A DNA stretch of 64,000 nucleotides, taken from NCBI GenBank assembly GCA_017506865.1, contig JAFCMP010000547.1, forward strand, positions 496,001-560,000, written 5' to 3'. Position 1 is the stretch's first letter. Every line of letters begins with the position of its first letter. Position numbers and translations under genes: made by a program. This DNA comes from Tribonema minus (Eukaryota; Sar; Xanthophyceae; Tribonematales; Tribonemataceae). Under the pieces are notes generated by a model. That model was not told where the DNA came from. It worked only from the letters and a program-made list of their open reading frames with translations, and did not search any database. Below, piece after piece: positions 1-64,000 of the stretch.

Positions 1-16
1 GCTCCGGAGTACACAT

Positions 17-262
17 TTGATAACTCTTTGTGTAGAGAGAAAACCTCAAGCTCTGGCTTTCTCCCGTTGTGTGCAGACAACCAGCGCAGCACCACACACC
101 ATGCAGCTTGAGAAAACAGTGGCTCCAGCTTACGGATTAGATATAATAATTTGTTGTGTAGAAAAAAACTCAAGCTCTGACATTCTCCCTTTGTGTGCCA
201 CGAACATGCAGCACCACACACCGAAGAGCGTGAGAGTACAGTAGCTCCAGGTTACCGATACC
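17..262. repeat. Tandem duplication of ~110 bp
   Basis: Two units, about 33-140 and 155-262, share TGTAGA..AAAACTCAAGCTCT, CCACACACC and GTGGCTCCAG/GTAGCTCCAG landmarks. No gene seen in this stretch. Confidence 0.6.
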
Positions 263-621
263 TTCGTGAAGATAACACTATCATAATAGTCATGACGCAC
301 TCCATTTGTATGCCGCAAACGTACGTGAAAATATACGCTTCCACATAAATTACGTGAGGGTTTGTGCAGTTACAAGCACAGACTGCATCACAATGCATCC
401 GGATCATATGTACGGCACGCAGTTGTGGCTTTGTGTTCGCTGCTCTTGACAAATCAGCCATTGGTACTGAGCAAAAGCAGGAGCAAAACAGCAACCGGCG
501 ACTCGCCGCATTCGCACACGAAGAAATTGAAGTAGTGATTCGAGGTACACGACGAATTGAAGTAGCGCATAGCAAGGTGACTTGCCTCAGAAGCTGCCGC
601 AGCGCTGCCTTTGCTGCTCAC

Positions 622-654
622 TCGTCTGTACACAGACACCCACTTGCCGGCGTT
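622..654 (-). CDS. ELM2/PLU-1 gene exon 45 (last seen)
   Basis: cactgcag|AACGCC to AGACGA|GTGAGC encodes NAGKWVSVYRR, another Trp helix. No stop is reached, so the gene continues past position 1; no exon recognised in 1-621. Confidence 0.55.
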
Positions 655-3600
655 CTGCAGTGCGAAAACAGTCAACAAACATTGAGTTCAATTTAATGTG
701 AATCGCTTTAACTTGTAAATAACTGACTGTGACGAAGAAAAGTACATAAAGCAAAAACGCATCAGCTCAAAGGCACAGCAATGGAGGTGGCGATGCATGT
801 GATGTTGCTGGTGCCTGTCTCGCATACCTGCCATACTGCAGCAGGGACCCAAAATGGGCTACTTGTTGTCGACGCAGAACCGCAAATACGGTTTCGTTGT
901 TGCATGACTGCGCAACAGGACCGCATGACGTGCAGCAGCGCTCATACGTATTGCGTGCAACAGGTTTCACGGGTTGCTGCTTCGCACAGAACATGCCACA
1001 AGGGAGGTCGCCAGTCGTGTGCAAACGCAGCGAAGCGGTGATCGTCATGAGCAGTCATATCGTCACTCAACTGACACTACAGGGACACACGGTGCAGATG
1101 CCATGACATTCATTCACCGTGATCGTTCACAATGTACCACGCTATACCAGCCTGTCGCCGACGACACTTGTTTTTTTTTTGTGAAGGACCACTTGTGGCC
1201 CATGGCCCAAGGGGACACACGCTGTAACGCGCGTCAGCATCACCCGACTGAGCACTGTGTGCACTCGCGACGCACCTTGGCATGCGCCTCGAGAACCTTC
1301 CTTTGCCTCAAGAACCTTCCTTCGCCTTGAGAATCTACAGAGCACTGTGCACTTGGAGTACACCTGAGCACTGTGCACTTGAGGTGGACCATAAATAGCG
1401 TGCGCCTGAAAGGAATCTGCTGATAACTGTGCCACTGTAGTGGGCATTAATTAGCGTGCGCCCCAAGCAATCAACCGAGCACTGTGAAGTCGGGGCGCAC
1501 CTTGGCGTGCGCCTTGAGAGTCTTCGAGTCCTCCACTGCTTCCGGCAGCCGTAGGCGGTCCCCCTCCCTGCAGGCGGCCGCAGCAGCACGATACACAGGG
1601 CGCGCTGGGTCAGATCTACCGCAATGCTCGTCTTGATACTCACGTTTAGGGTCGGCATAGCCAAGCCAGCGCTACTGATGAATGCTGCTTGCGGCCATTG
1701 TTCAACAGCGAAGTGCACCTTGTCGCGGCGCGTCACAGCTTGAGGTTGACTGCGTATCATGTCGCTCCGCGTCGCTCACCACCGGTGACACTAGTGCGTG
1801 GTGCGCCTATTTCTGTGATTCTGCGAACTGACAACATGAGACTTCAGAAGACGTGCTGTGTCCATCTGTAGCGCGACAACAAAAACAGAGAGTTCAGAGT
1901 GCGCGTTGCATATATCAAGGTCCCTTGTAGTGGCCGCACTCAAGAAATCCGCTGCAGTGTGCCCAAGCTTTTCCCGTGTCAGCGAGCAGCAAAAGCAAGC
2001 ATGATACCCCCGCAAGATCATTCGAAGGCCACCACAACACGTTAAGCGATTCGCCCACCACCACGCAAGTGTTTTATAACTTCAAGTGGTCAATCTCAGC
2101 ATGTGACTCACCCAATGAGCTTCCTCATGGCGGTGAGGTTGATGACGTCAGACGCCGGGCCCCGCAGCTGAGGAGGGGGGCAAAGGCAACAGAGGAGGAG
2201 CGTCACCAGAGCGTGTAAGGCGGATCACGGGCAGCAACTGTTTGAACTTTGCGCGGCTTCCTGACTGAGCAGTAGTATCAGCCTCTGCTGTTGACTGAGG
2301 TTGACTGCAAGTTCAAGTATGACCGTGGCTTGCTTCATGGACGGAAGCTTTGTGACTGCTCTCTGGACGGACGCTGTTTCGGCATCACCAGCACTGGAGA
2401 AGAATCATGAACAGCGACTACTTCAAAAAACTCAATTGCACATCACAGGCACCCCGACCATGCTGGTGTAGTTGAACTACACTGGCGGTGTCGTCGAGTC
2501 GCCTTACCGCCACATATTGAGCAAATATCACTGTCAGCCCCTCAAGCAGCAGCGATCAACACACTGTGAGCGACATCAACGATTATTGCGAGCACGAAGG
2601 CCGCAGTGCTGTTGAAGTATGCCGGTTACGCACATGAAATATGACTAACAATGTCAAAACCCTTATTAGTGCGGTATTGGAATGAGTTATCTTACCGCGC
2701 TGTTGACTCGTGCCAGCCACGATCGGCACCGCTGCAGCTCCATGCGAAGGCTGGAAAACGGAAGCAGCGCAGATCAAGTTCGCGCACGCTTCAGATGCTT
2801 GAATTGAATGAGGACGAGGCCGCGGTAAAAAGAGATCCAACAGCGCACATGCATGCTGACAATGGGTGGATGATCCGTGATGCATGCAACGCAACGCCAT
2901 GTGCTGCTGCATCCTGCCCTTAGGCTCTGAGGAAAATGCGCAGCCTGGCTCTGGCCAGAGATGGACCAGCATCAGGCAGGCACGCGGGGACTGTGCAGCA
3001 GCAGCGAAGCCAGTCAACCAAGGGGGTCTAGAAAGAAAAGTGGGGTCGCAACTTCCCCAAATCCCGGTACTAAACGCGTGCCAACTCGGCCCTACAAAAG
3101 CGTGGCATCACGATATGAAAAAACACTTTCTTTTCATTTAGCACTACGAAAACCACGTTTTGCAGCACTACACGCGCGTTAAGGGGTGCAGCCCGGCAAT
3201 TTATCGACTGCGGCCTTGCATGGCAGCAACGAGGCTGCTCTGAAGTAATTGCCGGGTTAGGGGTCCCAGTTGGCGAGAGCACTCATTTATAGGGTTGCAC
3301 GAAAACGTATTTGGCCACACAAATACGGCGCATTTGGGGCGTATTTTGGCAACCAGGAACTCATGTTCAGGTATCCTCAACATCATGACATGCTGCGCAA
3401 AGGGTGTATTTGTGGGGCATGTAGTGAGTCTGCTCGATTCTGAGCGTACAGTCCACCACGAACGGGGCACTTGAACTCAGAAATAAACGTAAAAATACGC
3501 TTTTTTTTTGCAACCCTACTCATTTAGGAGAGCTTCGGGGGGTCTGCCGACCAAGCAGCAGTAAACAAATGAGCCGTGCTCGTCTTACACGCTACCTTAT

Positions 3601-6600
3601 GAGGTGCGACCGGGTGCGTCAGACCGCTAGCTGAGCAGTCCCTAACATCTGTTCAGGTTGCGTAGGCAATAGTGGTGTATAACCCACGCGCGTGTGCTAA
3701 AAGTGTTTTTGTAGGGATGGTCTGACCATGGGTTTCGGGGAGTTGCGAGCCCACTTTTTTTTTTTGAGACCCCCTTGAGTCAGCGGTTGCCAAACCAGAT
3801 GTGCCAATGACCGGAGCTAGGCAATCTTTGACTAGACATGCGCCGTCGCCATACAATGCCGGCACGCTGCGTGGAGCTTGATGCCTGCGACGAAACGCCG
3901 CCAGTCACTGCAGCGGCTGCGCGAATGTGGTGCAAGCGCAGCGAGAAGACGCGTGTCGCGCCCTCACTTGTGACAGTTACACTGTAACTGTGACGTACCG
4001 TTTCTTGAGATCATCCGCGTCCACGCCCAAATCTCTCCCTTGAACCAGCTGCACCGTCACACGGGAGACGTGGCCGATTCAGAAGTGAGCGCTACAGTAT
4101 GTACAGTCTGCATCGAATTATCCTTATGCAATGCAGTACAAGTGCGACATCAGCCGAATGATGCTGCCGAGAAGAGCAGCTTTGCATTGCACTTCAACAT
4201 CAAAACCTCAAGTTGCCATCTCCAAGCCCTAGCCACACTGTGGAATGCGAGCTGCGCGAGTACTCCAGCTGTACATCAGCACGCGCTCAGTGCTCAACAG
4301 CTGCTCCGATAGCGTCATGTCCCATTTCATAGCTACACTGCAACAGCGAGGCTCGGAAGCCACCGCACAGTCTTCCGAGGCGCGCTCCAGATGCAGCCGC
4401 ACGGAACAGCGCGCAAAACGGAACAGCGCGCAAAATCCGTTTCAACGGTGTCGTGTCCATGTCATAGCTACGCTGCAACAGCAAGGCTCGGGCAGCGAGG
4501 CTCAGAAGCCATCACAGAGTCCCGGGACGCAATTTAGATGCACCAGGCGCAACAGAGAGTGAACTCCAAGCCCGCTGTGCGCGCGCGTGTGACAGTACAA
4601 GTGGGGGGGGCAGATGGACGAGGACTTCGAGGGGGTGGAGATGCCATATGGCAAGGTCGTATCGAAGTGATCGGCAATGCGCATTGAGACTTTCCAAGGT
4701 GTTCACGAAGACACACGTAGATTCTGATTGCGAGTCCATGGACATCCACCATCTGGGCTTTTTCGCGCCCTGAGCGAGAATTCAATAGAAGTGCAAGTGC
4801 TGTACTTCAACATGTGCTCAGTGCTCACCAGCTGCTCCAGGAGCGTCATATCCGTGGAGTCACGCGTCAGCGCTCCGCTGGCGGTCTCCGCCCACCTCTC
4901 GGCCTGCGGCGAATTGCACGCATGGCACATCAGCTTAGGGTTAGGGTTAGGCGCATCCAGCCATCAAATAACGCGCGCGACCCTCAGTACTGCAGCTGAC
5001 AATGAGACGGAGCGGGCGTTCTTTCATGGCGAAATGTGAGTCACCTAGGGGCTGCGCAGTGCGCAAGGCAGCCGGTCGAGGCAGCCGAGTGACACAGCGC
5101 ACGCGATCTTGACCACAGCAGACAAAAAGCGACCCAACGTGGGCGTTGATTCATGTCAGAGGCATGAGCATCATCGCAGGTGAGCACAGAGCACGTGCGT
5201 GGAGCGCGGCGGCCGTCGTCTACGCTATGCACGCTCCACGCACAGCACACTGGCTGTTAAATCGCGGCAGCGCTCAGCGCCGGAGCTCAGGCAGCACTGC
5301 GATGCACCAGGTGCGCCCAGGTGTTGTCGAAGCAACCATGTCAGACAGGTGCCGAGGTGCGTTGTTGCATCCGCAGAATATGGGCGCACACCCGTAATAA
5401 TGCGACAGAACAGGGTCCCTTTAGATGCCAGATATGAATACGACCTGACCGCAAAGTAGCGCTCGTTGGTGGCGTGCGCCTACTCTGCAAGAGCTTTTTT
5501 GACACTTCAACTTTGCCTAACCCAACCTGCAACGCGCGACGCACCTGCTCGATCTTCTCCGCGATCTTCAGCGCGTACGCCGAGTAGACCTGGATGATCT
5601 GAGACAGCCTGCGCAGGCAGGGGCACGTGGGGGGCAGCACAGCTTAATCATTAATGCCATCATGCAACAGCTAGAGCCCAGAGCGTCGGCAAAAGTTCAC
5701 ACAGGTCGCTGCCACGATTGCCGCTGCGCGAATCGCCGCACCGAGCACTGGTGTCAATTGCCCAGCCCTAACTATAACCCTAATTCTAGCCCTAACCCTA
5801 CCTGTAACCTTAACCTGACCATGCAACAGGTCAAGAGCGTCGGCAAAACGTCAAGCAGCTCGCTGCGACGATCGCCGCCGTGCGAATTCCCGTGGCGTCA
5901 ATTGCCCAGCCCCAACTAAGCTTCCAACCCTAACCCTAGCCTCCTGCTCGACCTGTCAATTGCCTAACCCAACTATAAGCTTCACTCTAGCTCTAGCCCT
6001 AACCCTGACCGTAACCTAGCGCTGACCCTCACCGTACCCTCAACCTGCCCCTACGCAGGGCTGAGTCGCGCCGCAGCACTCGCCGCCTCGTGCTGCCGCT
6101 GCGCTGCCGCCATCATGCAACAGCTAGGATTGGAAGGGTGGAGATCACGCAGGTCGCTGCCATAATTGCTGCTGCACGTATCGCCACGCCGAGCACTGGT
6201 GTCGATTGCCTAGCCCGAACTACACCCCTAATTCCTAGCCCTAACTCTACCCGTAACCTTAACCTGACCCTCGCCATAACCTCAATTTACGCAAGGCTGT
6301 GTCGCGCCGGGGCGCTCGCCGCTACTTGCTGTCGTTGCGCTGCCGCAAGCTCCTGAGCGCTGCTGGCTGCAGCTAAATTTCGCCATGATCTGGCAATGCA
6401 TCAGCGACCGTTGCGTCAGCGCCTTTGCAATGGACAGACAGCGGCGCTGACAGAGGTGCATAAGGCTTGAAGCGCCCTCCGATAGGATCATCGAATTAGA
6501 GCCCCGCCTGAATGGAGAGCGGGGGGGGGGGGGGGGGGGGGGGGGGGGCTGGCATGAAGGCAGTGGACCCTGTGTCGGTGGCACTGCATGGTACCCCATG

Positions 6601-9600
6601 GCCGAATGACTCGAAGGATGCCAAGGGAATGGCTCACTTACCCTTGCATGACGCCCTGGGGAATGGCCACGGTGGTGCCGTCCGGCCAGCTGTGCAGGTC
6701 GCAGAGTGCCTGCAGCGCGGTAGACATCACTAGTTTAATAATAATAACTTCAAGTGGCTACTTCAATAGCAACTGTTTTTAAGTGGCCATGGAGAAAGCA
6801 GCGCGGGGCAGGTGGGTATTGCGTAATAATTTATAATGGAAAATACCGTAGAGCTCTAGGTGACAAGCGGTGGTCAGCCGCCGGTGCCTTCCACAAATAA
6901 CCGTGGTCGCCGCTGCTGCAGCAATGGCCCACGAGTCAAATAGTACTAGTTCAAGTGGGTACTTCAACAGCAACTGTGTCTCAAGCGGCTGCGGTACAGT
7001 CCACAGCACCACCGCTGCTTGAGTGATGAGTTTGGGCCAACTAGGAACTGCAGGACACGGTTGTCATACGATAGCTACTTGGACACAGCCGCACATGTGC
7101 GGTGCGAGTTCCTTGTCTCTATACATGAACAAGCAGCCCAAATTTAGTTGTGGAAGTGACAATTTCTGATGGTGCTGCCAGGCTCCCACAGGAAAAACTG
7201 GCGATTGCACAAGCAATGACAAGTGATTGCACAAGAACTGAAAAGCGCAATGCAGCCAGAATTTTTTAGAAGCATCACTGCAGCGGCGCTGGCGCAGCGG
7301 ACATGACAAGGAAATGATCATGACTCGTGAGCTCTGTAAACACAAAGCGCCAGTTCAGAAGAGATGGCCATGGAATGACACGGTTGTCAGCACGCAGTGA
7401 CATGCGTAAGGAATAGAGCGAGGTGCTCTGCGGTGCTGAGCACTGCTGCAGGAAGTACGCATGTACCTAAAGATCAATACTGCAAGTTCAACACTCACCG
7501 TGATGCCCTTCATCAGATCCTGCAAACAAAAGCCAGCATATGGCAAATAACGGCCGCAACAGTAAAGCACGTGTGAGGGAACGGTGGCGACAGTCAAGCT
7601 CGGGCGAGCGACGCTGAACAGCGGTCAGCTTTGTGGCATTACAAAGTGTTGAAGCAGCGGCAGCAGCAGCAGCAGCAGCGCTCAAGTGCTGCAGCGCTTG
7701 ATACAGGTGTGAACAAAAGCAGCATGGAAGCACATGCTCAAACACGAGTGCTCAACAGCAGTGCTCAACATGGGCAGTGCGACCGCGCTTACTGACAAGC
7801 TGCGCCTTGAACTGTGGTAGAGCACACGTCAGACATGTATTTTAGGAGCGCGGCTCGGAAGCAGCGCTAGGAAGCCAGCGCTCACCACCACATTGTATTG
7901 CGCACGCTGTCACACTTGAAGTATATCGATGGCTAAACATTTGCACGCCGCATGCTGGCAAGCTCCAGATGGTAGCAGCACCCGAGCCCTGCCTTCGCAC
8001 AACATGACATTGCGCTCAGTGCCTATGTGCTACACCTCTGGAGTAAACAAGTCTTCCTCCGTCAGCCAAGATATGCGATCACATTGCCCTGCAACTGAAA
8101 CACCAGACGCCCTCCTCTATCATCCTTGAGTGTCACATCAGCCTCGTGTGGTCACAGCTTCCACATTGACAAACGACACCAGCTGCGATGCATCCACATT
8201 GCGACAAAGTATGATATACATATGTCAACATAACTTCAACAGAAGACGCACCTTCGCGTCCTCGAGGGTGAGCGATGGCGGAGTCCCGTCCTCCACCACA
8301 GCCTCGCGAACACGCCGGGCCCACCGCATTATCTGCAGCACCGGCGTTAGGAGAGTCGTCATTGTGAAGTACACAAGCGGTAAAGTTGAAGTACCCGCTT
8401 AGGTGTGTCACAAGGGCTGGAGGTGGTGTAGGGGCGAGCACTGACACAGCCCTTGGGTATGCACAGTGTAGCTTGCGTGCCTGAATCGGCACGTGATGCA
8501 TGCGAGCGTGTTGTGCCCATTCCGCATTCAATGCTAACAAGAGTGCTCTGGTTTCAAAAAGCAACTGCGCAGAGGTTTCGGCTGGTTGGCTGTGACATAC
8601 ATACATGCACCTTGTGGACCAAAGGTCATTCTGACAAACAACCACACTTATACACGATCCTTGTGCACCAGAAGTCAGTCGGCAACGACCAATTGTGTTC
8701 ACATTCAATTCCGAGGAGAGTCACCTGAACGGTAGTTCACATTCAAGTTAAGGAGAGTCACCTGAACGGTGCGCTCCACGAGTGCCTCCTCCCCCATCTG
8801 CACGCAGAGGTCCAGGCGCTCGCGCGCTTCCGACAACAGCGACTCCAGGCCCTGAGAAGGGTACGTTTGTACATACATGGAAACGAATCAGAAGATCGTA
8901 GAGCTCTCGGTGACAAGGTGTGCTTAGCCGTCAAATTGAATGCCTTCCACCATTTTGGTACATGGTACTTCAGAAGTACACCTTGAGCGACAACAGCGAT
9001 TCCAGGCCCTGCGATACGGGGCAGCGAGAATGGAAACGACTCATTTCGTCACTCAGAGTTGAACTAGTCTTAGTATTTAAGGCATGCTGATGCAGTGCGC
9101 ACGAGACGGGTCCGCATGTATACATTCCTAGTGTTGGTCCTAGCGTCATGCGCAGAGTTCAAGTGAGAATGCGAAGTATGTTGCACGTGAGGGTCGCCGA
9201 GACGGGTACGTTTGTATATGCATGGATGCAAATCAGAAAATCGTAGAGATCTAGGTGACTAGGTGTGGTGAGCCGCAGTGCCTACCAATGACCGTGGTCG
9301 CCGCTGCTGCAGCCATTGGCTGCGAGTCAAATAGTGCAACCATGTCCACAGTAGTCAAAAGACATCTGTCTGTGTGCAAGCTTTTTAGCGTTTGAGGCAT
9401 GGCGAGAAATGGCACGGAGGCGCAGGTGAGCGGGCGCAACTTTGCAGCAGCGCTCAAGTGCCTGTGAAGTTGTTGCTTACCCCCCATGACTGCAAGTACA
9501 ACGCGTTCCGCCTTTCTGAGCAGGCGCACGGGGAGGAGAGCCATGGTGCTGATTATCCGGCGCAAGTACAGAGTACACACAGCGTTCACACAGAGTTCAC

Positions 9601-12600
9601 ACAGAGCGCAAGACTTCTGCACGACGCAAAGTACGATATCCAACAGACTAAGACTCCAGCACGGTAACACTGCCCCTTTTTATTTCTACTGGAAAGGCGC
9701 TTCTCCATATCGTGTAGTGTCATGTCAGCACACGCGTGATGGCTTTGACACTTATAACGTGCCCATTTCTTCAACTCGGCATGGTCGTCCTGGTCAAGTA
9801 CTGCTGTGCACTCCTGCAGTGAGTCCACCTTGATTGTCTTACTCTGCCATTGGGATGATCCGTTACATCAGTTACGTCAGTTATGCCCATTTCTTCACCT
9901 CGACGTGCTTGTCTTCCGCCTCCTCCAGCTCCTCAAGCGCAGCGGCGGCGGCGCTGTCATCAGCGCTCAGCGCCACCGCGCCCCCTGCACCCCCTGAACG
10001 CAGAGCGCAAACAGGAAACAGGCACATGCTTTGTGATCTGAGGCATTTTGTTGAGGAGACTTCGGGCTCGAAACAGCGTCGCGCATTACTTCTCGATAAG
10101 CACGGGCCAGCAACACTGCCTGGGCACCCAGAGGCTTGGCTGGTGAAGTTGGACGGCGCAAATGTGAGGTAGTTTGTGGAAAATCATCACTTGAAGTTGT
10201 TGTGCGTCACAGACAACCAGCAAAAAAGGCATGCAGGCCCAGTAGAGCTCTTGCTGGCAGGATAAGACGCCACTGTCATCTAACCCTAACCCTGAACGCA
10301 GCGCACAATGGGGAATAGGTAGGCACGCGTTATTGATGTGAGTTTTTGCAGAGAGACTTCGGGTGAGAGAGAGCATCACTTGTTGATAGGCACCGGCCAG
10401 CGACACTAGTTGGGCACACAGCTACAGCAGAACCCTGAATGGTGAAGTTAGACGTCACTTGTCATCAGGGCTCAGCTCTGAGCCTGCCCATCGCATGAAC
10501 GCGCCGCCACAGAGCACAGACAGAGCAAGTTGAAGTCGCTTCAGCAACACTCAGTCTAAACCCTAATCGGAAACAGCAGCACCCGTGTCCATGGTACACT
10601 GCCGTTCTAGCAAAATTCGTGGGCGTGGACGTGAACATCGCATTGCAAAGCGGCTCGCATTATGAGCGCTGTCACAACGCCCCGCTGACGCCGAGCTGCA
10701 AGCGCACTGCGTGTCACCAGCTCAGCGCTTTCAGCTGCAAACCCTGTTGACCGCTTCTCTTTTGGAACATGGAAACAAATCAATTGATCGTAGAGCCCAA
10801 GGTGACAAGGGATTGTTAGCTGCAAAAGCCTGCCACCAAAAACCGTGGTCGCCGCTGCTGCGGCAATGAGCCACGAGTCAAACGGCCACTATATCCACAG
10901 TAGTCAATAAAGCTTTCTGTGCGCAGGCTTTTTGAACATATTGTTCACGCGGTAGCCCTCACCAGCAGCAGCAGCAGCCGACGCGTCTCCGGTGCTCCCC
11001 TCTTCGGGCTTGGGCAGAAGCGATTCGGAGCTGACCGGCGTGACAGCCCTGCTGCCGTTGGCATCTGTGCATGTGGCCGTGGTTTGAAAATGGAGAAGGA
11101 GAACATGTAGGCATTGAATAAATTTCAAGAAGACAATGGATGTATGATTGTTTGATATATTTCTGTTTGAACAGGCCTTGAAGAGTGTGAACTCTTTGCG
11201 AGAAGTCTGGGAGAGGCAGCAGCATAGTGCAGCACTTCTTGCATGGCACCGACCAGCAATGATAGGCACATGGTTGCGGCAGAGTACTAGCTGGTAGGCT
11301 AGCATAGAAAGCCCGCCCACCCTTTGGGAGCTGCGGAAGGCATCTGCGCATGGCCGCGATGTGAAAAAGCAGTGATAATACAGTGGTGCTTGAAGTGTGA
11401 ATCGCGAAGCCTCAGCAGCTCAAAAGTGAAGAAGTGACTGAGCATGTGACCAGTGCGCACGTACGCTACTCAGCACCGGCATACACCTTTGCAACTTCAA
11501 GAGGTACAGTAGTGTGAAGTAGCCCTTGAACTTGCAAGAGAGTGCAGAGAGAAGGCCTTCATTTCGTGAAATTTGATGGAGTTGCTTGAAGCAGCGAGCA
11601 AACCAAGAAGGAGTGGGAGGAGGGGGTGCATTGTCTCCTGTTCCAAAGGGGGGGGGGGGGGGGGGGGTTGACAAATGAAGGGGGGACACTTGAAATTACA
11701 ACAACACGCTCAACAGCGATATATACGGTGGGCACGCATGGAGGAATCACAACGGGAGGGAAGCGGTACATGACTCTTGGGCCAGATGCACTGAGATCAT
11801 CACGAGGTAAACAGCGATGTACATCTTGTAGTACATACCGGAAGTTGCGTCTGTGTCATCCCGCCCACTGGTCTTGTCGTCGTGCTTGGCGTGCTTCTGC
11901 ATGACCGACACACACAGCAGGTAAACAGCTGTTGGCCTCACACGTGCTTCTGTTTGTATGGCATGCCGCGTTGTGAACACCACTTGCAACAAGCATGAGT
12001 TGCATGCACTAGGACAAAGCTGCAGGTTTCTACTCAGAGCATTCCGAAAGAACTTGCTCATGGGCTCCAAGATCAATGGTGCAGGAACCAACATGGTCTG
12101 CGCGCTGTGCAGCATGATCAATTGATGTACGTCAAGTACTTGAAGTACGCCAAAGACGCGCGAGCAATCCGCGCTCACCTTGCCACACAGAATGCTGCCC
12201 TGCCGGACCTTCCAGTGGCTGGAGCTGCGGAGCGCAAACACACAAAGCGTAAAAATTCAGGATCAGTACAGTTGCACACGCAGAGGATACTGTAATTCAC
12301 GGAAAGCAGGTAAATGCGACGAAGTTCGCAAGAGACCCAATCAGTCGTCTTGCTTGCGTCAGCCTGCGCAGATGAAGCTGCTTAGTCAGGGTTAGTGGCT
12401 CATTCAAATTGAAGGCGCATCACCTTTGAAGACCTCTGGACTAATTCACAGCATCATTCAGATAAGTGGATTGATTCAAGTACCTTTGAAGCGTTGCGTG
12501 AACCAGGTGGCTGAGACGTCACTGCAGCTGCTGCTTTGCGTGGAACTGCCAGTCACGCAAACCTTAGTGATTTACTTTTGTACTGGTTCACAGCATAATT

Positions 12601-15600
12601 CATACAAGTGAATTGGTGCATAATTCATACAAGTGAATTGGTTACCTCAAGAGCGTCGCTTGAGCCAAGTTGCTGAGGCGTGACTGCAGCTGCTGGCGCG
12701 CGCGGAACTGCCAGTCGCGCGCGCACGCCACGTGCTCCCTCAACCTATCGACCTGAAGGCAGCAGCAGCATACGACAAACACAACGAAGAGTGAGTCGCA
12801 CTGCTCATTGGTTCTTGCACGTGTTCCCTCAGCCTATCGAGCTGAAGACAACAGCAGCATACATGACACATACAACCGAAGAGTGAGTTGCTGTGGTGGC
12901 CATCGGCCATCACTGAGCGAGTGCGCATGCAAAGAAGCCGGTATGATCGACAACAGGCTTTCATATCAACAGCAACGCTCAGCTACACAGTGATGCTCAG
13001 CAATCAGCTACATGGCAGCGCTCCACACGTGCGTTCCTCCGAGCCGACGTCGACACGGAACGCCGCCCCCACAGCAACGCTCAGCTACACAGCAGTGACA
13101 CAGTGCTCAGTGCCACAGTGCTCAGACAAAGGGTTACACAGCAGCGCTCTGCGCGCACCTCCGAGCCCACATCGACACGAAACACCACCCCCACAGCAAC
13201 GCTCAACTAAACACGGTGCTCAGCACCACAGTGCTCAGAGAAAACAGTTGTACAGCAGTGACACAGTGCTCAGCGCTACAGTGCTCCGACGAACAGTACA
13301 CAGCAGCGCTTCGCGCGTACCTCCGAGCTAACGTCAACGGGGAACGCCGCGCCCTCGTTGATGGTCTCCTCGAGCTCCCTGAAGGAGACCTTGGAGTCGG
13401 ACTGGCGTTCAGCCAAAGAAGAAAGACAGGGGCAGAAAGCATCAGGAAACTGAGCTCGCTGGTGGTAGTTTGATGGCGAGCCTTCAAAACAAAAACGCGT
13501 GATGTCAATCCATGACGTGTTGTAGTCGTGAACATCACAACAGAGACACCATAATCGCCTTCAAGAAAGAAACGCATGATGTCAATTCACGATGTGTTGT
13601 AGTCGTGAACAACACAACAAAGAGACACCATAATCACAGTACCGTCATGCTGCGCACTTGCGTGTTTACATGATCCCACAGGGAAAGAGGCAGACACTTC
13701 AGGCCCAAACTGAATGGCAGTACTCGCAGAGCGCATTACCTGTTTCCGCTTGCTGTGCCGCCGAGGGCACACTGCCTGCGCGCGATCCAACCACTCTTGC
13801 ACCTGAGATGCGGTTGCAGTGAAAACACGGAAGACACATGCTTAAAATCAGAGAAAAAATGAAGGACACTTGCGTAATATTATAGGTGGCAGGCACTGGC
13901 GGCAGCCCACATCTTGTCATCGAGAGCTCTACGATTTGAATCATTGCCATTAGGTCAGAAAATTTGCACCTGAGTTACAGATGCAGACCAGAGCACGTGC
14001 GTAATGCTTGGTCAGAAAGCATATTTGCCACTGTGACCATCCTAAGCCAGGCAAATGCTGCGTCCACAGTGAGCCAATCAACAATCAATGCTCTTCGCAG
14101 CTCCCTGCCTCTTTGTGAAGCCATAATCTACCATGCAACGCCTTTCTTTGTACGCGTATTGCAAAACAGAGCGACGCAGGTCTCACCCGGTATATGAAAG
14201 CCCGCAGGTCCTTGGCCTCTTTGAGGCTCTTGCCTGCAGCAGCGAGCAGCGCAGCGCACCAGCATTGAGACATGAGCGTTGGTGAATATTGCCACATTGG
14301 GCAACAATGTACTTCACAGCATGGCGTGTGGTAGCAAATTTGGTGGGCTGTTTCACACGCAAAGCGGGGATTACGGAGAGGTGCCTGCAGCAGCGAGCAG
14401 TGCAGCGCACCAGCGATGATGTGCTAGCGCCAGTGCAACTATGTATGTAATACAAAACAAACAGTGTGGGTGTAGTAGAAGTTCAATTTGCTGCAAGAGT
14501 GCACCAGCAATGAGGTGTAGCGTCGATGAACACTGATGCATTTTGAAACAACGCACTTCAAAATAACATTTGTGGTAGCAATTTCAATGTCTGTCGTCAC
14601 CCCAAGCGGCAATTACTACCAGCTGAGCTCCTGCAAGACAGTGCCTGATGAATTCACGAGCCTCGCAGCGAGACACTCGGTCAGATGCCACGTCAAACAC
14701 AGACCGGGCAAGGTGGCTTCAGAGACCCACTAAACCCCATTTGTAACCCTAACCATGCCTAAATCTAACTCTAGCCCTGACTCACTGAATGCAGTCGATG
14801 CAAAAGGTCTGGCAAATCAAGTTGATGCCACAGTTGCCTTAACACCACCAAAACGACACGTGCGTTGCAGCACAAGTATCAGTTGACATCTTCAGAACAA
14901 CACACCGCGTGCTGTGCAAATATAAGAGTTTGGGTTACGGTAAGGCAGTACCTGATACCAGCCTCTCTGCGGTGTGGTAGCAGCCTTGAACCTCCTGCAG
15001 TGTGAGCTTGGGGCTCTGCAGAGACACAAACCAGTGGAATCGGCAGTCGTCAGCAAATCATTTCATTGTGGCGCAATGTGGAATGAGCAAGTTAAATTCG
15101 TTGTGAATTCCGTATCAGCCATTCACCGCTGTTACTGTGGGGCATCTTTGAAGAGCTTGCCTTGGACGCAATTTAACGATCCAGACTGAAACATCCTGGC
15201 AGGTACTTCGGAGCATCTGTTGTTGACGAGACTCCGCCAAGCATTGCTGTCCCCTACCCTAACCCTAACCCTAAAGCACGCCTGGTTCCCTGCTGACTTG
15301 GAACGCGATGCCATTCAAATACATCGTCAACGAGCACTCGGCCATTTCGACACAAGGTACAAGTAGCCTCCGGTACCAAGCTTGACTTCAGTCCTCTAGG
15401 CTTTGTCGCGCCCTGAGCGACCATCAGTAAAAGAGGCACACTTCAGGTGGAGTGCAATACTTTCTAATACATGTTCGGCGTGCAACCAAAAGGACAGTTG
15501 GGATGTGAGACAGCATCGCTCAGTAAAGCTTGCCTGCACTGGTGGCGCGGCAGCCGCCGCTGCCGGCTGCTGAGCCGCTGCAGCCGCCGACGTGTCGACG

Positions 15601-18600
15601 TCCATGGCGTCGCCATTGCTGAGCGCTGCTGCAGAACCGCTGTTGAGCGCTGCTGCTTGTTGTGTCGCAGCCGCGGGAACGTCCTCAAGCACCCCGCACG
15701 CTGTGAGTACCGCGGCGTGCTGTGGTGGAGGATGGGGGAACAGAGCGAGCAACAACAGGTGCCTACATGTCATCGCACTGCCGTCGCAAGAGTAGTGTAC
15801 AAAAGCCACAGCGCCGAACCAGATGACCACTGCTAGGCTAATGGTGCCCTGTTGTTTGCATCGCTTGAACAGAGTGCAAGAGACACTTGAAATACATGGA
15901 TGCAGACTCTGGTAGCGACCTCAATGTAGACCATCCGAGCATCTTCGCGCTCTGAGCGAAAATTCATACAGAGTAGAAAAGTCACAAGAGACGCAACAAA
16001 TAATGACATTCATGAAACTGCACCTGCCTGCCTACCTCGTGTCCCCACGCGTTCATGTCTGCTGACGGGCTGTTTCGCGCCCTGAGCGAGAATGCATAGA
16101 AGGTACAAAACAAAGGCCATCGAACTGCAGCAAATGATTGATTCAAAGTATAAAAACCAGACATGCCTGCCTACATACCTCGTGCACCCACGCGTTCATG
16201 TCTGCCAGCGCCTCGTTGATGCCGGCCAGATCCGCTTGCAAATCGAGCTTGAGGCTCTGAGCCTCCACTAATAATGACATTCATGAAACTACACATCTAT
16301 ACCTGCACCCACGCGTTCATGTCTGCCAGCGCCTCATTGATGCCAGCCAGATCCGCTTGCAAATCGAGCTTGAGGCTCTGAGCCTCCACTAATGATAGCA
16401 TTCATGAAGCTACACATGTATACCTACATACCTCGTGCACCCACAAGTTCATGTCTGCCAGCGCTTCCTTGATGCCAGCCAGGTCCGCTTGTAGGTCGAG
16501 CTTGAGGCTCTGAGCCTCCGCTACCATCTCGATGAGCCTGCGGCAGCGACGACGTTGATGAAAACATCAGAGTACGGTAGTGCATAGGAAGAATTGTTCA
16601 CGTGTGTGGATTGAAGCGGAGGCAACGACAGTGGAAAAGAGTTAGACTGCGGCAGTGCGCAGCAAGAATTGTTCACTTGCGCAGACGCGTCATACTTAAG
16701 TATAGGTGAAGCGGCCATAATGATAGTGAAAAACAAACGTCAGACTGCGGCAGCGCGCTGGGATAATTGGTCCTGCGCATGGACGCATCATGCGTAGGCG
16801 CAGGTCAAGCGGCCGTAGCGATGGCGAAAAGCCGTTAGACGCGTGCTTGAACCGCCAACCTTGTGAACGCTGATTCAGCGAGTGCATTGCCACGACACGC
16901 GCGTACGTGAACACATACACATCTTGTGTACACATTACCCACGTGAACCTTGAGCTATGAATACACATGTGCCTCCCGTACACAGGTATGCACTTACCTC
17001 TCGTGCAAAGTAACAACATACATACCTTGCGTACATGAAGGCATGCACACCTTCCATGCTTACATCATGTACCTGTTGTACAAGGTAAAAACATACCTCA
17101 ACGTTGAAGTGCGTGCATTACATACAATGCATACATACATACCTGGAGCGTGGTACGAGGCGGCCGGCCTGCATGTCCATGTGGCAGCGCTGAGCGCTGG
17201 CCACCCACTGCTCGCCCTGCCTGAGCAGCGCCACCAGTTCAATGTCGTCCATTATGGCCTTGTATGTACTGCGAGTGCAACAGGGAAGGTAAAGGAGGCA
17301 ATGGCGTGCCATCAGAGCGCAGTTCAAGGGTACTGCTATAACGACATGACGCAAGCCGATGAGATAGTAAGGTGATGCTTGAATACTTGAAGTACGTGGT
17401 ATCTCTTGCACTGCTAGCATCGGCAGTTGTGCCCATAGACTCAATATCATCCATGATGGTCTTGTACATGCTGTGAGCACAACACGGAAGGTAGAGGAGG
17501 CAACGGCGTGCCATCTGAGCGCAGTTCACGGTACTGATACTACAACATGACGCAAGTCGATGAGAATAAGGTGATCCGCCCCATTCTGCACAGCCCAGGC
17601 GCTGCTCCATTCGGACAAACCTCCGAAGGGACTGAGATCATTCAAGAAATAACTCATGAAGAAGGCCGCGCACTGAGAGAAAATTACTATCTAGGCGCGC
17701 CGCGTGTGCAGGTACTGTCCACTCGTCGCGACTTACTGGGGATGCTCAGCGGGCTGCGGGAAAGTTCCCATTGGATTCCCCTCCAAAGTGACTGATCATT
17801 TGCTTGACCGGCCGGTAGACTCAGACCTAATTCTAACCCTAGGGCAGACCTAACCCTAACCTTAGACCCTCTCCCTAACCCTAATCCAAACCCTTGAATC
17901 CTAATGCGCGCTGTGCACCTTCTGCGCACATGCCAGTTACTTGTTGAATACGCACATGCGCTGCACGACTTACCGGGAGTCGTTGACGCACTGGGCATAT
18001 GTTAAAGTTCGAATAGGCTACTAACCTTAAACCTAAACCTAACCCTAACCCTAAGGCGCGCTGTGCTGCTGCGCGATTGCCAGTTGCTTGTTTCACAGAG
18101 TGTGCACCGCAACTTACTGGGAGTCCTTGGCGGACTGGGGGAAGCTGGAGCGCAGCAGCAGGCCCTCCGCGTGCAGCGCCCTCAGGGCAGGCAGGGCGAC
18201 GGGGGGGTCGCCGCGGATCGCCTGCACAGCATACACGCACAGAGGCAGTGCTCAGGATAGGATGAATGGCAGCGATCAGAGAGCATTGTCCAAGGGGGGC
18301 CGGGGCGTTTGGGGGGGCAGGGGAGGGACTGCCTTCGCAGCGCATGCAAGCGATGGCTGCGTTCAGGATATGATGAATGGCAGCGCTCAGAACAAGAGGA
18401 GGAACGAGGGAGAACAGGGCAACCGGGAGAGGGGGGAGGGGCGCTGCGGAGGGCCTTCGAAGTGTACAAGACACAGCAGCTTCAGATGTTGGGGTGGTGC
18501 TTGCAGCATTGGAAGGCGCAGCATTCCAAAACATGTCCGACAGTGCACTTGTCCAAGGAGGTCAGGGCGCGGTGGTGCATACATAGGCAAATTGCAATAC

Positions 18601-21600
18601 TTACAGCAGGCTGTCAGGCCGGGCACAAAAATGCGTGATTTAGCTGGCTTCGTCTGTGCAGTATGTACGCACAGAACGAACGGTATACGCAGCGCAGCAC
18701 TGGAGGTGCAGTCGTGTGTGCCCGATTCACTCATCCATGAATCACAGTCAGCGGCGCTCAGCAAGCAGAGGTGCAGTCATTCACGTCAAGCGTGCCCAAT
18801 TCAATCACTTGTGAATCACAGCCAGCAGCGCTCAAACGGAGTTGCATTCATGTCGTGCAAGATTCATGCATCCATGAATTTTATAAATTCACGGTCAGCA
18901 GCGCTCAGCAAATGGCTCACCTCATCCACCTTAATCCGCCATTGCCGTGCCTTGAGTCCTCCCATCAGCAGCTGCGGGGGCGCACAACGCATGTCAACGC
19001 TCAGCGGTCAGCCATGCTTGGTACCACTGAGGATTACAATGGAGAACCGTTCAAGTGCTTCGGCAGCAAGCGGTGCAGAATGGTAATATTTTCTGCAGCA
19101 AACAGCATCTGACCTGACGAACGATTACATAGGGTACACCCCATACACAGCAAGCAGCCCATGTATCAGGAAGCTCAAGCGATAAGCTATAAGCTGAGCG
19201 GTAAACCAGCACGCCATGCTCTCACTGCAGGTATGTTCCGTTGCTTTTTTCGAGGTCACGCGAGCGGCAGCACATAGCGCAGAGAGCCAAAGGCGAATCA
19301 CCGCGAGTCATCACATGTCCGGACAATTGCGGCTCTGAAACTTCAGTTGGAATAATGCATGCCTAAAATGCCAAAAAGCTTGCACACAGAGTCTTGTTGG
19401 CTCCTGTGCATGTGATGGCACTGTTTGACTCGTGGCCAATAACTGCAACAGCGGCGACCACGGTTATTGGTGGAAGGCACTTGCAGCTAACCACTCCTTG
19501 TCACCGAGAGCTCTACAATCTTTTGAATCGTTTCCAATCTACCTCAAGGGGCATACCTGTTGCTCCTCCATTTCCACAGGAATCCCCTGCATGGGGGGGG
19601 GATGGGGGGGGTGCACGCAGCGGCGAGCAGTATGAGGATGCCTGCGTGTTCAGCCGCAACATGGACTGCTAACAGGCCGATACAATCAGTGCCATCAATT
19701 CGTGAACAAGAGTGGGCAACGGGCAAATTCCCAACAAATGCCAAGCGCTGCCAGAAGCGACCCTTTGGAGAGCTAGCACACAGCCGACACAAGCGCAGTG
19801 TTCATCTTGCAAGTGCAGAGGTACACAATGCGGTATGGCGTATGAGCGCGGACAGATACATACCTCAGCCTCCCTGAGGAGGTCCGTGAGAGACATGACG
19901 GTCGCGTCGCCGCCGTTTTCCAACACCTGGCGCAGGCGGCAGCGCCAACAGGCACACGGGCGGCAGTAAAAACAAAAAAAGTGTCAACGGCCGGTCCCGA
20001 AAGCAGTGACAACTAAGGGAACAGGCGTATGGAATAGAATGTGAACTTTGTGCGGAGATACTCAGGGAAGCAGCAGCGTAGTGCCATGGCCTGTCGTCGA
20101 TCTATTGTGCATGTCAAGTATAGCTTGCATCTCAGTCGTACACTCTATCAAAGGGTAAGTAGGTATCTGATAGAAGTACCTCTCCGGTTGTCGTTGAGAC
20201 ACATTCAGAAGTCACACGACGTGCAGACTCCGTACAGCAGCATCAAGTTGGACCATCATCTGGGCTTTTTCGCGCCCTGAGCGAGAATTAATAAAAGTAC
20301 CTCTCCGACGTGGCGTCACCCCTTGGTACTCGACTTAGGGTTAGGGTTAACCCTAACCCTAACCCTAACCCTAACCCTAAGGTACTCGACAAGGCCGTCC
20401 ACATGTCCCAGCAGTGCCCGGATCAGTGAGTCTCGCAAGGCTTGTCAACTACTCAGTGCATCAAAAGCTATGCATGTATGTGAAGTGTAGCTTGCATCTC
20501 TGTCACATGGTGTGCTTCATGGTATCATACTTGGGCATGTGATACCTCTCTGACGCGCGACTCAATCCTCTATTCATAAAGTATGTACTTCCGAAGTATT
20601 ATGTCGTATGCATATGTGATGCGTGACACACATCCTCTATTCATGGAGGATGTAGGTATCCCATACCTCTCTCACGCGCGACATCCACCCCTCGGCGCTC
20701 TCCACTAGGCCATTCACGTGCCCCAGCTCTTTGACGTCGAGCATCACGCCAGTGCCCTGGTCACAGTGATGCAGAATGGGAGTGAGAGTTTGCGTCCGTG
20801 AATCTGAGTCACTTGATGAACGGTACGCAGTACACTCGACAGTTCAGCCAGACTCATTGGACCATGAACCAAGCTACGTCTCGTGATCCACCACACAGAG
20901 TATCATGGCGTTTGGTATGTGTTCACATTGTGCACCAAGTTTCCTCCACCAAAGTCACGACTGCACATTGCAGAGAACCAACGAGAGAACCACAGTGTAA
21001 CGTAGTGTGTTCATACTTGTTGCGGCAAATACACTGAGGCTCTGCTTTTGTGCTTTGCGCGCTGCCTATGTTCGTGGTGCTTGCAAGTCTTGGCCAATAC
21101 GATAGCTGAGGCACTATTTTGTCAACTCATACAGCAGGACCTCCAAACAGCAACAGTATCATGTAGAAGCATCCTATTTGCGCGCCGCTCACACCTGCTT
21201 CTCGCCGAGAAGCGACTTGACATGCGCCAGGTGTCATATATGGTGATCTGTGGGCCTTCAATCCCACCACCAGTAGTTGGTGGCTTGTGTGAAAAAGACA
21301 GCAAGAGTATCACTCAAAAGCACCTTAGTTGCGCACAGCACGCACCTGCTCTTCGCCGAGCAGCATCTTGACGTGCGCCAGGTGTGTCTCGCCGGAGTGC
21401 CTCTGACGGCCCTCTGACAGTAGTCTACTTCAGAAGTATGACTTGCGTGAACAGACAGCAGATTACTTCGAAGCGTCACGCATAAGCACCTTGTTTGCGC
21501 ACCGCTCGCACCTGCTTCTCGCCGAGCAGCGCCTTGACGTACGCCAGGTTTTGTGCTTGGTGTCCCGCTGGCGTTCCTTTGACGGCCCTCCGACAGCAGT

Positions 21601-24600
21601 TGAGGTCTATGACTTGCGTGAACAGGGCGTTCAAGTACTTTGAAGTACAATCAGAAGCATCCTACTTGCTACCGCTTGCACGTGCTTCTCGCCAAGCAAT
21701 GATTTGACGTGGCCAACGCACTTCGAAAAATCACTCAGAAGCGCCTTATTTGTGCACTGTTCGCACCTGCTTCTCGCCGAGCAGCGACTTGACGTGCGCC
21801 AGGTCCATCTTGTCGCCGGTGTCCTCGTTGCGCCGCGTGCTGCGCTGCTTGGGGATGGCCTTGCGGAACCGCTCGAGCCACGCGTTCGCGCGCACAATCT
21901 TCTCTTGCAGCGTGCGGACCTGGCAGGAGAGGGCGATGAAGTTAACATTGAAGTTTTGTTAGGGTCAAATTTGAAGTTGACGTGCGCACAGAGGTGCTGC
22001 GCTGCTTGGGGATGGCCTTGCGGAACCGCTCGAGCCACGCATTCGCGCGCACAATCTTCTCTTGCAGCGTGCGGACCTGGCGGGAGAGGGTGGTGAAGTT
22101 CAAGTTGAAGTTGAAATTGGTTGAATTGGTTAGGGACAAATTTGAAGTTGAGGTGCGCGCTTTGTCAGGGTCACTACCATGATGCGCAGCACAGTCTATA
22201 ACCATGCCTAGTAGAGCAAAAAGGCCTTGCGGAATCGCTCGAGCCACGCGTTTGCGCCCACAATCTTCTCTTGCAGCGTGCGGAGCTGGCGGAGGGAGGG
22301 TGTAGGAGCTGAAAGTGAAAGTTGAAGTTTTGATGAGGTTGAGGTTGAAGTTGAGGTGCGCACTGACACAAACGTGAGTACGGCACAGTGCAGGACTATG
22401 CGCGCAGCTGACCTTAACGGAGACGTCGATGGGCAGGTGCTCCATGAACGAACCATTTAGTTTGCGAGGCGTGCTCTCAGGCATCAAGCACTTCAATGCA
22501 TGGACCATTCAATCCTCGCGGCGTGGTCCCAGGCGTCAAGCACCTCAAAGAACGTCTTGATGATTGAGTGCGGACCCGCTCGGCACTGGCCCCACCATGA
22601 ACTTGAATACAGTACAGTACAGTACAAGATGAGTACAGTACACTGCAGCACGACGACCGGCGCTGACCTTGTCAGAGACGTCGATGGGCAGGTGCTCGGC
22701 GGACGACAGCAGCGCCTGGAGCGTGGAGAAGGAGACCGTGGCGCCGATGGCCTGGCATCGCAGAGCAACAGCGAGCAAGCATGATGGCGTAGCGTGAGTT
22801 GACACCGTCCAACGAGTTATCGCAGGCCCAAGTCATTGTGACTGTACAGCTGATGGCCTGCAGTCACAGAGCAACAGCGCGCCATGACGGCGCAGGCGTG
22901 AGTTGACAACGTCCAACGAGTTAACGGGGGGCCCACGTCATTGTGGATGTATGGCAACGTTCGCCCGACTTTGTCAGTGTACGTCATGAGCATAGTAATG
23001 AGGCAAAGCTGCACAGATGAATGGCGGCACACCTCACTGTGAGTGTATAGCATAGGTAGTCATGCACCCGAGCACATCATGCCAGGAGTGCGCATGCACG
23101 GCAGCACAAATCGGTAAAGGGCGCGGGAAAACTGGCAACACGACGATGATGTAGTTGAGGCAGTCGCTGAGCAGCAGCTACCTTGATGTGCAACTCAACA
23201 GTGCTCAGCATAGAGGTGCAAGCGCAGGTGAGTCAGCTGCGCTCTTCGACATTGTTGCCGTTGGCTGCAGTGCTCTACTAGAGCACCGCAAAGGTGATTG
23301 GACAGTCTCGTGACGACTAGGACTGGCGTGCGCGAGTCAATAGTGCTCAACAAAAGAGATGCCATAAGGTACATGCAATGAACACTTGAAAAAAATCTCA
23401 GGTACACACAGCATGAGCTGGTACTCTATAACCGTGCCTATAGAGTTGGCAGCAACGACGCAGCTACATTGTCAACATTTGTAGTAGGCTCACCGCATCG
23501 GCGCTGGCCAGCCACTTTTCCGTTGACGATAGCTGCGCGGTGCAAGAAGCGCAGCAAGAAGGCAGCAAATATTCAAAGATCCAGTTCAAACTTCAAGTTC
23601 AAAGATGTCACCAACTGCGAAATGGAGCAGAGGAGCCGCCAGCCAAGTCGTTGTGTGGCGCCGAACTGCGACTGCGCCTCGAGCATTGTGTACTCTGAAG
23701 TACGTGACATGTGCTGGCCACCGTGCTGCGGTCAGTGAGACCGAAGGCAGTATCCTGTCGTGTGTACCACTGTGAAACCGAATGTGAGGCGCAATAACCG
23801 TGGACTCAACATGCTGGGAAGCTAGCAAGCAATCCGCTGCGTGGCGACAAATTCGAGTTTAAATTGCATCGGGCGAGTGTGCTGTCAGCGTGCTCTTTGC
23901 CTGAGCACGCCGGCGTGGTCAGCTGTGTAACGATACCCGTAGAGTTGCCACCAAGCTTGTCTCCAGCATAGTGGACACTGATCTTCTATGATGCTGGGAA
24001 CCCCGATTGAACCCGCTTTCGAACGCATGCTGCACACCCCAGAACCGTCGTAATTTTGCATGCATAGAGTCTTGCTGCCCTACCCCTAACCCTTAGCCTA
24101 ACCCTACAATTGTACATGCGTACCTGCGATTGCAAGAGCTCCACCTCAGGTATGCCCACGACGCAGATCGCCGCCACCTCAGCTGCCAGCTCTGCGCACA
24201 CAGCACACAACAAGTATACATACATACCGTCAGAGTGGGCACACACGGCGTATGGCGCTGCCGCATTGCTTCGTTGCTGGCGGGCAACACCATCGATGAA
24301 AGACTTGTGGAAAATGCACATGCAAAGAGTTATTTTGACGCGGTGCTGCGCACACCTCGTACTGTCGACAGCGCGAGCTTGCGCGATTGCAGGCCACAAT
24401 ACACACTGCAAAGCGATCGCACATGAACATGTATATATGAAAACGGATCAAAAGATCGTAGAGCTCTAGGTGACAAGGGATGTATTCAACATATCTGTAT
24501 TCGAGTCCATGCCTCCAAGCATTTGCCAGTGCACTCCCAAATGTTGTGGAGCACATGAACTGCTTCGGAACTGCTCTGAACAAATTCAGAGCTGCTCTGA

Positions 24601-27600
24601 ACAAACTGTGTTATCGAAGCACACACACGTGGAAAGGCAGCGCTCGCCTCGCTTGGTCGGCAGGCGGGCTTTGGCGCCGGCGGCCCAAACGGCGCCAACA
24701 GGCTGCACATGAACTTGTACTTCAACATATACTTCTACACTCGGATACAACCTTCAAGGCGTTTGCACATAGGGTTAGGGCTCAACATATACTTCTACAC
24801 TCGGATACAACCTTCAAGGCGTTTGCATATAGGGTCAGGGTTAAAAGCATTCTGGAGCACATCTACTGCTGCAGACCCGCTTCCTGATGAGTAGACTCCG
24901 TGAAGCACACACGCGGGCACGCGGCGCTCAAGCCTCGTGGTCGACGGGCGTGCACTTCGGCGCCGGCAACCCGAATGTATTTTGGGCGCCACGACCATGG
25001 ACGGACGGCCTTTGGTTACGTGCAAGAGCACACGCACTTTGAACATGTGCACCGGCTTCAATGTCCATGGCGCACACACGCAATGCGCGGCGCGCTCACC
25101 TCTCACGGCGGACAGCAGCAGCGTGGGCTTCGGCGCCGGCGGGTCGAACGGCGCAAAGCGCCGGCGGGTCGAACGGCGCAAATGCGATGCACATGAACTT
25201 ACACTTCTACACTCGAATACATTTTCAAGGCATTTGCAAGTACTCTCCCAAAGCGTTCCGGCGCGCACTACTGCTTCAGAATTGCTCTGACCTACAGTAT
25301 AGTTGAAGTACACATGTGGAGACATGTTGCTCACCTCTCACAGTCGACAGCGCGGGCTTCGGCGCCGGCGGCCCGAACGCAGCCGCGATCATGGACGGCC
25401 TGCCTTCGGTGACACAACGCACACACTTGAACTTGTGCACAAACCTCAACACATGTGGCAGACGCACACGTTGCGCGGCGTGCTCACCTCTCACGGTCGA
25501 CAGCGCGGGCTTCGGCGCCGGCGGCCCGAACGCAGCCGCGATCATGGACGGACGGCGGCGGCCGCGCGCCGCCAGCGACGGCGGGAATAGCGCCATGATG
25601 CGCGCGCGCAGGCGCGCCACGCGCGACAGCGCCGTCTCTAACGCGTCATAGTAGTCCTAGATGTACGCGTGAAGCGGCGAGCAATGACGCAGGGGGGGGT
25701 GTGTACTGAGCGAGGAGTGACGCTTCGCCAACGGGGCACAGGCGTGCGGAACAAAATGAGCAGTGTTATCGAGAGACTCAGGAGAGCAGCGACGTGGAGC
25801 GCGACACGCGCGACAGCGCCCTCTCTGACGCGTCGTAATAGTCCTGTGGGGGGGGGGTTATTGCATGTGACGCGTTTAAGAGCGATGAGTGATGATGCGG
25901 GGGGGGGGGGTCATGGACTGAGGGGGTGACGTTTCGACGAATGAGGGGGGGTGTCTATCGGAGCGGCGCAGGTTGTTGCTGTAAGCGGTATGTATCGCCA
26001 GACACACGCGACAGCGCCGTCTCCAGCGCGCCGTAGTAGTCCTGGGGGGGGGGGGGGGGGGGGGGGGGGGTCAATGACTAAGGGGCCGACGCTTCAACAA
26101 ACGGGGCACCAGGAATAAAATGTGCAGTTCTTGCAGAGAGACTCAGAGGAGCAGCGGCGTAGAGCGCCACACGCGCGACAGCGCCGTCGCTAGCGCGTCG
26201 TAGCAGTCCTGGGGGGGGGGTATGTACGTGTGAAGCGACGAGCGATGATGCGGGGGGGTCGCTTGTAGATATGTATGGAGCGACAACGGCACTTTGCAAC
26301 GGGTCTAATGAGCGTCCCGTGCGGTGATCGTGCACCAGGAGCACTGACGGCAAGGATATCTACTTGTCTCTCACCATTTTAAAAAAAGGTTGTAGTGAGA
26401 TTTTCTAAGTGGTCGTCATTGGTCTGTGAACATGGGTTGAAGCAGACATGCCCCCAGCTCTCAGCACATGGCTGCTTGTTGTCAATGCCAATGATTCACC
26501 GCATTCTGAACATATTATAATGATGATGAAGGGTATATTGACCATAATGAGGTGCATCTCTTTACGGCGTTCGTGCGCGCGTGCGCGTTCCAGGCACACG
26601 TCACGCCACCGAAAGGTAGTCTCTTATCGCCTCTGCCGCCAAGGCTACAGGACAGGCTGGTAGCATGAGGAGTGATAGGCATGTATGTAGGGTGAAAGGC
26701 TCAGAGGAAGTGCGAGTTGACATGGGTTCGGACTTGAACCTTTTAGGGTAACTCAAAGCACTATAACAAGTTTGGTGGCACGCTCACCATGCGGACGGGC
26801 ATGTGCGATGCCTCTGAAACCAGGCATGTATGCACGGTCGACGCATCGCTCACGGGAAGCGCGACTTGACGTGAGTTTATACTCTAACCTAGGGTTCCTT
26901 GACTCTAACCTAGGGTTCCTTGACGCCATTGCCTAGGCTTCTTGTAAAACACACTACAACAGGTTTGGAGGCACGCTCACCATGCGAACGGGTATGTGCG
27001 ATGCCTCTGCGACCAGGTGCTCCAGCTGGCGCAGCGACACCTGCAGACGGGATGGACAAGCACATGCAGGCACCATTACTGTCGTATATTAGTATACGCA
27101 ACTCCCTACAGCACCAGCAGCAATCTCTTGGAAGGGGGGCAGACTCGTCATCACAACGTAGTCATTGTGACGATCAGCAGCGAATTTGTATGATCTCAGG
27201 TGTGATCCGCGGCAGATGATACAAGCACGTACATACATACGGTACGGGTGCTCCAGCTGAAGCAGCAGGGCGACGAAAACAGACAAGTACAGGTACTGGG
27301 TGCTCCAATTGACGCAACGACGAACTGCGGGCAGGGCTATGGAAAAAGGCAAGTTCCGGTACTGTTGCTGCCGGCTTGCGCGATAACTGAAGCAGCAGCA
27401 AGCTTTCATTTTCTTCCCCGGCGTTGTCAAGTCTGGACTGGCGTCACGCGATGCCCATGCGCACACACCGTACAACACGCACGTACCGCACGACACTGCT
27501 GCAGCGCTCAGCCACAACTTCCGCACCTCCACAGTTACACAAAGAGTGCCTCTCACCGTTCACTGCGCCCTTCTTGCCGGCCTGTCACTGCCGCAGCGCG

Positions 27601-30600
27601 ACAATACTTCAGCTATGATACTACAAAATAGTGACAATGGTCAAAGAGACTCACCTTCACAGCTTCTTCAGCGCGGCAATACTTCAAGTATGATACTTGA
27701 CGTATGATACTACTTCAACAAAGTCTCACCTTCACGGCGCCCTTCTTGTCCGCTTGCCGTTGCAGCTCCGCCGCGGCCTCTGCGTTGCCGCCGGCCGCCA
27801 GTGGGGCACAGTGATCAAGCATGATACTTTGATACTTCAAAATAATTACAATGCTAAACAAGTCTCACCTTTACAGCGCCCTTCTGCAGCTGCGCCGCGT
27901 CCTCTGCGCTGCCCCCGGCCGCCAGCGCGGCGCGGTAGTACTTCAAGTATGACACTTGTTATACTTCAATGTAGTTGCAGTGCGCAGAAGCGTGACCGCG
28001 GGAATACTTCAAGTATGATACTTCAACATAGCCAAGAGAGTCTCACCTTCACAGCGCCCTTCTTGCCCGCTTGCCGCTGCAGCTCCGCCGCGACCTCTGC
28101 GCTGCCCCCGGCCGCCAGCGCGGCGCGGCAGTACTTCAAGTTTGACACTTGTCATACTTCAATGTAGTTGCAATGCGCAGGAGCGTCAGCGCAGGAATAC
28201 TTCAAGTATGCTACTTCAATATAGCACTATGATGAGAGTCTCACCTTCACAGCGCCCTTCTTGCCCGCCAGCCGCTGCAGCTCCGCCGCGGCCTCCGCGT
28301 TGCCGCCGGCCGCCAGCGCGGCGCGGTAGAGCATCTCCGCTGGTGCGGCAGCTGCGGACGCCCACTCCTGCGCATATACGCACACACAAATGGAGCGGCG
28401 CGCATCAGAAGATGTGTTTGCGGCAGTTGCAACGAAACGTCCAATGGGCAAAGCTTCCAGCCTATTAACTGCTCGGCCTAACCCTAACCCTGACCCTAAG
28501 CCTCCAACCCCAAAAGCGCTTTCGCAGGGTTAGGGTTAGGGTTAGGATCAGCAGCCGCTTGCACAGCACGCGTTTTAGGTTTAGGGCACGGGTTAGGATT
28601 AGGGTTAGGCTACTGGCTCTGTCGCCTGCGGAGCGCTTGTGCGCACACAAGAGTATGCTCCTTAGAGGTTAGGGTTAGGGTTACACATGTATGCTCCGCA
28701 TACATGTGAGGCTAGCGGCATACAACTTCCAGAGATGGCAGTCCGGTGAAGTATCGGCAATAGAACATGTAGAAGTACACGAGTACTTGTTGGCTTGTAG
28801 AGATTCTGTTTTCAACCGAGCGTGCAATGGAGAAAGAAGATGCGATCCAATAAGCCACCTCGTGGATTTCAACCATGCGCAGGGCGCCTCAGCACCCGAG
28901 TACTGACGCATGAAACGCGGCAGCTGACGTGTGCCCATTGTAATTCATTGAATTCATGTAATTCATTCGCTCCGACATGGCACGCCGCCGTTGTGAATGC
29001 GTGCTTGCCGACACCGTTCGGAAATCACTGTCATCGTGATTCATGCCGTGTTTGTCGTGATGACTTTTTTGTTGTTTATGACTTTACTGCCTCTTCTGCT
29101 TCAAGGTTGAAACTGCGCTGAATACAACCTCAAGCTGTCCGCATAGGTCGTGCGTCCCTTGACAAAAGCATTAGCCATGGCGTCTACTGCGGTTACAGCT
29201 GATGCGCTAACCCTAACCCTAAACGCAATAATCCAGGCAGTGAGCGGTGTGATGGCTCCAACCCTAACCCTAGGGTACGCACCTGTGCACGCCTGAGGAT
29301 CTTGGCCATCTCATCTGTATAAAAAACAACAACAGAGAGGCACGCAATTGCCGAAGGTATACATGAGAAAACAGCATGGTCAAAGGCACTTCACCGCTTT
29401 TGAAAGCGTGCAAAAGCTCTCTTTGCCACATAGGACAAGGACGGGCAAACCCCATGCACATGAACAGCATGTTCAAAGGCACTTCACCGCCTTTAAAAAC
29501 GTGCAAGAGCTCTGTCTGCGGCATGGGACAGAGACGGGCAAAGCGCATGCACGTGTCTCTCCCTGCGTACAGGAGCATCAGTCGAAGCGCGCACGCAGCC
29601 GCATCAACTTCAACTGTGATATGTTGAGCGCTGCTGTGGTGCAGGGGGTGAACACATGAACATTTCTTGCTGCCTTCAGAGGTGGGCCGCGATACTTCTG
29701 GCTGGCGTGCGTGGCGTGACACACCAACTTCAAGTGTTACTTCAAGTGCTACTTCTTTGCTTTGAATGTGCGCGACGATGAACCTTGCTGGCACTGCTCC
29801 AAAGGCTGGGATCAGGCAATACCACTTCAGCACGCAACTTACAACTTCAACTAAGAGTATGTACTCCAACTCTGCACCTGGGATCGCCGCCGTTCATGCG
29901 TACGGTCTCCGAGGCTCTCACATGCAGCACGCGACAGCGGCCCGCGTGAGCTACTGCATCAACAGCAGCAACGCCCTGCCTAAGAGGTGTATCAGAATTA
30001 CAAGCGCACACCTTACAGCAAGGGTTCGATTGTGAGTCTGGGTTGGTTCGCACGGGTGCGCCCTGAGCGAACGTCGCAAGGGTTAGGGTTAGGGTTATGT
30101 TAGTGAGGGTTAGCTACTGCCTCCGCAAGCGGCGCGCGCCCGCTCTACCCGTGCCGTATCAACGTACTTCACATTCTGATTTCAACTCTGCGCATGACAA
30201 AAGAACAACTACATAGATGTACAGACATGCAGACTCTATCATGCGCACTACACCAACATACCTCAAAATACTTTTAGAAGACCAGTGCAACTCTAAGCTA
30301 CAAAACATACTTCTTTTGTATACACGCGTACCCGTCTCGGCGACCCTCACGCGCAGCGAGCGCTCGCGCGACTGCAGCCGCGGCAGCTGCTGCAGCTCCA
30401 CCAGCAACGCCACCCGCTCTCTGCGCACTGCATCGACGTACTTCAAACACTTACTTCAACACTAATTTAAAAAAAAAAATACGTACAATGTGTACTCGTC
30501 TCTGCGATGCATCACCGCACTTCGCATACTTACTTCAACTCTGCGCACGACAAGGAAAAACAACTACATGTACATATTTACTGTTCATGTACGTACCCGT

Positions 30601-33600
30601 CTCGGCGACCCGATTGCGCAGCGCGCGCCTGCGCGACAGCAGCCGCGTCAACTTCTGCACCTCCCATCAGCGACGCCCGCCCGCTCACTGCAACGTGCTA
30701 ATACCTACTTCAAATTTGCGAGCGACAGATAAAGAGTACTATATGTATGCACAGACGTACCCGTCTCGGCGACCCTAACGCGCAGCGCGCGCCCGCGCGA
30801 CAGCAGCCGCGTCAGCTCCTGCAGCTCCACCAGCGACGCGCGCACGCCGTCCCCCTCCCCCTCCCCTCCTCCCCCCTCCTCCTCCCCCTCCCCCTCCTCC
30901 CCCTCCAGCTCCTCCTCCTCGTCGCCGTCAACTCCAACTTCATCTTCAACTTCATCTTCAAGTTTGTCGTCGTCGTCGTCGTCGCTGTCGAGGAGGCGCG
31001 GCGGCGGGCGGCGGCGGCGCGCGCGGCGGTACGCGGCGCGCGCGCGCGCGGCGGCAGGGAGAGGTGCGGCCGCAGCGCGTCGGACGCCTGCGCAAGCCAC
31101 TCGCGCGCGCCCACGGAGGCCTCCAGCAGCTGCGTTACGATCACCTGGCAGAGCGAGCGGAGGCAGCACAAGGTAGGGCTTGGATTAGGGTAACACGCTG
31201 CTGGCATCTTCATTGGCGCACGCGGCGGCAGCGTGAGGTGCGGCCGCAGCGCATCGGACGCCTGCGCGACCCACTCGCGCGCGCCCACGGACGCCTCCAG
31301 CAGCTGCGTCACGACCGCCTGTGGAGGCAGGCGGCGGCAGCACAAGCGCGGATTCAGTTTGAGTCAGGGTCTGGGTTAGGGTTGAAGCGCTGCTGGGTTT
31401 GGGCTAGGGTTAAATACTGGCAACTTCATAGGCATGCGGTCGCAGCGTGTCAGCGGCAGCGCGAGGTGCGGCCGCAGCGAGTCGAACGCCTGCGCGAGCC
31501 ACTCGCGCGCGCCCACCGAGGCCTCCAGCAGCTGCGTTACTACTGCCTGGCACAGCATGAGAGCGTGAAACAGATGAGAGCGCGTGCATGCGTCTTTCTG
31601 TTTGGCACTGAGAGTGAGCGGAGACAGAGGACGCCTCCAGCAGCTGCGCTACGACCGCCTGCGGAGGCGGCACACAAGAAGCGCGGATTCAAACGTGCGG
31701 ACGCTGCCGGGATCAGCGCTGCAAGCATGCAAAATTGTGGGTGCGTTCATTGTAGGGGTTCGGGCGCTATCAGTGAGGTGCGGCCGCAGCGCGTCGGACG
31801 CCTGCGCGAGCCACTCGCGCGCGCCCACGGACGCCTCCAGCAGCTGCGTTACGACCGCCCGGCGCAAGACAAGACATACAACAGCTGTCATGGGGGGGCA
31901 GTCACATGTTCCGGACGTTGCTGGGGATCATCACAGGCATGCGATCGTAGGTGTGTTCGCTGCTAAGGATCAGGCGCTGTTGGTGAGGCGCGGCGATGCA
32001 CTCGCGCGTGCCCACGGACGCCTTCAGCGGCTGCATTACGACTGCCTGGCGCAGCACGAGAGCCAGACGCTGCTGGGGACGGTATGGCGACGAGGAGAAG
32101 GCGGTGGGCACGCAATCCGTCTTTCTGTACAACATGGCACAGGCAGTCACGCTTGTACCGCCGCGTCAGGCGCACTACCTGCATCGGCTCAATAACATAT
32201 TCAAGCGTACCTGTATCTGCTCGATGAAGTTCTCGCAGGGAGACTCGTCTGGCCAAAAGACTCACTCGCTGTCTTTGCATTTGTAACTGACTGTAACTTC
32301 CGAAGGCACTGCAGTCATCGTGCGGCAGCATTCTGTACCTGTATCTGCTCGATGAAGTTCTCGCCGGGGGACTGGTCCGGCAGGGCGAGCGTTGCTGCCT
32401 CCACTAGCAGCTCCAGGCACATGGCGTGCGTGGGCTTCGGGAGCGTCTGGCCACCTACTTTCCGCCTCTTGTAGGCTGCGCCAGCACAGCGTGCAAGGAG
32501 CAGTGGGCATGAGCGGCAGCACCAGTCTGACACTCTGGTTGAAGAAATTGTTTTTGCGCCAGGGTACAAAGCGCAGTGACAAAAGGCTGAAGTTGAAGTT
32601 CAAGGCACATGGCGTGCGAAGGCTTCGGAAGCACCTGGCCGCCCCCTTTCCGCCTTTGCAGGCTGCGCCAGCGCATTTGCAAAGAGCGGTCGGTATGAGT
32701 GGCAGCACCAATGTGGACGCTCTTGGTTGGTAAAATTTATGCCAATATACAAAGCGAAGTGACAGTAAGTTCAAGTTGAAGTTTAAGGCACATGGCGGGC
32801 GAGGGCTTCGGAAGCGTCTGGCCGCCCACTTTCCGCCTCTGTAGGCTGCGCCAGTGCATTTGCAAAGAGCGGTCGGTATGAGTGGCAGCACTAGTGTGGA
32901 CAATCTTGGTGACAATTACGCAGGAAAGTGTGCAAAGCGTTGCATGAGCGGCGGCGGTGAGTTGAAGTTGAAGTTGCGGCGGCTGACGTCACCCTGTCTC
33001 TCTGCCGCCATCAACTTCTGTTACGCTGCGTACCATTACATCAGGTCAACAGCGTTTGCGCATGCACCCCATCGCGGTGCGTTTGCAGTTGCGGTGTCAG
33101 GTGGCCTGCATTGCGTGAACGCCACTCCAGTGTACTGCGTGTACTATCAGGAGTACAAGTGAACCGCATCTGTACCTGCAATGAACGCCGTCGCCTGCTC
33201 CACCAGCCGCACCCACTTGGCTTTCAGCTGCGTACGGTCTGCGCCGCGCCGTCCCCTGTCCAGCTGCTGCAATAGTTGAAGTAACATGGCAAGAGTTGAA
33301 TCAAAGAGTTGAAGTACCATGGAAAAGAGTTGAAGTAACATGGGCAGGAGTTGAAGTAAACAAGGGCGAGAGGTGAAGTAACAATGGGCAAGAGTTGAAG
33401 TAACATGGGCGAGAGTTCAAGTGCCATGGGTCAGACTAGCAAGGCTCTCGTAAAGTTGCAATGGTTGAAACAACAGTGGCAAGAGCTGAAGTGCCGCAGG
33501 TCAGAGTAGCAGACTCCTCGCTTGTTTGTCAATGATGCAACTTCACAACTGCCTAGACAATAGGTTTGCAGTGCAGGGTCACAGCATATTGTTTGAAAAG

Positions 33601-36600
33601 GTGTTTCTGGGCCTCGCCATACTTTCTGGGTCTTTCCATGTCCAGCTGCTGCACTAGTTGAAACCACAATTGGCAAGGGATGAAGTGCCACGCTGTGAGC
33701 CTAACACGAGCCCTAACCCTGACCCTGACCCTTAGAAAAGGCCCTTGAGGCGCGCAGAGGCGCGTATCAACATGCGCCTCACACAATCCCCAATGTCAAC
33801 CACACGCGCACAGCTGCTTCACGCCGGCCCTCGAACCGCGTCGCCCCCCAACTTACTGGCTCCCAACAGCCCAACTCACCGGCTCCCAACAGCCTACTCA
33901 CACGATAAACAATGCCGACCAGACGCACAGCTGCTGGTATCAGACCCCCAAGGCACGTCCCCCCCACTCACCGGCTCCCAGTACCCCCCAGCACTCGCAA
34001 ACCCCGCCGCCCCCCCCCCCCCCTTCGCAGACGGCGACTCCGTTGACGCAACAGACTCCGCCATGGATGCCGAGCGGCTCAGCACGCCATTCGCTCGCGC
34101 GCTGCCGCCGCCGCCGCCGCCGCTGCCGCCATGCGACGACACCAGCACCGCAGCCGCTGCCGCGGCCGCAGTCAGCACCTCGCCGGCGTCGTTGCCAGCG
34201 CCAGCGCCGGCGCCGATGCTGGCGCTGCGCGCGAAGCTCGCCTCCTTCTGAGCAGCGCTGCGCTCCTCCTTGTGGGCAGCGAGGAGCTCGCCGGCTCTCA
34301 TGATCGCCGCGGTCCTGTCCACACAGGTGCCGCCGCCGCCACCAAAAATGCCGCCGCCGCCGCCGCCGAGTCTCTTGGCGAAGGTGGCTTCTTGCGTGGC
34401 GTCAGCTGCGCTGCCACCGCCGCCGCCGCCGCCGCTGCTGCTGGCGAAGCTGGCCTCTTTGCCAGCAAAGCTGGCGACCTTGTCAGCGGCAGCGGTGGCG
34501 TCGTCTGCGGGATCATCAGCGGCAGCAGCGGCGCTCGCGGCGGCAGCGGCGGCAGCAGCGTCGGACGGAGAGCCATCGCCGCTAACCTCTTGCTGCTGCT
34601 GCTGCCCGTTGCTGGACTCCTCGTCGGATTCGAGGACGGGCGGGCACTGGCGCACCTGCGCGGGCGGGTGAGTTCACGCATGAACTGAGCGTGAGGACAC
34701 GTGTACTGTGAAGTACTTGGAAGTGTTCAGAAGTGCATAGCGCGGCTGTTCACATGCGGCCCAGTTCACGCGTGGACTGAGTGTGAATCGAGCTCGAGAG
34801 CATGTCTGCTGTCAAGTACTTGGAGTGCGGCTGTTTGCATGCGATGCAGGTGAAGTTTAGATGAAAACCTGGCGCTAAACAGCTGGTCATGCTTTTCGCC
34901 AGCATCAAGATGCGAGACCACGAGCATCAGGGGCCTTTCGGTCTGCCGTAACGCGCTGCGAGAGCGGTGGTATAAGATGGATGCGTTTGCAGCGCGCTAC
35001 ATCAGGCGGACGCTTTCAGCGGGCCGCGCATTGTTTCTTGAATGCACTGCCTTCTCTGTCGTGAGGAAGGCAGCAGACCGTGACCGCGAAGCCAAGCGGG
35101 AAAGCGCGCCATACTAGTGTTCAAGTGAGGTTGACTCTTGGAGTTGAATATGCCGCAGTTAAGTCGCCCTTAAACCACTTCCCATGCTGGGAACAGGGGA
35201 TAGGGTGGTGGAGGGGGCAACCATTTCTCATGCTTGGGGGGGGGGCGCCAACGAGATGCGATCCAGACCTATGAACACCAAACAACCTTGTCTTGTCCCA
35301 TTCTGATTGGGGGGGGGAGGCAAGCACGATCCTGCAAATACCGGGCAAGCAAGCGATGGCGGCGAAGGAGGCGAGCACACTCACCAGTTCCGCTGGGTAC
35401 GCGTACGCTGACGGGAAGTGCTTGGGGTCGGCGGAGCAGTGCAGCCGCCCCAGCGGCGCGCCGCGCTGGCGGTACATGAGCTGCCACTTGCTCAGCTGCG
35501 GCGTGGCAGGGACAACACGTGACAACGCTCAGCTCAGGTCCCGTCCGCTGTGAAGTAATGCATGATTTGGAATGAGGAATCTTGTGGTACGCGGCGTTGA
35601 ACATGTGACAACAAAACCCAAGACAACGGGAATGGAGGCATCATGTGATACATGAGCTGCCACTTGCTCAGCTGCGGTCGGGGGGGGGTACGACAAGTGA
35701 CAACACCCAGTCCAGCAGTCGCCTGGCGCAGAATGGGGTGTCATGCGGCGACGGAGACAACGCGTGGCGTTAAACACGCGACAACGCTCAGCTCAAGGGC
35801 TTTCTGGTGGAAATGGAGGTGGCATGTGGGACTTCAAAGCACATGAGCTGCCGCTTGTTCAGCTGCGGCGGTGGATACAGCATTGTGACAACGCTCAGCT
35901 CGGGTGTCGTCCAGTGTGAAATCAAGCATAGTTTGGAATGAGGTATCACGTACAGCGCGGCGTTGAACATGTGACAGCGCTAAGGTCAGGGGCGTCCCAG
36001 TGGGAATGGAGGTAGCATGCGTTAATGAGCTGTCGCTTGCTCAGCTCCGACGCCATCGCGGCGCCAAGATGCCCTCACAGGTCGCAGGGCCGGTGTGGTC
36101 CATATGGAGGCGCAGTCCTTTGAAGGATTCTACTTATCGTCTCGTGTTGGAAATGTGAGTCGCAGCCGTGACGGACAAAGGCGGACTGCCGGCCGGTGCG
36201 TCGGAGGTCTTGAGCGCCAACTTCAACTTCACATGATCAAGTTCACCTGTGGGGGTCAACTCCAAATGCGTGAGTGAACTTCAAGTTGTGAGTGAACTTT
36301 TGTCACCTGCATCACGGGGGTCTTGAGCGCCCCCTGCTTCTGCTCCTCGAGCGCATCTTCGGAGTCCACGCCGAGCTGCGTGGCCACCACAAACTGCGCC
36401 AGGCGCACGTCCCCGCCGTGGCTGTGCAGGCAGTGCAGCGCCTGCAGCACGGCACGCGCAATGCAGTCAGAATGCAGTCAGTCAGAAAGGTGGCCGGACG
36501 TAGATTGTGGCTGCGCCGCCCGCTGATTCACAACAGGGTGCGCAGTGAAACTTCAACCTAAAGTTTTCAGAAACAAAAAGCACGTATGGGACTGCATGCT

Positions 36601-39600
36601 GTGGACAAACTGCGCCAGGCGCACGTCGCCACCGTGGCTGTGCAGGCAGTGCAGCGCCTGCAGCATGCGGCGCAAGCGGTGAGAATGCGGTGAGAGTGCA
36701 GTTAGAATGGCGGCCGGTGGTAGGATGTGGCTGTGCCGCCTGCTGCTTCACAAAAGGCGCGCAGTGACAGGCACTTCAATTGCAACTGCAAGTTCAACAG
36801 CAACCGCTGTGCAGGCAGTGCAGCGCCTGCAGCACGCAGCGCGCGCGGTGAGAATGAGGTCAGAAAGGCGCCCACTGCTACATAGAACGTATGGCTGTGC
36901 CGCTCGCTGATTCACATTACGTGCGCAGTGACAAATACTTTAATAGCAATTTCAAGCGCAACTAAGGAAGGCACCCACAGGTAGAGCGGGGCTGTGCTAT
37001 AGGCGCAGTGACAACGGTCCCCTAAGGAAGGCACCTATTCGTACAGCAGGGCTGTGCCGCGGCGCAGCGCCTGCATGAGTCACCAATTGTGCTTGCCTGC
37101 TCCTCATCTTCGCGGGGCACCAGCCCCAATGACAACTGCCCTCACAACCCTTCACCATCTTACACCCACACCTCACGCATACTTGCCTAACTCTACAGTG
37201 ACTTTCCAACTCTGCTTCCTGCATCTTGAACTTCATAACCCGACTCTGAGGCGACTCTCCGACCCTGCTTGCCCGCTCGTCACCCAGAGCGCCAGCTCCG
37301 GTGCCAACTGCCCTTACAGTGCTTCACCCTCTTACACCTACACCTCACGCTGTAATATGCCAAACTCTACAGTGACTTTCCAACTCTGCTTGCCTACATC
37401 TTGAACTTCGAAACTGCACCTCTGAGGTGACTCTCTTACGCCCACACCTCGAACCGTAAGACATCTGCCCCTACAGTGGCTTTCCAACCCTCCTTGCCTA
37501 TATGCTTGAAACCTACATGATCAACTTCAAGAGCCTACTCTGAGGTGACTCTCCAACTGTGCTTGCCTGCTCGTCGTCCTCACAGGGCACAAGGTGGTCC
37601 CCTTCCATCCACGAGAACCCCGGCTCCTGTAGTGCAGGGGGGGGGGGAGGGGGGGGCATGTGAGCACACTCAAGGGGAGGGGCATGTGAGAGCGCACTCA
37701 AGTGTCTGTGGCTGTGCGAATTTCAGATGGCGTCAGCTTTGACACCATCTTCAACAAAGAAACTTCGACAACAAACGGATGGCACGCCTCCGCACGCACG
37801 GCTTGCCAACAAGGTAACGCTGTGATGGTGGCCTGACCTTAGCTACAGCGACAAAGCACGCTCCTCCAACAAGGAAACCTGCCGCTTGACATCAATTTGT
37901 GGTAATGCAACCGCAGCGGCCCGTGAGCAGCGAATACAGCCAAAGGCTCCTCCCCCAGACGCATGTGGTGCATGCCTAGACTAGCCATATTGAAGCTCAG
38001 CATTGGAAGCTTCAAACGCACGCCATCTGACAGCGCTTGCAGCGAGAGCTCATTCAAGCAGCAGCGGCGGTGCGGGGCACCAGCAGCGCTCCGCAGCAGC
38101 GCTCGGCGCAAAAGCAACTGCAGCTGCAACGCTCAGGCCAGCAGCACCACGCGATGCTCGCATCGCTCCACGCGCACACACGAGCAGCAGCGCTCAGCAA
38201 ATATATCGTTCATCACCTTCTGCATTACTGCACATTCAAGAGCGCTGTAACTAGCTGCTACACCTCCTGTGTTTGGGCCACCAGCTCGAGCTGGCCTACC
38301 GAACACGTGAGACCTTTCCGTACTGAACACCCATGCCCTCGAACGCTAAAAAGCTCGCACACAGAAGTCTTTTTGACCTGTGGATATGATGGCACTGTTT
38401 GACTCGTGGCCAATGACTGCAGCAGCGGCAACCACGCTCATTGGTGGAAGGCACTTGCGGCTAACCATCCTTTGCCACCTAGAGCTCTACGATCTTCTGA
38501 TTCGTTTCCATGTAACACAGCAACGCTCATCACACATGAGCAGCAGCGCTCAGCACACGAATGAGCAGCGGCGTGTTCAGCACAAAGTGAGCAGCAGCGC
38601 TCAGCACACACGTGAGAGCAACGCTAAAGACACAGGCATCTCTCACACACACAAGCAGCAGCGCTCCACAAACACCGAGCAGCAGCGCTCCAACACACAT
38701 GGGAGCAGCAGCGCTCCACGCGCAAGCCCCTCACCTCCGGGTGCTCGGACGGGTACGACGTCTGCTGCAGCAAGTTGCGCGTGAAGATGAGAAACGCGTC
38801 CACTGCGGCAGGTGCACAGGCAGCAAGCAGCAGACAGCCGCAGTCAGCGATCATTCGCGCGGGAGGCGCTGTCAGCCACGCGTCAGGAGCAAACCACAAA
38901 CGGCGTTGGCGATTTCAGGCGCGTCTTGAAGCGAGGGCTCGCGCCGCTTGGGGTTCGGGGTAGTGCGCCAGGTAGGTCATGCCGGCCGTGACCCTAGCCC
39001 TCGACGCTAGCCCTCAAAGCTGGCATTCCCCACCGCCAGCTGCACATGCGTCACAGCCGTGCACAGCGGCCCGTATCCGCCGCCGTTACAGTACCATATC
39101 CCCGCAGCCGTTGCGTCCTCCCCGATGTAGAGCCAAAGCCACGACCCTCACCAGCTGAGGAATGCTAGAAAGGCCGAGGACGGCTGTGGAAACAGACATG
39201 CGAATCTCAGCGGCATCCGTCAGCGCCCATAAATTGGCCACAACTGCACCTCGACACTTGTATGCGAGTCTACATTCCCGCTGTAATTCCCGCCTGTGGC
39301 TTCATAGCTCATCCTTACCGTAACCCTGACCAGTCGCTGCGAGCCGAAGAGTGCCGGAAGGGCCGAGGACAGCCGTGAAACTGAAAAACAGCTACACGAC
39401 TCTCTCGGCAGCTCCCTCAGTCAGCGCTCAACCTTTGGCCACACTTGCACTTCAGCTCTCTTGCGCGCAGCCCTAGCCTGGCCGCTTTTGTGTCCGCCAA
39501 CAGCTTCATGGCTCATCCTTACCACATGCGGACAGAGCAGCGCCCTTAGCCTACGGTCCAGTCCTACTCTGGCGTGGATGCACCAACTGTGGCTGCAGTA

Positions 39601-41608
39601 AGTGCAACTTCAACTCGCCATCACAGCGCTCCTCTCCCATAGCGCATCCATCACCGGCTGCAGGCAGACCTCGATACTTGCAGTGCCTACCGCAGGGGCA
39701 ATCGCTTGCAGGACCAACATGAAACAGTTGTTGAAGCATCGTCACAGCTGTGCTAACACAGATTGAGCTTGAAACGGTGACTCACCATCGGTAGGGTCCA
39801 CCGCCGCCGGCGACCACACCCTCCCATCCGTCGGCGTCTGCTGCCCCTCCCTCAGGTCCGGCACTGCAAGCGACACGATGTACGCAGGGTAGAGGCAACA
39901 GTTGTGACTTTTTGATTTCGAAGAAGCATTGATACAACACGTTTGGGAAGAGTACACAAAAATGGTATGCAGCGGGGCGTGGTGCTTCTGCAGTCTGCAT
40001 GGGGCAAACTGGAGCATTCATTCACGGCACGAGCAGAGAGCCATGTGCATTCCGCTGAGTGGAATCAATGAGACTGGATGTACAGAAAAACCAGTGCTAT
40101 AGTGGGCGCGAGCGCAGCGTGCAACGCCCCCGCTCGCCTTCAAACTACTGTGAGAGCACCCAGCGGGCACAAAAATCCTCAAAAGAAAAGCTGATTATCT
40201 TGAAGAGCAGCATCTGCAGCTGCAAACCAGCACTGCTTTGAACACCTAGCGGGCGCATGCATCAAATATGTGACGTTGAGGGTGAGGAAGCCGCCAGCAT
40301 CGACCAAAACACTGGTATTGTGCCCGGATCCCCAAACTTCAACATGCTGCGAAGCCCTCAGCTACATGGCCTGATAAACCTGCTACCTAGCAGCTGTTTG
40401 ATTAACTGTGTATCAGGAAGCAGTAGATATATTTAAGTTGCCTAGCATAGTGCAAAATCATGAGATATGGCCGTCTCCCAGACATCGCAACTCTTCGAGA
40501 GTTCTGAAATATACACGCGCAAGCGCACCAGGCAGCGCTGCAAGCTCCATGCAGAGCTCTCCTTGGAGCTAAACAGATCATGGTTTACAATGCTATAGCT
40601 GAGCATCAATACACTGGTCACACATGAAGGAAGATAAGTGTTCCTGGTCGACAGCCTCTCGAAGAATCAATCCACGCGCACCTGGCTTGGGCACCGGCGT
40701 GGGCGCAGGGCTGGGCCTAGCGCTGCCAGTGGTGAAAGATATGTTCTTCTTGCGAGTCTTCATCTTTCCCTCGCTGCACACCACCAGCGAAAAGAGAGGT
40801 GATCGTTTGGGTCAGTTATTCTCACTGAATGCATTTTCGTACCCCCACGTCCACGCACATCTTACAATTAGACATGACGCCCTCGACCAGCGACCCAGCT
40901 ACTTGCACATATGCCATCAGACGCACTGATAGAGCAGCAGACGTCCCGTCAGCACCGAGCCATCGTCGATAGCACTGCCGAACCCTCCTGCTATTTGCGT
41001 GAGCACCTGCACGGAGATTTCACCGGATTTTGATGTCGCAACGCCATCACGGCAGCGCACCTCAAGACAGGTGCTACCACCCCTGTCACCACTACAAAAC
41101 AGGCCAGAAATCTAGGCTGCGACCGCCTCAAGGCGCTGTGCACCTGCAGCGCTCATGAAACATTTTTGCAAGTTTTGACGCACCTGTTGGAAGCCTTGGC
41201 TGCGACCACCTTCGCAAGTGGGTCATCCACGACTCCAGGGATCAGATCCGGTATCCGAGCCTGGTAGAAGGCTGCATCGATGCGCGGGGGCACGTATGGA
41301 TACACGTGCGCGGGACCATCCTCTCCTGTATCCATCGCGTCGGCTCCAGGCGAACTGGCTACTGTTCCTGTAGCAGCAGAAGCAGAATTATTTTGCTCCC
41401 TGACAGGCACCAGTGTGCGGCGCCGCAGATGAGCAGTGGCCGCAATAGTCGCTGACGAACCGCCTCCCTCATTAGCTCCAGTGCCTTGGCTCCTGTGCAT
41501 TTTGTTTTGTCTCACTTCCCAAGCTGTGTGCTGTTGACAGCAGCTCCCTACTTTGTGCGATTTACTGTTGCCGGTGTGGGCCCATGCGGGCCGGCTGAAA
41601 AAGTGCAC
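622..41608 (-). CDS. ELM2 / PLU-1-repeat chromatin protein (45 exons, 3' end outside window)
   Basis: Gene-level entry; exons are listed separately. Conceptual joining of 45 minus-strand exons gives about 1,640 residues. Exons 1-7 carry an ELM2-like domain: YQARIPDL, then RVWSPAAVDPTD, DAFLIFTRNLL and QALHCLHSHGGDVRLAQ, matching the ELM2 order VG..YQA.IP / VW.P / FL / ALe.L...g.Dv..A. Exon 9 is low complexity. Exons 10-45 alternate tryptophan helices (EWLAQASDAL, AWLERFRKAI, QWVASAQRC, EWLDRAQAV, RWAETASGAL) with LxxLLxxAxxLPVD-like segments (TLQALLSSAEHLPIDV, RELEETINEGAAFPVDV), the pattern of the PLU-1-like region of KDM5/Lid2-type demethylases, but far longer than the usual few hundred residues. 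No JmjC domain is seen. ELM2 domains usually recruit histone deacetylase complexes, so a nuclear chromatin role is inferred. PHD fingers might follow beyond position 1. Splice phases agree at nearly every junction, which is the main support for one gene; exons 5 and 12 are the weak points. Confidence 0.72.
1501..1567 (-). CDS. ELM2/PLU-1 gene exon 44
   Basis: cctgcag|GGAGGG to GCCAAG|GTGCGC. EGDRLRLPEAVEDSKTLKAH then AK. 3'-edge copies with GTGCG donors follow between 1,265 and 1,460. Confidence 0.72.
2112..2167 (-). CDS. ELM2/PLU-1 gene exon 43
   Basis: cctcctcag|CTGCGG to ATTGG|GTGAGT. LRGPASDVINLTAMRKLIG, phase 0 to 2, joining exon 44 to give LTAMRKLIGEGDRLRLPE. It follows the largest intron of the gene (about 2.7 kb). 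Confidence 0.7.
2168..4828. other. Largest intron of the ELM2/PLU-1 gene
   Basis: No exon recognised. Contains a TTTTTTTTT-flanked segment repeated near 3,040 (taagaaaagtggggtcgcaact) and inverted near 3,740 (agttgcgagcccac), and a degraded copy of the exon 42 edge near 4,290. Confidence 0.4.
4829..4903 (-). CDS. ELM2/PLU-1 gene exon 42
   Basis: cgccgcag|GCCGAG to CAGCTG|GTGAGC. AERWAETASGALTRDSTDMT then LLEQL. A degraded 3'-edge copy lies near 4,290-4,330. Confidence 0.74.
5545..5608 (-). CDS. ELM2/PLU-1 gene exon 41
   Basis: ctgcgcag|GCTGTC to GAGCAG|GTGCGT. LSQIIQVYSAYALKIAEKIE then Q. Completes phase 2. Confidence 0.72.
5763..6290. repeat. Degenerate CCCTAA-rich intron region
   Basis: Many partial CCCTAA/CCCTAG/CCTGACC units in about 500 bp, plus repeated segments around caattgcccagcc and gtcggcaaaa at 5,690-5,760, 5,820-5,910 and 6,115-6,210. 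Lies in the intron upstream of exon 41. Confidence 0.55.
6521..6548. repeat. Poly-G tract (28)
   Basis: Uninterrupted G run in the intron upstream of exon 41 and downstream of exon 40; other long runs stand at 11,648-11,667 and 26,044-26,070. Confidence 0.9.
6642..6709 (-). CDS. ELM2/PLU-1 gene exon 40
   Basis: cgctgcag|GCACTC to CAAGG|GTAAGT. ALCDLHSWPDGTTVAIPQGV then MQ. Ends in phase 2. Confidence 0.7.
6828..6950 (-). mobile_element. Dispersed ~170-bp element, partial
   Basis: Core region with frame LFDSWAIAAAAATTVICG; both ends diverged. Confidence 0.58.
7499..7519 (-). CDS. ELM2/PLU-1 gene exon 39 (21-bp micro-exon)
   Basis: gtttgcag|GATCTG to ATCACG|GTGAGT encodes DLMKGIT, continuing the PLU-1 segment LTLEDAK-DLMKGIT-ALCDLHSW. 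Phase 0 on both sides; perfect splice sites. Confidence 0.6.
8252..8332 (-). CDS. ELM2/PLU-1 gene exon 38
   Basis: gtgctgcag|ATAATG to GCGAAG|GTGCGT. IMRWARRVREAVVEDGTPPS then LTLEDAK. Phase 0. Confidence 0.76.
8762..8851 (-). CDS. ELM2/PLU-1 gene exon 37
   Basis: cttctcag|GGCCTG to GTTCAG|GTGACT. GLESLLSEARERLDLCVQMG then EEALVERTVQ. A second donor copy lies at about 8,722. An inverted copy of this exon with both introns' edges sits 43 kb away at 52,172-52,260. Confidence 0.76.
9223..9385 (-). mobile_element. Dispersed ~170-bp element copy
   Basis: Frame MVALFDSQPMAAAAATTVIG. Next to an inverted fragment of the 3' edge of exon 12 (9,183-9,215). Confidence 0.62.
9899..9993 (-). CDS. ELM2/PLU-1 gene exon 36
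   Basis: cgttcag|GGGGTG to GTCGAG|GTGAAG. Gly/Ala start then ALEELEEAEDKHVE, an acidic helix. Phase 1 to 0; joins directly to exon 37 in frame. Confidence 0.64.
10768..10936 (-). mobile_element. Dispersed ~170-bp element copy
   Basis: Diverged copy running from GGAAACAAATCAATTGATCG to AAAGCTTTCTGTGCGCAGGC on the plus strand. Confidence 0.6.
10963..11064 (-). CDS. ELM2/PLU-1 gene exon 35
   Basis: Acceptor gcacag|ATGCC chosen to fit phase 1; donor GCTG|GTGAGG. Encodes (D)ANGSRAVTPVSSESLLPKPE and an Ala run. Linker. Confidence 0.6.
11839..11896 (-). CDS. ELM2/PLU-1 gene exon 34
   Basis: catgcag|AAGCAC to TTCCG|GTATGT, encoding KHAKHDDKTSGRDDTDATS: a charged, probably disordered linker. Phase 0 to 1. 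Confidence 0.6.
12179..12224 (-). CDS. ELM2/PLU-1 gene exon 33
   Basis: ctccgcag|CTCCAG to GGCAAG|GTGAGC, encoding (S)SSHWKVRQGSILCGK. Completes phase 2. Confidence 0.66.
12646..12752 (-). CDS. ELM2/PLU-1 gene exon 32
   Basis: ccttcag|GTCGAT to TTGAG|GTAACC. VDRLREHVACARDWQFRARQ then QLQSRLSNLAQATLL. 3'-edge copies at about 12,370-12,540; 5'-edge copy near 12,835. Ends in phase 2. Confidence 0.74.
13321..13401 (-). CDS. ELM2/PLU-1 gene exon 31
   Basis: aacgccag|TCCGAC to TCGGAG|GTACGC. SDSKVSFRELEETINEGAAF then PVDVSSE: PLU-1 signature. Two 3'-edge copies follow at about 13,030-13,190. Confidence 0.78.
13740..13802 (-). CDS. ELM2/PLU-1 gene exon 30
   Basis: gcatctcag|GTGCAA to AAACAG|GTAATG, encoding VQEWLDRAQAVCPRRHSKRK then Q. 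Phase 0; PLU-1 Trp helix. Confidence 0.74.
14187..14233 (-). CDS. ELM2/PLU-1 gene exon 29
   Basis: ctgctgcag|GCAAGA to TACCGG|GTGAGA, encoding (G)KSLKEAKDLRAFIYR. Acceptor-side copies (tgctcgctgctgcag) lie upstream near 14,390. Confidence 0.66.
14952..15015 (-). CDS. ELM2/PLU-1 gene exon 28
   Basis: ctctgcag|AGCCCC to ATCAG|GTACTG, encoding SPKLTLQEVQGCYHTAERLV. Phase 0 to 1. Confidence 0.7.
15534..15719 (-). CDS. ELM2/PLU-1 gene exon 27 (GC-AG donor)
   Basis: ccaccacag|CACGCC to GTGCAG|GCAAGC, 62 residues, phase 0. HAAVLTACGVLEDVPAAATQ, then Ala/Gln-rich sequence with NGDAMDVDTS. Linker between PLU-1 segments. Second GC-AG intron of the gene, with the same GCAAGC hexamer as exon 6. Confidence 0.66.
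16190..16400 (-). repeat. 3'-edge copies of exon 26
   Basis: Two copies, about 16,192-16,270 and 16,310-16,390, of AQSLKLDLQADLAGI.EALAD; over 90% similar to the exon by eye. Confidence 0.82.
16432..16537 (-). CDS. ELM2/PLU-1 gene exon 26
   Basis: ccgcag|GCTCAT to CACGAG|GTATGT. Encodes LIEMVAEAQSLKLDLQADLA plus GIKEALADMNLWVHE. Two near-identical copies lacking the LIEM start follow at 16,190-16,400, and a shorter trace near 16,040. Confidence 0.78.
17143..17268 (-). CDS. ELM2/PLU-1 gene exon 25
   Basis: Acceptor cgcag|TACATACAAG fits phase 2 from exon 24; donor CTCCAG|GTATGT. Contains AIMDDIELVALLRQGEQWVA and SAQRCHMDMQAGRL. Two 5'-edge copies lie upstream near 17,430-17,560. Confidence 0.74.
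17821..18056. repeat. Interstitial telomere repeats in tandem intron copies
   Basis: Degenerate CCCTAA runs at 17,828-17,900 and 18,018-18,054. Each is followed by a similar segment (gcgcgctgtgc...ttgcc agtta/gcttg) and a GTAAGT donor copy of exon 24, so the telomere run was duplicated with the exon edge. Confidence 0.6.
18118..18221 (-). CDS. ELM2/PLU-1 gene exon 24
   Basis: gtgcag|GCGATC to TCCCA|GTAAGT, phase 2 at the end. Contains PVALPALRALHAEGLLLRSS. Two degenerate 3'-edge copies with GTAAGT donors lie at about 17,970 and 17,735. Confidence 0.7.
18921..18971 (-). CDS. ELM2/PLU-1 gene exon 23
   Basis: cccgcag|CTGCTG to GATGAG|GTGAGC, encoding LLMGGLKARQWRIKVDE. Trp helix; phase 0. Confidence 0.7.
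19376..19540 (+). mobile_element. Dispersed ~170-bp element copy
   Basis: Frame reads MALFDSWPITATAATTVIGG, open through RELYNLLNRF. In the intron between exons 22 and 23. Confidence 0.68.
19864..19926 (-). CDS. ELM2/PLU-1 gene exon 22
   Basis: cgccag|GTGTTG to GCTGAG|GTATGT, 21 residues with ATVMSLTDLLREAE. Phase 0. Confidence 0.72.
20325..20390. repeat. Head-to-head telomere block with 10-bp flanking direct repeat
   Basis: (TTAGGG)2 TTAA followed by about five CCCTAA units at 20,335-20,380. The 10 bases GGTACTCGAC stand immediately on both sides (20,325-20,334 and 20,381-20,390). The block interrupts a degraded copy of the exon at 20,667-20,756. Confidence 0.85.
20667..20756 (-). CDS. ELM2/PLU-1 gene exon 21
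   Basis: gtgaccag|GGCACT to AGAGAG|GTATGG, 30 residues including DVKELGHVNGLVESAEGWMS. 3'-edge copies at about 20,305-20,430 and 20,540 lie downstream; one of them carries the telomere-block insertion. Confidence 0.74.
21190..22300 (-). repeat. Edge copies around exon 20
   Basis: 5'-edge copies (VRTLQEKIVRANAWLERFRK and QLRTLQEKIVGANAWLERFR) at about 22,005-22,080 and 22,225-22,290; 3'-edge copies (AHVK.LLGEKQ) at about 21,190-21,235, 21,345-21,385, 21,505-21,550 and 21,675-21,715. The intact exon lies between them. Confidence 0.82.
21767..21919 (-). CDS. ELM2/PLU-1 gene exon 20
   Basis: ctgccag|GTCCGC to AAGCAG|GTGCGA, 51 residues: VRTLQEKIVRANAWLERFRK, then a basic loop, then KMDLAHVKSLLGEKQ. 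Two 5'-edge copies lie upstream (22,000-22,300) and four 3'-edge copies downstream (21,190-21,720). Confidence 0.78.
22668..22751 (-). CDS. ELM2/PLU-1 gene exon 19
   Basis: gatgccag|GCCATC to GACAAG|GTCAGC. Encodes AIGATVSFSTLQALLSSAEH then LPIDVSDK, the clearest PLU-1 motif (TL..LL..AE.LPIDV). A 3'-edge copy with donor lies at 22,410-22,450. Confidence 0.78.
23494..23532 (-). CDS. ELM2/PLU-1 gene exon 18
   Basis: 39-bp exon, cgcag|CTATCG to GATGCG|GTGAGC, encoding LSSTEKWLASADA with the helix Trp. Phase 0. Confidence 0.65.
24124..24191 (-). CDS. ELM2/PLU-1 gene exon 17
   Basis: Acceptor tgcgcag|AGCTGG, donor TCGCAG|GTACGC; encodes (E)LAAEVAAICVVGIPEVELL followed by QSQ. Phase 1 in, phase 0 out. 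Confidence 0.7.
24640..25400 (-). repeat. 3'-edge copies of exon 16
   Basis: Copies of GPPAPKP.LS.VRGE and its GTGAG donor at about 25,333-25,400, 25,095-25,190, 24,930-24,975 and 24,640-24,700. A separate 60-bp direct repeat lies at 24,722-24,780 / 24,782-24,841. Confidence 0.72.
25488..25656 (-). CDS. ELM2/PLU-1 gene exon 16
   Basis: Acceptor catctag, donor AGAG|GTGAGC. Begins DYYDALETALSRVARLRARI, then an Ala/Pro/Arg-rich loop and PALSTVR. Donor chosen for phase 1, which lets exon 17 complete a Glu codon. Flanked by 5'-edge copies (25,790-26,220) and 3'-edge copies (24,640-25,400). Confidence 0.72.
25790..26220 (-). repeat. 5'-edge copies of exon 16 with poly-C acceptor tracts
   Basis: Three copies of DYYDALETALS at about 25,805-25,842, 26,005-26,042 and 26,172-26,210. 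On the gene strand each is preceded by a long C run as polypyrimidine tract (27 bases at 26,044-26,070). Confidence 0.8.
26981..27040 (-). CDS. ELM2/PLU-1 gene exon 15
   Basis: Acceptor gtctgcag, donor CGCATG|GTGAGC; encodes VSLRQLEHLVAEASHIPVRM, a classic PLU-1 segment. A 3'-edge copy with the same donor lies at about 26,788-26,820; 5'-edge copies lie near 27,240 and 27,300. Confidence 0.74.
27553..28140 (-). repeat. 3'-edge copies of exon 14
   Basis: Copies at about 28,046-28,138, 27,869-27,937, 27,731-27,807, 27,655-27,672 and 27,556-27,595, each with AAG|GTGAGA-like donor and separated by ACTTCAA-rich spacers. Confidence 0.8.
28245..28367 (-). CDS. ELM2/PLU-1 gene exon 14
   Basis: Acceptor atgcgcag, donor GTGAAG|GTGAGA. 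41 residues beginning EWASAAAAPAEMLYRAALAA and ending AELQRLAGKKGAVK. Four to five partial copies of the 3' edge with donor follow downstream to 27,553. Confidence 0.74.
28471..28684. repeat. Interstitial telomere cluster, both orientations
   Basis: CCCTAACCCTGACCCTAA at about 28,478-28,500, then (TTAGGG)n at 28,530-28,553, a degenerate TTAGGG run at 28,577-28,608 and again at 28,664-28,682, in the intron between exons 14 and 13. Confidence 0.7.
29283..29314 (-). CDS. ELM2/PLU-1 gene exon 13
   Basis: 32-bp exon between tatacag and GCACAG|GTGCGT encoding (D)EMAKILRRAQ. Completes phase 1 and ends in phase 0. Confidence 0.6.
30330..30665 (-). repeat. 3'-edge copies of exon 12
   Basis: Copies of LVELQ.L.RL.SR.R.LRVRVAETG with GTACG donor at about 30,330-30,425 and 30,598-30,665; trace at 30,490-30,515. 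Confidence 0.75.
30761..31144 (-). CDS. ELM2/PLU-1 gene exon 12 (frame change inside)
   Basis: Starts GTGATC after tctgccag; first part encodes VTQLLEASVGAREWLAQASD and LRPHL. The last part, in another frame, encodes an acidic run (SDDDDDDKLEDEVEDE) and VELQELTRLLSRGRALRVRV before GACGG|GTACGT. A small unseen intron or a frameshift must lie between; one candidate intron starts GTACCG at about 31,032. The end phase (1) fits exon 13. Confidence 0.58.
31220..32065 (-). repeat. 5'-edge copies of exon 12
   Basis: Four copies of VTQLLEASVGAREW.AQASDA with acceptor at about 31,225-31,325, 31,465-31,553, 31,770-31,858 and (degraded) 31,985-32,053. Three keep the frame for 25-30 residues. Confidence 0.82.
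32339..32475 (-). CDS. ELM2/PLU-1 gene exon 11
   Basis: Acceptor gcgcag|CCTACAAG chosen because it satisfies the phase-1 junction; donor ATACAG|GTACAG. Contains HAMCLELLVEAATLALPD and GENFIEQIQ, the LxxLLxxAxxLxLP element of PLU-1 regions. Ends in phase 0. 5'-edge copies lie upstream (32,600-32,910), a 3'-edge copy downstream (32,214-32,260). Confidence 0.7.
32600..32910 (-). repeat. 5'-edge copies of exon 11
   Basis: Copies at about 32,607-32,715 and 32,784-32,880 with acceptor and RRK.GGQ.LPKPS.AMCLEL. A 3'-edge copy (ENFIEQIQ) stands on the other side of the exon at 32,214-32,260. Confidence 0.78.
33176..33266 (-). CDS. ELM2/PLU-1 gene exon 10 (first PLU-1-like helix)
   Basis: Acceptor attgcag, donor ATTGCAG|GTACAG; encodes QLDRGRRGADRTQLKAKWVR then LVEQATAFIA. 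Lys-Trp helix typical of the PLU-1 array. Ends in phase 1. Confidence 0.7.
33270..33440. repeat. Intron minisatellite
   Basis: Six or seven imperfect units of about 22-27 bp containing GAAGTAACATGGGCAAGAG, upstream of exon 10. Confidence 0.75.
33972..34655 (-). CDS. ELM2/PLU-1 gene exon 9 (low-complexity)
   Basis: 228 residues, phase 0 at both ends, from cgcgcag|GTGCGCCAG to GAGCCG|GTGAGT. Starts VRQCPPVLESDEESSNG, then poly-Gln, poly-Ala, Gly runs and a repeated short motif (KEASFASSSG, QEATFAKRLG, KEASFARSAS). Probably a disordered linker between ELM2 and the PLU-1 array. Two extra copies of its last 15 bases plus donor follow at 33,840-33,900. Confidence 0.66.
35385..35495 (-). CDS. ELM2/PLU-1 gene exon 8
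   Basis: Acceptor cgccgcag, donor GAACTG|GTGAGT, 37 residues, phase 0. Begins LSKWQLMYRQRGAPLGRLHC; no domain assigned. Three partial copies of its 5' edge (KWQL.. with acceptor) lie upstream at 35,650-36,060. Confidence 0.68.
35650..36060 (-). repeat. 5'-edge copies of exon 8
   Basis: Three copies of the first 20-25 bases plus acceptor at about 35,648-35,680, 35,838-35,870 and 36,023-36,050, within a longer intron repeat of about 180-190 bp. Confidence 0.75.
36307..36441 (-). CDS. ELM2/PLU-1 gene exon 7 (ELM2 C-terminal helix)
   Basis: Acceptor gtgctgcag, donor ATGCAG|GTGACA, 45 residues, phase 0. ALHCLHSHGGDVRLAQFV matches the end of ELM2 domains (AL..L....GDv..A). The rest (LGVDSEDALEEQKQGALK) is a charged helix. 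Partial copies of its 5' edge lie upstream at 36,600-37,080. Confidence 0.75.
36600..37080 (-). repeat. 5'-edge copies of exon 7
   Basis: Copies at about 36,603-36,670 and 36,808-36,850, and two degraded traces near 36,980 and 37,050. Confidence 0.65.
37567..37626 (-). CDS. ELM2/PLU-1 gene exon 6 (GC-AG donor)
   Basis: Acceptor actacag; encodes EPGFSWMEGDHLVPCEDDEQ. The donor reads GAGCAG|GCAAGC, a GC-AG intron; the same GCAAGC hexamer follows the partial copies of this exon near 37,100 and 37,280, so it is conserved as a unit. The run CEDDEQ-ALHCL leads straight into the ELM2 helix of exon 7. Confidence 0.62.
38264..38284 (-). CDS. ELM2/PLU-1 gene exon 5 (21-bp micro-exon, tentative)
   Basis: Seven residues (LVAQTQE) between a ctcgag acceptor and a weak GTGTAG donor. 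Phase 0 on both sides, so exons 4 and 6 also join in frame without it. Included because it stays open and fits the helical context. Confidence 0.35.
38338..38512 (+). mobile_element. Dispersed ~170-bp element, reference copy
   Basis: Runs from AAAAAGCTCGCACACAG to TTCTGATTCGTTTCCATG. Full-length-like copies: 19,376-19,540 (+), 51,982-52,152 (+), 9,223-9,385 (-), 10,768-10,936 (-), 45,888-46,050 (-). Partial copies: 6,828-6,950 (-), 8,876-8,957 (-), 13,905-13,945 (+), 24,437-24,481 (-). No terminal inverted repeat or clear tRNA-like A/B boxes; SINE or MITE not decided. The + orientation has an open frame MALFDSWP.TAAAATT.IGG shared by several copies. Confidence 0.7.
38515..38725. repeat. CAGCAGCGCTC minisatellite
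   Basis: About ten units of AGCAGCAGCGCT(C/A) with variable CACACA spacers. Single units of the same motif recur across the window (for example 13,000-13,310 and 18,750-18,910). Confidence 0.65.
38735..38802 (-). CDS. ELM2/PLU-1 gene exon 4 (ELM2 helix)
   Basis: Acceptor tgccgcag, donor CCGGAG|GTGAGG. Encodes VDAFLIFTRNLLQQTSYP plus five residues, comparable with the 'ID.FL..AR..G' helix of MTA-type ELM2 domains. Completes phase 1 and ends in phase 0. Confidence 0.7.
39786..39863 (-). CDS. ELM2/PLU-1 gene exon 3 (ELM2 VW motif)
   Basis: Acceptor gcttgcag, donor GATG|GTGAGT. Encodes VPDLREGQQTPTDGRVWSPA and a short tail, containing the Val-Trp element that follows the ELM2 N-terminal motif. 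Phase 1 to phase 1, in agreement with both neighbours. Confidence 0.68.
40682..40773 (-). CDS. ELM2/PLU-1 gene exon 2
   Basis: Acceptor gtgtgcag and donor CCAG|GTGCGC. Encodes a basic stretch (EGKMKTRKKNISFTTGSA) followed by a Pro-rich linker. Completes the phase-2 codon of exon 1 and ends in phase 1. Confidence 0.65.
41184..41608 (-). CDS. ELM2/PLU-1 gene exon 1 (start; ELM2 N-terminal motif)
   Basis: First exon, about 141 residues if the ATG at 41,608 is used; a second ATG at about 41,501 in the same frame is equally possible. The first part is Ser/Ala/Thr-rich and disordered; then PPRIDAAFYQARIPDLIPGV resembles the opening of ELM2 domains. Ends at CAACAG|GTGCGT in phase 2, which exon 2 completes. 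Upstream lies the stop codon of the PH gene only about 390 bp away, which supports a gene start here. Confidence 0.6.
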
Positions 41609-41996
41609 GCAATCACAGGACCTTCGGCGAGGTTGCCACCAAGTCTCGCACTTTGTCAGCGTGCGCCAGATTTACTACCTGTGTGTGTCTTGCCTCTTTC
41701 AGAGTTGAAGTACATGTGCCTGCAATTAGGGTTAGGGTTAGGCAAATCGAAGAACTGAAGTTTGAGGCAACTTCAAGCGAGACATGGTACATCGTATGGC
41801 AGTTGGCAGGGGGAATAATGCACATAGAACATAAGAACTGTATACAGTTCTAACAATCACTGCACGGCTTTTTCCATTTAAAACCTCACTCTAACCAAAC
41901 CACCCAGCGGACGTACATGATGTGGTGAAGACAACATCGTTACAGAGGCAAGTGGTGTACTCAACAACAGACGGCACATTAATACCAGGCAGGTGC
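41609..41996 (-). promoter_or_regulatory. Intergenic gap between PH gene stop and ELM2/PLU-1 gene start
   Basis: About 390 bp separates two genes on the same strand, so it should hold the terminator of one and the promoter of the next. A TTAGGG block sits at about 41,726-41,743. No TATA box or poly(A) signal was identified with confidence. Confidence 0.35.
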
Positions 41997-44162
41997 CTAC
42001 ATCCAGTTGCCAGCACTGTTGCCCCCGAACCCGCGCTTTGCGTCAGGCGCGGCAGAGCCAGGCTTCACTCTTCGAACGGCTGTACTGCCAGCCCCCTTCT
42101 GTGGTGACCGCCCCCCCGCGGCACTCGCCAGAACAGGCGAAGTCTGCGCTGCTGCTGCCTGCGCCCCCCCCCACAATATGGCCCTGTTGTCACTTGCCAC
42201 CTGCTGCTGTTGCTGCTGCTGCATCGGCGCTGCCGCCGCCGCCGCCACTGTTCTGGATCTCGGCGGAGGCGTCGGCTGCGCTTGTGCGCTCTCCCCGCTC
42301 CCCCACAGTATGGACCTATGATCCACCACGGGTGGCTGCGGCGGCGCAGCGGGTGGCTGCGCTGATTGCTGCTGCTGCTGCTGCTGCCGCTGCGCTGCGT
42401 CGTACGCAGGCGGCAGCGCCACAGCAGACGCCGCCGGCACGTGCGGCTCCGCTGCCCACACGCCTCCACCAAAGGCGCGTTTCTGCTTGCCGCCTCGGCC
42501 GCCGCCGCCACCGCTGCCGCCGCCACTGCCGCCGCCGCCACCGCCACCGCCGCTGCCGATCGCAGCAGGAGCAGCAACGCTCGGCGGCGCGGCGAACGGC
42601 GATTGCGGCTTTGGAGGCTGCGCGCTGCCTGCGACGGTGGGAGAGTCGCCTCCCCCTGAACTGCGACCACCGCCGCTGCCGAGCCCCCCTCCTGCGAACG
42701 ACCGCCGCCTCGAAGCAGTGGTGCCAGAGGCAGCACCCCCCCCCTCAGGGGCAGGCGCAGCAGCGGCCGCAGCGCGCGCTGGGGGCACGGGGGACGCCGG
42801 CGCCGCAAACGATCCTCCAGCTTCAGGAACAGTGCTCAACTCTGAGACAGGCGCAGGTGCTGCGGGTGGTGGGATGGGGCTTGGCCGGGCGACGCTAGCG
42901 CCATCTGCGCCAGCAGCGCCACCGGCAGTGCTCTCGGTGCCCGCTGCTGCGCCGTCGCCGCCGCCGCCGCCGCCCGCCCCCCCCCACAGCCCGCCCGCGA
43001 AACTCCGCTTCAAACCCGACGCCGATGCTCTCCGCGCGGGCGCTGCGGCGGCGGCAGTTTCATCGACATTTACTCCGCTGTCCACGCCCGCAGCGGAGTG
43101 GTAGGACGAGTCTGCCGAGGCGGTCGCGAAGCTCGCGCCGGAGCTCCGCCTGCGCGGCGCACGCGACGATGGCCCCGCAGCAGCAGCGCTCCACGGAGCG
43201 GCGGCGGCGGCGCTTCTGTCGGAGGCCAGCGGCGAGCGCCGCAGCGTCGCGTCTGCGGCAGTTACGCTTGCGCCGTAACCGTCGTGCCCCGAAGCGCTGA
43301 CGTCAGCAGCGTCGTCGTCGTCATCGCCAAAATCTCCCAGAGCTGCCAGTTCGACGTCGAGATCGCGCTCGTTGTCATCTGCGGCGCCGCCTCTGCCGCC
43401 AGCGCCCCCAGCAGCACCGCTGGTGCCAGCGCTGCCGTTGCTGACAGCGACACTGGTGCCACCGACAACGCCGCTGCCGCCTCGGCTGCTGCTGCCAGCG
43501 CGGTGACTGCCGCGGACGCTGCCGCCCGCACCGGCGCTGCCGGCCGCATTACCGCCGCCGCCGCTGCCGCCACGGCTGAATCTGCGCAAACTGCCGCCGA
43601 ATCCATTCCTCCCAGCGGCAGCGCTGTCGCTGCCGCCGCCGGTGCTGCCGCGGCCGCCGCTGGCGCTGTCGACGTCGCCATCGCGGTAGTCATCCAGCGC
43701 GGCCAGCTCCGCGTCCAGATCTCGATCGCCATGGTCGCTGTACGTCTCGGTGCCGCCGCCGCTGCCGCCCCCCGCGTGCCGGTGCACGGGCACCACAGTC
43801 ACAGCGCTGCTCAGCATGGAAGCGTCACCGCGAGCCCTGGGCGGCGACTCCTCTTCGTGCGCCGCCTCCGCGGCCGCGGCGGCGGCGGCGGCGGCCGCTG
43901 CAGTGGCCGCGGCGGCGGCGACGGCGACCGTGGCGCGCTTGATGGCCGCGATGGCAGCGAGCCGCGTGGCGGCGGCGTCGGCGCCGGACTCCAGCGCCCA
44001 GCGCTTGCCGGTAGCGTGCTGCTGCCCGGCGTGCGGGTAGAGGGACTCCAGGGCGCCCGCGGCTGCCGCCGCTGCCTGCGCCGCGGGGCTTTTTGCGCGC
44101 GGCGCCGCCTGCTGCTGCTGCTGCTCGAGCTGCCGGATGCACTCCGCAGCGGCCGCCAGCGC
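41997..44162 (-). CDS. PH gene last exon (low-complexity tail, stop)
   Basis: Starts gcgcag|GCGCTG with ALAAAAECIRQLEQQQQQA and runs 721 residues to SAGNWM-stop. Rich in Ala, Gly, Ser, Pro and Gln. Two acidic repeats (DRDLDAELAALDDYRDGD and ERDLDVELAALGDFGDDD) and six short motifs (KRSFAGGLWGG, RRSFAGGGLG, KRAFGGGVW, HRSILWGSG, NRAILWGGA, KRGFGGNS) stand out. Likely disordered and possibly a multivalent binding tail. Confidence 0.72.
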   Translation of the reverse strand, partial: ALAAAAECIRQLEQQQQQAAPRAKSPAAQAAAAAAGALESLYPHAGQQHATGKRWALESGADAAATRLAAIAAIKRATVAVAAAAATAAAAAAAAAAAEAAHEEESPPRARGDASMLSSAVTVVPVHRHAGGGSGGGTETYSDHGDRDLDAELAALDDYRDGDVDSASGGRGSTGGGSDSAAAGRNGFGGSLRRFSRGGSGGGGNAAGSAGAGGSVRGSHRAGSSSRGGSGVVGGTSVAVSNGSAGTSGAAGGAGGRGGAADDNERDLDVELAALGDFGDDDDDAADVSASGHDGYGASVTAADATLRRSPLASDRSAAAAAPWSAAAAGPSSRAPRRRSSGASFATASADSSYHSAAGVDSGVNVDETAAAAAPARRASASGLKRSFAGGLWGGAGGGGGGDGAAAGTESTAGGAAGADGASVARPSPIPPPAAPAPVSELSTVPEAGGSFAAPASPVPPARAAAAAAPAPEGGGAASGTTASRRRSFAGGGLGSGGGRSSGGGDSPTVAGSAQPPKPQSPFAAPPSVAAPAAIGSGGGGGGGGSGGGSGGGGGRGGKQKRAFGGGVWAAEPHVPAASAVALPPAYDAAQRQQQQQQQSAQPPAAPPQPPVVDHRSILWGSGESAQAQPTPPPRSRTVAAAAAAPMQQQQQQQVASDNRAILWGGAQAAAAQTSPVLASAAGGRSPQKGAGSTAVRRVKPGSAAPDAKRGFGGNSAGNWM

Positions 44163-47100
44163 CTGCGCATGGGCGAAGTTGTAGCGCAGTGTACATGAGT
44201 GTGTGAGCACGTTGTGTGCTCCACAAGAGGACCGTCTTGGCATCATGAGCCTTAAATTCAAATGACTATCTGCTGCGGCTGCTGATGCTGAGCGCTTCCA
44301 TCGCGCGCTACATGTACCTGCGCGTCTGGTGCGCTTTCCGCACATGCACTTTCACAAACGATTTCGTCGCAGTTGATTGGTTGGGTGGAATGAGAGCTCG
44401 GTGTACATGCTTGTTGTTTCATAGCTTCCGTTCTCAATCGCAGTCACTCGCAAGAGACGCACGAATGGCTGCTGCTGCGGCCGCTGCCGGCACTGCAACA
44501 CCGCCCAACGCTGCCGCTGCCGCCGCTGCTGCTGCTTCTTGAGTCGCCTGCTGCACTGTGGCGCCACTACGAGCACCTGCGCATCCGCCCAAAGCCGTTG
44601 CGGTCAGCTGAACGACAGTCGCAACAGAGTGCGCCCGTGGCAGCGGGTGGTGGGTGGCATTGCGCGTTTCACATACAGGCGCAGTTCACGCGCGCAGGGC
44701 TGCGCAGTGCAACTTGCGCCTGCGCCGACTTTTGTGGTGAGTAAGCTCAAAAACGCACAGGAAACTTCAAGTTGGTGCGGTATCATAGGAGTGTGTGTAA
44801 CAAAGACGTTCTTATTGCGGCCAACCTGGAGGAGGACGACAGTGCTTGAATTTAACAACGATAAGGGCGATTGCTTCCATTTGAAGCTGAATGCACGCCA
44901 AATTCATCTTTTGGCGCTTCTGCTTGTAAGCTCACGCGAAGCCGCCCCACGCATCCACCGTTGTGCTCATCAGCGCGCCGGCAGCTCTTCTCGGCACGAA
45001 TGCAGGCGCGAGAAGGCCAGACCCCGCATTGACCAGCGAGCAAGAACAGCTAGTAAGTGGCGGCATGTCGCTCGCCGCTGCTGCCAGCAGCCTCTAGCAG
45101 GCTTGTGCAACATCCTCGATGCCCACATTCCCCTCAGCGCGAAGCACGGCGTCCTCAGTTGGGGCGGTGCCGCTTTCTGCCATCCGGCGCGCGGCGTAGC
45201 AACAGCACTGGCCCTGCTGCTCCGCGCCAAGCACGGCCACAACGCGATGGTCGCGCACTCCCGTGTTCACGGCGCAAACTTCACGACGAGCTCGCTTCTG
45301 GCGGAAGTAGGAGCAGCAGCAGCGGGGGTGATGCCGCTCTTTGCCATCCGCTTTCTGCCATCCGGTTTCTGGCAGCGCCGGAGTAAAGCGCGGTCGCGGT
45401 GCAGCACGCAACGGCCAGCATTGGCGTCGAGCGCCACCAGCGACGACGACGCTGCTGCTGCTCCTACTTGCGCCAGAAGCAGGTTCGTGGTGAAGTTCAC
45501 GTCGTGAGCACGGGCGTGCGCGAACACCGTGTTGCGGCCGTGCTTTGCACAGCGCTCTGGATGGCAGAAAGCCTTGAGAAAGCGGCATCGGCCCAGTTGG
45601 GGACGCCAAGTATCATGCTGAGGGGGATGTGGGCAATGAGGACGTTGCGCATGCCTGCCAGAGACTGCTGGCAGCAGCGAAAAGCGACATGGTATCTGCC
45701 GCTCGCTAGCTGTGCATGCTCGCTGGCCAATGCGCCTAGCTATCTCGCGCATGCTGGAAAGTGCAGCCAGCGCGCTGACGAGCGCTCGGGTGGGATGCGT
45801 GAAGCGGCTTCTGCCCTTTACAAGAAGTTGAGCGCTGCTGCACCTGCCGCTGCAACGCTCAGCGCAATAGTCTCCGCATGTCGCATGGAAACGAATCAAA
45901 TGTCGTAGGGCTCTATGTAGGTGACAAGGTGTGGTGAGCCGTCAGAATTGAATACCTTCCACCAATAACCGTGGTCGCCACTGCTGCGGCAATTGGCCAC
46001 GAGTCAAACAGAGCCACCATATCCACAGTAGTCAGGATGCTTTTGTGCATACCTCGCGACGCGCCGCGAATGACACCACCTCGCAGCAGTGGAGGTTGAG
46101 CACTGTTGCACAGGTTGAGCACTGCTGCACGTGCCGCTGCAACGCTCAGCGCAGCAGTCTCCGCATGTATACATACATACCTCGCGCCGCGCCGCCGACG
46201 ACACTCCCGCGCTGCCGCGCAGCTTCAGGCACGTCCTCAGGTGGTCGTACAGGCGGAGGTGGAGCGCTGCCGCGCCTGCTGCAGCAGCGCTCAGCGCCAC
46301 GGCCGCCTCCGCGAACGCATCGAGGAGCTCCGGGGGTGGCGAGGCCATGAAGCGTTCCGTCCAGCGCAGCAGCTGTGCAACATGCATGCAGCGAAACATG
46401 ACAGATTTTACTTCTGTGACGCTGCTGCTGGAGTGGGTCTGCTAACGCTAATTCTAGCGCTAAGAATGCCGCTATGAAGCGCTCCGTCCAGCGCAGGAGC
46501 TGCACGATACGCATGCAGCGATAGAAAGGGGCGGTACTTTAGTTGTGCCGCTGCTAAAGCCGCCCTTCAAGTGCTGCTGGGACCTGCTGACCTAGGGTTA
46601 GCTAACCCTAGCGCTACGAACGCCGCCATGAACCGCCCCGCCCCGCGCAGCAGCTGTGCGACATGCATGCAGCGATGTGAAACAGCAGTTTTTGTGAAAC
46701 AGCAGTTACATGATGCTTCGCTCAACCACTTCACTTCAGACATGGGCCTTCTGACAACAGCGCAGGTCCAGCGCAGCAGCTGCGCGACGTGCATGCAGCG
46801 ACACATGACAGAGGTTACTTCTGTGGCGCTGCTGCTAAAGAGGGTTAGCTAATGCTAACCCTGCGCTAAGAATGCCGCCATGAACCGCTCCGTCCAGCGC
46901 AGCAGCTGCGCAATATTCATGCAGCGATGTGAAACAGCAGTTTTTGTGAAACAGCAGTTACATGATGCTTCGCTCAACCACTTCACTTCATACACGGGCC
47001 TTCTAACAGCAGCGCAGGTCACAAGAAGTTGAGATGTTCGTAGCGTGGAGCAGCTGTGAGGCGATGGCCAGGCCCGCGTCGGACTGCAGCAGCGGCTGGC

Positions 47101-50100
47101 GTGTCGAGTGAAGGGACTTAGGGTCAGGGTTAGGGTTAGGGTTAGTCGTGTTGCGGGCGTCACGTACACACACAGCAGGTTACGCGCCATGCGCGTTTGA
47201 CTTGTGTGAGAAGGTCGCGGTGTGTTGCAAGCGCCGGCGATGTACAGGCACCTGCAATGCGCGATGGGCTTGAACTTGCGGTGTGGTAACAGAGTCATAA
47301 ATATACAGTCACCTGCAGTGCACCAATTCAACTTGAGCAAGGGCATCTGTACTTGCAATCGTCCCGAGTATACAGTCGCCTGCAACGTGCCCTTGACTTG
47401 GTGGGGGGGTCTGCGTGACATTTTGTTGTGTCAGCCTGTCTTTCAAGAAAAAGGAAGTACAAGTATATGTAGTCACCTGCAATGCGCCATTGAGTTGAGG
47501 GAGAAGGTCCGCGTTGCGTGGCAAGTTTAACAAGTACACGATCATCTCAACGCGCCAATGACTTGAGTGATGAGACGCGCGTCACATTGCGTTTGCGAGC
47601 CAGCTCATGACGTACTTCGAAGTATGCGCTGCAAACACTCACCTGCAATGTGCCATTGAGTTTTTGGCGCGGTCGTGCAAGTATCTACAGTCATCTTGGT
47701 GTTTGTCGCACTGCGTTGCGAGCCAACTCATGACGTATGCACTGCATACACTCACCTGCAATGCGCCACTGAGTTTAGGCGTGGCACTGCTGGCTGCTGA
47801 CATCGGCATAGTGTGGCAAATGTCACAAGTATACATTCATCTCGACGCGTCATGGACTTGAGTGACAGGACCTGCATCGTGCTGCATTGCGAGACGCCTT
47901 AATTATATAAGGTGAGCCACATCATGAGGTGTGTAAGTATGTACTGCATACACTCACCTGCATAGCGCCATTGAGTTTTGGCGTGGTCCTGCTGGCTGCC
48001 GAGGCCTCCTGCCAGTGCCGCACGTCCATCTCGATGACGGCGCAGTCCTTGCGGACCTGAACGAGCACGCATAGGAATCAACAAGCATACGCGCAAGCAA
48101 GCGTCAGGTGTTAATTTCCAGTAGTCTTGGGCCGCATGATATGCCATGGGCAAATATCAGGGCACATGTCGTCATGCATCTTCACGAACAAATGACGTTA
48201 CCAGCAGAGTTGGAGCGAATGGTAAGCACAAAGTATATGATTGTGCCCTGGAGCACAGGGTGTGGACCTCAAATGCAGCGGGGCGGCTGTACAGATGCAT
48301 TATGGTGGGTATCGAGCACCAGAGCAATCCCCCCTCCCCCCCTGCCCAGCTTTCTAACATCAGCACGCACCAGGTCAGAACGACAATGCGTCAGTGACTG
48401 TATGGCAATGCCAACCCAAGCACGGGCATCTCTTGCAACTTGCGTTCGGCCACGCAAGTTGGTATATGACCATGAAGAAAGAGCTCCGTGGGTCACAGGT
48501 CGAGTGCATTACTGCAGCATCAGAGTCCGGTCCCTACCGCTCATCATCACCAATCCCCATCTTTCAGCGCAGTGGCTGATGCACGAGCCGCGTCTTCACA
48601 TTCCTCGGGATGTATTCCTGCGCTTGCGTTCGACAGTAAGACAGATACTCCAATGACAACACCAACTTCCATTGCACTGACGGTGAGTGACTTGCCCGAG
48701 CCCATGCACCAGCGCTCAGCTCCCTGCCGCACCCAGCACCGGCGCCTGGCACGGTATCTCGCGAACGCCATGCTTCGTCAGCTGGTCACCACCAGCCTTA
48801 GGGTTAGGGTTAGCTCGTGCTGCTTGCATGGCAAGTTCAACTGCAACTCTCGCGCCTCTTGGACAATTCAGCACTCCGATTAGCTTTCCTAACTTCAAGT
48901 TCAACTGCGTGTCGCCTCCGCACTTTCCCCCGTCTCCAGTCTGAACGCTCCTCCTGCTCACGCAAGAGCAGCGCTGCGCACATTGCAGCCTCACCTCGAG
49001 CCCGTGTCTTGAGGTTAGGGTTGGCGTCCCTCGCCACGCACACCACTTCACTCACAGCGCGATAGCGCAATGTTGCATGATCAAGCACCACAAATCACCC
49101 CCCAGCGCCCTGTCACCGCCGAGCGCGCGCTTGCCGCCGTGGCCTCGCCTCGTGTCACTCGTTACGCACACTGCTTCACTCGCAATGCGATGGCGCGATG
49201 CTGCATCGTAATTCACCAAACGTCACCCCCCTTCTGATTCTTCTTCCTACCAGTGGAGCGTCTCTGACCTGTTCAAGGGCTACCGCGTCCAGCCCCCTGT
49301 CGCCACCCAGCGCGCGCTTGCCGCCGTGGCCCGCTTGTGAGATGAGCGCTGCCACATAGAGCGTCACCAGGCGCAGCGCGACGACGGCGTCCATGGCGCC
49401 TCTGACCGTGCCCGGGAGCGTCGCGGGCTGCGCGTTGCGCCACTGCACGACCGCATCGAGCAGCGCGGTCGTCACCTGCGCCGCAGCGAATGAAGCGCAG
49501 CGCGAACTTTGCGACGTCAGGGGCAGGGCTAGGGCTAGAATTATGGCCCTCATTTTCATCCCAATGCTACTCCTGAGCCCACACCTGGCTAAGCGGCCAG
49601 GCGCAGCGCGACGACGCCCCTGACAGTGCCGGAAGCATCGTGGGCTGAGCGCTGCGCCACTGCTCACACGCAAGAGCGGAACTGCCGTCACCTGCCATGA
49701 TGGTTCAGAGGGATGCGACTGTCAAAATATGCGACTGCCCAGTGTCAGAATACACCATACTTGAAGTACAGCGTCCGCAGCGCTGCCGCACATGGAGTGA
49801 CGCACCTCGCCCGTGCGCTATGCCCCATTGCGGCAGTACGCGGTTAAGTTCAAATGGGCTTGTGCTGGACCATCAAAACATTATCAGAACACCATAGTTG
49901 AAGTACACGCATGAAGTGACGCACCTCGCCCTTGCGCCACGCTCCCGAGAACAGCGCTTCGCCCACAAATGCCACCCCCCCTCACATCCTGAGCGGCACC
50001 ACTGCCATATGCCACAACCTTTCCAACACCTAAACATATTCTGAAGTGCTTCGAATTGTAGAGTTTGAAGTAAGGAGGTTCCGGAGCGCTGCCGCACATG

Positions 50101-52516
50101 AAGTGACACACCTCGCCCGTGCGCCACGCCCCCGAGAACAGCGCCTCACTCACAGACGCCACCCCCCCTCACGTCCTGAGTGGCACCACCGTCACAACCT
50201 CCCTGACATCAAAACATCGTACTTCTGCTTCGAATAATAAAGGTTGAAGTATGGAACTTCCGCAGAACTGCCACACTTGAAGTGATGCACCTCGCCCATG
50301 CGCCACGCCCCCGAAAACAGCGCCTCGCCCACGGACGCCGCCGCCCCCGCGCGCCAGAACGCCTCGGCGACCGCCACCGCGCACGCGCGCGCACGCCCCA
50401 TACTTTCACACAGCATCAAAACATCAAACTTGAAGTAGAGTGGCCGGAGTGACGCACCTCGCCCGTGCGCCACGTCCCCGAGAACAGCGCCTCGCCCACG
50501 GACGCCGCCGCGCCCGCGCGCCAGAACGCCTCCGCGACCGCCACCGCGCACGCGCACTACGCCCCATACTTGAAACAACATCAAAACATCAAACTTGAAG
50601 TAGAGTGCCCGGAGCGCTGCCATCGGAGCGAGCGACGCACCTCGCCCGTGCGCCACGCCCCCGAGAACAGCGCCTCCCCCACGGACACCGCCGCGCCCGC
50701 GCGCCAGAACGCCTCGGCGACCGCCACCGCGCACACGCGCGCGCACGCCGCGCACGCCCCCCCCACCTCCTGAGCGATGCCACGGTCCACATACTCAGCG
50801 CGGCGGATAGAGAAGGCCTCGATGTCGCGCGCCGCCGCCGCCGCCGCCGCCGCGAAATGCAGGCAGGCGGCGTCGGTGCTGCCGCCGCTGGGGGGTTCAG
50901 ACAGGGGCGGGGGCTGCGCTGCCGCTGCAGTCATGAGGCCGAGAAAGACGAGGGAGCAGTTGGTGGCGAGGGACTGGAGGGCGCTGGTGTCGACGCCGGG
51001 GGCGCCTTCGAGGCACCTGCACGAGGGGGGGGGGGGGGCGGCGGCGGGGGAAACGAGCGTCGGTGACGGGCTGCTGTTCTGCTGCTGCTGCTGATGATGG
51101 TTGTGGGTGAGGGCCTCGTTAACTTCAACTTGCCCCTGCCCAATTTGTTGCCAGCCAAAGTTGGGATTTGTACACGCTGCATGGCCGCTGCTCTGTTGCT
51201 GACAAGCACAGGCAGCGGATTGCTGAGTCAAATACGGTTTCATGCACTCCGACAGATGCCTGTGCAGGCGCCGCTGGCAAACTTCAACTGCACGTCCAAG
51301 CTAGGCCGCAGGCAAACTGCATGTAGACGCACCGCAGCCCTTCTTCAAGCGTGCCTATCAGCGGCTCTGCGAGGCTGGCGCGCGCGTCAGCGTCCCCTCT
51401 GCAGAGCGCTGCCACAGCCGCTGACCAGCGCTGCTCGACCTCCGCTGCGGCAGCGCTCACCGCCGCCGCCGTCAGCGCGCCCGCGTCCTGCACAGACCAT
51501 GGCGGCACGCAACAACGTCTTACCTGACTCAGCGATGCAAATAGATGCTTCTATACATCAGTATCAAGGGGTCAGGGGTTGAATGACCATCACATGCCTT
51601 TGTGTACGGCTTGGACAACAGTCGCATGCGGTGCGTGGCGACGCTGGCTGCGCGCGGCGCGAAGGGTATGTATAGCTGCCGACAGGCTCAGTGTTGATGT
51701 ACCGCACGCCTCTGCGGCTGGAATGCCGTCTCTGTGCTCACCGCGGGGGGCGCGAGATGCACCTACCGACCTGCCGACGAGGGTTGACGCTAACCCTAAC
51801 CCTAACCCTAACCCTAGCCCCGCACCATGCAAGGCTGCTGCGGGTGCACGTAAATGTCGCCGAATGCCCTCTACTGCATCCGGGACGCGTATGTAAGGAG
51901 TCTCCTGCGTGGACGCTGAAACGATCGCCCTGGAATGCAAGGCACGTATGCACTTCCTTCTCGGGGGGTGTGTCAAACGCTGGAAAGCTTGCGCACAGGA
52001 GTCTTCTGGCTCCTTTGGATAGGTGGCACTGTTTGACTCGTGGGCTATTGCTGCAGTAGCGGCTACCACGGTCATTGGCGGAAGGCGCTGGCGGCTGACC
52101 ACACCTTGTCACCTAGAGCTCTACGATCTGCTGATTCGTTTCCATGTATGTACAAACGGACCCGTCTCGCAGGGCCTGGAGTCGTTGCTGTCGGAACCGC
52201 GCGAGCGCCTGGACCCCTGCGTGCAGATGAGAGGAGGCGCTCGTGGAGCGTACCGTTCAGGTGACTCTCCTTAACTTCAATTTGAACACCGTTCAGGCGA
52301 CTCTCCCTGAATTGAATGTGAACACATGTTTGTTACTGACTGACTTCTGGTGCACAAGCGTCGTGTGAACTCCTTCTCAAACAGCAAGCAGTCACCTGCA
52401 AGTGCGCGCGGATGTCGATGCGCTCCCCCTCCGCGATGGGCGTGACCGCGCGCACGACCGTCTCCACGCGCGCGGCAACAGACAGCAGCGCGGCGGCGTC
52501 GTGCCACGCCGCAGCA

Positions 52517-52556
<40 letters not shown>

Positions 52557-55500
52557 GCGGCGCGTCCACCCCCATGTGCGGCTGCAGCTCCAGCAGCAGG
52601 CGCGAGAGCATGATGCGCTGGCTCTCGGTCGTCCAGGCGTGGCAGAAGCGCTCGAGGCGCGCGCGCGCGGGCGGGGAGAGGTCCGCGCAGTGTTGTGCGT
52701 TCTCCTGCTCCGCGTCGAAGTCTGCGACGAGGCCCTACCGGGGGGTGAGGGGGGAGCGGGTGGGGGGTGGAGGGGTGGCGGGGCGGGGGGGGGAGGGGGA
52801 GGGGGGCATGGGGGAGGTGGACATCAGCGAAGCGCGTCACGCATGGTTAGATCTTGCCTGATTATTGATGTTGGTCGCCCTGAGGTGCATGAGCTTAACG
52901 CGCCATCAAATGTGATGATGACCCTCATTGCGCGAGGCTCTGCATGTTTGCAAGAACAGGCGTTGCGGGCCGCTGCAGAAGTAAATGCATGAATCATGAG
53001 AACACTCTCACTCGCCTCAATGTCTGCCACGACGCGGTGCGCGCCCCTGCACGCGCGCTCCACGGGGGTCATGCGCATCGCTGCCGCCCGCTCAGTTCAT
53101 GAATTCACAAACGTGGATTCACTCACTCAATGTCCGCGTCATGCATGGCTGCCGTGCGCTCAATCGATAAGTTCACAAATGTGGATTCACTCACCGCAAT
53201 GACCGCCATCATGCGGTGCGCGCCCCTGCACACGCGGTGCGTTCAATTCACAAATGTGAATTGACTCAGTTGTGAATTCACTCACCTCAATGTCCGCCAT
53301 GACGCGGTGCGCGCCCCTGCATGCGCGCTCTACGGGAGTCCTACGCATCGCTGCCGCGCGTTCGCTGGCGCTGCCCTCTAGCAGCTCGTTCAGCCTATCG
53401 CTTATCCAGCCGGACCTGCGGGAAACAGAATAAATACCATTTCATTTTCATGTGCCTGTTCATGATGGCGTGAAACGAGTCACACATTCATGCGATGGAC
53501 AGAACATCATTGATTCGTTTTGATGCCGGCACACTGAGTGCATGATTTGTTTCACAGGTGCACGGGCTCAGTCACATATTTATGTGTGAACTTTGAACCA
53601 CATGCTCGCTGGCGCTGCCCTCTAGCAGCTCGTTCAGCCTGTCGCTGATCCAGCCGGACCTGCGGAAAGCAGAAAAAGCTCATTTACAGTTGCCTGTTCA
53701 TTGAACGCGTGAAATGAGTCACGCATTCATGTGACCGACAGAACATCATCTCCTGCCGGCACAGAGAGTGCATGACTTGTTTCACAGGTGCATGGGCTCA
53801 GTCACAGTGTGTAAACTTTGAACCACATGTTCGCTGGCGCTGCCCTCTAGCAGCTCGTTCAGCCTGTCGCTGATCCAGCCGGACCTGCGACAAGGAGAAC
53901 AAGCTCATCTTAAGTGCACGTTCATTGGATGGCATGAATTGATTCACATGTGCATGTCACCTACAAACACATCCCTTCAATGCCTGCGCACTGATGGCAT
54001 GATTTGATCCACAGTTTCATGGTCTTGACGCCAGGCTGGGAGCACGATCATCGCATGTCGACGACAGCCCGCAGCAGCAACGCGCACTCACATGATATAC
54101 TTTGAAGTAGTGAGGGTTGCATCAAGATTCAATGATATGATTAGGGTCAGCAAACCAGTGTTTGGGAGTACGGTTGAGCACCCTTTGTCGTCCTCCGGAT
54201 GGCCGCAATTAGGAACCTCTGCGTGCCACGAATGATCTTCATTGCTGAGTACCAGATTCCAGGGTGAACTTTAGGGATGTTTTAGGGCAAGACACCTGTC
54301 GTCCTCTTCCAGATTGGCCGCAATGAGGAACCTCTCAGTCACCAGCCGCGTGGACCAGTCCGTGTTGTCCTCCTGCTGCTCCTCATAGGCGTGCTGGGAT
54401 CCGCGTCGGCAGTACACCTGCAGCAACACCAATATCATAGCGTGGATGACTTCAACTTTAACTTCCCAACAGTTTGGAGGCTTTTTGTGGGTACGGACAG
54501 CTGTGTACCTCTTTTGGTCACTTAGGGCATTGTACATGATACCCGACAACAAAGTAGACATTTCGGGGATGTCATGACTACAAGAATTTGGCAACAGCAT
54601 ACTGATGGCTGGGAGCGTCACCCCCAACTTCAACTTCAAAGACTGAGAGCGTCACCGCTTGTACGCACGCTGCGTTGGGAGTACACCTGCACCAACCACA
54701 ATTCCATACTATCGATTACGGAGTATGTGATGACTACATGCATGAGCGATGGCAGGACACGAAGGGTGAGAGCGGAACTGTTATTTGGAGTGCTAACTGC
54801 ACTGGCAGTGCAGCGAGCATCAAGAAGTACTTGCGCACTCATCTCGCTTCTAATCTTGCTTGAAGGCACCTTGACACCCATCGGTGTGGTGTCAGGCGCC
54901 CTTGCCTAGACCTCACACACGGCGGATGAGAGAAATTGTGTTCCGCAGCTTCGACTGTCATACATTTAATAAGGAAAACCGCGCCCTAGACTGCCTTGAA
55001 AACAGTACACTGCATGAGTGCACAATTGAAACTTTGCAGTGCCATTCGAATACGAATGCACTGCCGCACATGAGCTGCCAGTATCTGACTGCCTACTGAC
55101 GCTATGACGGGCCCTCAGGGCCCCCTACAAGTACATGTCCAGGACCACATGACCTTCAGCTGTATGCCTAGCAACACTTGCCTGTGTTCAACAAAGCAGA
55201 CTGTTGCTGGAAAACTCTCTGACAAAATGGCAGAGCAGATCACCCATATTAGAGCCTGTTGACACAGCACATGCGTCTGCACGATCCACAGCGCACGCGC
55301 GACAAGCAAGATGTCTCGCCCGGGCACTCGTATACATGCCTGCCTGCAGCACGAATACTGCCTTTGTAAAGGTCAACTTCAAGTTCAACTTCAAGAGCAC
55401 TATACGTACCTGTCCAGTGTACTTGAGCTGGCTCTTGGCGTCCGACATGGCGGCCTTGAGTACACGCACCCACATCTGGCACGAGGGCTCCGTTGACGCC

Positions 55501-57131
55501 TTCAGCACCATGGACTTGGCGGAGGCGCTCTCCTTCTGCAGCAGCAGCAGCAGCAGTGACGGCGGCGGTGGCAGCAGCGGCAGCAGCATCAGCAGCAGCG
55601 GCGGTAGCAACAGCAGCAGCATCAGCAGCAGCGGTGGTGGCAGCAGCCGCAGCGGCAGTGGCGGCAGCGGTAGCAGTGGCGGCGGCGGCAGCAGCAGCGG
55701 CAGCGGCAGCAGCGGCGGCGGCGGTATCAGCACCGGCAGCGTCGGCAGCGGCGGTGGCGGCAGCAGCAGCAGCGGCAGCAGCAGTAAGAAGAGGTCCACC
55801 AAGTGGAGGCAATCAGCGATTCATGATAATCTCATCACTCGAAGCAGCTGACAGGCAAACCTGAGAAGCGGCTGCACTTTGCAGCAGCGGCAGGCTGCCT
55901 GCTGTGGGGATTAGGGTCAGGGCTAGGGTTAGGGTACCCTGAGCTCAAGCGGCACAACAGATGCACTGTCTTCTCGTCAGCAGCAGCAATAAGTGCATCG
56001 AGCAACGGGCACAGCAGTCGTGCAGCCAATGCGATAGACTTTCCTCAGGAGACGCAACACCGCTGAGTCCAGGAAGAATAATGATGGGTACGGAAAAACC
56101 AACATCCAAGGCAATCTGGGCAACACGCACTCTGAGAGGCACGTCCGCCGCAGCAGTGCGCACACACCGCGCACCTATGCCTTGCAGCAGCGCTAGTCGC
56201 AGCAAACAGTGATCCGACTGGTGTGAGGTCAAGTAGACCCTCCGTGTAACGTGGTCCACATTTTGATGCATATACAATGCAGCCGTGAGCTGTACGTCAA
56301 GTTCGCTCTGATGCACAGGCTCCACAGACGCTGTAAGCTTCGCGAATGCGCCACTTGCTGCACCACCTTGGGCTTACCTGACATGTTGTTCAATTGCAGC
56401 AGCAGTAGCAGTGAGTGAACCAGTTTTTCAGGCAACCCATTGCACTGCTTTGCCACAATGGCGCCTCTGCTGCTACTACATTGACACGCTGCTGCAACAT
56501 GGCAAAATGGAAGCAACAAGCTGCCCGCCCGCTGCCTGCTGCCGCACCCAGGTGTCATTCCAAGCACTCTGACGACCTTCAGCAGCAGCAGGACCCTCTT
56601 ACGCTTCTCGTGCAGCAACGGCAAAAACCCGCAGTGCTATTACAGCCTACAGCTGCAGTCACTGCATTGTTGGTGTCAAGCAGCAGCAGGCGACACACCA
56701 GGGCGTATGCGAAGTGAAGTACGAGTGCAAGTTGCTTCAATCACAGCATACTGCACCTAGACTCATGTAAGAAGAAGTCTAACGACAACAGAAAATTCCC
56801 TCAACTCACGCAGTCAACAGCAAAAGCCCTCCCTCCAGCCTTGTGCTCCACGGATTGTACATCCCGAGCAAGGTCCAGGGTCAGCTCCGGGTTGCCCAAC
56901 TGCCAGTCCCTTCTTGTGGTGTAGCAGGTGAAGTAGCCCTGCTCATAGGTGAAGAACTTTGTCACGGGCTTTTTCTTGAAGAGCAGGCTGCCTGCTGGCT
57001 GCACCTCCAGAGGGCCTTCCAGCTTTTCCTCCATGCTGCTTGCAGCTCAGGTCAGAAAGGTTATGAATTTACGTATGCGAGTCCGGCTTGACCGGGATCT
57101 GCGGGACAGCAGAGGACGTGCTGTCTGCCAT
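41997..57131 (-). CDS. PH-domain protein with helical middle and low-complexity tail (14 exons)
   Basis: Gene-level entry. About 1,450 residues: a 20-residue start, a PH domain (exons 1-3), roughly 600 residues of Ala/Leu-rich helical sequence, and a 721-residue disordered tail ending in a stop. The PH call rests on GSLLFKKK...FFTYEQGYFTCY, later FAVDC, and the closing helix CQMWVRVLKAAMSDAKS with its invariant Trp. PH domains bind phosphoinositides or proteins at membranes, so a membrane-associated role is inferred. A PH domain followed by a helical region ending in GLDAVALEQ...VIEMDVRHW is loosely like exocyst Exo84-type proteins, but I would not name it. Junctions from exon 1 to the 47,958 exon agree in phase; the junctions around the 47,023, 46,181 and 44,448 exons do not fully agree and may hide another exon. 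Confidence 0.62.
44448..44550 (-). CDS. PH gene exon 13 (tentative)
   Basis: tgtgcag|CAGGCG to CTTGCGA|GTGACT; QATQEAAAAAAAAALGGVAV then an Ala run and IRASLA. End phase 1 does not match the next exon in phase 0. Confidence 0.42.
44890..45885. repeat. Large imperfect inverted repeat
   Basis: Left arm about 44,890-45,330, right arm about 45,440-45,885, spacer about 110 bp. Shared blocks include CTGCTGCCAGCAG, GATGCCGCTTTC/GGTGCCGCTTTC, AAGCACGGCC and AGTAGGAGCAGCAGCAGC. The left arm is open on the plus strand; the right arm shows the same peptides (RCCQQ.LAG..N.L.AHIPLS) on the minus strand. Lies in a PH-gene intron. Confidence 0.75.
45888..46050 (-). mobile_element. Dispersed ~170-bp element copy
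   Basis: Frame reads MVALFDSWPIAAAVATTVIG; the last part has a small shift. In a PH-gene intron. Confidence 0.65.
46181..46372 (-). CDS. PH gene exon 12
   Basis: ttgcacag|CTGCTG to GCGCGAG|GTATGT, 64 residues: LLRWTERFMASPPPELLDAF, AGAAALHLRLYDHLRTCLKL. Four 5'-edge copies (LLRWTERF-like) lie upstream between 46,470 and 46,930; a 3'-edge trace lies at about 46,045-46,070. Confidence 0.68.
46470..46930 (-). repeat. Tandem 5'-edge copies of PH gene exon 12
   Basis: Four copies (about 46,480, 46,640, 46,775, 46,890) with the acceptor and LLRWTERF.AAF-like starts, all upstream of the intact exon. Confidence 0.75.
47023..47095 (-). CDS. PH gene exon 11 (tentative ends)
   Basis: cgccag|CCGCTG; encodes PLLQSDAGLAIASQLLHATN then ISTS. 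The donor TTCTT|GTGACC leaves phase 1, which does not fit the next exon, so the end is uncertain. Confidence 0.48.
47250..47820 (-). repeat. Tandem 3'-edge copies of PH gene exon 10
   Basis: Copies ending in TTGCAG|GTGA.. or close variants at about 47,755, 47,640, 47,475, 47,385, 47,318 and 47,250. The first keeps AASSATPKLSGALQ; later ones keep only the last 20-30 bases. Confidence 0.75.
47958..48056 (-). CDS. PH gene exon 10
   Basis: cgttcag|GTCCGC to ATGCAG|GTGAGT. VRKDCAVIEMDVRHWQEASA and PKLNGAMQ. Six or so progressively shorter 3'-edge copies follow to 47,250. Confidence 0.7.
49269..49475 (-). CDS. PH gene exon 9
   Basis: ggcgcag|GTGACG to GAACAG|GTCAGA, 69 residues: TTALLDAVVQWRNAQPATLP, VALRLVTLYVAALISQAGH, GGDRGLDAVALEQ. 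A 5'-edge copy lies upstream (49,580-49,690), a 3'-edge trace downstream near 49,110-49,145. Confidence 0.7.
49760..50570 (-). repeat. Tandem 3'-edge copies of PH gene exon 8
   Basis: Five copies at about 50,458-50,560, 50,288-50,395, 50,108-50,175, 49,920-49,990 and 49,800-49,830, spaced about 150-190 bp. Each keeps the exon end and the GGCGAG|GTGCGT-like donor; the ones farther away are shorter or internally deleted. Confidence 0.8.
50641..51016 (-). CDS. PH gene exon 8
   Basis: tcgtgcag|GTGCCT to GGCGAG|GTGCGT, 125 residues: LQSLATNCSLVFLGLMTAAA, RDIEAFSIRRAEYVDRGIAQ and AEAFWRAGAAVSVGEALFSG. Five further copies of its 3' edge with donor follow downstream to 49,760. Confidence 0.7.
51333..51487 (-). 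CDS. PH gene exon 7
   Basis: tgtgcag|GACGCG to GGCTGCG|GTGCGT. Helical: AAAAEVEQRWSAAVAALCRG and LAEPLIGTLEEGL. Phase 0 to 2. Confidence 0.66.
51786..51816 (+). repeat. CCCTAA block
   Basis: Four to five perfect CCCTAA units within an intron of the PH gene. Similar short blocks stand at about 4,935, 10,278, 15,255, 29,207, 30,074, 41,726, 47,118 and 48,799. Confidence 0.75.
51982..52152 (+). mobile_element. Dispersed ~170-bp element copy
   Basis: Frame reads MALFDSWAIAAVAATTVIGG. It abuts an inverted copy of exon 37 of the ELM2/PLU-1 gene. Confidence 0.68.
52153..52370 (+). repeat. Inverted copy of exon 37 and flanking introns
   Basis: Plus-strand GLESLLSEPRERLDPCVQMR followed by GTTCAG|GTGACTCTCC and the second donor copy, then tgaattgaatgtgaacaca and gactgacttctggtgcacaag, matching 8,650-8,851 in reverse. 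Together with the adjacent dispersed element the shared segment is about 350 bp. Confidence 0.78.
52396..52734 (-). CDS. PH gene exon 6
   Basis: cggtag|GGCCTC to TTGCAG|GTGACT, 113 residues: GLVADFDAEQENAQHCADLS, RIMLSRLLLELQPHMG, a poly-Gly run from a GCC repeat, then VETVVRAVTPIAEGERIDIR. Phase 0. Confidence 0.7.
53010..53270 (-). repeat. 3'-edge copies of PH gene exon 5
   Basis: Copies near 53,019-53,085 and 53,195-53,240, with a trace at about 53,130, all carrying the exon end (RACRGAHRV.ADIE in the best) and its donor. Confidence 0.72.
53286..53415 (-). CDS. PH gene exon 5
   Basis: ttcccgcag|GTCCGG to ATTGAG|GTGAGT. SGWISDRLNELLEGSASERA and RACRGAHRVMADIE. Two 5'-edge copies lie upstream (53,605-53,670; 53,832-53,895) and 3'-edge copies downstream (53,010-53,270). 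Confidence 0.74.
53605..53895 (-). repeat. 5'-edge copies of PH gene exon 5
   Basis: Two copies (53,605-53,670; 53,832-53,895) with acceptor and RSGWISDRLNELLEGSASE, more similar to each other than most intron sequence; a longer unit of about 227 bp including intron is repeated. Confidence 0.8.
54296..54417 (-). CDS. PH gene exon 4
   Basis: gctgcag|GTGTAC to GACGACAG|GTGTCT. VYCRRGSQHAYEEQQEDNTD and RLVTERFLIAANLEEDD. A degraded 3'-edge copy lies downstream at 54,180-54,235, and an inverted fragment at 44,807-44,842. Confidence 0.7.
55410..55535 (-). CDS. PH gene exon 3 (PH domain, C-terminal helix)
   Basis: ctgctgctgcag|AAGGAG to GGACAG|GTACGT, 42 residues. MVLKASTEPSCQMWVRVLKA includes the PH helix Trp. 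The acceptor tract is an expanded CTG/CCG repeat of about 260 bp (55,536-55,800). Confidence 0.72.
55536..55800. repeat. CTG/CCG trinucleotide repeat before an acceptor
   Basis: GCAGCAG/GGCGGC repeat of about 260 bp. On the gene strand it is a CTG/CCG run ending ctgctgctgcag|AAG, so it supplies the polypyrimidine tract of PH gene exon 3. Confidence 0.7.
56810..57035 (-). CDS. PH gene exon 2 (PH domain, strands 1-6)
   Basis: gcaagcag|CATGGAG to GACTGC|GTGAGT. Contains EGPLEVQPAGSLLFKKK, KFFTYEQGYFTCYTTRRDW and AGGRAFAVDC, the normal PH strand order. Phase 0 at the end. Confidence 0.72.
57073..57131 (-). CDS. PH gene exon 1 (start)
   Basis: ATG at 57,131 gives MADSTSSAVPQIPVKPDSH then CATAC|GTAAAT in phase 2; the C that opens the next exon completes Thr, giving an in-frame join into MEEKLEGPL. 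The short Ser/Pro-rich start is plausible but not proven; the downstream ATG at 57,034 is the alternative start. Confidence 0.5.
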
Positions 57132-57611
57132 CGATTCCACTCGCCACGTCGTGGAACGCTGAAGCCAGTCGTGATGCAACACAAAAAAAAACACAGCATT
57201 CAAGTTCAAACAGAGCTGACGCGCCTGCTTTTGAAGTTGTTCTCCGAACCTGTTGATTTCAATACCATCATCCTTCATCGCGACGCCTTGACGGCCACGT
57301 GACAGCGATTGAACTGCTGGCGCTCCTCCACCTGGTCGGGTGGAAGTGTGTAGTACCAGAGGTCACCTGAGAGACCTCCCGCACTGCCTCGGCTTTGGGG
57401 CGCTTGCGCCGCCAGCATCAGAGGGCTAGCTGACAAGGGTGGCGCACTTGCGCTGTCGCGGCAACTCAGGTAAGAACAGAAAGATGTTCAGAAAAGATCT
57501 TGCCCAGGTTCGAATTCCCCCCTTGGTCGCAGTGTGTGCGCTTGACCAACGACGCCGAGGATTCAAGCTCCGTGTTCACTGTGGGCAGAAATTACTCCGA
57601 TGCTCGGTCTC

Positions 57612-57817
57612 TCAAGGGCAGCCCTGAAATTTGAGTTGTGCATTTGGAGGCTTTGATCTGTCGGAGGCTTGGGCCTGTTCCCGCCGCAGGCTCCGGACAA
57701 TTCTGAAGTCGGATTCTATATCGTTGGTCACTTTCAGCTTTCTGTCGAGTTCAAAAGCAAGGCAGCGCTTTGTTCGACCATGCAAGTCCTGATAAGGCGC
57801 GACTAGAAGTACCTTCA
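57612..57817 (-). CDS. Orphan exon-like ORF with stop
   Basis: aatgaag|GTACTT opens VLLVAPYQDLHGRTKRCLAF, ELDRKLKVTNDIESDFRIVR and a basic end, stopping at TGA. Composition looks coding, but no family was recognised and no partner exon was found. It lies just upstream of the PH gene start; it may be the terminal exon of a gene further right or a remnant. Confidence 0.33.
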
Positions 57818-58104
57818 TTCTTCATTGAGGTTACCTTAAACACATGCTGTGCATTTGCTACTGCCAACTGCTACAGTAGGTGCAACAGAATTGGGACTGC
57901 TCTAATTGCGTCAAAATGCTCAGCTTGACCCAAACATATGCTGACTCACTCTGCATTAATTCTCTCTCAAGCGCTGGCCTCTCTTGTGTGTTGCATGTCA
58001 CACAGGCTGAGTCTGTTGCCCCCCGAAACCCGCACATGCGCTGGCAGCTGCTGCAAAGTCACCGGCGGCATAAACTCTACAGCAGCAATGGGTCAGCAAC
58101 ATCA

Positions 58105-58575
58105 TCAGCAAACATCATGGCAGCAGGCGAGCCGCGGGTCACACTGCACGATGTGAACCGTGCTGAGACGCTGCAGTCCTGAGCGCGTTCGCGGAGGCAG
58201 GTGTTTGGGCACACTGTGCGCAAGCTCCGCACCACTACACACGCAAGCATGGCGCAGCTGCAGCGCTTGACTTGGAGAGGCCTGCGCGTGCGCAGTGTAG
58301 CGCGAGGCACCACGACGCATGAGGTGCCACCTATCATCCGCTGCGCTGACAATAGGGCCTGGTGCAGACTTACCTGCCATCGAGTACATCAATCAGGCGA
58401 TTGGCCTCTCGCTCTCATCGTCAGAGTGGATGTGTGCGTCCTAATAGCCTATGCCTATAAGTACGATCCCAACGTCCCGCATGCAACGCACGATCTGTGT
58501 ACGTGGCGTACGCCAACAGTGTCGAGGATGTCATGTACGCTGGCCGCTGCTACCAGACGTAGCTGACAGCCTGCC
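58105..58575 (+). pseudogene. CBP/p300-type HAT domain, N-half, degraded copy
   Basis: Plus-strand copy of the segment intact on the minus strand at 58,550-59,110. It opens with GEPRVTLHDVNRAETLQ and then a stop; fragments such as DVCVLIAYAYKYDP and NARSVYVAYANSVEDV appear in shifting frames. It is an inverted duplicate with frame breaks; not expected to encode a working domain. Confidence 0.55.
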
Positions 58576-59110
58576 AAGCCGGGGCACTCCACAAATATGC
58601 GGTCTCACATCTCACCCTGCGGGTGTGTTCGAGGTAGACGCCAATTACCTCCTGGTATATATGGCTGCGAACCGCGTCCGGGTATACGTACTCGACGCTG
58701 TCGACGTACGCTGCATACACGGACTTAGCGTTGCGAGCAGGAGCGCTGGGGCCGTACTCGTATGCGTACAACATCACAACGCACACATCTACGCCGTCGA
58801 TGCGCGCAAACAGCCCAATGGCCTTTATGGTGTAGCTGATGGTACAGGGCAGATCCGCACCAAGCCCCGCCCTGAACATGTGCTGAATGATAATCGGCAC
58901 GTCACAAGTCCTAGTGCCGCTTGCCAGCACGCGCACGCTCAGGTCCCCCTCGTTGAGCGCTGCTGCGGCAGCCTGCGCGCGTAGTCGTCAAGAGCTTGAG
59001 TACACCGTGCCCGAACACGCGAACGCGCTGAGGACATTGTGCTGCAGCGTCTCAGCACGGTACACATCATACACTGTGACCCGTGCCTCGCCTGCCGCCA
59101 CCGCCACTGC
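58550..59110 (-). CDS. CBP/p300-type histone acetyltransferase (KAT11) domain, N-half
   Basis: The open part (58,550-58,936) encodes RVLASGTRTCDV, AIGLFARIDGVDVCVVMLYA, YEYGPSAPARNAKSVYAAYV, DSVEYVYPDAVRSHIYQEVI, GVYLEHTRRVRCETAYLW. This follows the p300/CBP and plant HAC order: F..IdGVDvC, EyG...P..N...VYi.YlDSV.yf.P, vYhEiLIgYLey, and the Trp of IWACPP (here LWSAP). Such domains acetylate histones in the nucleus. The 5' part (GEARVTVYDVYRAETLQ at about 59,100) is followed by a stop in frame, so a splice or break lies between. It may be a gene fragment rather than a full gene. Confidence 0.62.
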
Positions 59111-59189
59111 CACCCCCACTGCCTCCGCCTCTGCTGTCCGGTGCTGCTGCTGCTGCTGGACAGCAATGAGGACGTCAGAAGTAGCCGCA

Positions 59190-59588
59190 TGGGCACCGGT
59201 ACTTCCGCTCAGGAGCTGCGCGCGCTGCTGCTGCGCTTCTGCACTGCGGCTGAGCATCAGCAGGAGAACCTGGCTGTGGTGCTGTTGGCACGTCTGGGCA
59301 AGCCGCTGGAGGGTGTGCGGGCGAGTTCATTGTGGCAGGATGCTGTGCGCCAGCACGGCAACGCCGGGCTCCAGGTGAATGCTGGCTTGTGCGTGGACCT
59401 TTACCGATGCCCCCCTGCCTGAGGGGCCCATTGGCGTGCAGGATACGTGCCTTCAGGCCCTAACGTCGCTGGGGTGTCAGTCGGACACATTACGCCTCGC
59501 GAAATACGTGTACACCACGGCGTCGCTGCTGTACCACTGCCAGACCCAACAGAAACTCCACCTGGGGGTTGCACTGTCTGCGACGTGA
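59190..59588 (+). CDS. CBP/p300-type HAT domain, C-half (plus strand)
   Basis: AQELRALLLRFCTAAEHQQE, LAVVLLARLGKPLEGV, then after a frame change or intron near 59,370-59,400, DAPLPEGPIGVQDTCLQALT and SLGCQSDTLRLAKYVYTT, LLYHCQTQ. The last part parallels the KAT11 end in p300 and HAC (D.R.AFL.L...H...L.sLRrAk.sTm..ly.L). Mirrors the minus copy at 59,626-60,310, with which it forms an inverted repeat. Could be an exon of a plus-strand HAT gene with the degraded N-half at 58.1 kb, or another fragment. Confidence 0.5.
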
Positions 59589-59625
59589 ATTGAGCACTTT
59601 GCACTCCACACGGTGGCAGTGGTTT

Positions 59626-60310
59626 AGAGCAACGCCGTGGTGTACTTGGCCATGCGCAGAGTGTCCGTCTGACACCCCAGCGATGTCAGCGCCTGCAGGC
59701 ACGTATCCTGCGCGTCGATGGGCCCCCCAGGCAGGGGGGCATCAGGGTCCGCGTACGCCCCCGCATCCGCCCGAACCCCCCGGCGCTGCCGTACTCGCGC
59801 ACAGCAGTCTGCCACATGTCCTCGCCCGACGCACCATCCAGCGGCTTGCCGCCCTGCCAACGGCACCACAAAGTGGTTGTTCTACTTGTCATTCACAGCG
59901 GCGCACAGGCGCAGCAGCTGGGCAGCGCGCGCATGCAGCTCCTTCAAGTTGGCATAGCTACCAGCCGCAGCAGAGCGGTCCTTCTTAGTAATACGCTCCT
60001 CATCACGCTGCCGCACCTGATGCACGAGCTCTGTAGGCCAGCAGTCCCCCTCGATAAGCACAGGGGCCACTGGCCGGCAGTCCGCCCCCGGGGCCCCCCT
60101 GCCCTCCCCCTGCAGCAGCTTCAGCCTGAGATCCACCACCCGCCACAGAGCCCCCCCCCCCCCCTCAGGCTGCTCTGCCGATTGCTCCACCACGGCAAAA
60201 GTGGGCGACGTACCGGGATTGGGCATTGCACGCAGCGTCTCAGCTTTGTGCGCGGCGACCCGTGACTCGCCCGCCGCCCCTTGTGACGCCGCTGATGCTG
60301 GTGCTGCCTC
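59626..60310 (-). pseudogene. CBP/p300-type HAT domain, C-half (minus strand, broken)
   Basis: Encodes GESRVAAHKAETLRAMPNPG, PVLIEGDCWPTELVHQVRQR, KELHARAAQLLRLCAAVNDK, then an in-frame TAG, then NHFVVPLA and GKPLDGASGEDMWQTAVREY, and, after a frame change, DAPLPGGPIDAQDTCLQALT and DTLRMAKYTTALL-stop. EGDCWP corresponds to EGD(F/Y)WP of p300/HAC. The stop at the FFV-like strand and the frame change suggest a pseudogene, although a 40-bp intron could remove the stop. Confidence 0.52.
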
Positions 60311-60989
60311 TACGGCTGCTGGTGCTGCTACTCGCACCTTTGCCGGCTGCTGACTGGCAGCAGTGGCGGTGGCAGCGGCACTTGCAATAAATCAGGACTG
60401 ATTTTCATTCCCATCTACAATGTGTACATGCCCATTTGCATTGCCGCTGTGATCACGTGACTGTTGTGGCTTTCCCCTGCAAATGATGCTGAGATAATGA
60501 TGACATGCACGACAACCATTAGTCGAAGTCTGCAACTCACACGAAGTGGTTCATTTGGAGGCTGTTGATGAGGTGTATTTCAAAAACAACGTCAACGAAG
60601 TAAACCAGTTGGTGGCTGGACTTAATCAACAGCCTGAAAGAGCTATTTGTTGGCATCCTTGGGCACAAACAACCTAAAGCACGAGCTTGCTGGTCCCCAG
60701 CTCCCTTCTGACCATGTTGACAACTGCTTAGCATTGCAGTCGAGTGTAAGCAAGGAGGTCTAGGCCCCCCCGATAAAGCGCACCAACACAGTGTGATATG
60801 TCTTCTGGCACTATGGTGCTCCAGAGCACGCTCTTTGTGCATGCACAAATCGAGTCAGCACGCCGCACATCGGCACTGGACTGTACAAGCCCTTAACTGA
60901 CAGGTGCGCAAAGCACCGTGTTGATGCTCAGCTCTGCGACCTAGGTCAATCAACCTGCACAAGACAAATATTGCTCAGGATGCCGGTCT

Positions 60990-62110
60990 TTTTGTGAGGC
61001 GTATCAAGGGGCACATGATGGCGTGGGCGTCCGAGGCTGGTGTGCTGGGCGCCATTAGGAACAGGCCGACGGGGTTGCCCACCAGTGAGCCAATGGGGCT
61101 GTACACCGGCGATATGGGGCTGTGTGCCCAGGCCACTGCTGCAGTAATGCGAGCGGCAAAGACAGCACTGGCGGCGTGCTGAACTTCAAGTTCTGTGCGC
61201 CGGTCGGCAAAAGGGGTCCTCCTGCAGCATCTGTATCGTGGAAGATGGGGCGTGCGGCACCGTGACGATGTGCGGCCGCCAAAGCTGCGGAGGTGCGCTG
61301 AACGCCAATGTGCTCCAGTTGGGCGCGCGCTGCGCCCGCGCGCGGCGCTCGGCGGTTGCGCCGAGCGGCAGGCTGTGGAGGCGGCGTGTCACAGTGGTGC
61401 CTGCACCGTGACGGCAGGTCGTGCGGCGGGGAGCGGCGCGCCGAGGTGCGGTTGCAGTTGTGCGGATGAACTTGACAGGCGCGGCTGAGCTCGCAAGCGC
61501 TGCGGCGGTGAGGGCTGCAATAAGCCGTGGCGATGAACTTCAAGGCAGGAAGTTCTAGTTCGTCGGCTCCGCTGCTGACCTTAACTGGAACGTTGGCCAA
61601 GGTAGCTGCGGCGTTGTCGCCGAACATCTTGTACCCGGTCAGTTGCCAGTGCGCCAACGAGGGGGCATGCTGACAGGGATGACGCTGGGGTCTGTGGTGG
61701 CCGTGGCGAGTAGGTATGAGGGGGCGCCAAGGTTGACAGAGCCGTGTGCTGGCCGCGCCGGCGGGCGCTGCTGAGCGGCGCCGGGCGTGCCAAAGATGTT
61801 GTAACCGCTGCCGTTAGGCTGGCGGTGTGCGTCTTGTGTGCGGCCTCGAAGTTCGCTGCTGGGGTTGAGCGGTGATGACAGCGGCGGCGCCTGCTGGCGC
61901 TGCCAGCGGTGATCATGAGAGGGCGCGTGTGCGGAGGCGGCACCTGCAGAGGGAGCAAAACGCTGCGCGGCGTTGCCACCCTGAGGGTGGGCACTCAGCG
62001 CTCAGGATATCCATATGGCGCTAGGGATCGGAGCGCGCTTGTTCAACGGCAGCAGCAGCAGCAGTAGCGGCAGCAGCAGCTGTGTCAGCAGGACCTGCAT
62101 TCGTTCCACA
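60990..62110 (-). other. Possible Gln/Pro/Ser-rich coding sequence, unresolved
   Basis: Long open stretches on the minus strand with Q/P/S/A-rich, disordered-looking translations (for example LRGRTQDAHRQPNGSGYNIF at about 61.8 kb and GYKMFGDNAAATLANVPVKV at about 61.6 kb). No domain and no convincing splice pairs. It could be the Gln-rich N-terminal region of a HAT-type gene, or non-coding. Confidence 0.25.
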
Positions 62111-62738
62111 CCTGTGTGCAGAGGCACTATCTTGGGGCCTATAGAGTCTAACGGCGCCCCATGATAACACAACCACTCCTTTGGAGTGTTGCCTGCATGA
62201 GGGCGCAGTGGTGGGCTCGAGCGCGCTCAGCCTTGCGCACCAGCAGCAGCAGCAGCTTGCCGCACCTGTCAGGCACAATGATGATGAGGCCTGATGGCGC
62301 CCACTATTGCGGCAACCACAATGGTGTTGGAGTCCAGTCCGCGTGCTGGGGCGGAAATGTGTGCTGCAGCTAGGTGAAGCAGTTCTGTAACTGCCAGGGA
62401 GGGTAGTAGTGGTTGTGGTGGCTGTAGCTGGGGGGAACAGGATGCGCTTAGGCGCAGCTGTGTGCGCTGGGAGCCGATCGCCAACAGTACAATGTCTTTA
62501 TAAATACAAGTCCATACGTACGGTGTCAATGTTGCATTTGCTCTGTATGACGCAATTTTTTTGCTCCTCAAAACCGCACATAAAGAAGTTTGAACAGATC
62601 GCACATTGCTCAGCCTCGCAATCCTGGGGTTGGGTCTGGTTGGGTCTGGGTCCTTCGACCCAGGACTCCCGCAGCGCAGTTGGCTTCAAGTGCTTGGTGG
62701 TAATGCATTACACAATGCAAGCGCAACATGAAACGGTC

Positions 62739-62762
62739 AACAACAACAACAACAACAACACA
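62739..62762. repeat. (CAA)n microsatellite
   Basis: Eight CAA/ACA units just downstream of the stop of the P-loop protein gene. Confidence 0.8.
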
Positions 62763-62885
62763 ACTTGTACACAAGAATGAAAGCGCAATATGTGCAATTT
62801 TGTGTGAGCGCGCGCGTGCTTCTGTGAAATCATATGTAGTGACCTACTGACAGGGCAGCACAAAGCTCCCCGCGTTTGAAGATGC

Positions 62886-63803
62886 CTACCCAGAGCTGGG
62901 CTCATTTGTGTCAGCCGCACTGGAGGCAACAGCTTGCAGGTACTCTTGGATTGCTATCCTCATGCAATGCGACTGCATGCTGATCGTGTGATAGAACGGG
63001 TCAACTACGAATGCGTGATACTCGGCAAGTGCTGAGAGCAGCAGCGCAGGCTTTTCAAACCCAAATGCCACTGCTGCATGGTAGTCAGTAAGCACGTCAT
63101 CGTCCAGCACACAAGCGCGTGCAAGCGCTGCATCGCCGCCGTGGGCTGCAAGCAGCTTCTCGAAGAACGCAAGACCTGCCTTCTCTTCAAAAGCCTTATT
63201 TTTTTTGGCAATGCCAACAAAGCCGCGAAGCGCAAATCGCGCATCCCCGATGCGCATTGCCCTCAAAGCCGCCACCCGCGCCCTACACTCCGTCTCTGAC
63301 TCCACGCCGCGGCACGCGCTGCACAGCTCCACCAGGTCCATGGCACGCGTCCCGATCTGCTGCACCGCAAACTCTGCCATACCAGGGCAGGAGGGCAGGT
63401 GCTTGGCGAGGTACGCAAGCGCCTCATCTTCGGTGAAATCAGGTGCTCGGTACCCCAGCACTTGGGTCTGGCTGAGGCCGATGGGCAGGCCCAGAGCGCT
63501 CCTGTACGCTGACACAACGAATATGAATGTGGCCAGCTTCTCCTGGAACCCCAGCTGTTCGGCCGCCAGCAGCAGCTTGCTGAGAGTCGCCGGCGCCGTC
63601 CTCTCGTCGATGTGAATAACGACAACGGGTCGGCGGTCGTACACTTTCTGGTAGAAGGTCAGGATGGCTCGCAGACGGTCACCGAGGTCCGCCTTAGGTC
63701 CATGCCCTGGCAGGCCAGCGGGCTTGAGCAGCAGCTGTTCCAGGCGCTGCTCCAAGTCCGTGCCATCGCCATTGTATGACATGGCCAGCACGCCAGCAAT
63801 ACC
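62886..63803 (-). CDS. P-loop NTPase-like protein, 3'-terminal exon
   Basis: Acceptor tgtcacag|GGTATT, 305 residues to a TAG stop. GPKADLGDRLRAILTFYQKV precedes RRPVVVIHIDER, a Walker-B-like strand with the acidic pair, then KLATFIFVVSAYRSALGLPI (sensor-1 position) and APDFTEDEALAYLAKHLP, a layout seen in STAND/AAA-type ATPases including the RHS-type and related eukaryotic repeat-family proteins. The Walker A loop is not in this exon and should lie in the part beyond 64,000. The call is by motif layout only; the rest is helical. Upstream 63,804-64,000 looks like intron. Confidence 0.6.
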   Translation of the reverse strand, partial: GIAGVLAMSYNGDGTDLEQRLEQLLLKPAGLPGHGPKADLGDRLRAILTFYQKVYDRRPVVVIHIDERTAPATLSKLLLAAEQLGFQEKLATFIFVVSAYRSALGLPIGLSQTQVLGYRAPDFTEDEALAYLAKHLPSCPGMAEFAVQQIGTRAMDLVELCSACRGVESETECRARVAALRAMRIGDARFALRGFVGIAKKNKAFEEKAGLAFFEKLLAAHGGDAALARACVLDDDVLTDYHAAVAFGFEKPALLLSALAEYHAFVVDPFYHTISMQSHCMRIAIQEYLQAVASSAADTNEPSSG

Positions 63804-64000
63804 CTGTGACAGCGAGCAAAATCGAAAGGATGAGTATAGTTATTGATGCAAACAAGATCTGTGACGTACACTGCTCTAGAGTTATGGCTTGTAACTGAAT
63901 AACCACTTGCCCACGATAATTCGTGATCATGTCCTGCAGTATGGCCTGAACTGTCTTCGTGCAGCTTCATATCAATGACGCACACTGCTCTGAAAGCCAT

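What the first reader, a model, noticed from the sequence alone, without database searches (positions are those of the whole stretch)
622..57131. Introns grown by tandem duplication across exon-intron borders, with strict polarity
For at least 20 exons of two neighbouring genes, partial copies obey one rule: 5'-edge copies (with acceptor) lie only upstream, 3'-edge copies (with donor) lie only downstream, and one full-length exon remains in frame. Clear cases: exons at 53,286, 50,641, 47,958, 46,181, 32,339, 30,761, 25,488, 21,767, 28,245, 35,385, 16,432. A tandem duplication with one breakpoint in an exon and the other in its intron gives exactly this. It would be a general mode of intron growth leaving ladders of competing splice sites. 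The sequence shows the pattern; the mechanism is inferred.
Basis: partly seen in the sequence, partly recalled or inferred. Interest (0 to 1): 0.9.

Follow-up and report, generated by a model that had tools for sequence, protein, structure and literature searches.

The report
Exon-border tandem duplications lengthening algal introns
In this yellow-green alga, short stretches of DNA that straddle the edge of an exon are copied side by side into the neighbouring intron, so introns grow and fill with decaying copies of exon ends and spare splice sites while the real exon stays whole; it matters because what makes such introns long is an open question.

Summary
Confirmed, and found elsewhere in the genome; the tandem-duplication reading is mostly right, with two additions. 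[quoted passage not shown] At the 11 listed exons all 43 edge-type pairs lie on the predicted side; 10 further pairs are exon-internal, one unexplained. Independently, at 73 kinesin exons 87 of 87 edge-type pairs obey the rule; 10 more are internal. Polarity itself is forced by geometry. Tandem origin is supported by residual homology of intron parts (24 of 44; control 4 of 44). New: (1) border-crossing duplications exceed a simulated uniform process (strict test 10 border: 8 intron-only, share 0.56; simulated 0.15-0.17; P<=0.0014), and exon breakpoints lie a median 46.5 nt from the splice site; (2) the exon part of some copies decays more slowly than neutral simulation allows (11 of 25 against 0-11%). 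Copies look non-coding; 64 of 79 keep AG or GT. No transcript or second species could be tested.

The parts
53286..53415 (-). full exon (acceptor at 53415, donor at 53286)
53606..54025 (-). upstream 5'-edge copies of exon 53286 (54-56 nt of exon plus acceptor and intron)
53008..53236 (-). downstream 3'-edge copies of exon 53286 (two overlapping repeat pairs)
50641..51016 (-). full exon (donor at 50641; acceptor is the best of several candidates)
49749..50555 (-). downstream ladder of 3'-edge copies of exon 50641, 5 pairs
47958..48056 (-). full exon
47518..47800 (-). downstream 3'-edge copies of exon 47958 (two pairs)
46181..46459 (-). exon with donor at 46181; acceptor uncertain (46459, 46427 or 46372)
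46625..46928 (-). upstream copies of the 5' part of exon 46181 (one classed 5'-edge, two classed internal)
35385..35495 (-). full exon
35649..36049 (-). upstream 5'-edge copies of exon 35385 (22-23 nt of exon)
32339..32586 (-). exon with donor at 32339; acceptor uncertain (32586, 32526 or 32403); with 32403 the upstream array would lie outside the exon
32597..32912 (-). upstream 183-nt tandem array next to exon 32339
32207..32253 (-). downstream 3'-edge copy of exon 32339 (43 nt of exon, 91%)
30761..31144 (-). full exon as modelled; the likely coding frame appears to change inside, so it may be two exons
   Evidence: ORFs
31216..32050 (-). upstream ladder of 5'-edge copies of exon 30761, 5 pairs, up to 94% identical
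30317..30684 (-). downstream 3'-edge copies of exon 30761 (two pairs)
28245..28339 (-). full exon (donor at 28245; acceptor 28339 or 28367)
27551..28131 (-). downstream ladder of 3'-edge copies of exon 28245, 4 pairs
25488..25656 (-). full exon
25799..26258 (-). upstream 5'-edge copies of exon 25488, 3 pairs
24621..25398 (-). downstream 3'-edge copies of exon 25488, 4 pairs; the nearest is 98.6% identical over 71 nt with 82 nt unaligned between
21767..21919 (-). full exon; a weak PLU-1-like profile match (E 0.023, below Pfam's cut-off, about 21596-21922) covers it and runs on past the donor
21994..22366 (-). upstream 5'-edge copies of exon 21767 (two pairs)
21165..21715 (-). downstream ladder of 3'-edge copies of exon 21767, 4 pairs
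16432..16537 (-). full exon
15988..16391 (-). downstream ladder of 3'-edge copies of exon 16432, 3 pairs
24722..24840 (.). young tandem duplication (unit 60, 96.6% identical, 1 nt between units) overlapping no recognised exon, though inside the span of exon 25488's downstream ladder

Best explanation
In this alga short DNA stretches (distance to the nearest copy 75-378 nt at 43 of 44 borders, median about 160) are duplicated in direct tandem, several times more often across exon-intron borders than within introns. One end of the unit lies inside the exon, typically 37-61 nt from the splice site, the other in the intron. Only one full exon remains, so the truncated copy must lie upstream if it carries the acceptor edge and downstream if it carries the donor edge; the mRNA can stay unchanged and the intron gains one unit. 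Repeats of the event give ladders. Copies then drift without evident coding constraint, most still carrying AG or GT. Shown: tandem geometry, polarity, border excess against simulation, largely non-coding drift. Inferred: that the duplications come from fill-in and end-joining at staggered breaks that are commoner near exon borders, and that gene conversion from the exon refreshes some copies.
For: Polarity 87 of 87 edge-type pairs at kinesin exons, 43 of 43 in the window. Inverted copies 6 against 109 direct. Residual homology of intron parts 24 of 44 against 4 of 44 in controls. Border excess over a simulated uniform duplication process run through the same pipelines: 20 of 50 borders with copies; 6 independent intron-only clusters; ratio 0.30 against 2.4-3.3; an earlier run gave 1.9-2.6; 11 against 6; P<=0.0004; exons and exon-derived sequence masked; 10 against 8; P<=0.0014. 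Exon breakpoints close to borders: median 46.5 nt, quartiles 37 and 61, at 44 borders; against uniform, KS P=5e-9. Nearest-copy distances show no multiple-of-3 preference (13, 18, 13). Copy-private changes by codon position 81:60:104, exon-private 4:0:18. Four young tandem pairs that overlap no recognised exon have 0, 1, 0 and -2 nt between units, so little or no microhomology.
Against: The exon part of some copies is far better preserved than its intron flank: 11 of 25 pairs with exon identity >=0.92 have >=40 unaligned nt between units and <=40 aligned intron columns, against 0 of 79, 4 of 69 and 7 of 62 in neutral simulations; in one L035 copy-copy pair 2 of 66 exon-derived and 19 of 72 intron positions differ. 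20 of 44 unaligned stretches show no significant homology. Exon-copy differences are richer in synonymous changes than random change would give (245 of 486 against 27% expected), only partly explained by the exon's own silent changes. No freshly made border-crossing duplication with both ends intact was seen among the >=93% pairs. The simulation is simple (random sequence, one unit-length distribution) and the real sample is 25 introns from one gene family in loci chosen for several separated exons; L035 contributes many pairs. Exon borders are heuristic, eight set by hand; breakpoints are alignment ends with a 20-nt floor.
Confidence: 0.66

Rival explanations
1. Uniform tandem duplication. 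Short tandem duplications strike everywhere; those inside exons are purged, those inside introns fade fast, and those on borders are merely the ones we still see because the exon half is conserved. Nothing is special about borders.
For: Intron-only tandem duplications exist. Polarity needs nothing more. A conserved exon lengthens the visible lifetime of border copies.
Against: Simulations that include the slower decay of the exon half and the same detection give a border share of 0.15-0.19 against 0.56-0.65 observed. Exon breakpoints are not uniform along the exon.
Confidence: 0.2
2. Insertion with long target-site duplication (introner-like or transposon insertion, or filler DNA captured at a staggered break): 30-90 nt of exon edge duplicated around an unrelated insert.
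For: Several high-identity pairs are separated by 47-164 nt that BLAST does not align; in L050 the copy runs straight into the sequence that precedes the exon. 20 of 44 unaligned stretches show no homology. Some further pairs at >=93% with large gaps (25-29 nt long, or in stretches that look like unrecognised exons) were not classified.
Against: Sensitive alignment finds residual homology of the supposed inserts to the copy's flank in 24 of 44, 9 of 13 among the young-looking (controls 4 of 44 and 0 of 13). The four pairs of 59 nt or more at >=95% that overlap no recognised exon and are not near-exon are plain tandem with no insert. 37 border pairs align through 60 or more intron columns.
Confidence: 0.07
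3. The copies are functional: alternative exon ends, splicing decoys or enhancers kept by selection.
For: Slow decay of the exon part in a subset; AG kept in 42 of 49; synonymous excess in exon-copy differences.
Against: Changes private to copies are spread over codon positions (81:60:104; 147 of 245 non-synonymous); exon-copy alignments hold 10 stop-making changes and 62 gap columns. Splice dinucleotides are kept no more than neighbouring exon dinucleotides (P 0.18 and 0.52). In L038, L040, L045 and L050 exon-derived and intron parts of copies decay about alike; in L035 and L046 the exon-derived part decays less.
Confidence: 0.08

Closest known systems
[quoted passage not shown] potato RdRp case, PMC4974935, abstract and Introduction read)
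   Same: A tandem duplication within a gene; in the potato case the unit crosses an intron-exon boundary, as here.
   Different: There a new intron is created, using a donor inside the duplicated exon piece. Here no new intron is modelled: an existing intron is lengthened and the mRNA can stay the same; it recurs in ladders and in many genes.
Small tandem duplications made by CST-Pol alpha-primase fill-in at breaks with 3' overhangs, then end-joining (PMC8355091, abstract, section list and Introduction read)
   Same: Short direct tandem units; little or no microhomology in the four young pairs here.
   Different: Breaks, enzymes and overhangs are untested in this alga; units here are mostly above 100 nt; preference for exon borders is not described in the parts I read.
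Introner elements (recalled; named as a model in the PMC4974935 Introduction)
   Same: Direct repeats flank sequence that ends up spliced out.
   Different: The repeats here are exon ends, and the intervening sequence is often related to the local intron; whether it also belongs to a mobile family was not searched for.
Long introns of brown algae and Chlamydomonas (PMC12477816 and PMC8226300, passages seen)
   Same: Ectocarpus has long introns (median 524 bp on autosomes); the Chlamydomonas paper says the advantage of introns well above minimum length is unknown and calls the driving mechanism likely ancient.
   Different: The passages I saw discuss transposons or length distributions, not copies of exon ends.

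Membership tests
Tandem duplication (any) | Direct orientation, local, with predicted side of the truncated copy | tested here: met
Tandem duplication (any) | Homology covers the whole unit, intron part included | tested here: inconclusive
   Present in many units; residual in 24 of 44 unaligned stretches; not detectable in 20 of 44
[quoted passage not shown]
   No relative's genome or transcript was available; my exon models need no new intron
Fill-in and end-joining tandem duplication | Units abut with little or no microhomology when young | tested here: inconclusive
   Met in 4 young pairs that overlap no recognised exon (one lies within a ladder span); no intact young border pair to test
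Fill-in and end-joining tandem duplication | Dependence on end-joining and fill-in enzymes | not testable with these tools
   Needs genetics
Introner elements | Insert belongs to a dispersed sequence family | not tested
   I compared each stretch with its own locus, not with one another
Alternative or mutually exclusive exons | Copies show coding constraint | tested here: not met
   Copy-private changes 81:60:104 by codon position; a synonymous excess in exon-copy pairs is left partly unexplained

The most novel reading that the evidence does not exclude
Exon-intron borders are hot spots for DNA duplication in this lineage: something tied to transcription, splicing or exon chromatin causes breaks with one end about 35-60 nt inside the exon and the other in the intron, and this border-directed duplication, with later refreshing of the copies by the exon, is a main driver of intron length in this alga and perhaps its relatives.
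Probability: 0.35. Interest if true: 0.82.

Novelty: new variant of a known kind. Interest (0 to 1): 0.62.

Why it matters
It offers a concrete, countable source of intron length in an algal genome; for Chlamydomonas the paper I saw in passages calls the driver of long introns unknown. It also means that introns in these genes carry decoy splice sites attached to true exon sequence, a natural experiment in how the spliceosome picks the right border. If the border excess holds genome-wide, it points to a link between transcription or splicing and DNA breakage that could be tested directly.

Tried and rejected
Long target-site duplication with filler was my leading idea; it was set aside because 24 of 44 flanks keep residual homology and four young pairs away from recognised exons carry no filler. 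On rereading I found further high-identity pairs with large gaps that I had not classified, so I raised that rival from 0.06 to 0.07. Coding copies were rejected by codon-position counts. Selection on the spare splice sites: no signal (79 of 87 pairs counted, 1 not aligned, 7 dropped because the border I had set lacks AG or GT). A uniform process: rejected by simulation. Gene naming was mostly unproductive: minus-strand frames of 15-60 kb (two of three frames for 15-30 kb) gave only HAT_KAT11 above cut-off and four sub-threshold hits, PLU-1, DUF6084, Complex1_49kDa and IBB; nine ORFs gave one hit; a JmjC search found nothing in the window's contig. A protein search with a concatenate of window exons found nothing, so no annotated gene model was obtained. 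Literature: nine keyword searches (capped listings, only 20 of 930) showed one related case, the potato paper, and no listing that describes ladders of exon-edge copies in introns; most subscription journals are not held. The published Tribonema minus genome report is recalled, not seen.
Full report
Where we are. The window is 64 kb of contig C544 in a genome of 158,181,000 bases and 554 contigs. A kinesin open frame from that genome matches a Tribonema minus KIF17 protein, identical over the aligned stretch except at a splice boundary (286 of 293), so the source is Tribonema minus (Xanthophyceae) or very close kin. The genes discussed lie on the minus strand. The only domain above its cut-off in the frames I searched is a histone acetyltransferase (HAT_KAT11) near 58.55-58.96 kb; a sub-threshold PLU-1-like match lies at about 21.6-21.9 kb.

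It is not a local oddity. In 20 loci chosen because they showed several separated matches, 73 exons gave 54 5'-edge pairs, all upstream, and 33 3'-edge pairs, all downstream, plus 10 internal pairs; 37 of 73 exons have a copy and 44 distinct borders have an edge copy. Pairs nearer than 40 or farther than 2500 nt, or with under 20 nt of exon, were dropped; one match 5180 nt away seen is among these. In 25 of the 30 shorter kinesin loci (the other five overlap the first set), 2 of 25 exons had non-simple copies, both 3'-edge and downstream, and 3 had simple-repeat hits only. Same-strand hits in the own locus numbered 109 against 6 inverted, and 22 in total (10 same-strand) in three decoys of equal length.

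What polarity means. If one full exon must remain, a tandem unit that starts in the upstream intron and ends in the exon can only leave its truncated copy upstream, and the mirror case only downstream. Polarity therefore speaks against dispersed copying and inversion but does not by itself show anything special about borders.

Tandem origin. Many border units align through both exon and intron parts (37 pairs with at least 60 intron columns; pooled mismatch 0.10 in the exon part and 0.20 in the intron part). In 44 pairs BLAST left a stretch of 30-260 nt between the units unaligned; Smith-Waterman against shuffles finds residual homology there in 24 of 44, against 4 of 44 for mismatched controls. 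Four young pairs (>=95%) that overlap no recognised exon abut with 0, 1, 0 and -2 nt between units. Long inserts flanked by target-site duplications are thus unlikely as the main explanation, though 20 of 44 stretches show no homology and some high-identity gapped pairs were not classified.

Copies look non-coding. Where two or more copies allow changes to be assigned, copy-private changes fall 81:60:104 on the three codon positions (98 synonymous, 147 not), exon-private changes 4:0:18. Against this, exon-copy differences as a whole are 245 of 486 synonymous where random change would give 27%, and copy-copy mismatch is somewhat higher at third positions (0.155, 0.112, 0.206); the exon's own silent changes explain only part of the first. 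The spare acceptor AG is kept in 42 of 49 aligned copies and the spare donor GT in 22 of 30, no different from neighbouring exon dinucleotides (P 0.18 and 0.52). Nearest-copy distances show no multiple-of-3 preference (13, 18, 13).

Borders are over-represented. In 25 complete kinesin introns (about 23 kb) 13 hold an edge copy by the first count; by a later count 20 of 50 borders carry copies, with 6 independent intron-only clusters. A simulation of uniform tandem duplication with constrained exons and neutral introns, analysed by the same code, gives an intron-only to border ratio of 2.4-3.3 against 0.30 observed (an earlier version gave 1.9-2.6). Requiring at least 45 intron columns leaves 11 border and 6 intron-only events (share 0.65; simulated 0.16-0.19; P<=0.0004). 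Masking exons and exon-derived sequence leaves 10 and 8 (0.56; simulated 0.15-0.17; P<=0.0014). Exon breakpoints lie a median 46.5 nt from the border, quartiles 37 and 61, far from uniform along exons of median 158 nt (KS P=5e-9). Intron repeat cover with exon parts masked is 0.14-0.33 within 400 nt of a border, 0.07-0.10 at 400-600 nt and 0-0.03 beyond. Caveats: one gene family, few introns, loci chosen for several exons, a plain simulation, and alignment ends used as breakpoints.

An anomaly remains. Of 25 pairs with exon identity >=0.92, 11 lack aligned intron homology (gap >=40, <=40 intron columns), against 0 of 79, 4 of 69 and 7 of 62 in three simulations (border-weighted, neutral copies). 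In 25 copy-copy pairs exon-derived sequence differs by 0.115 and intron by 0.169 (P 1e-5, pairs not independent), driven mainly by locus L035; L038, L040, L045 and L050 show near equality, L046 a lower exon-derived rate. Gene conversion from exon to copy, acting only where similarity stays high, would explain this; selection on a few copies is the alternative. I could not decide.

Mechanism. Fill-in of staggered breaks followed by end-joining makes short tandem duplications in human and mouse cells (PMC8355091, abstract, section list and Introduction) and fits abutting units. Why borders are favoured is unknown; transcription, splicing or exon chromatin are guesses.

Known context. The one boundary-crossing duplication I found described is in a potato gene, where it created a new intron (PMC4974935, abstract and Introduction). 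Brown-algal introns are long (Ectocarpus median 524 bp) and discussed in terms of transposons in the passages I saw (PMC12477816); the Chlamydomonas paper calls the driver of intron length likely ancient and the advantage unknown (PMC8226300, passages). My nine searches (capped listings) showed no report of exon-edge ladders. I rate it a new variant of a known kind.

Noticed in passing
window 58118-59100 and 59217-59933: Two long imperfect palindromes (66% and 72% identical to their own reverse complement); the first spans the HAT_KAT11 exon, so part of a histone acetyltransferase exon has an inverted copy beside it.
   Followed up: partly
window 44938-45811: A third long palindrome (about 70% self-complementary).
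   Followed up: no
window 8652-8933, 52089-52366, 9199-9275, 10767-10933, 19358-19536, 38331-38514, 45884-46048, 24433-24478: A dispersed repeat family of up to about 280 nt, both strands, one pair 89% identical over 284 columns; looks like a short mobile element.
   Followed up: partly
window 20348-20377, 28527-28544, 30080-30097, 47127-47144, 51791-51814: Telomere-like TAACCC/GGGTTA runs inside the gene region; 71 such hexamers in the window against about 16 in shuffles. They could mark healed breaks.
   Followed up: partly
window 62889-63839, minus strand: A 317-aa open frame with no Pfam match at E 0.01.
   Followed up: partly
kinesin loci L005-L034 against L035-L054: Two kinds of kinesin gene: larger exon matches mostly without copies, and many small exons in long introns with copies.
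   Followed up: partly
L035 exon 5136-5327: Two of its three downstream 3'-edge copies have an exon part 97-100% identical to the exon (the third 82%) while flanks differ by about a quarter: the strongest case of a refreshed or protected copy.
   Followed up: partly
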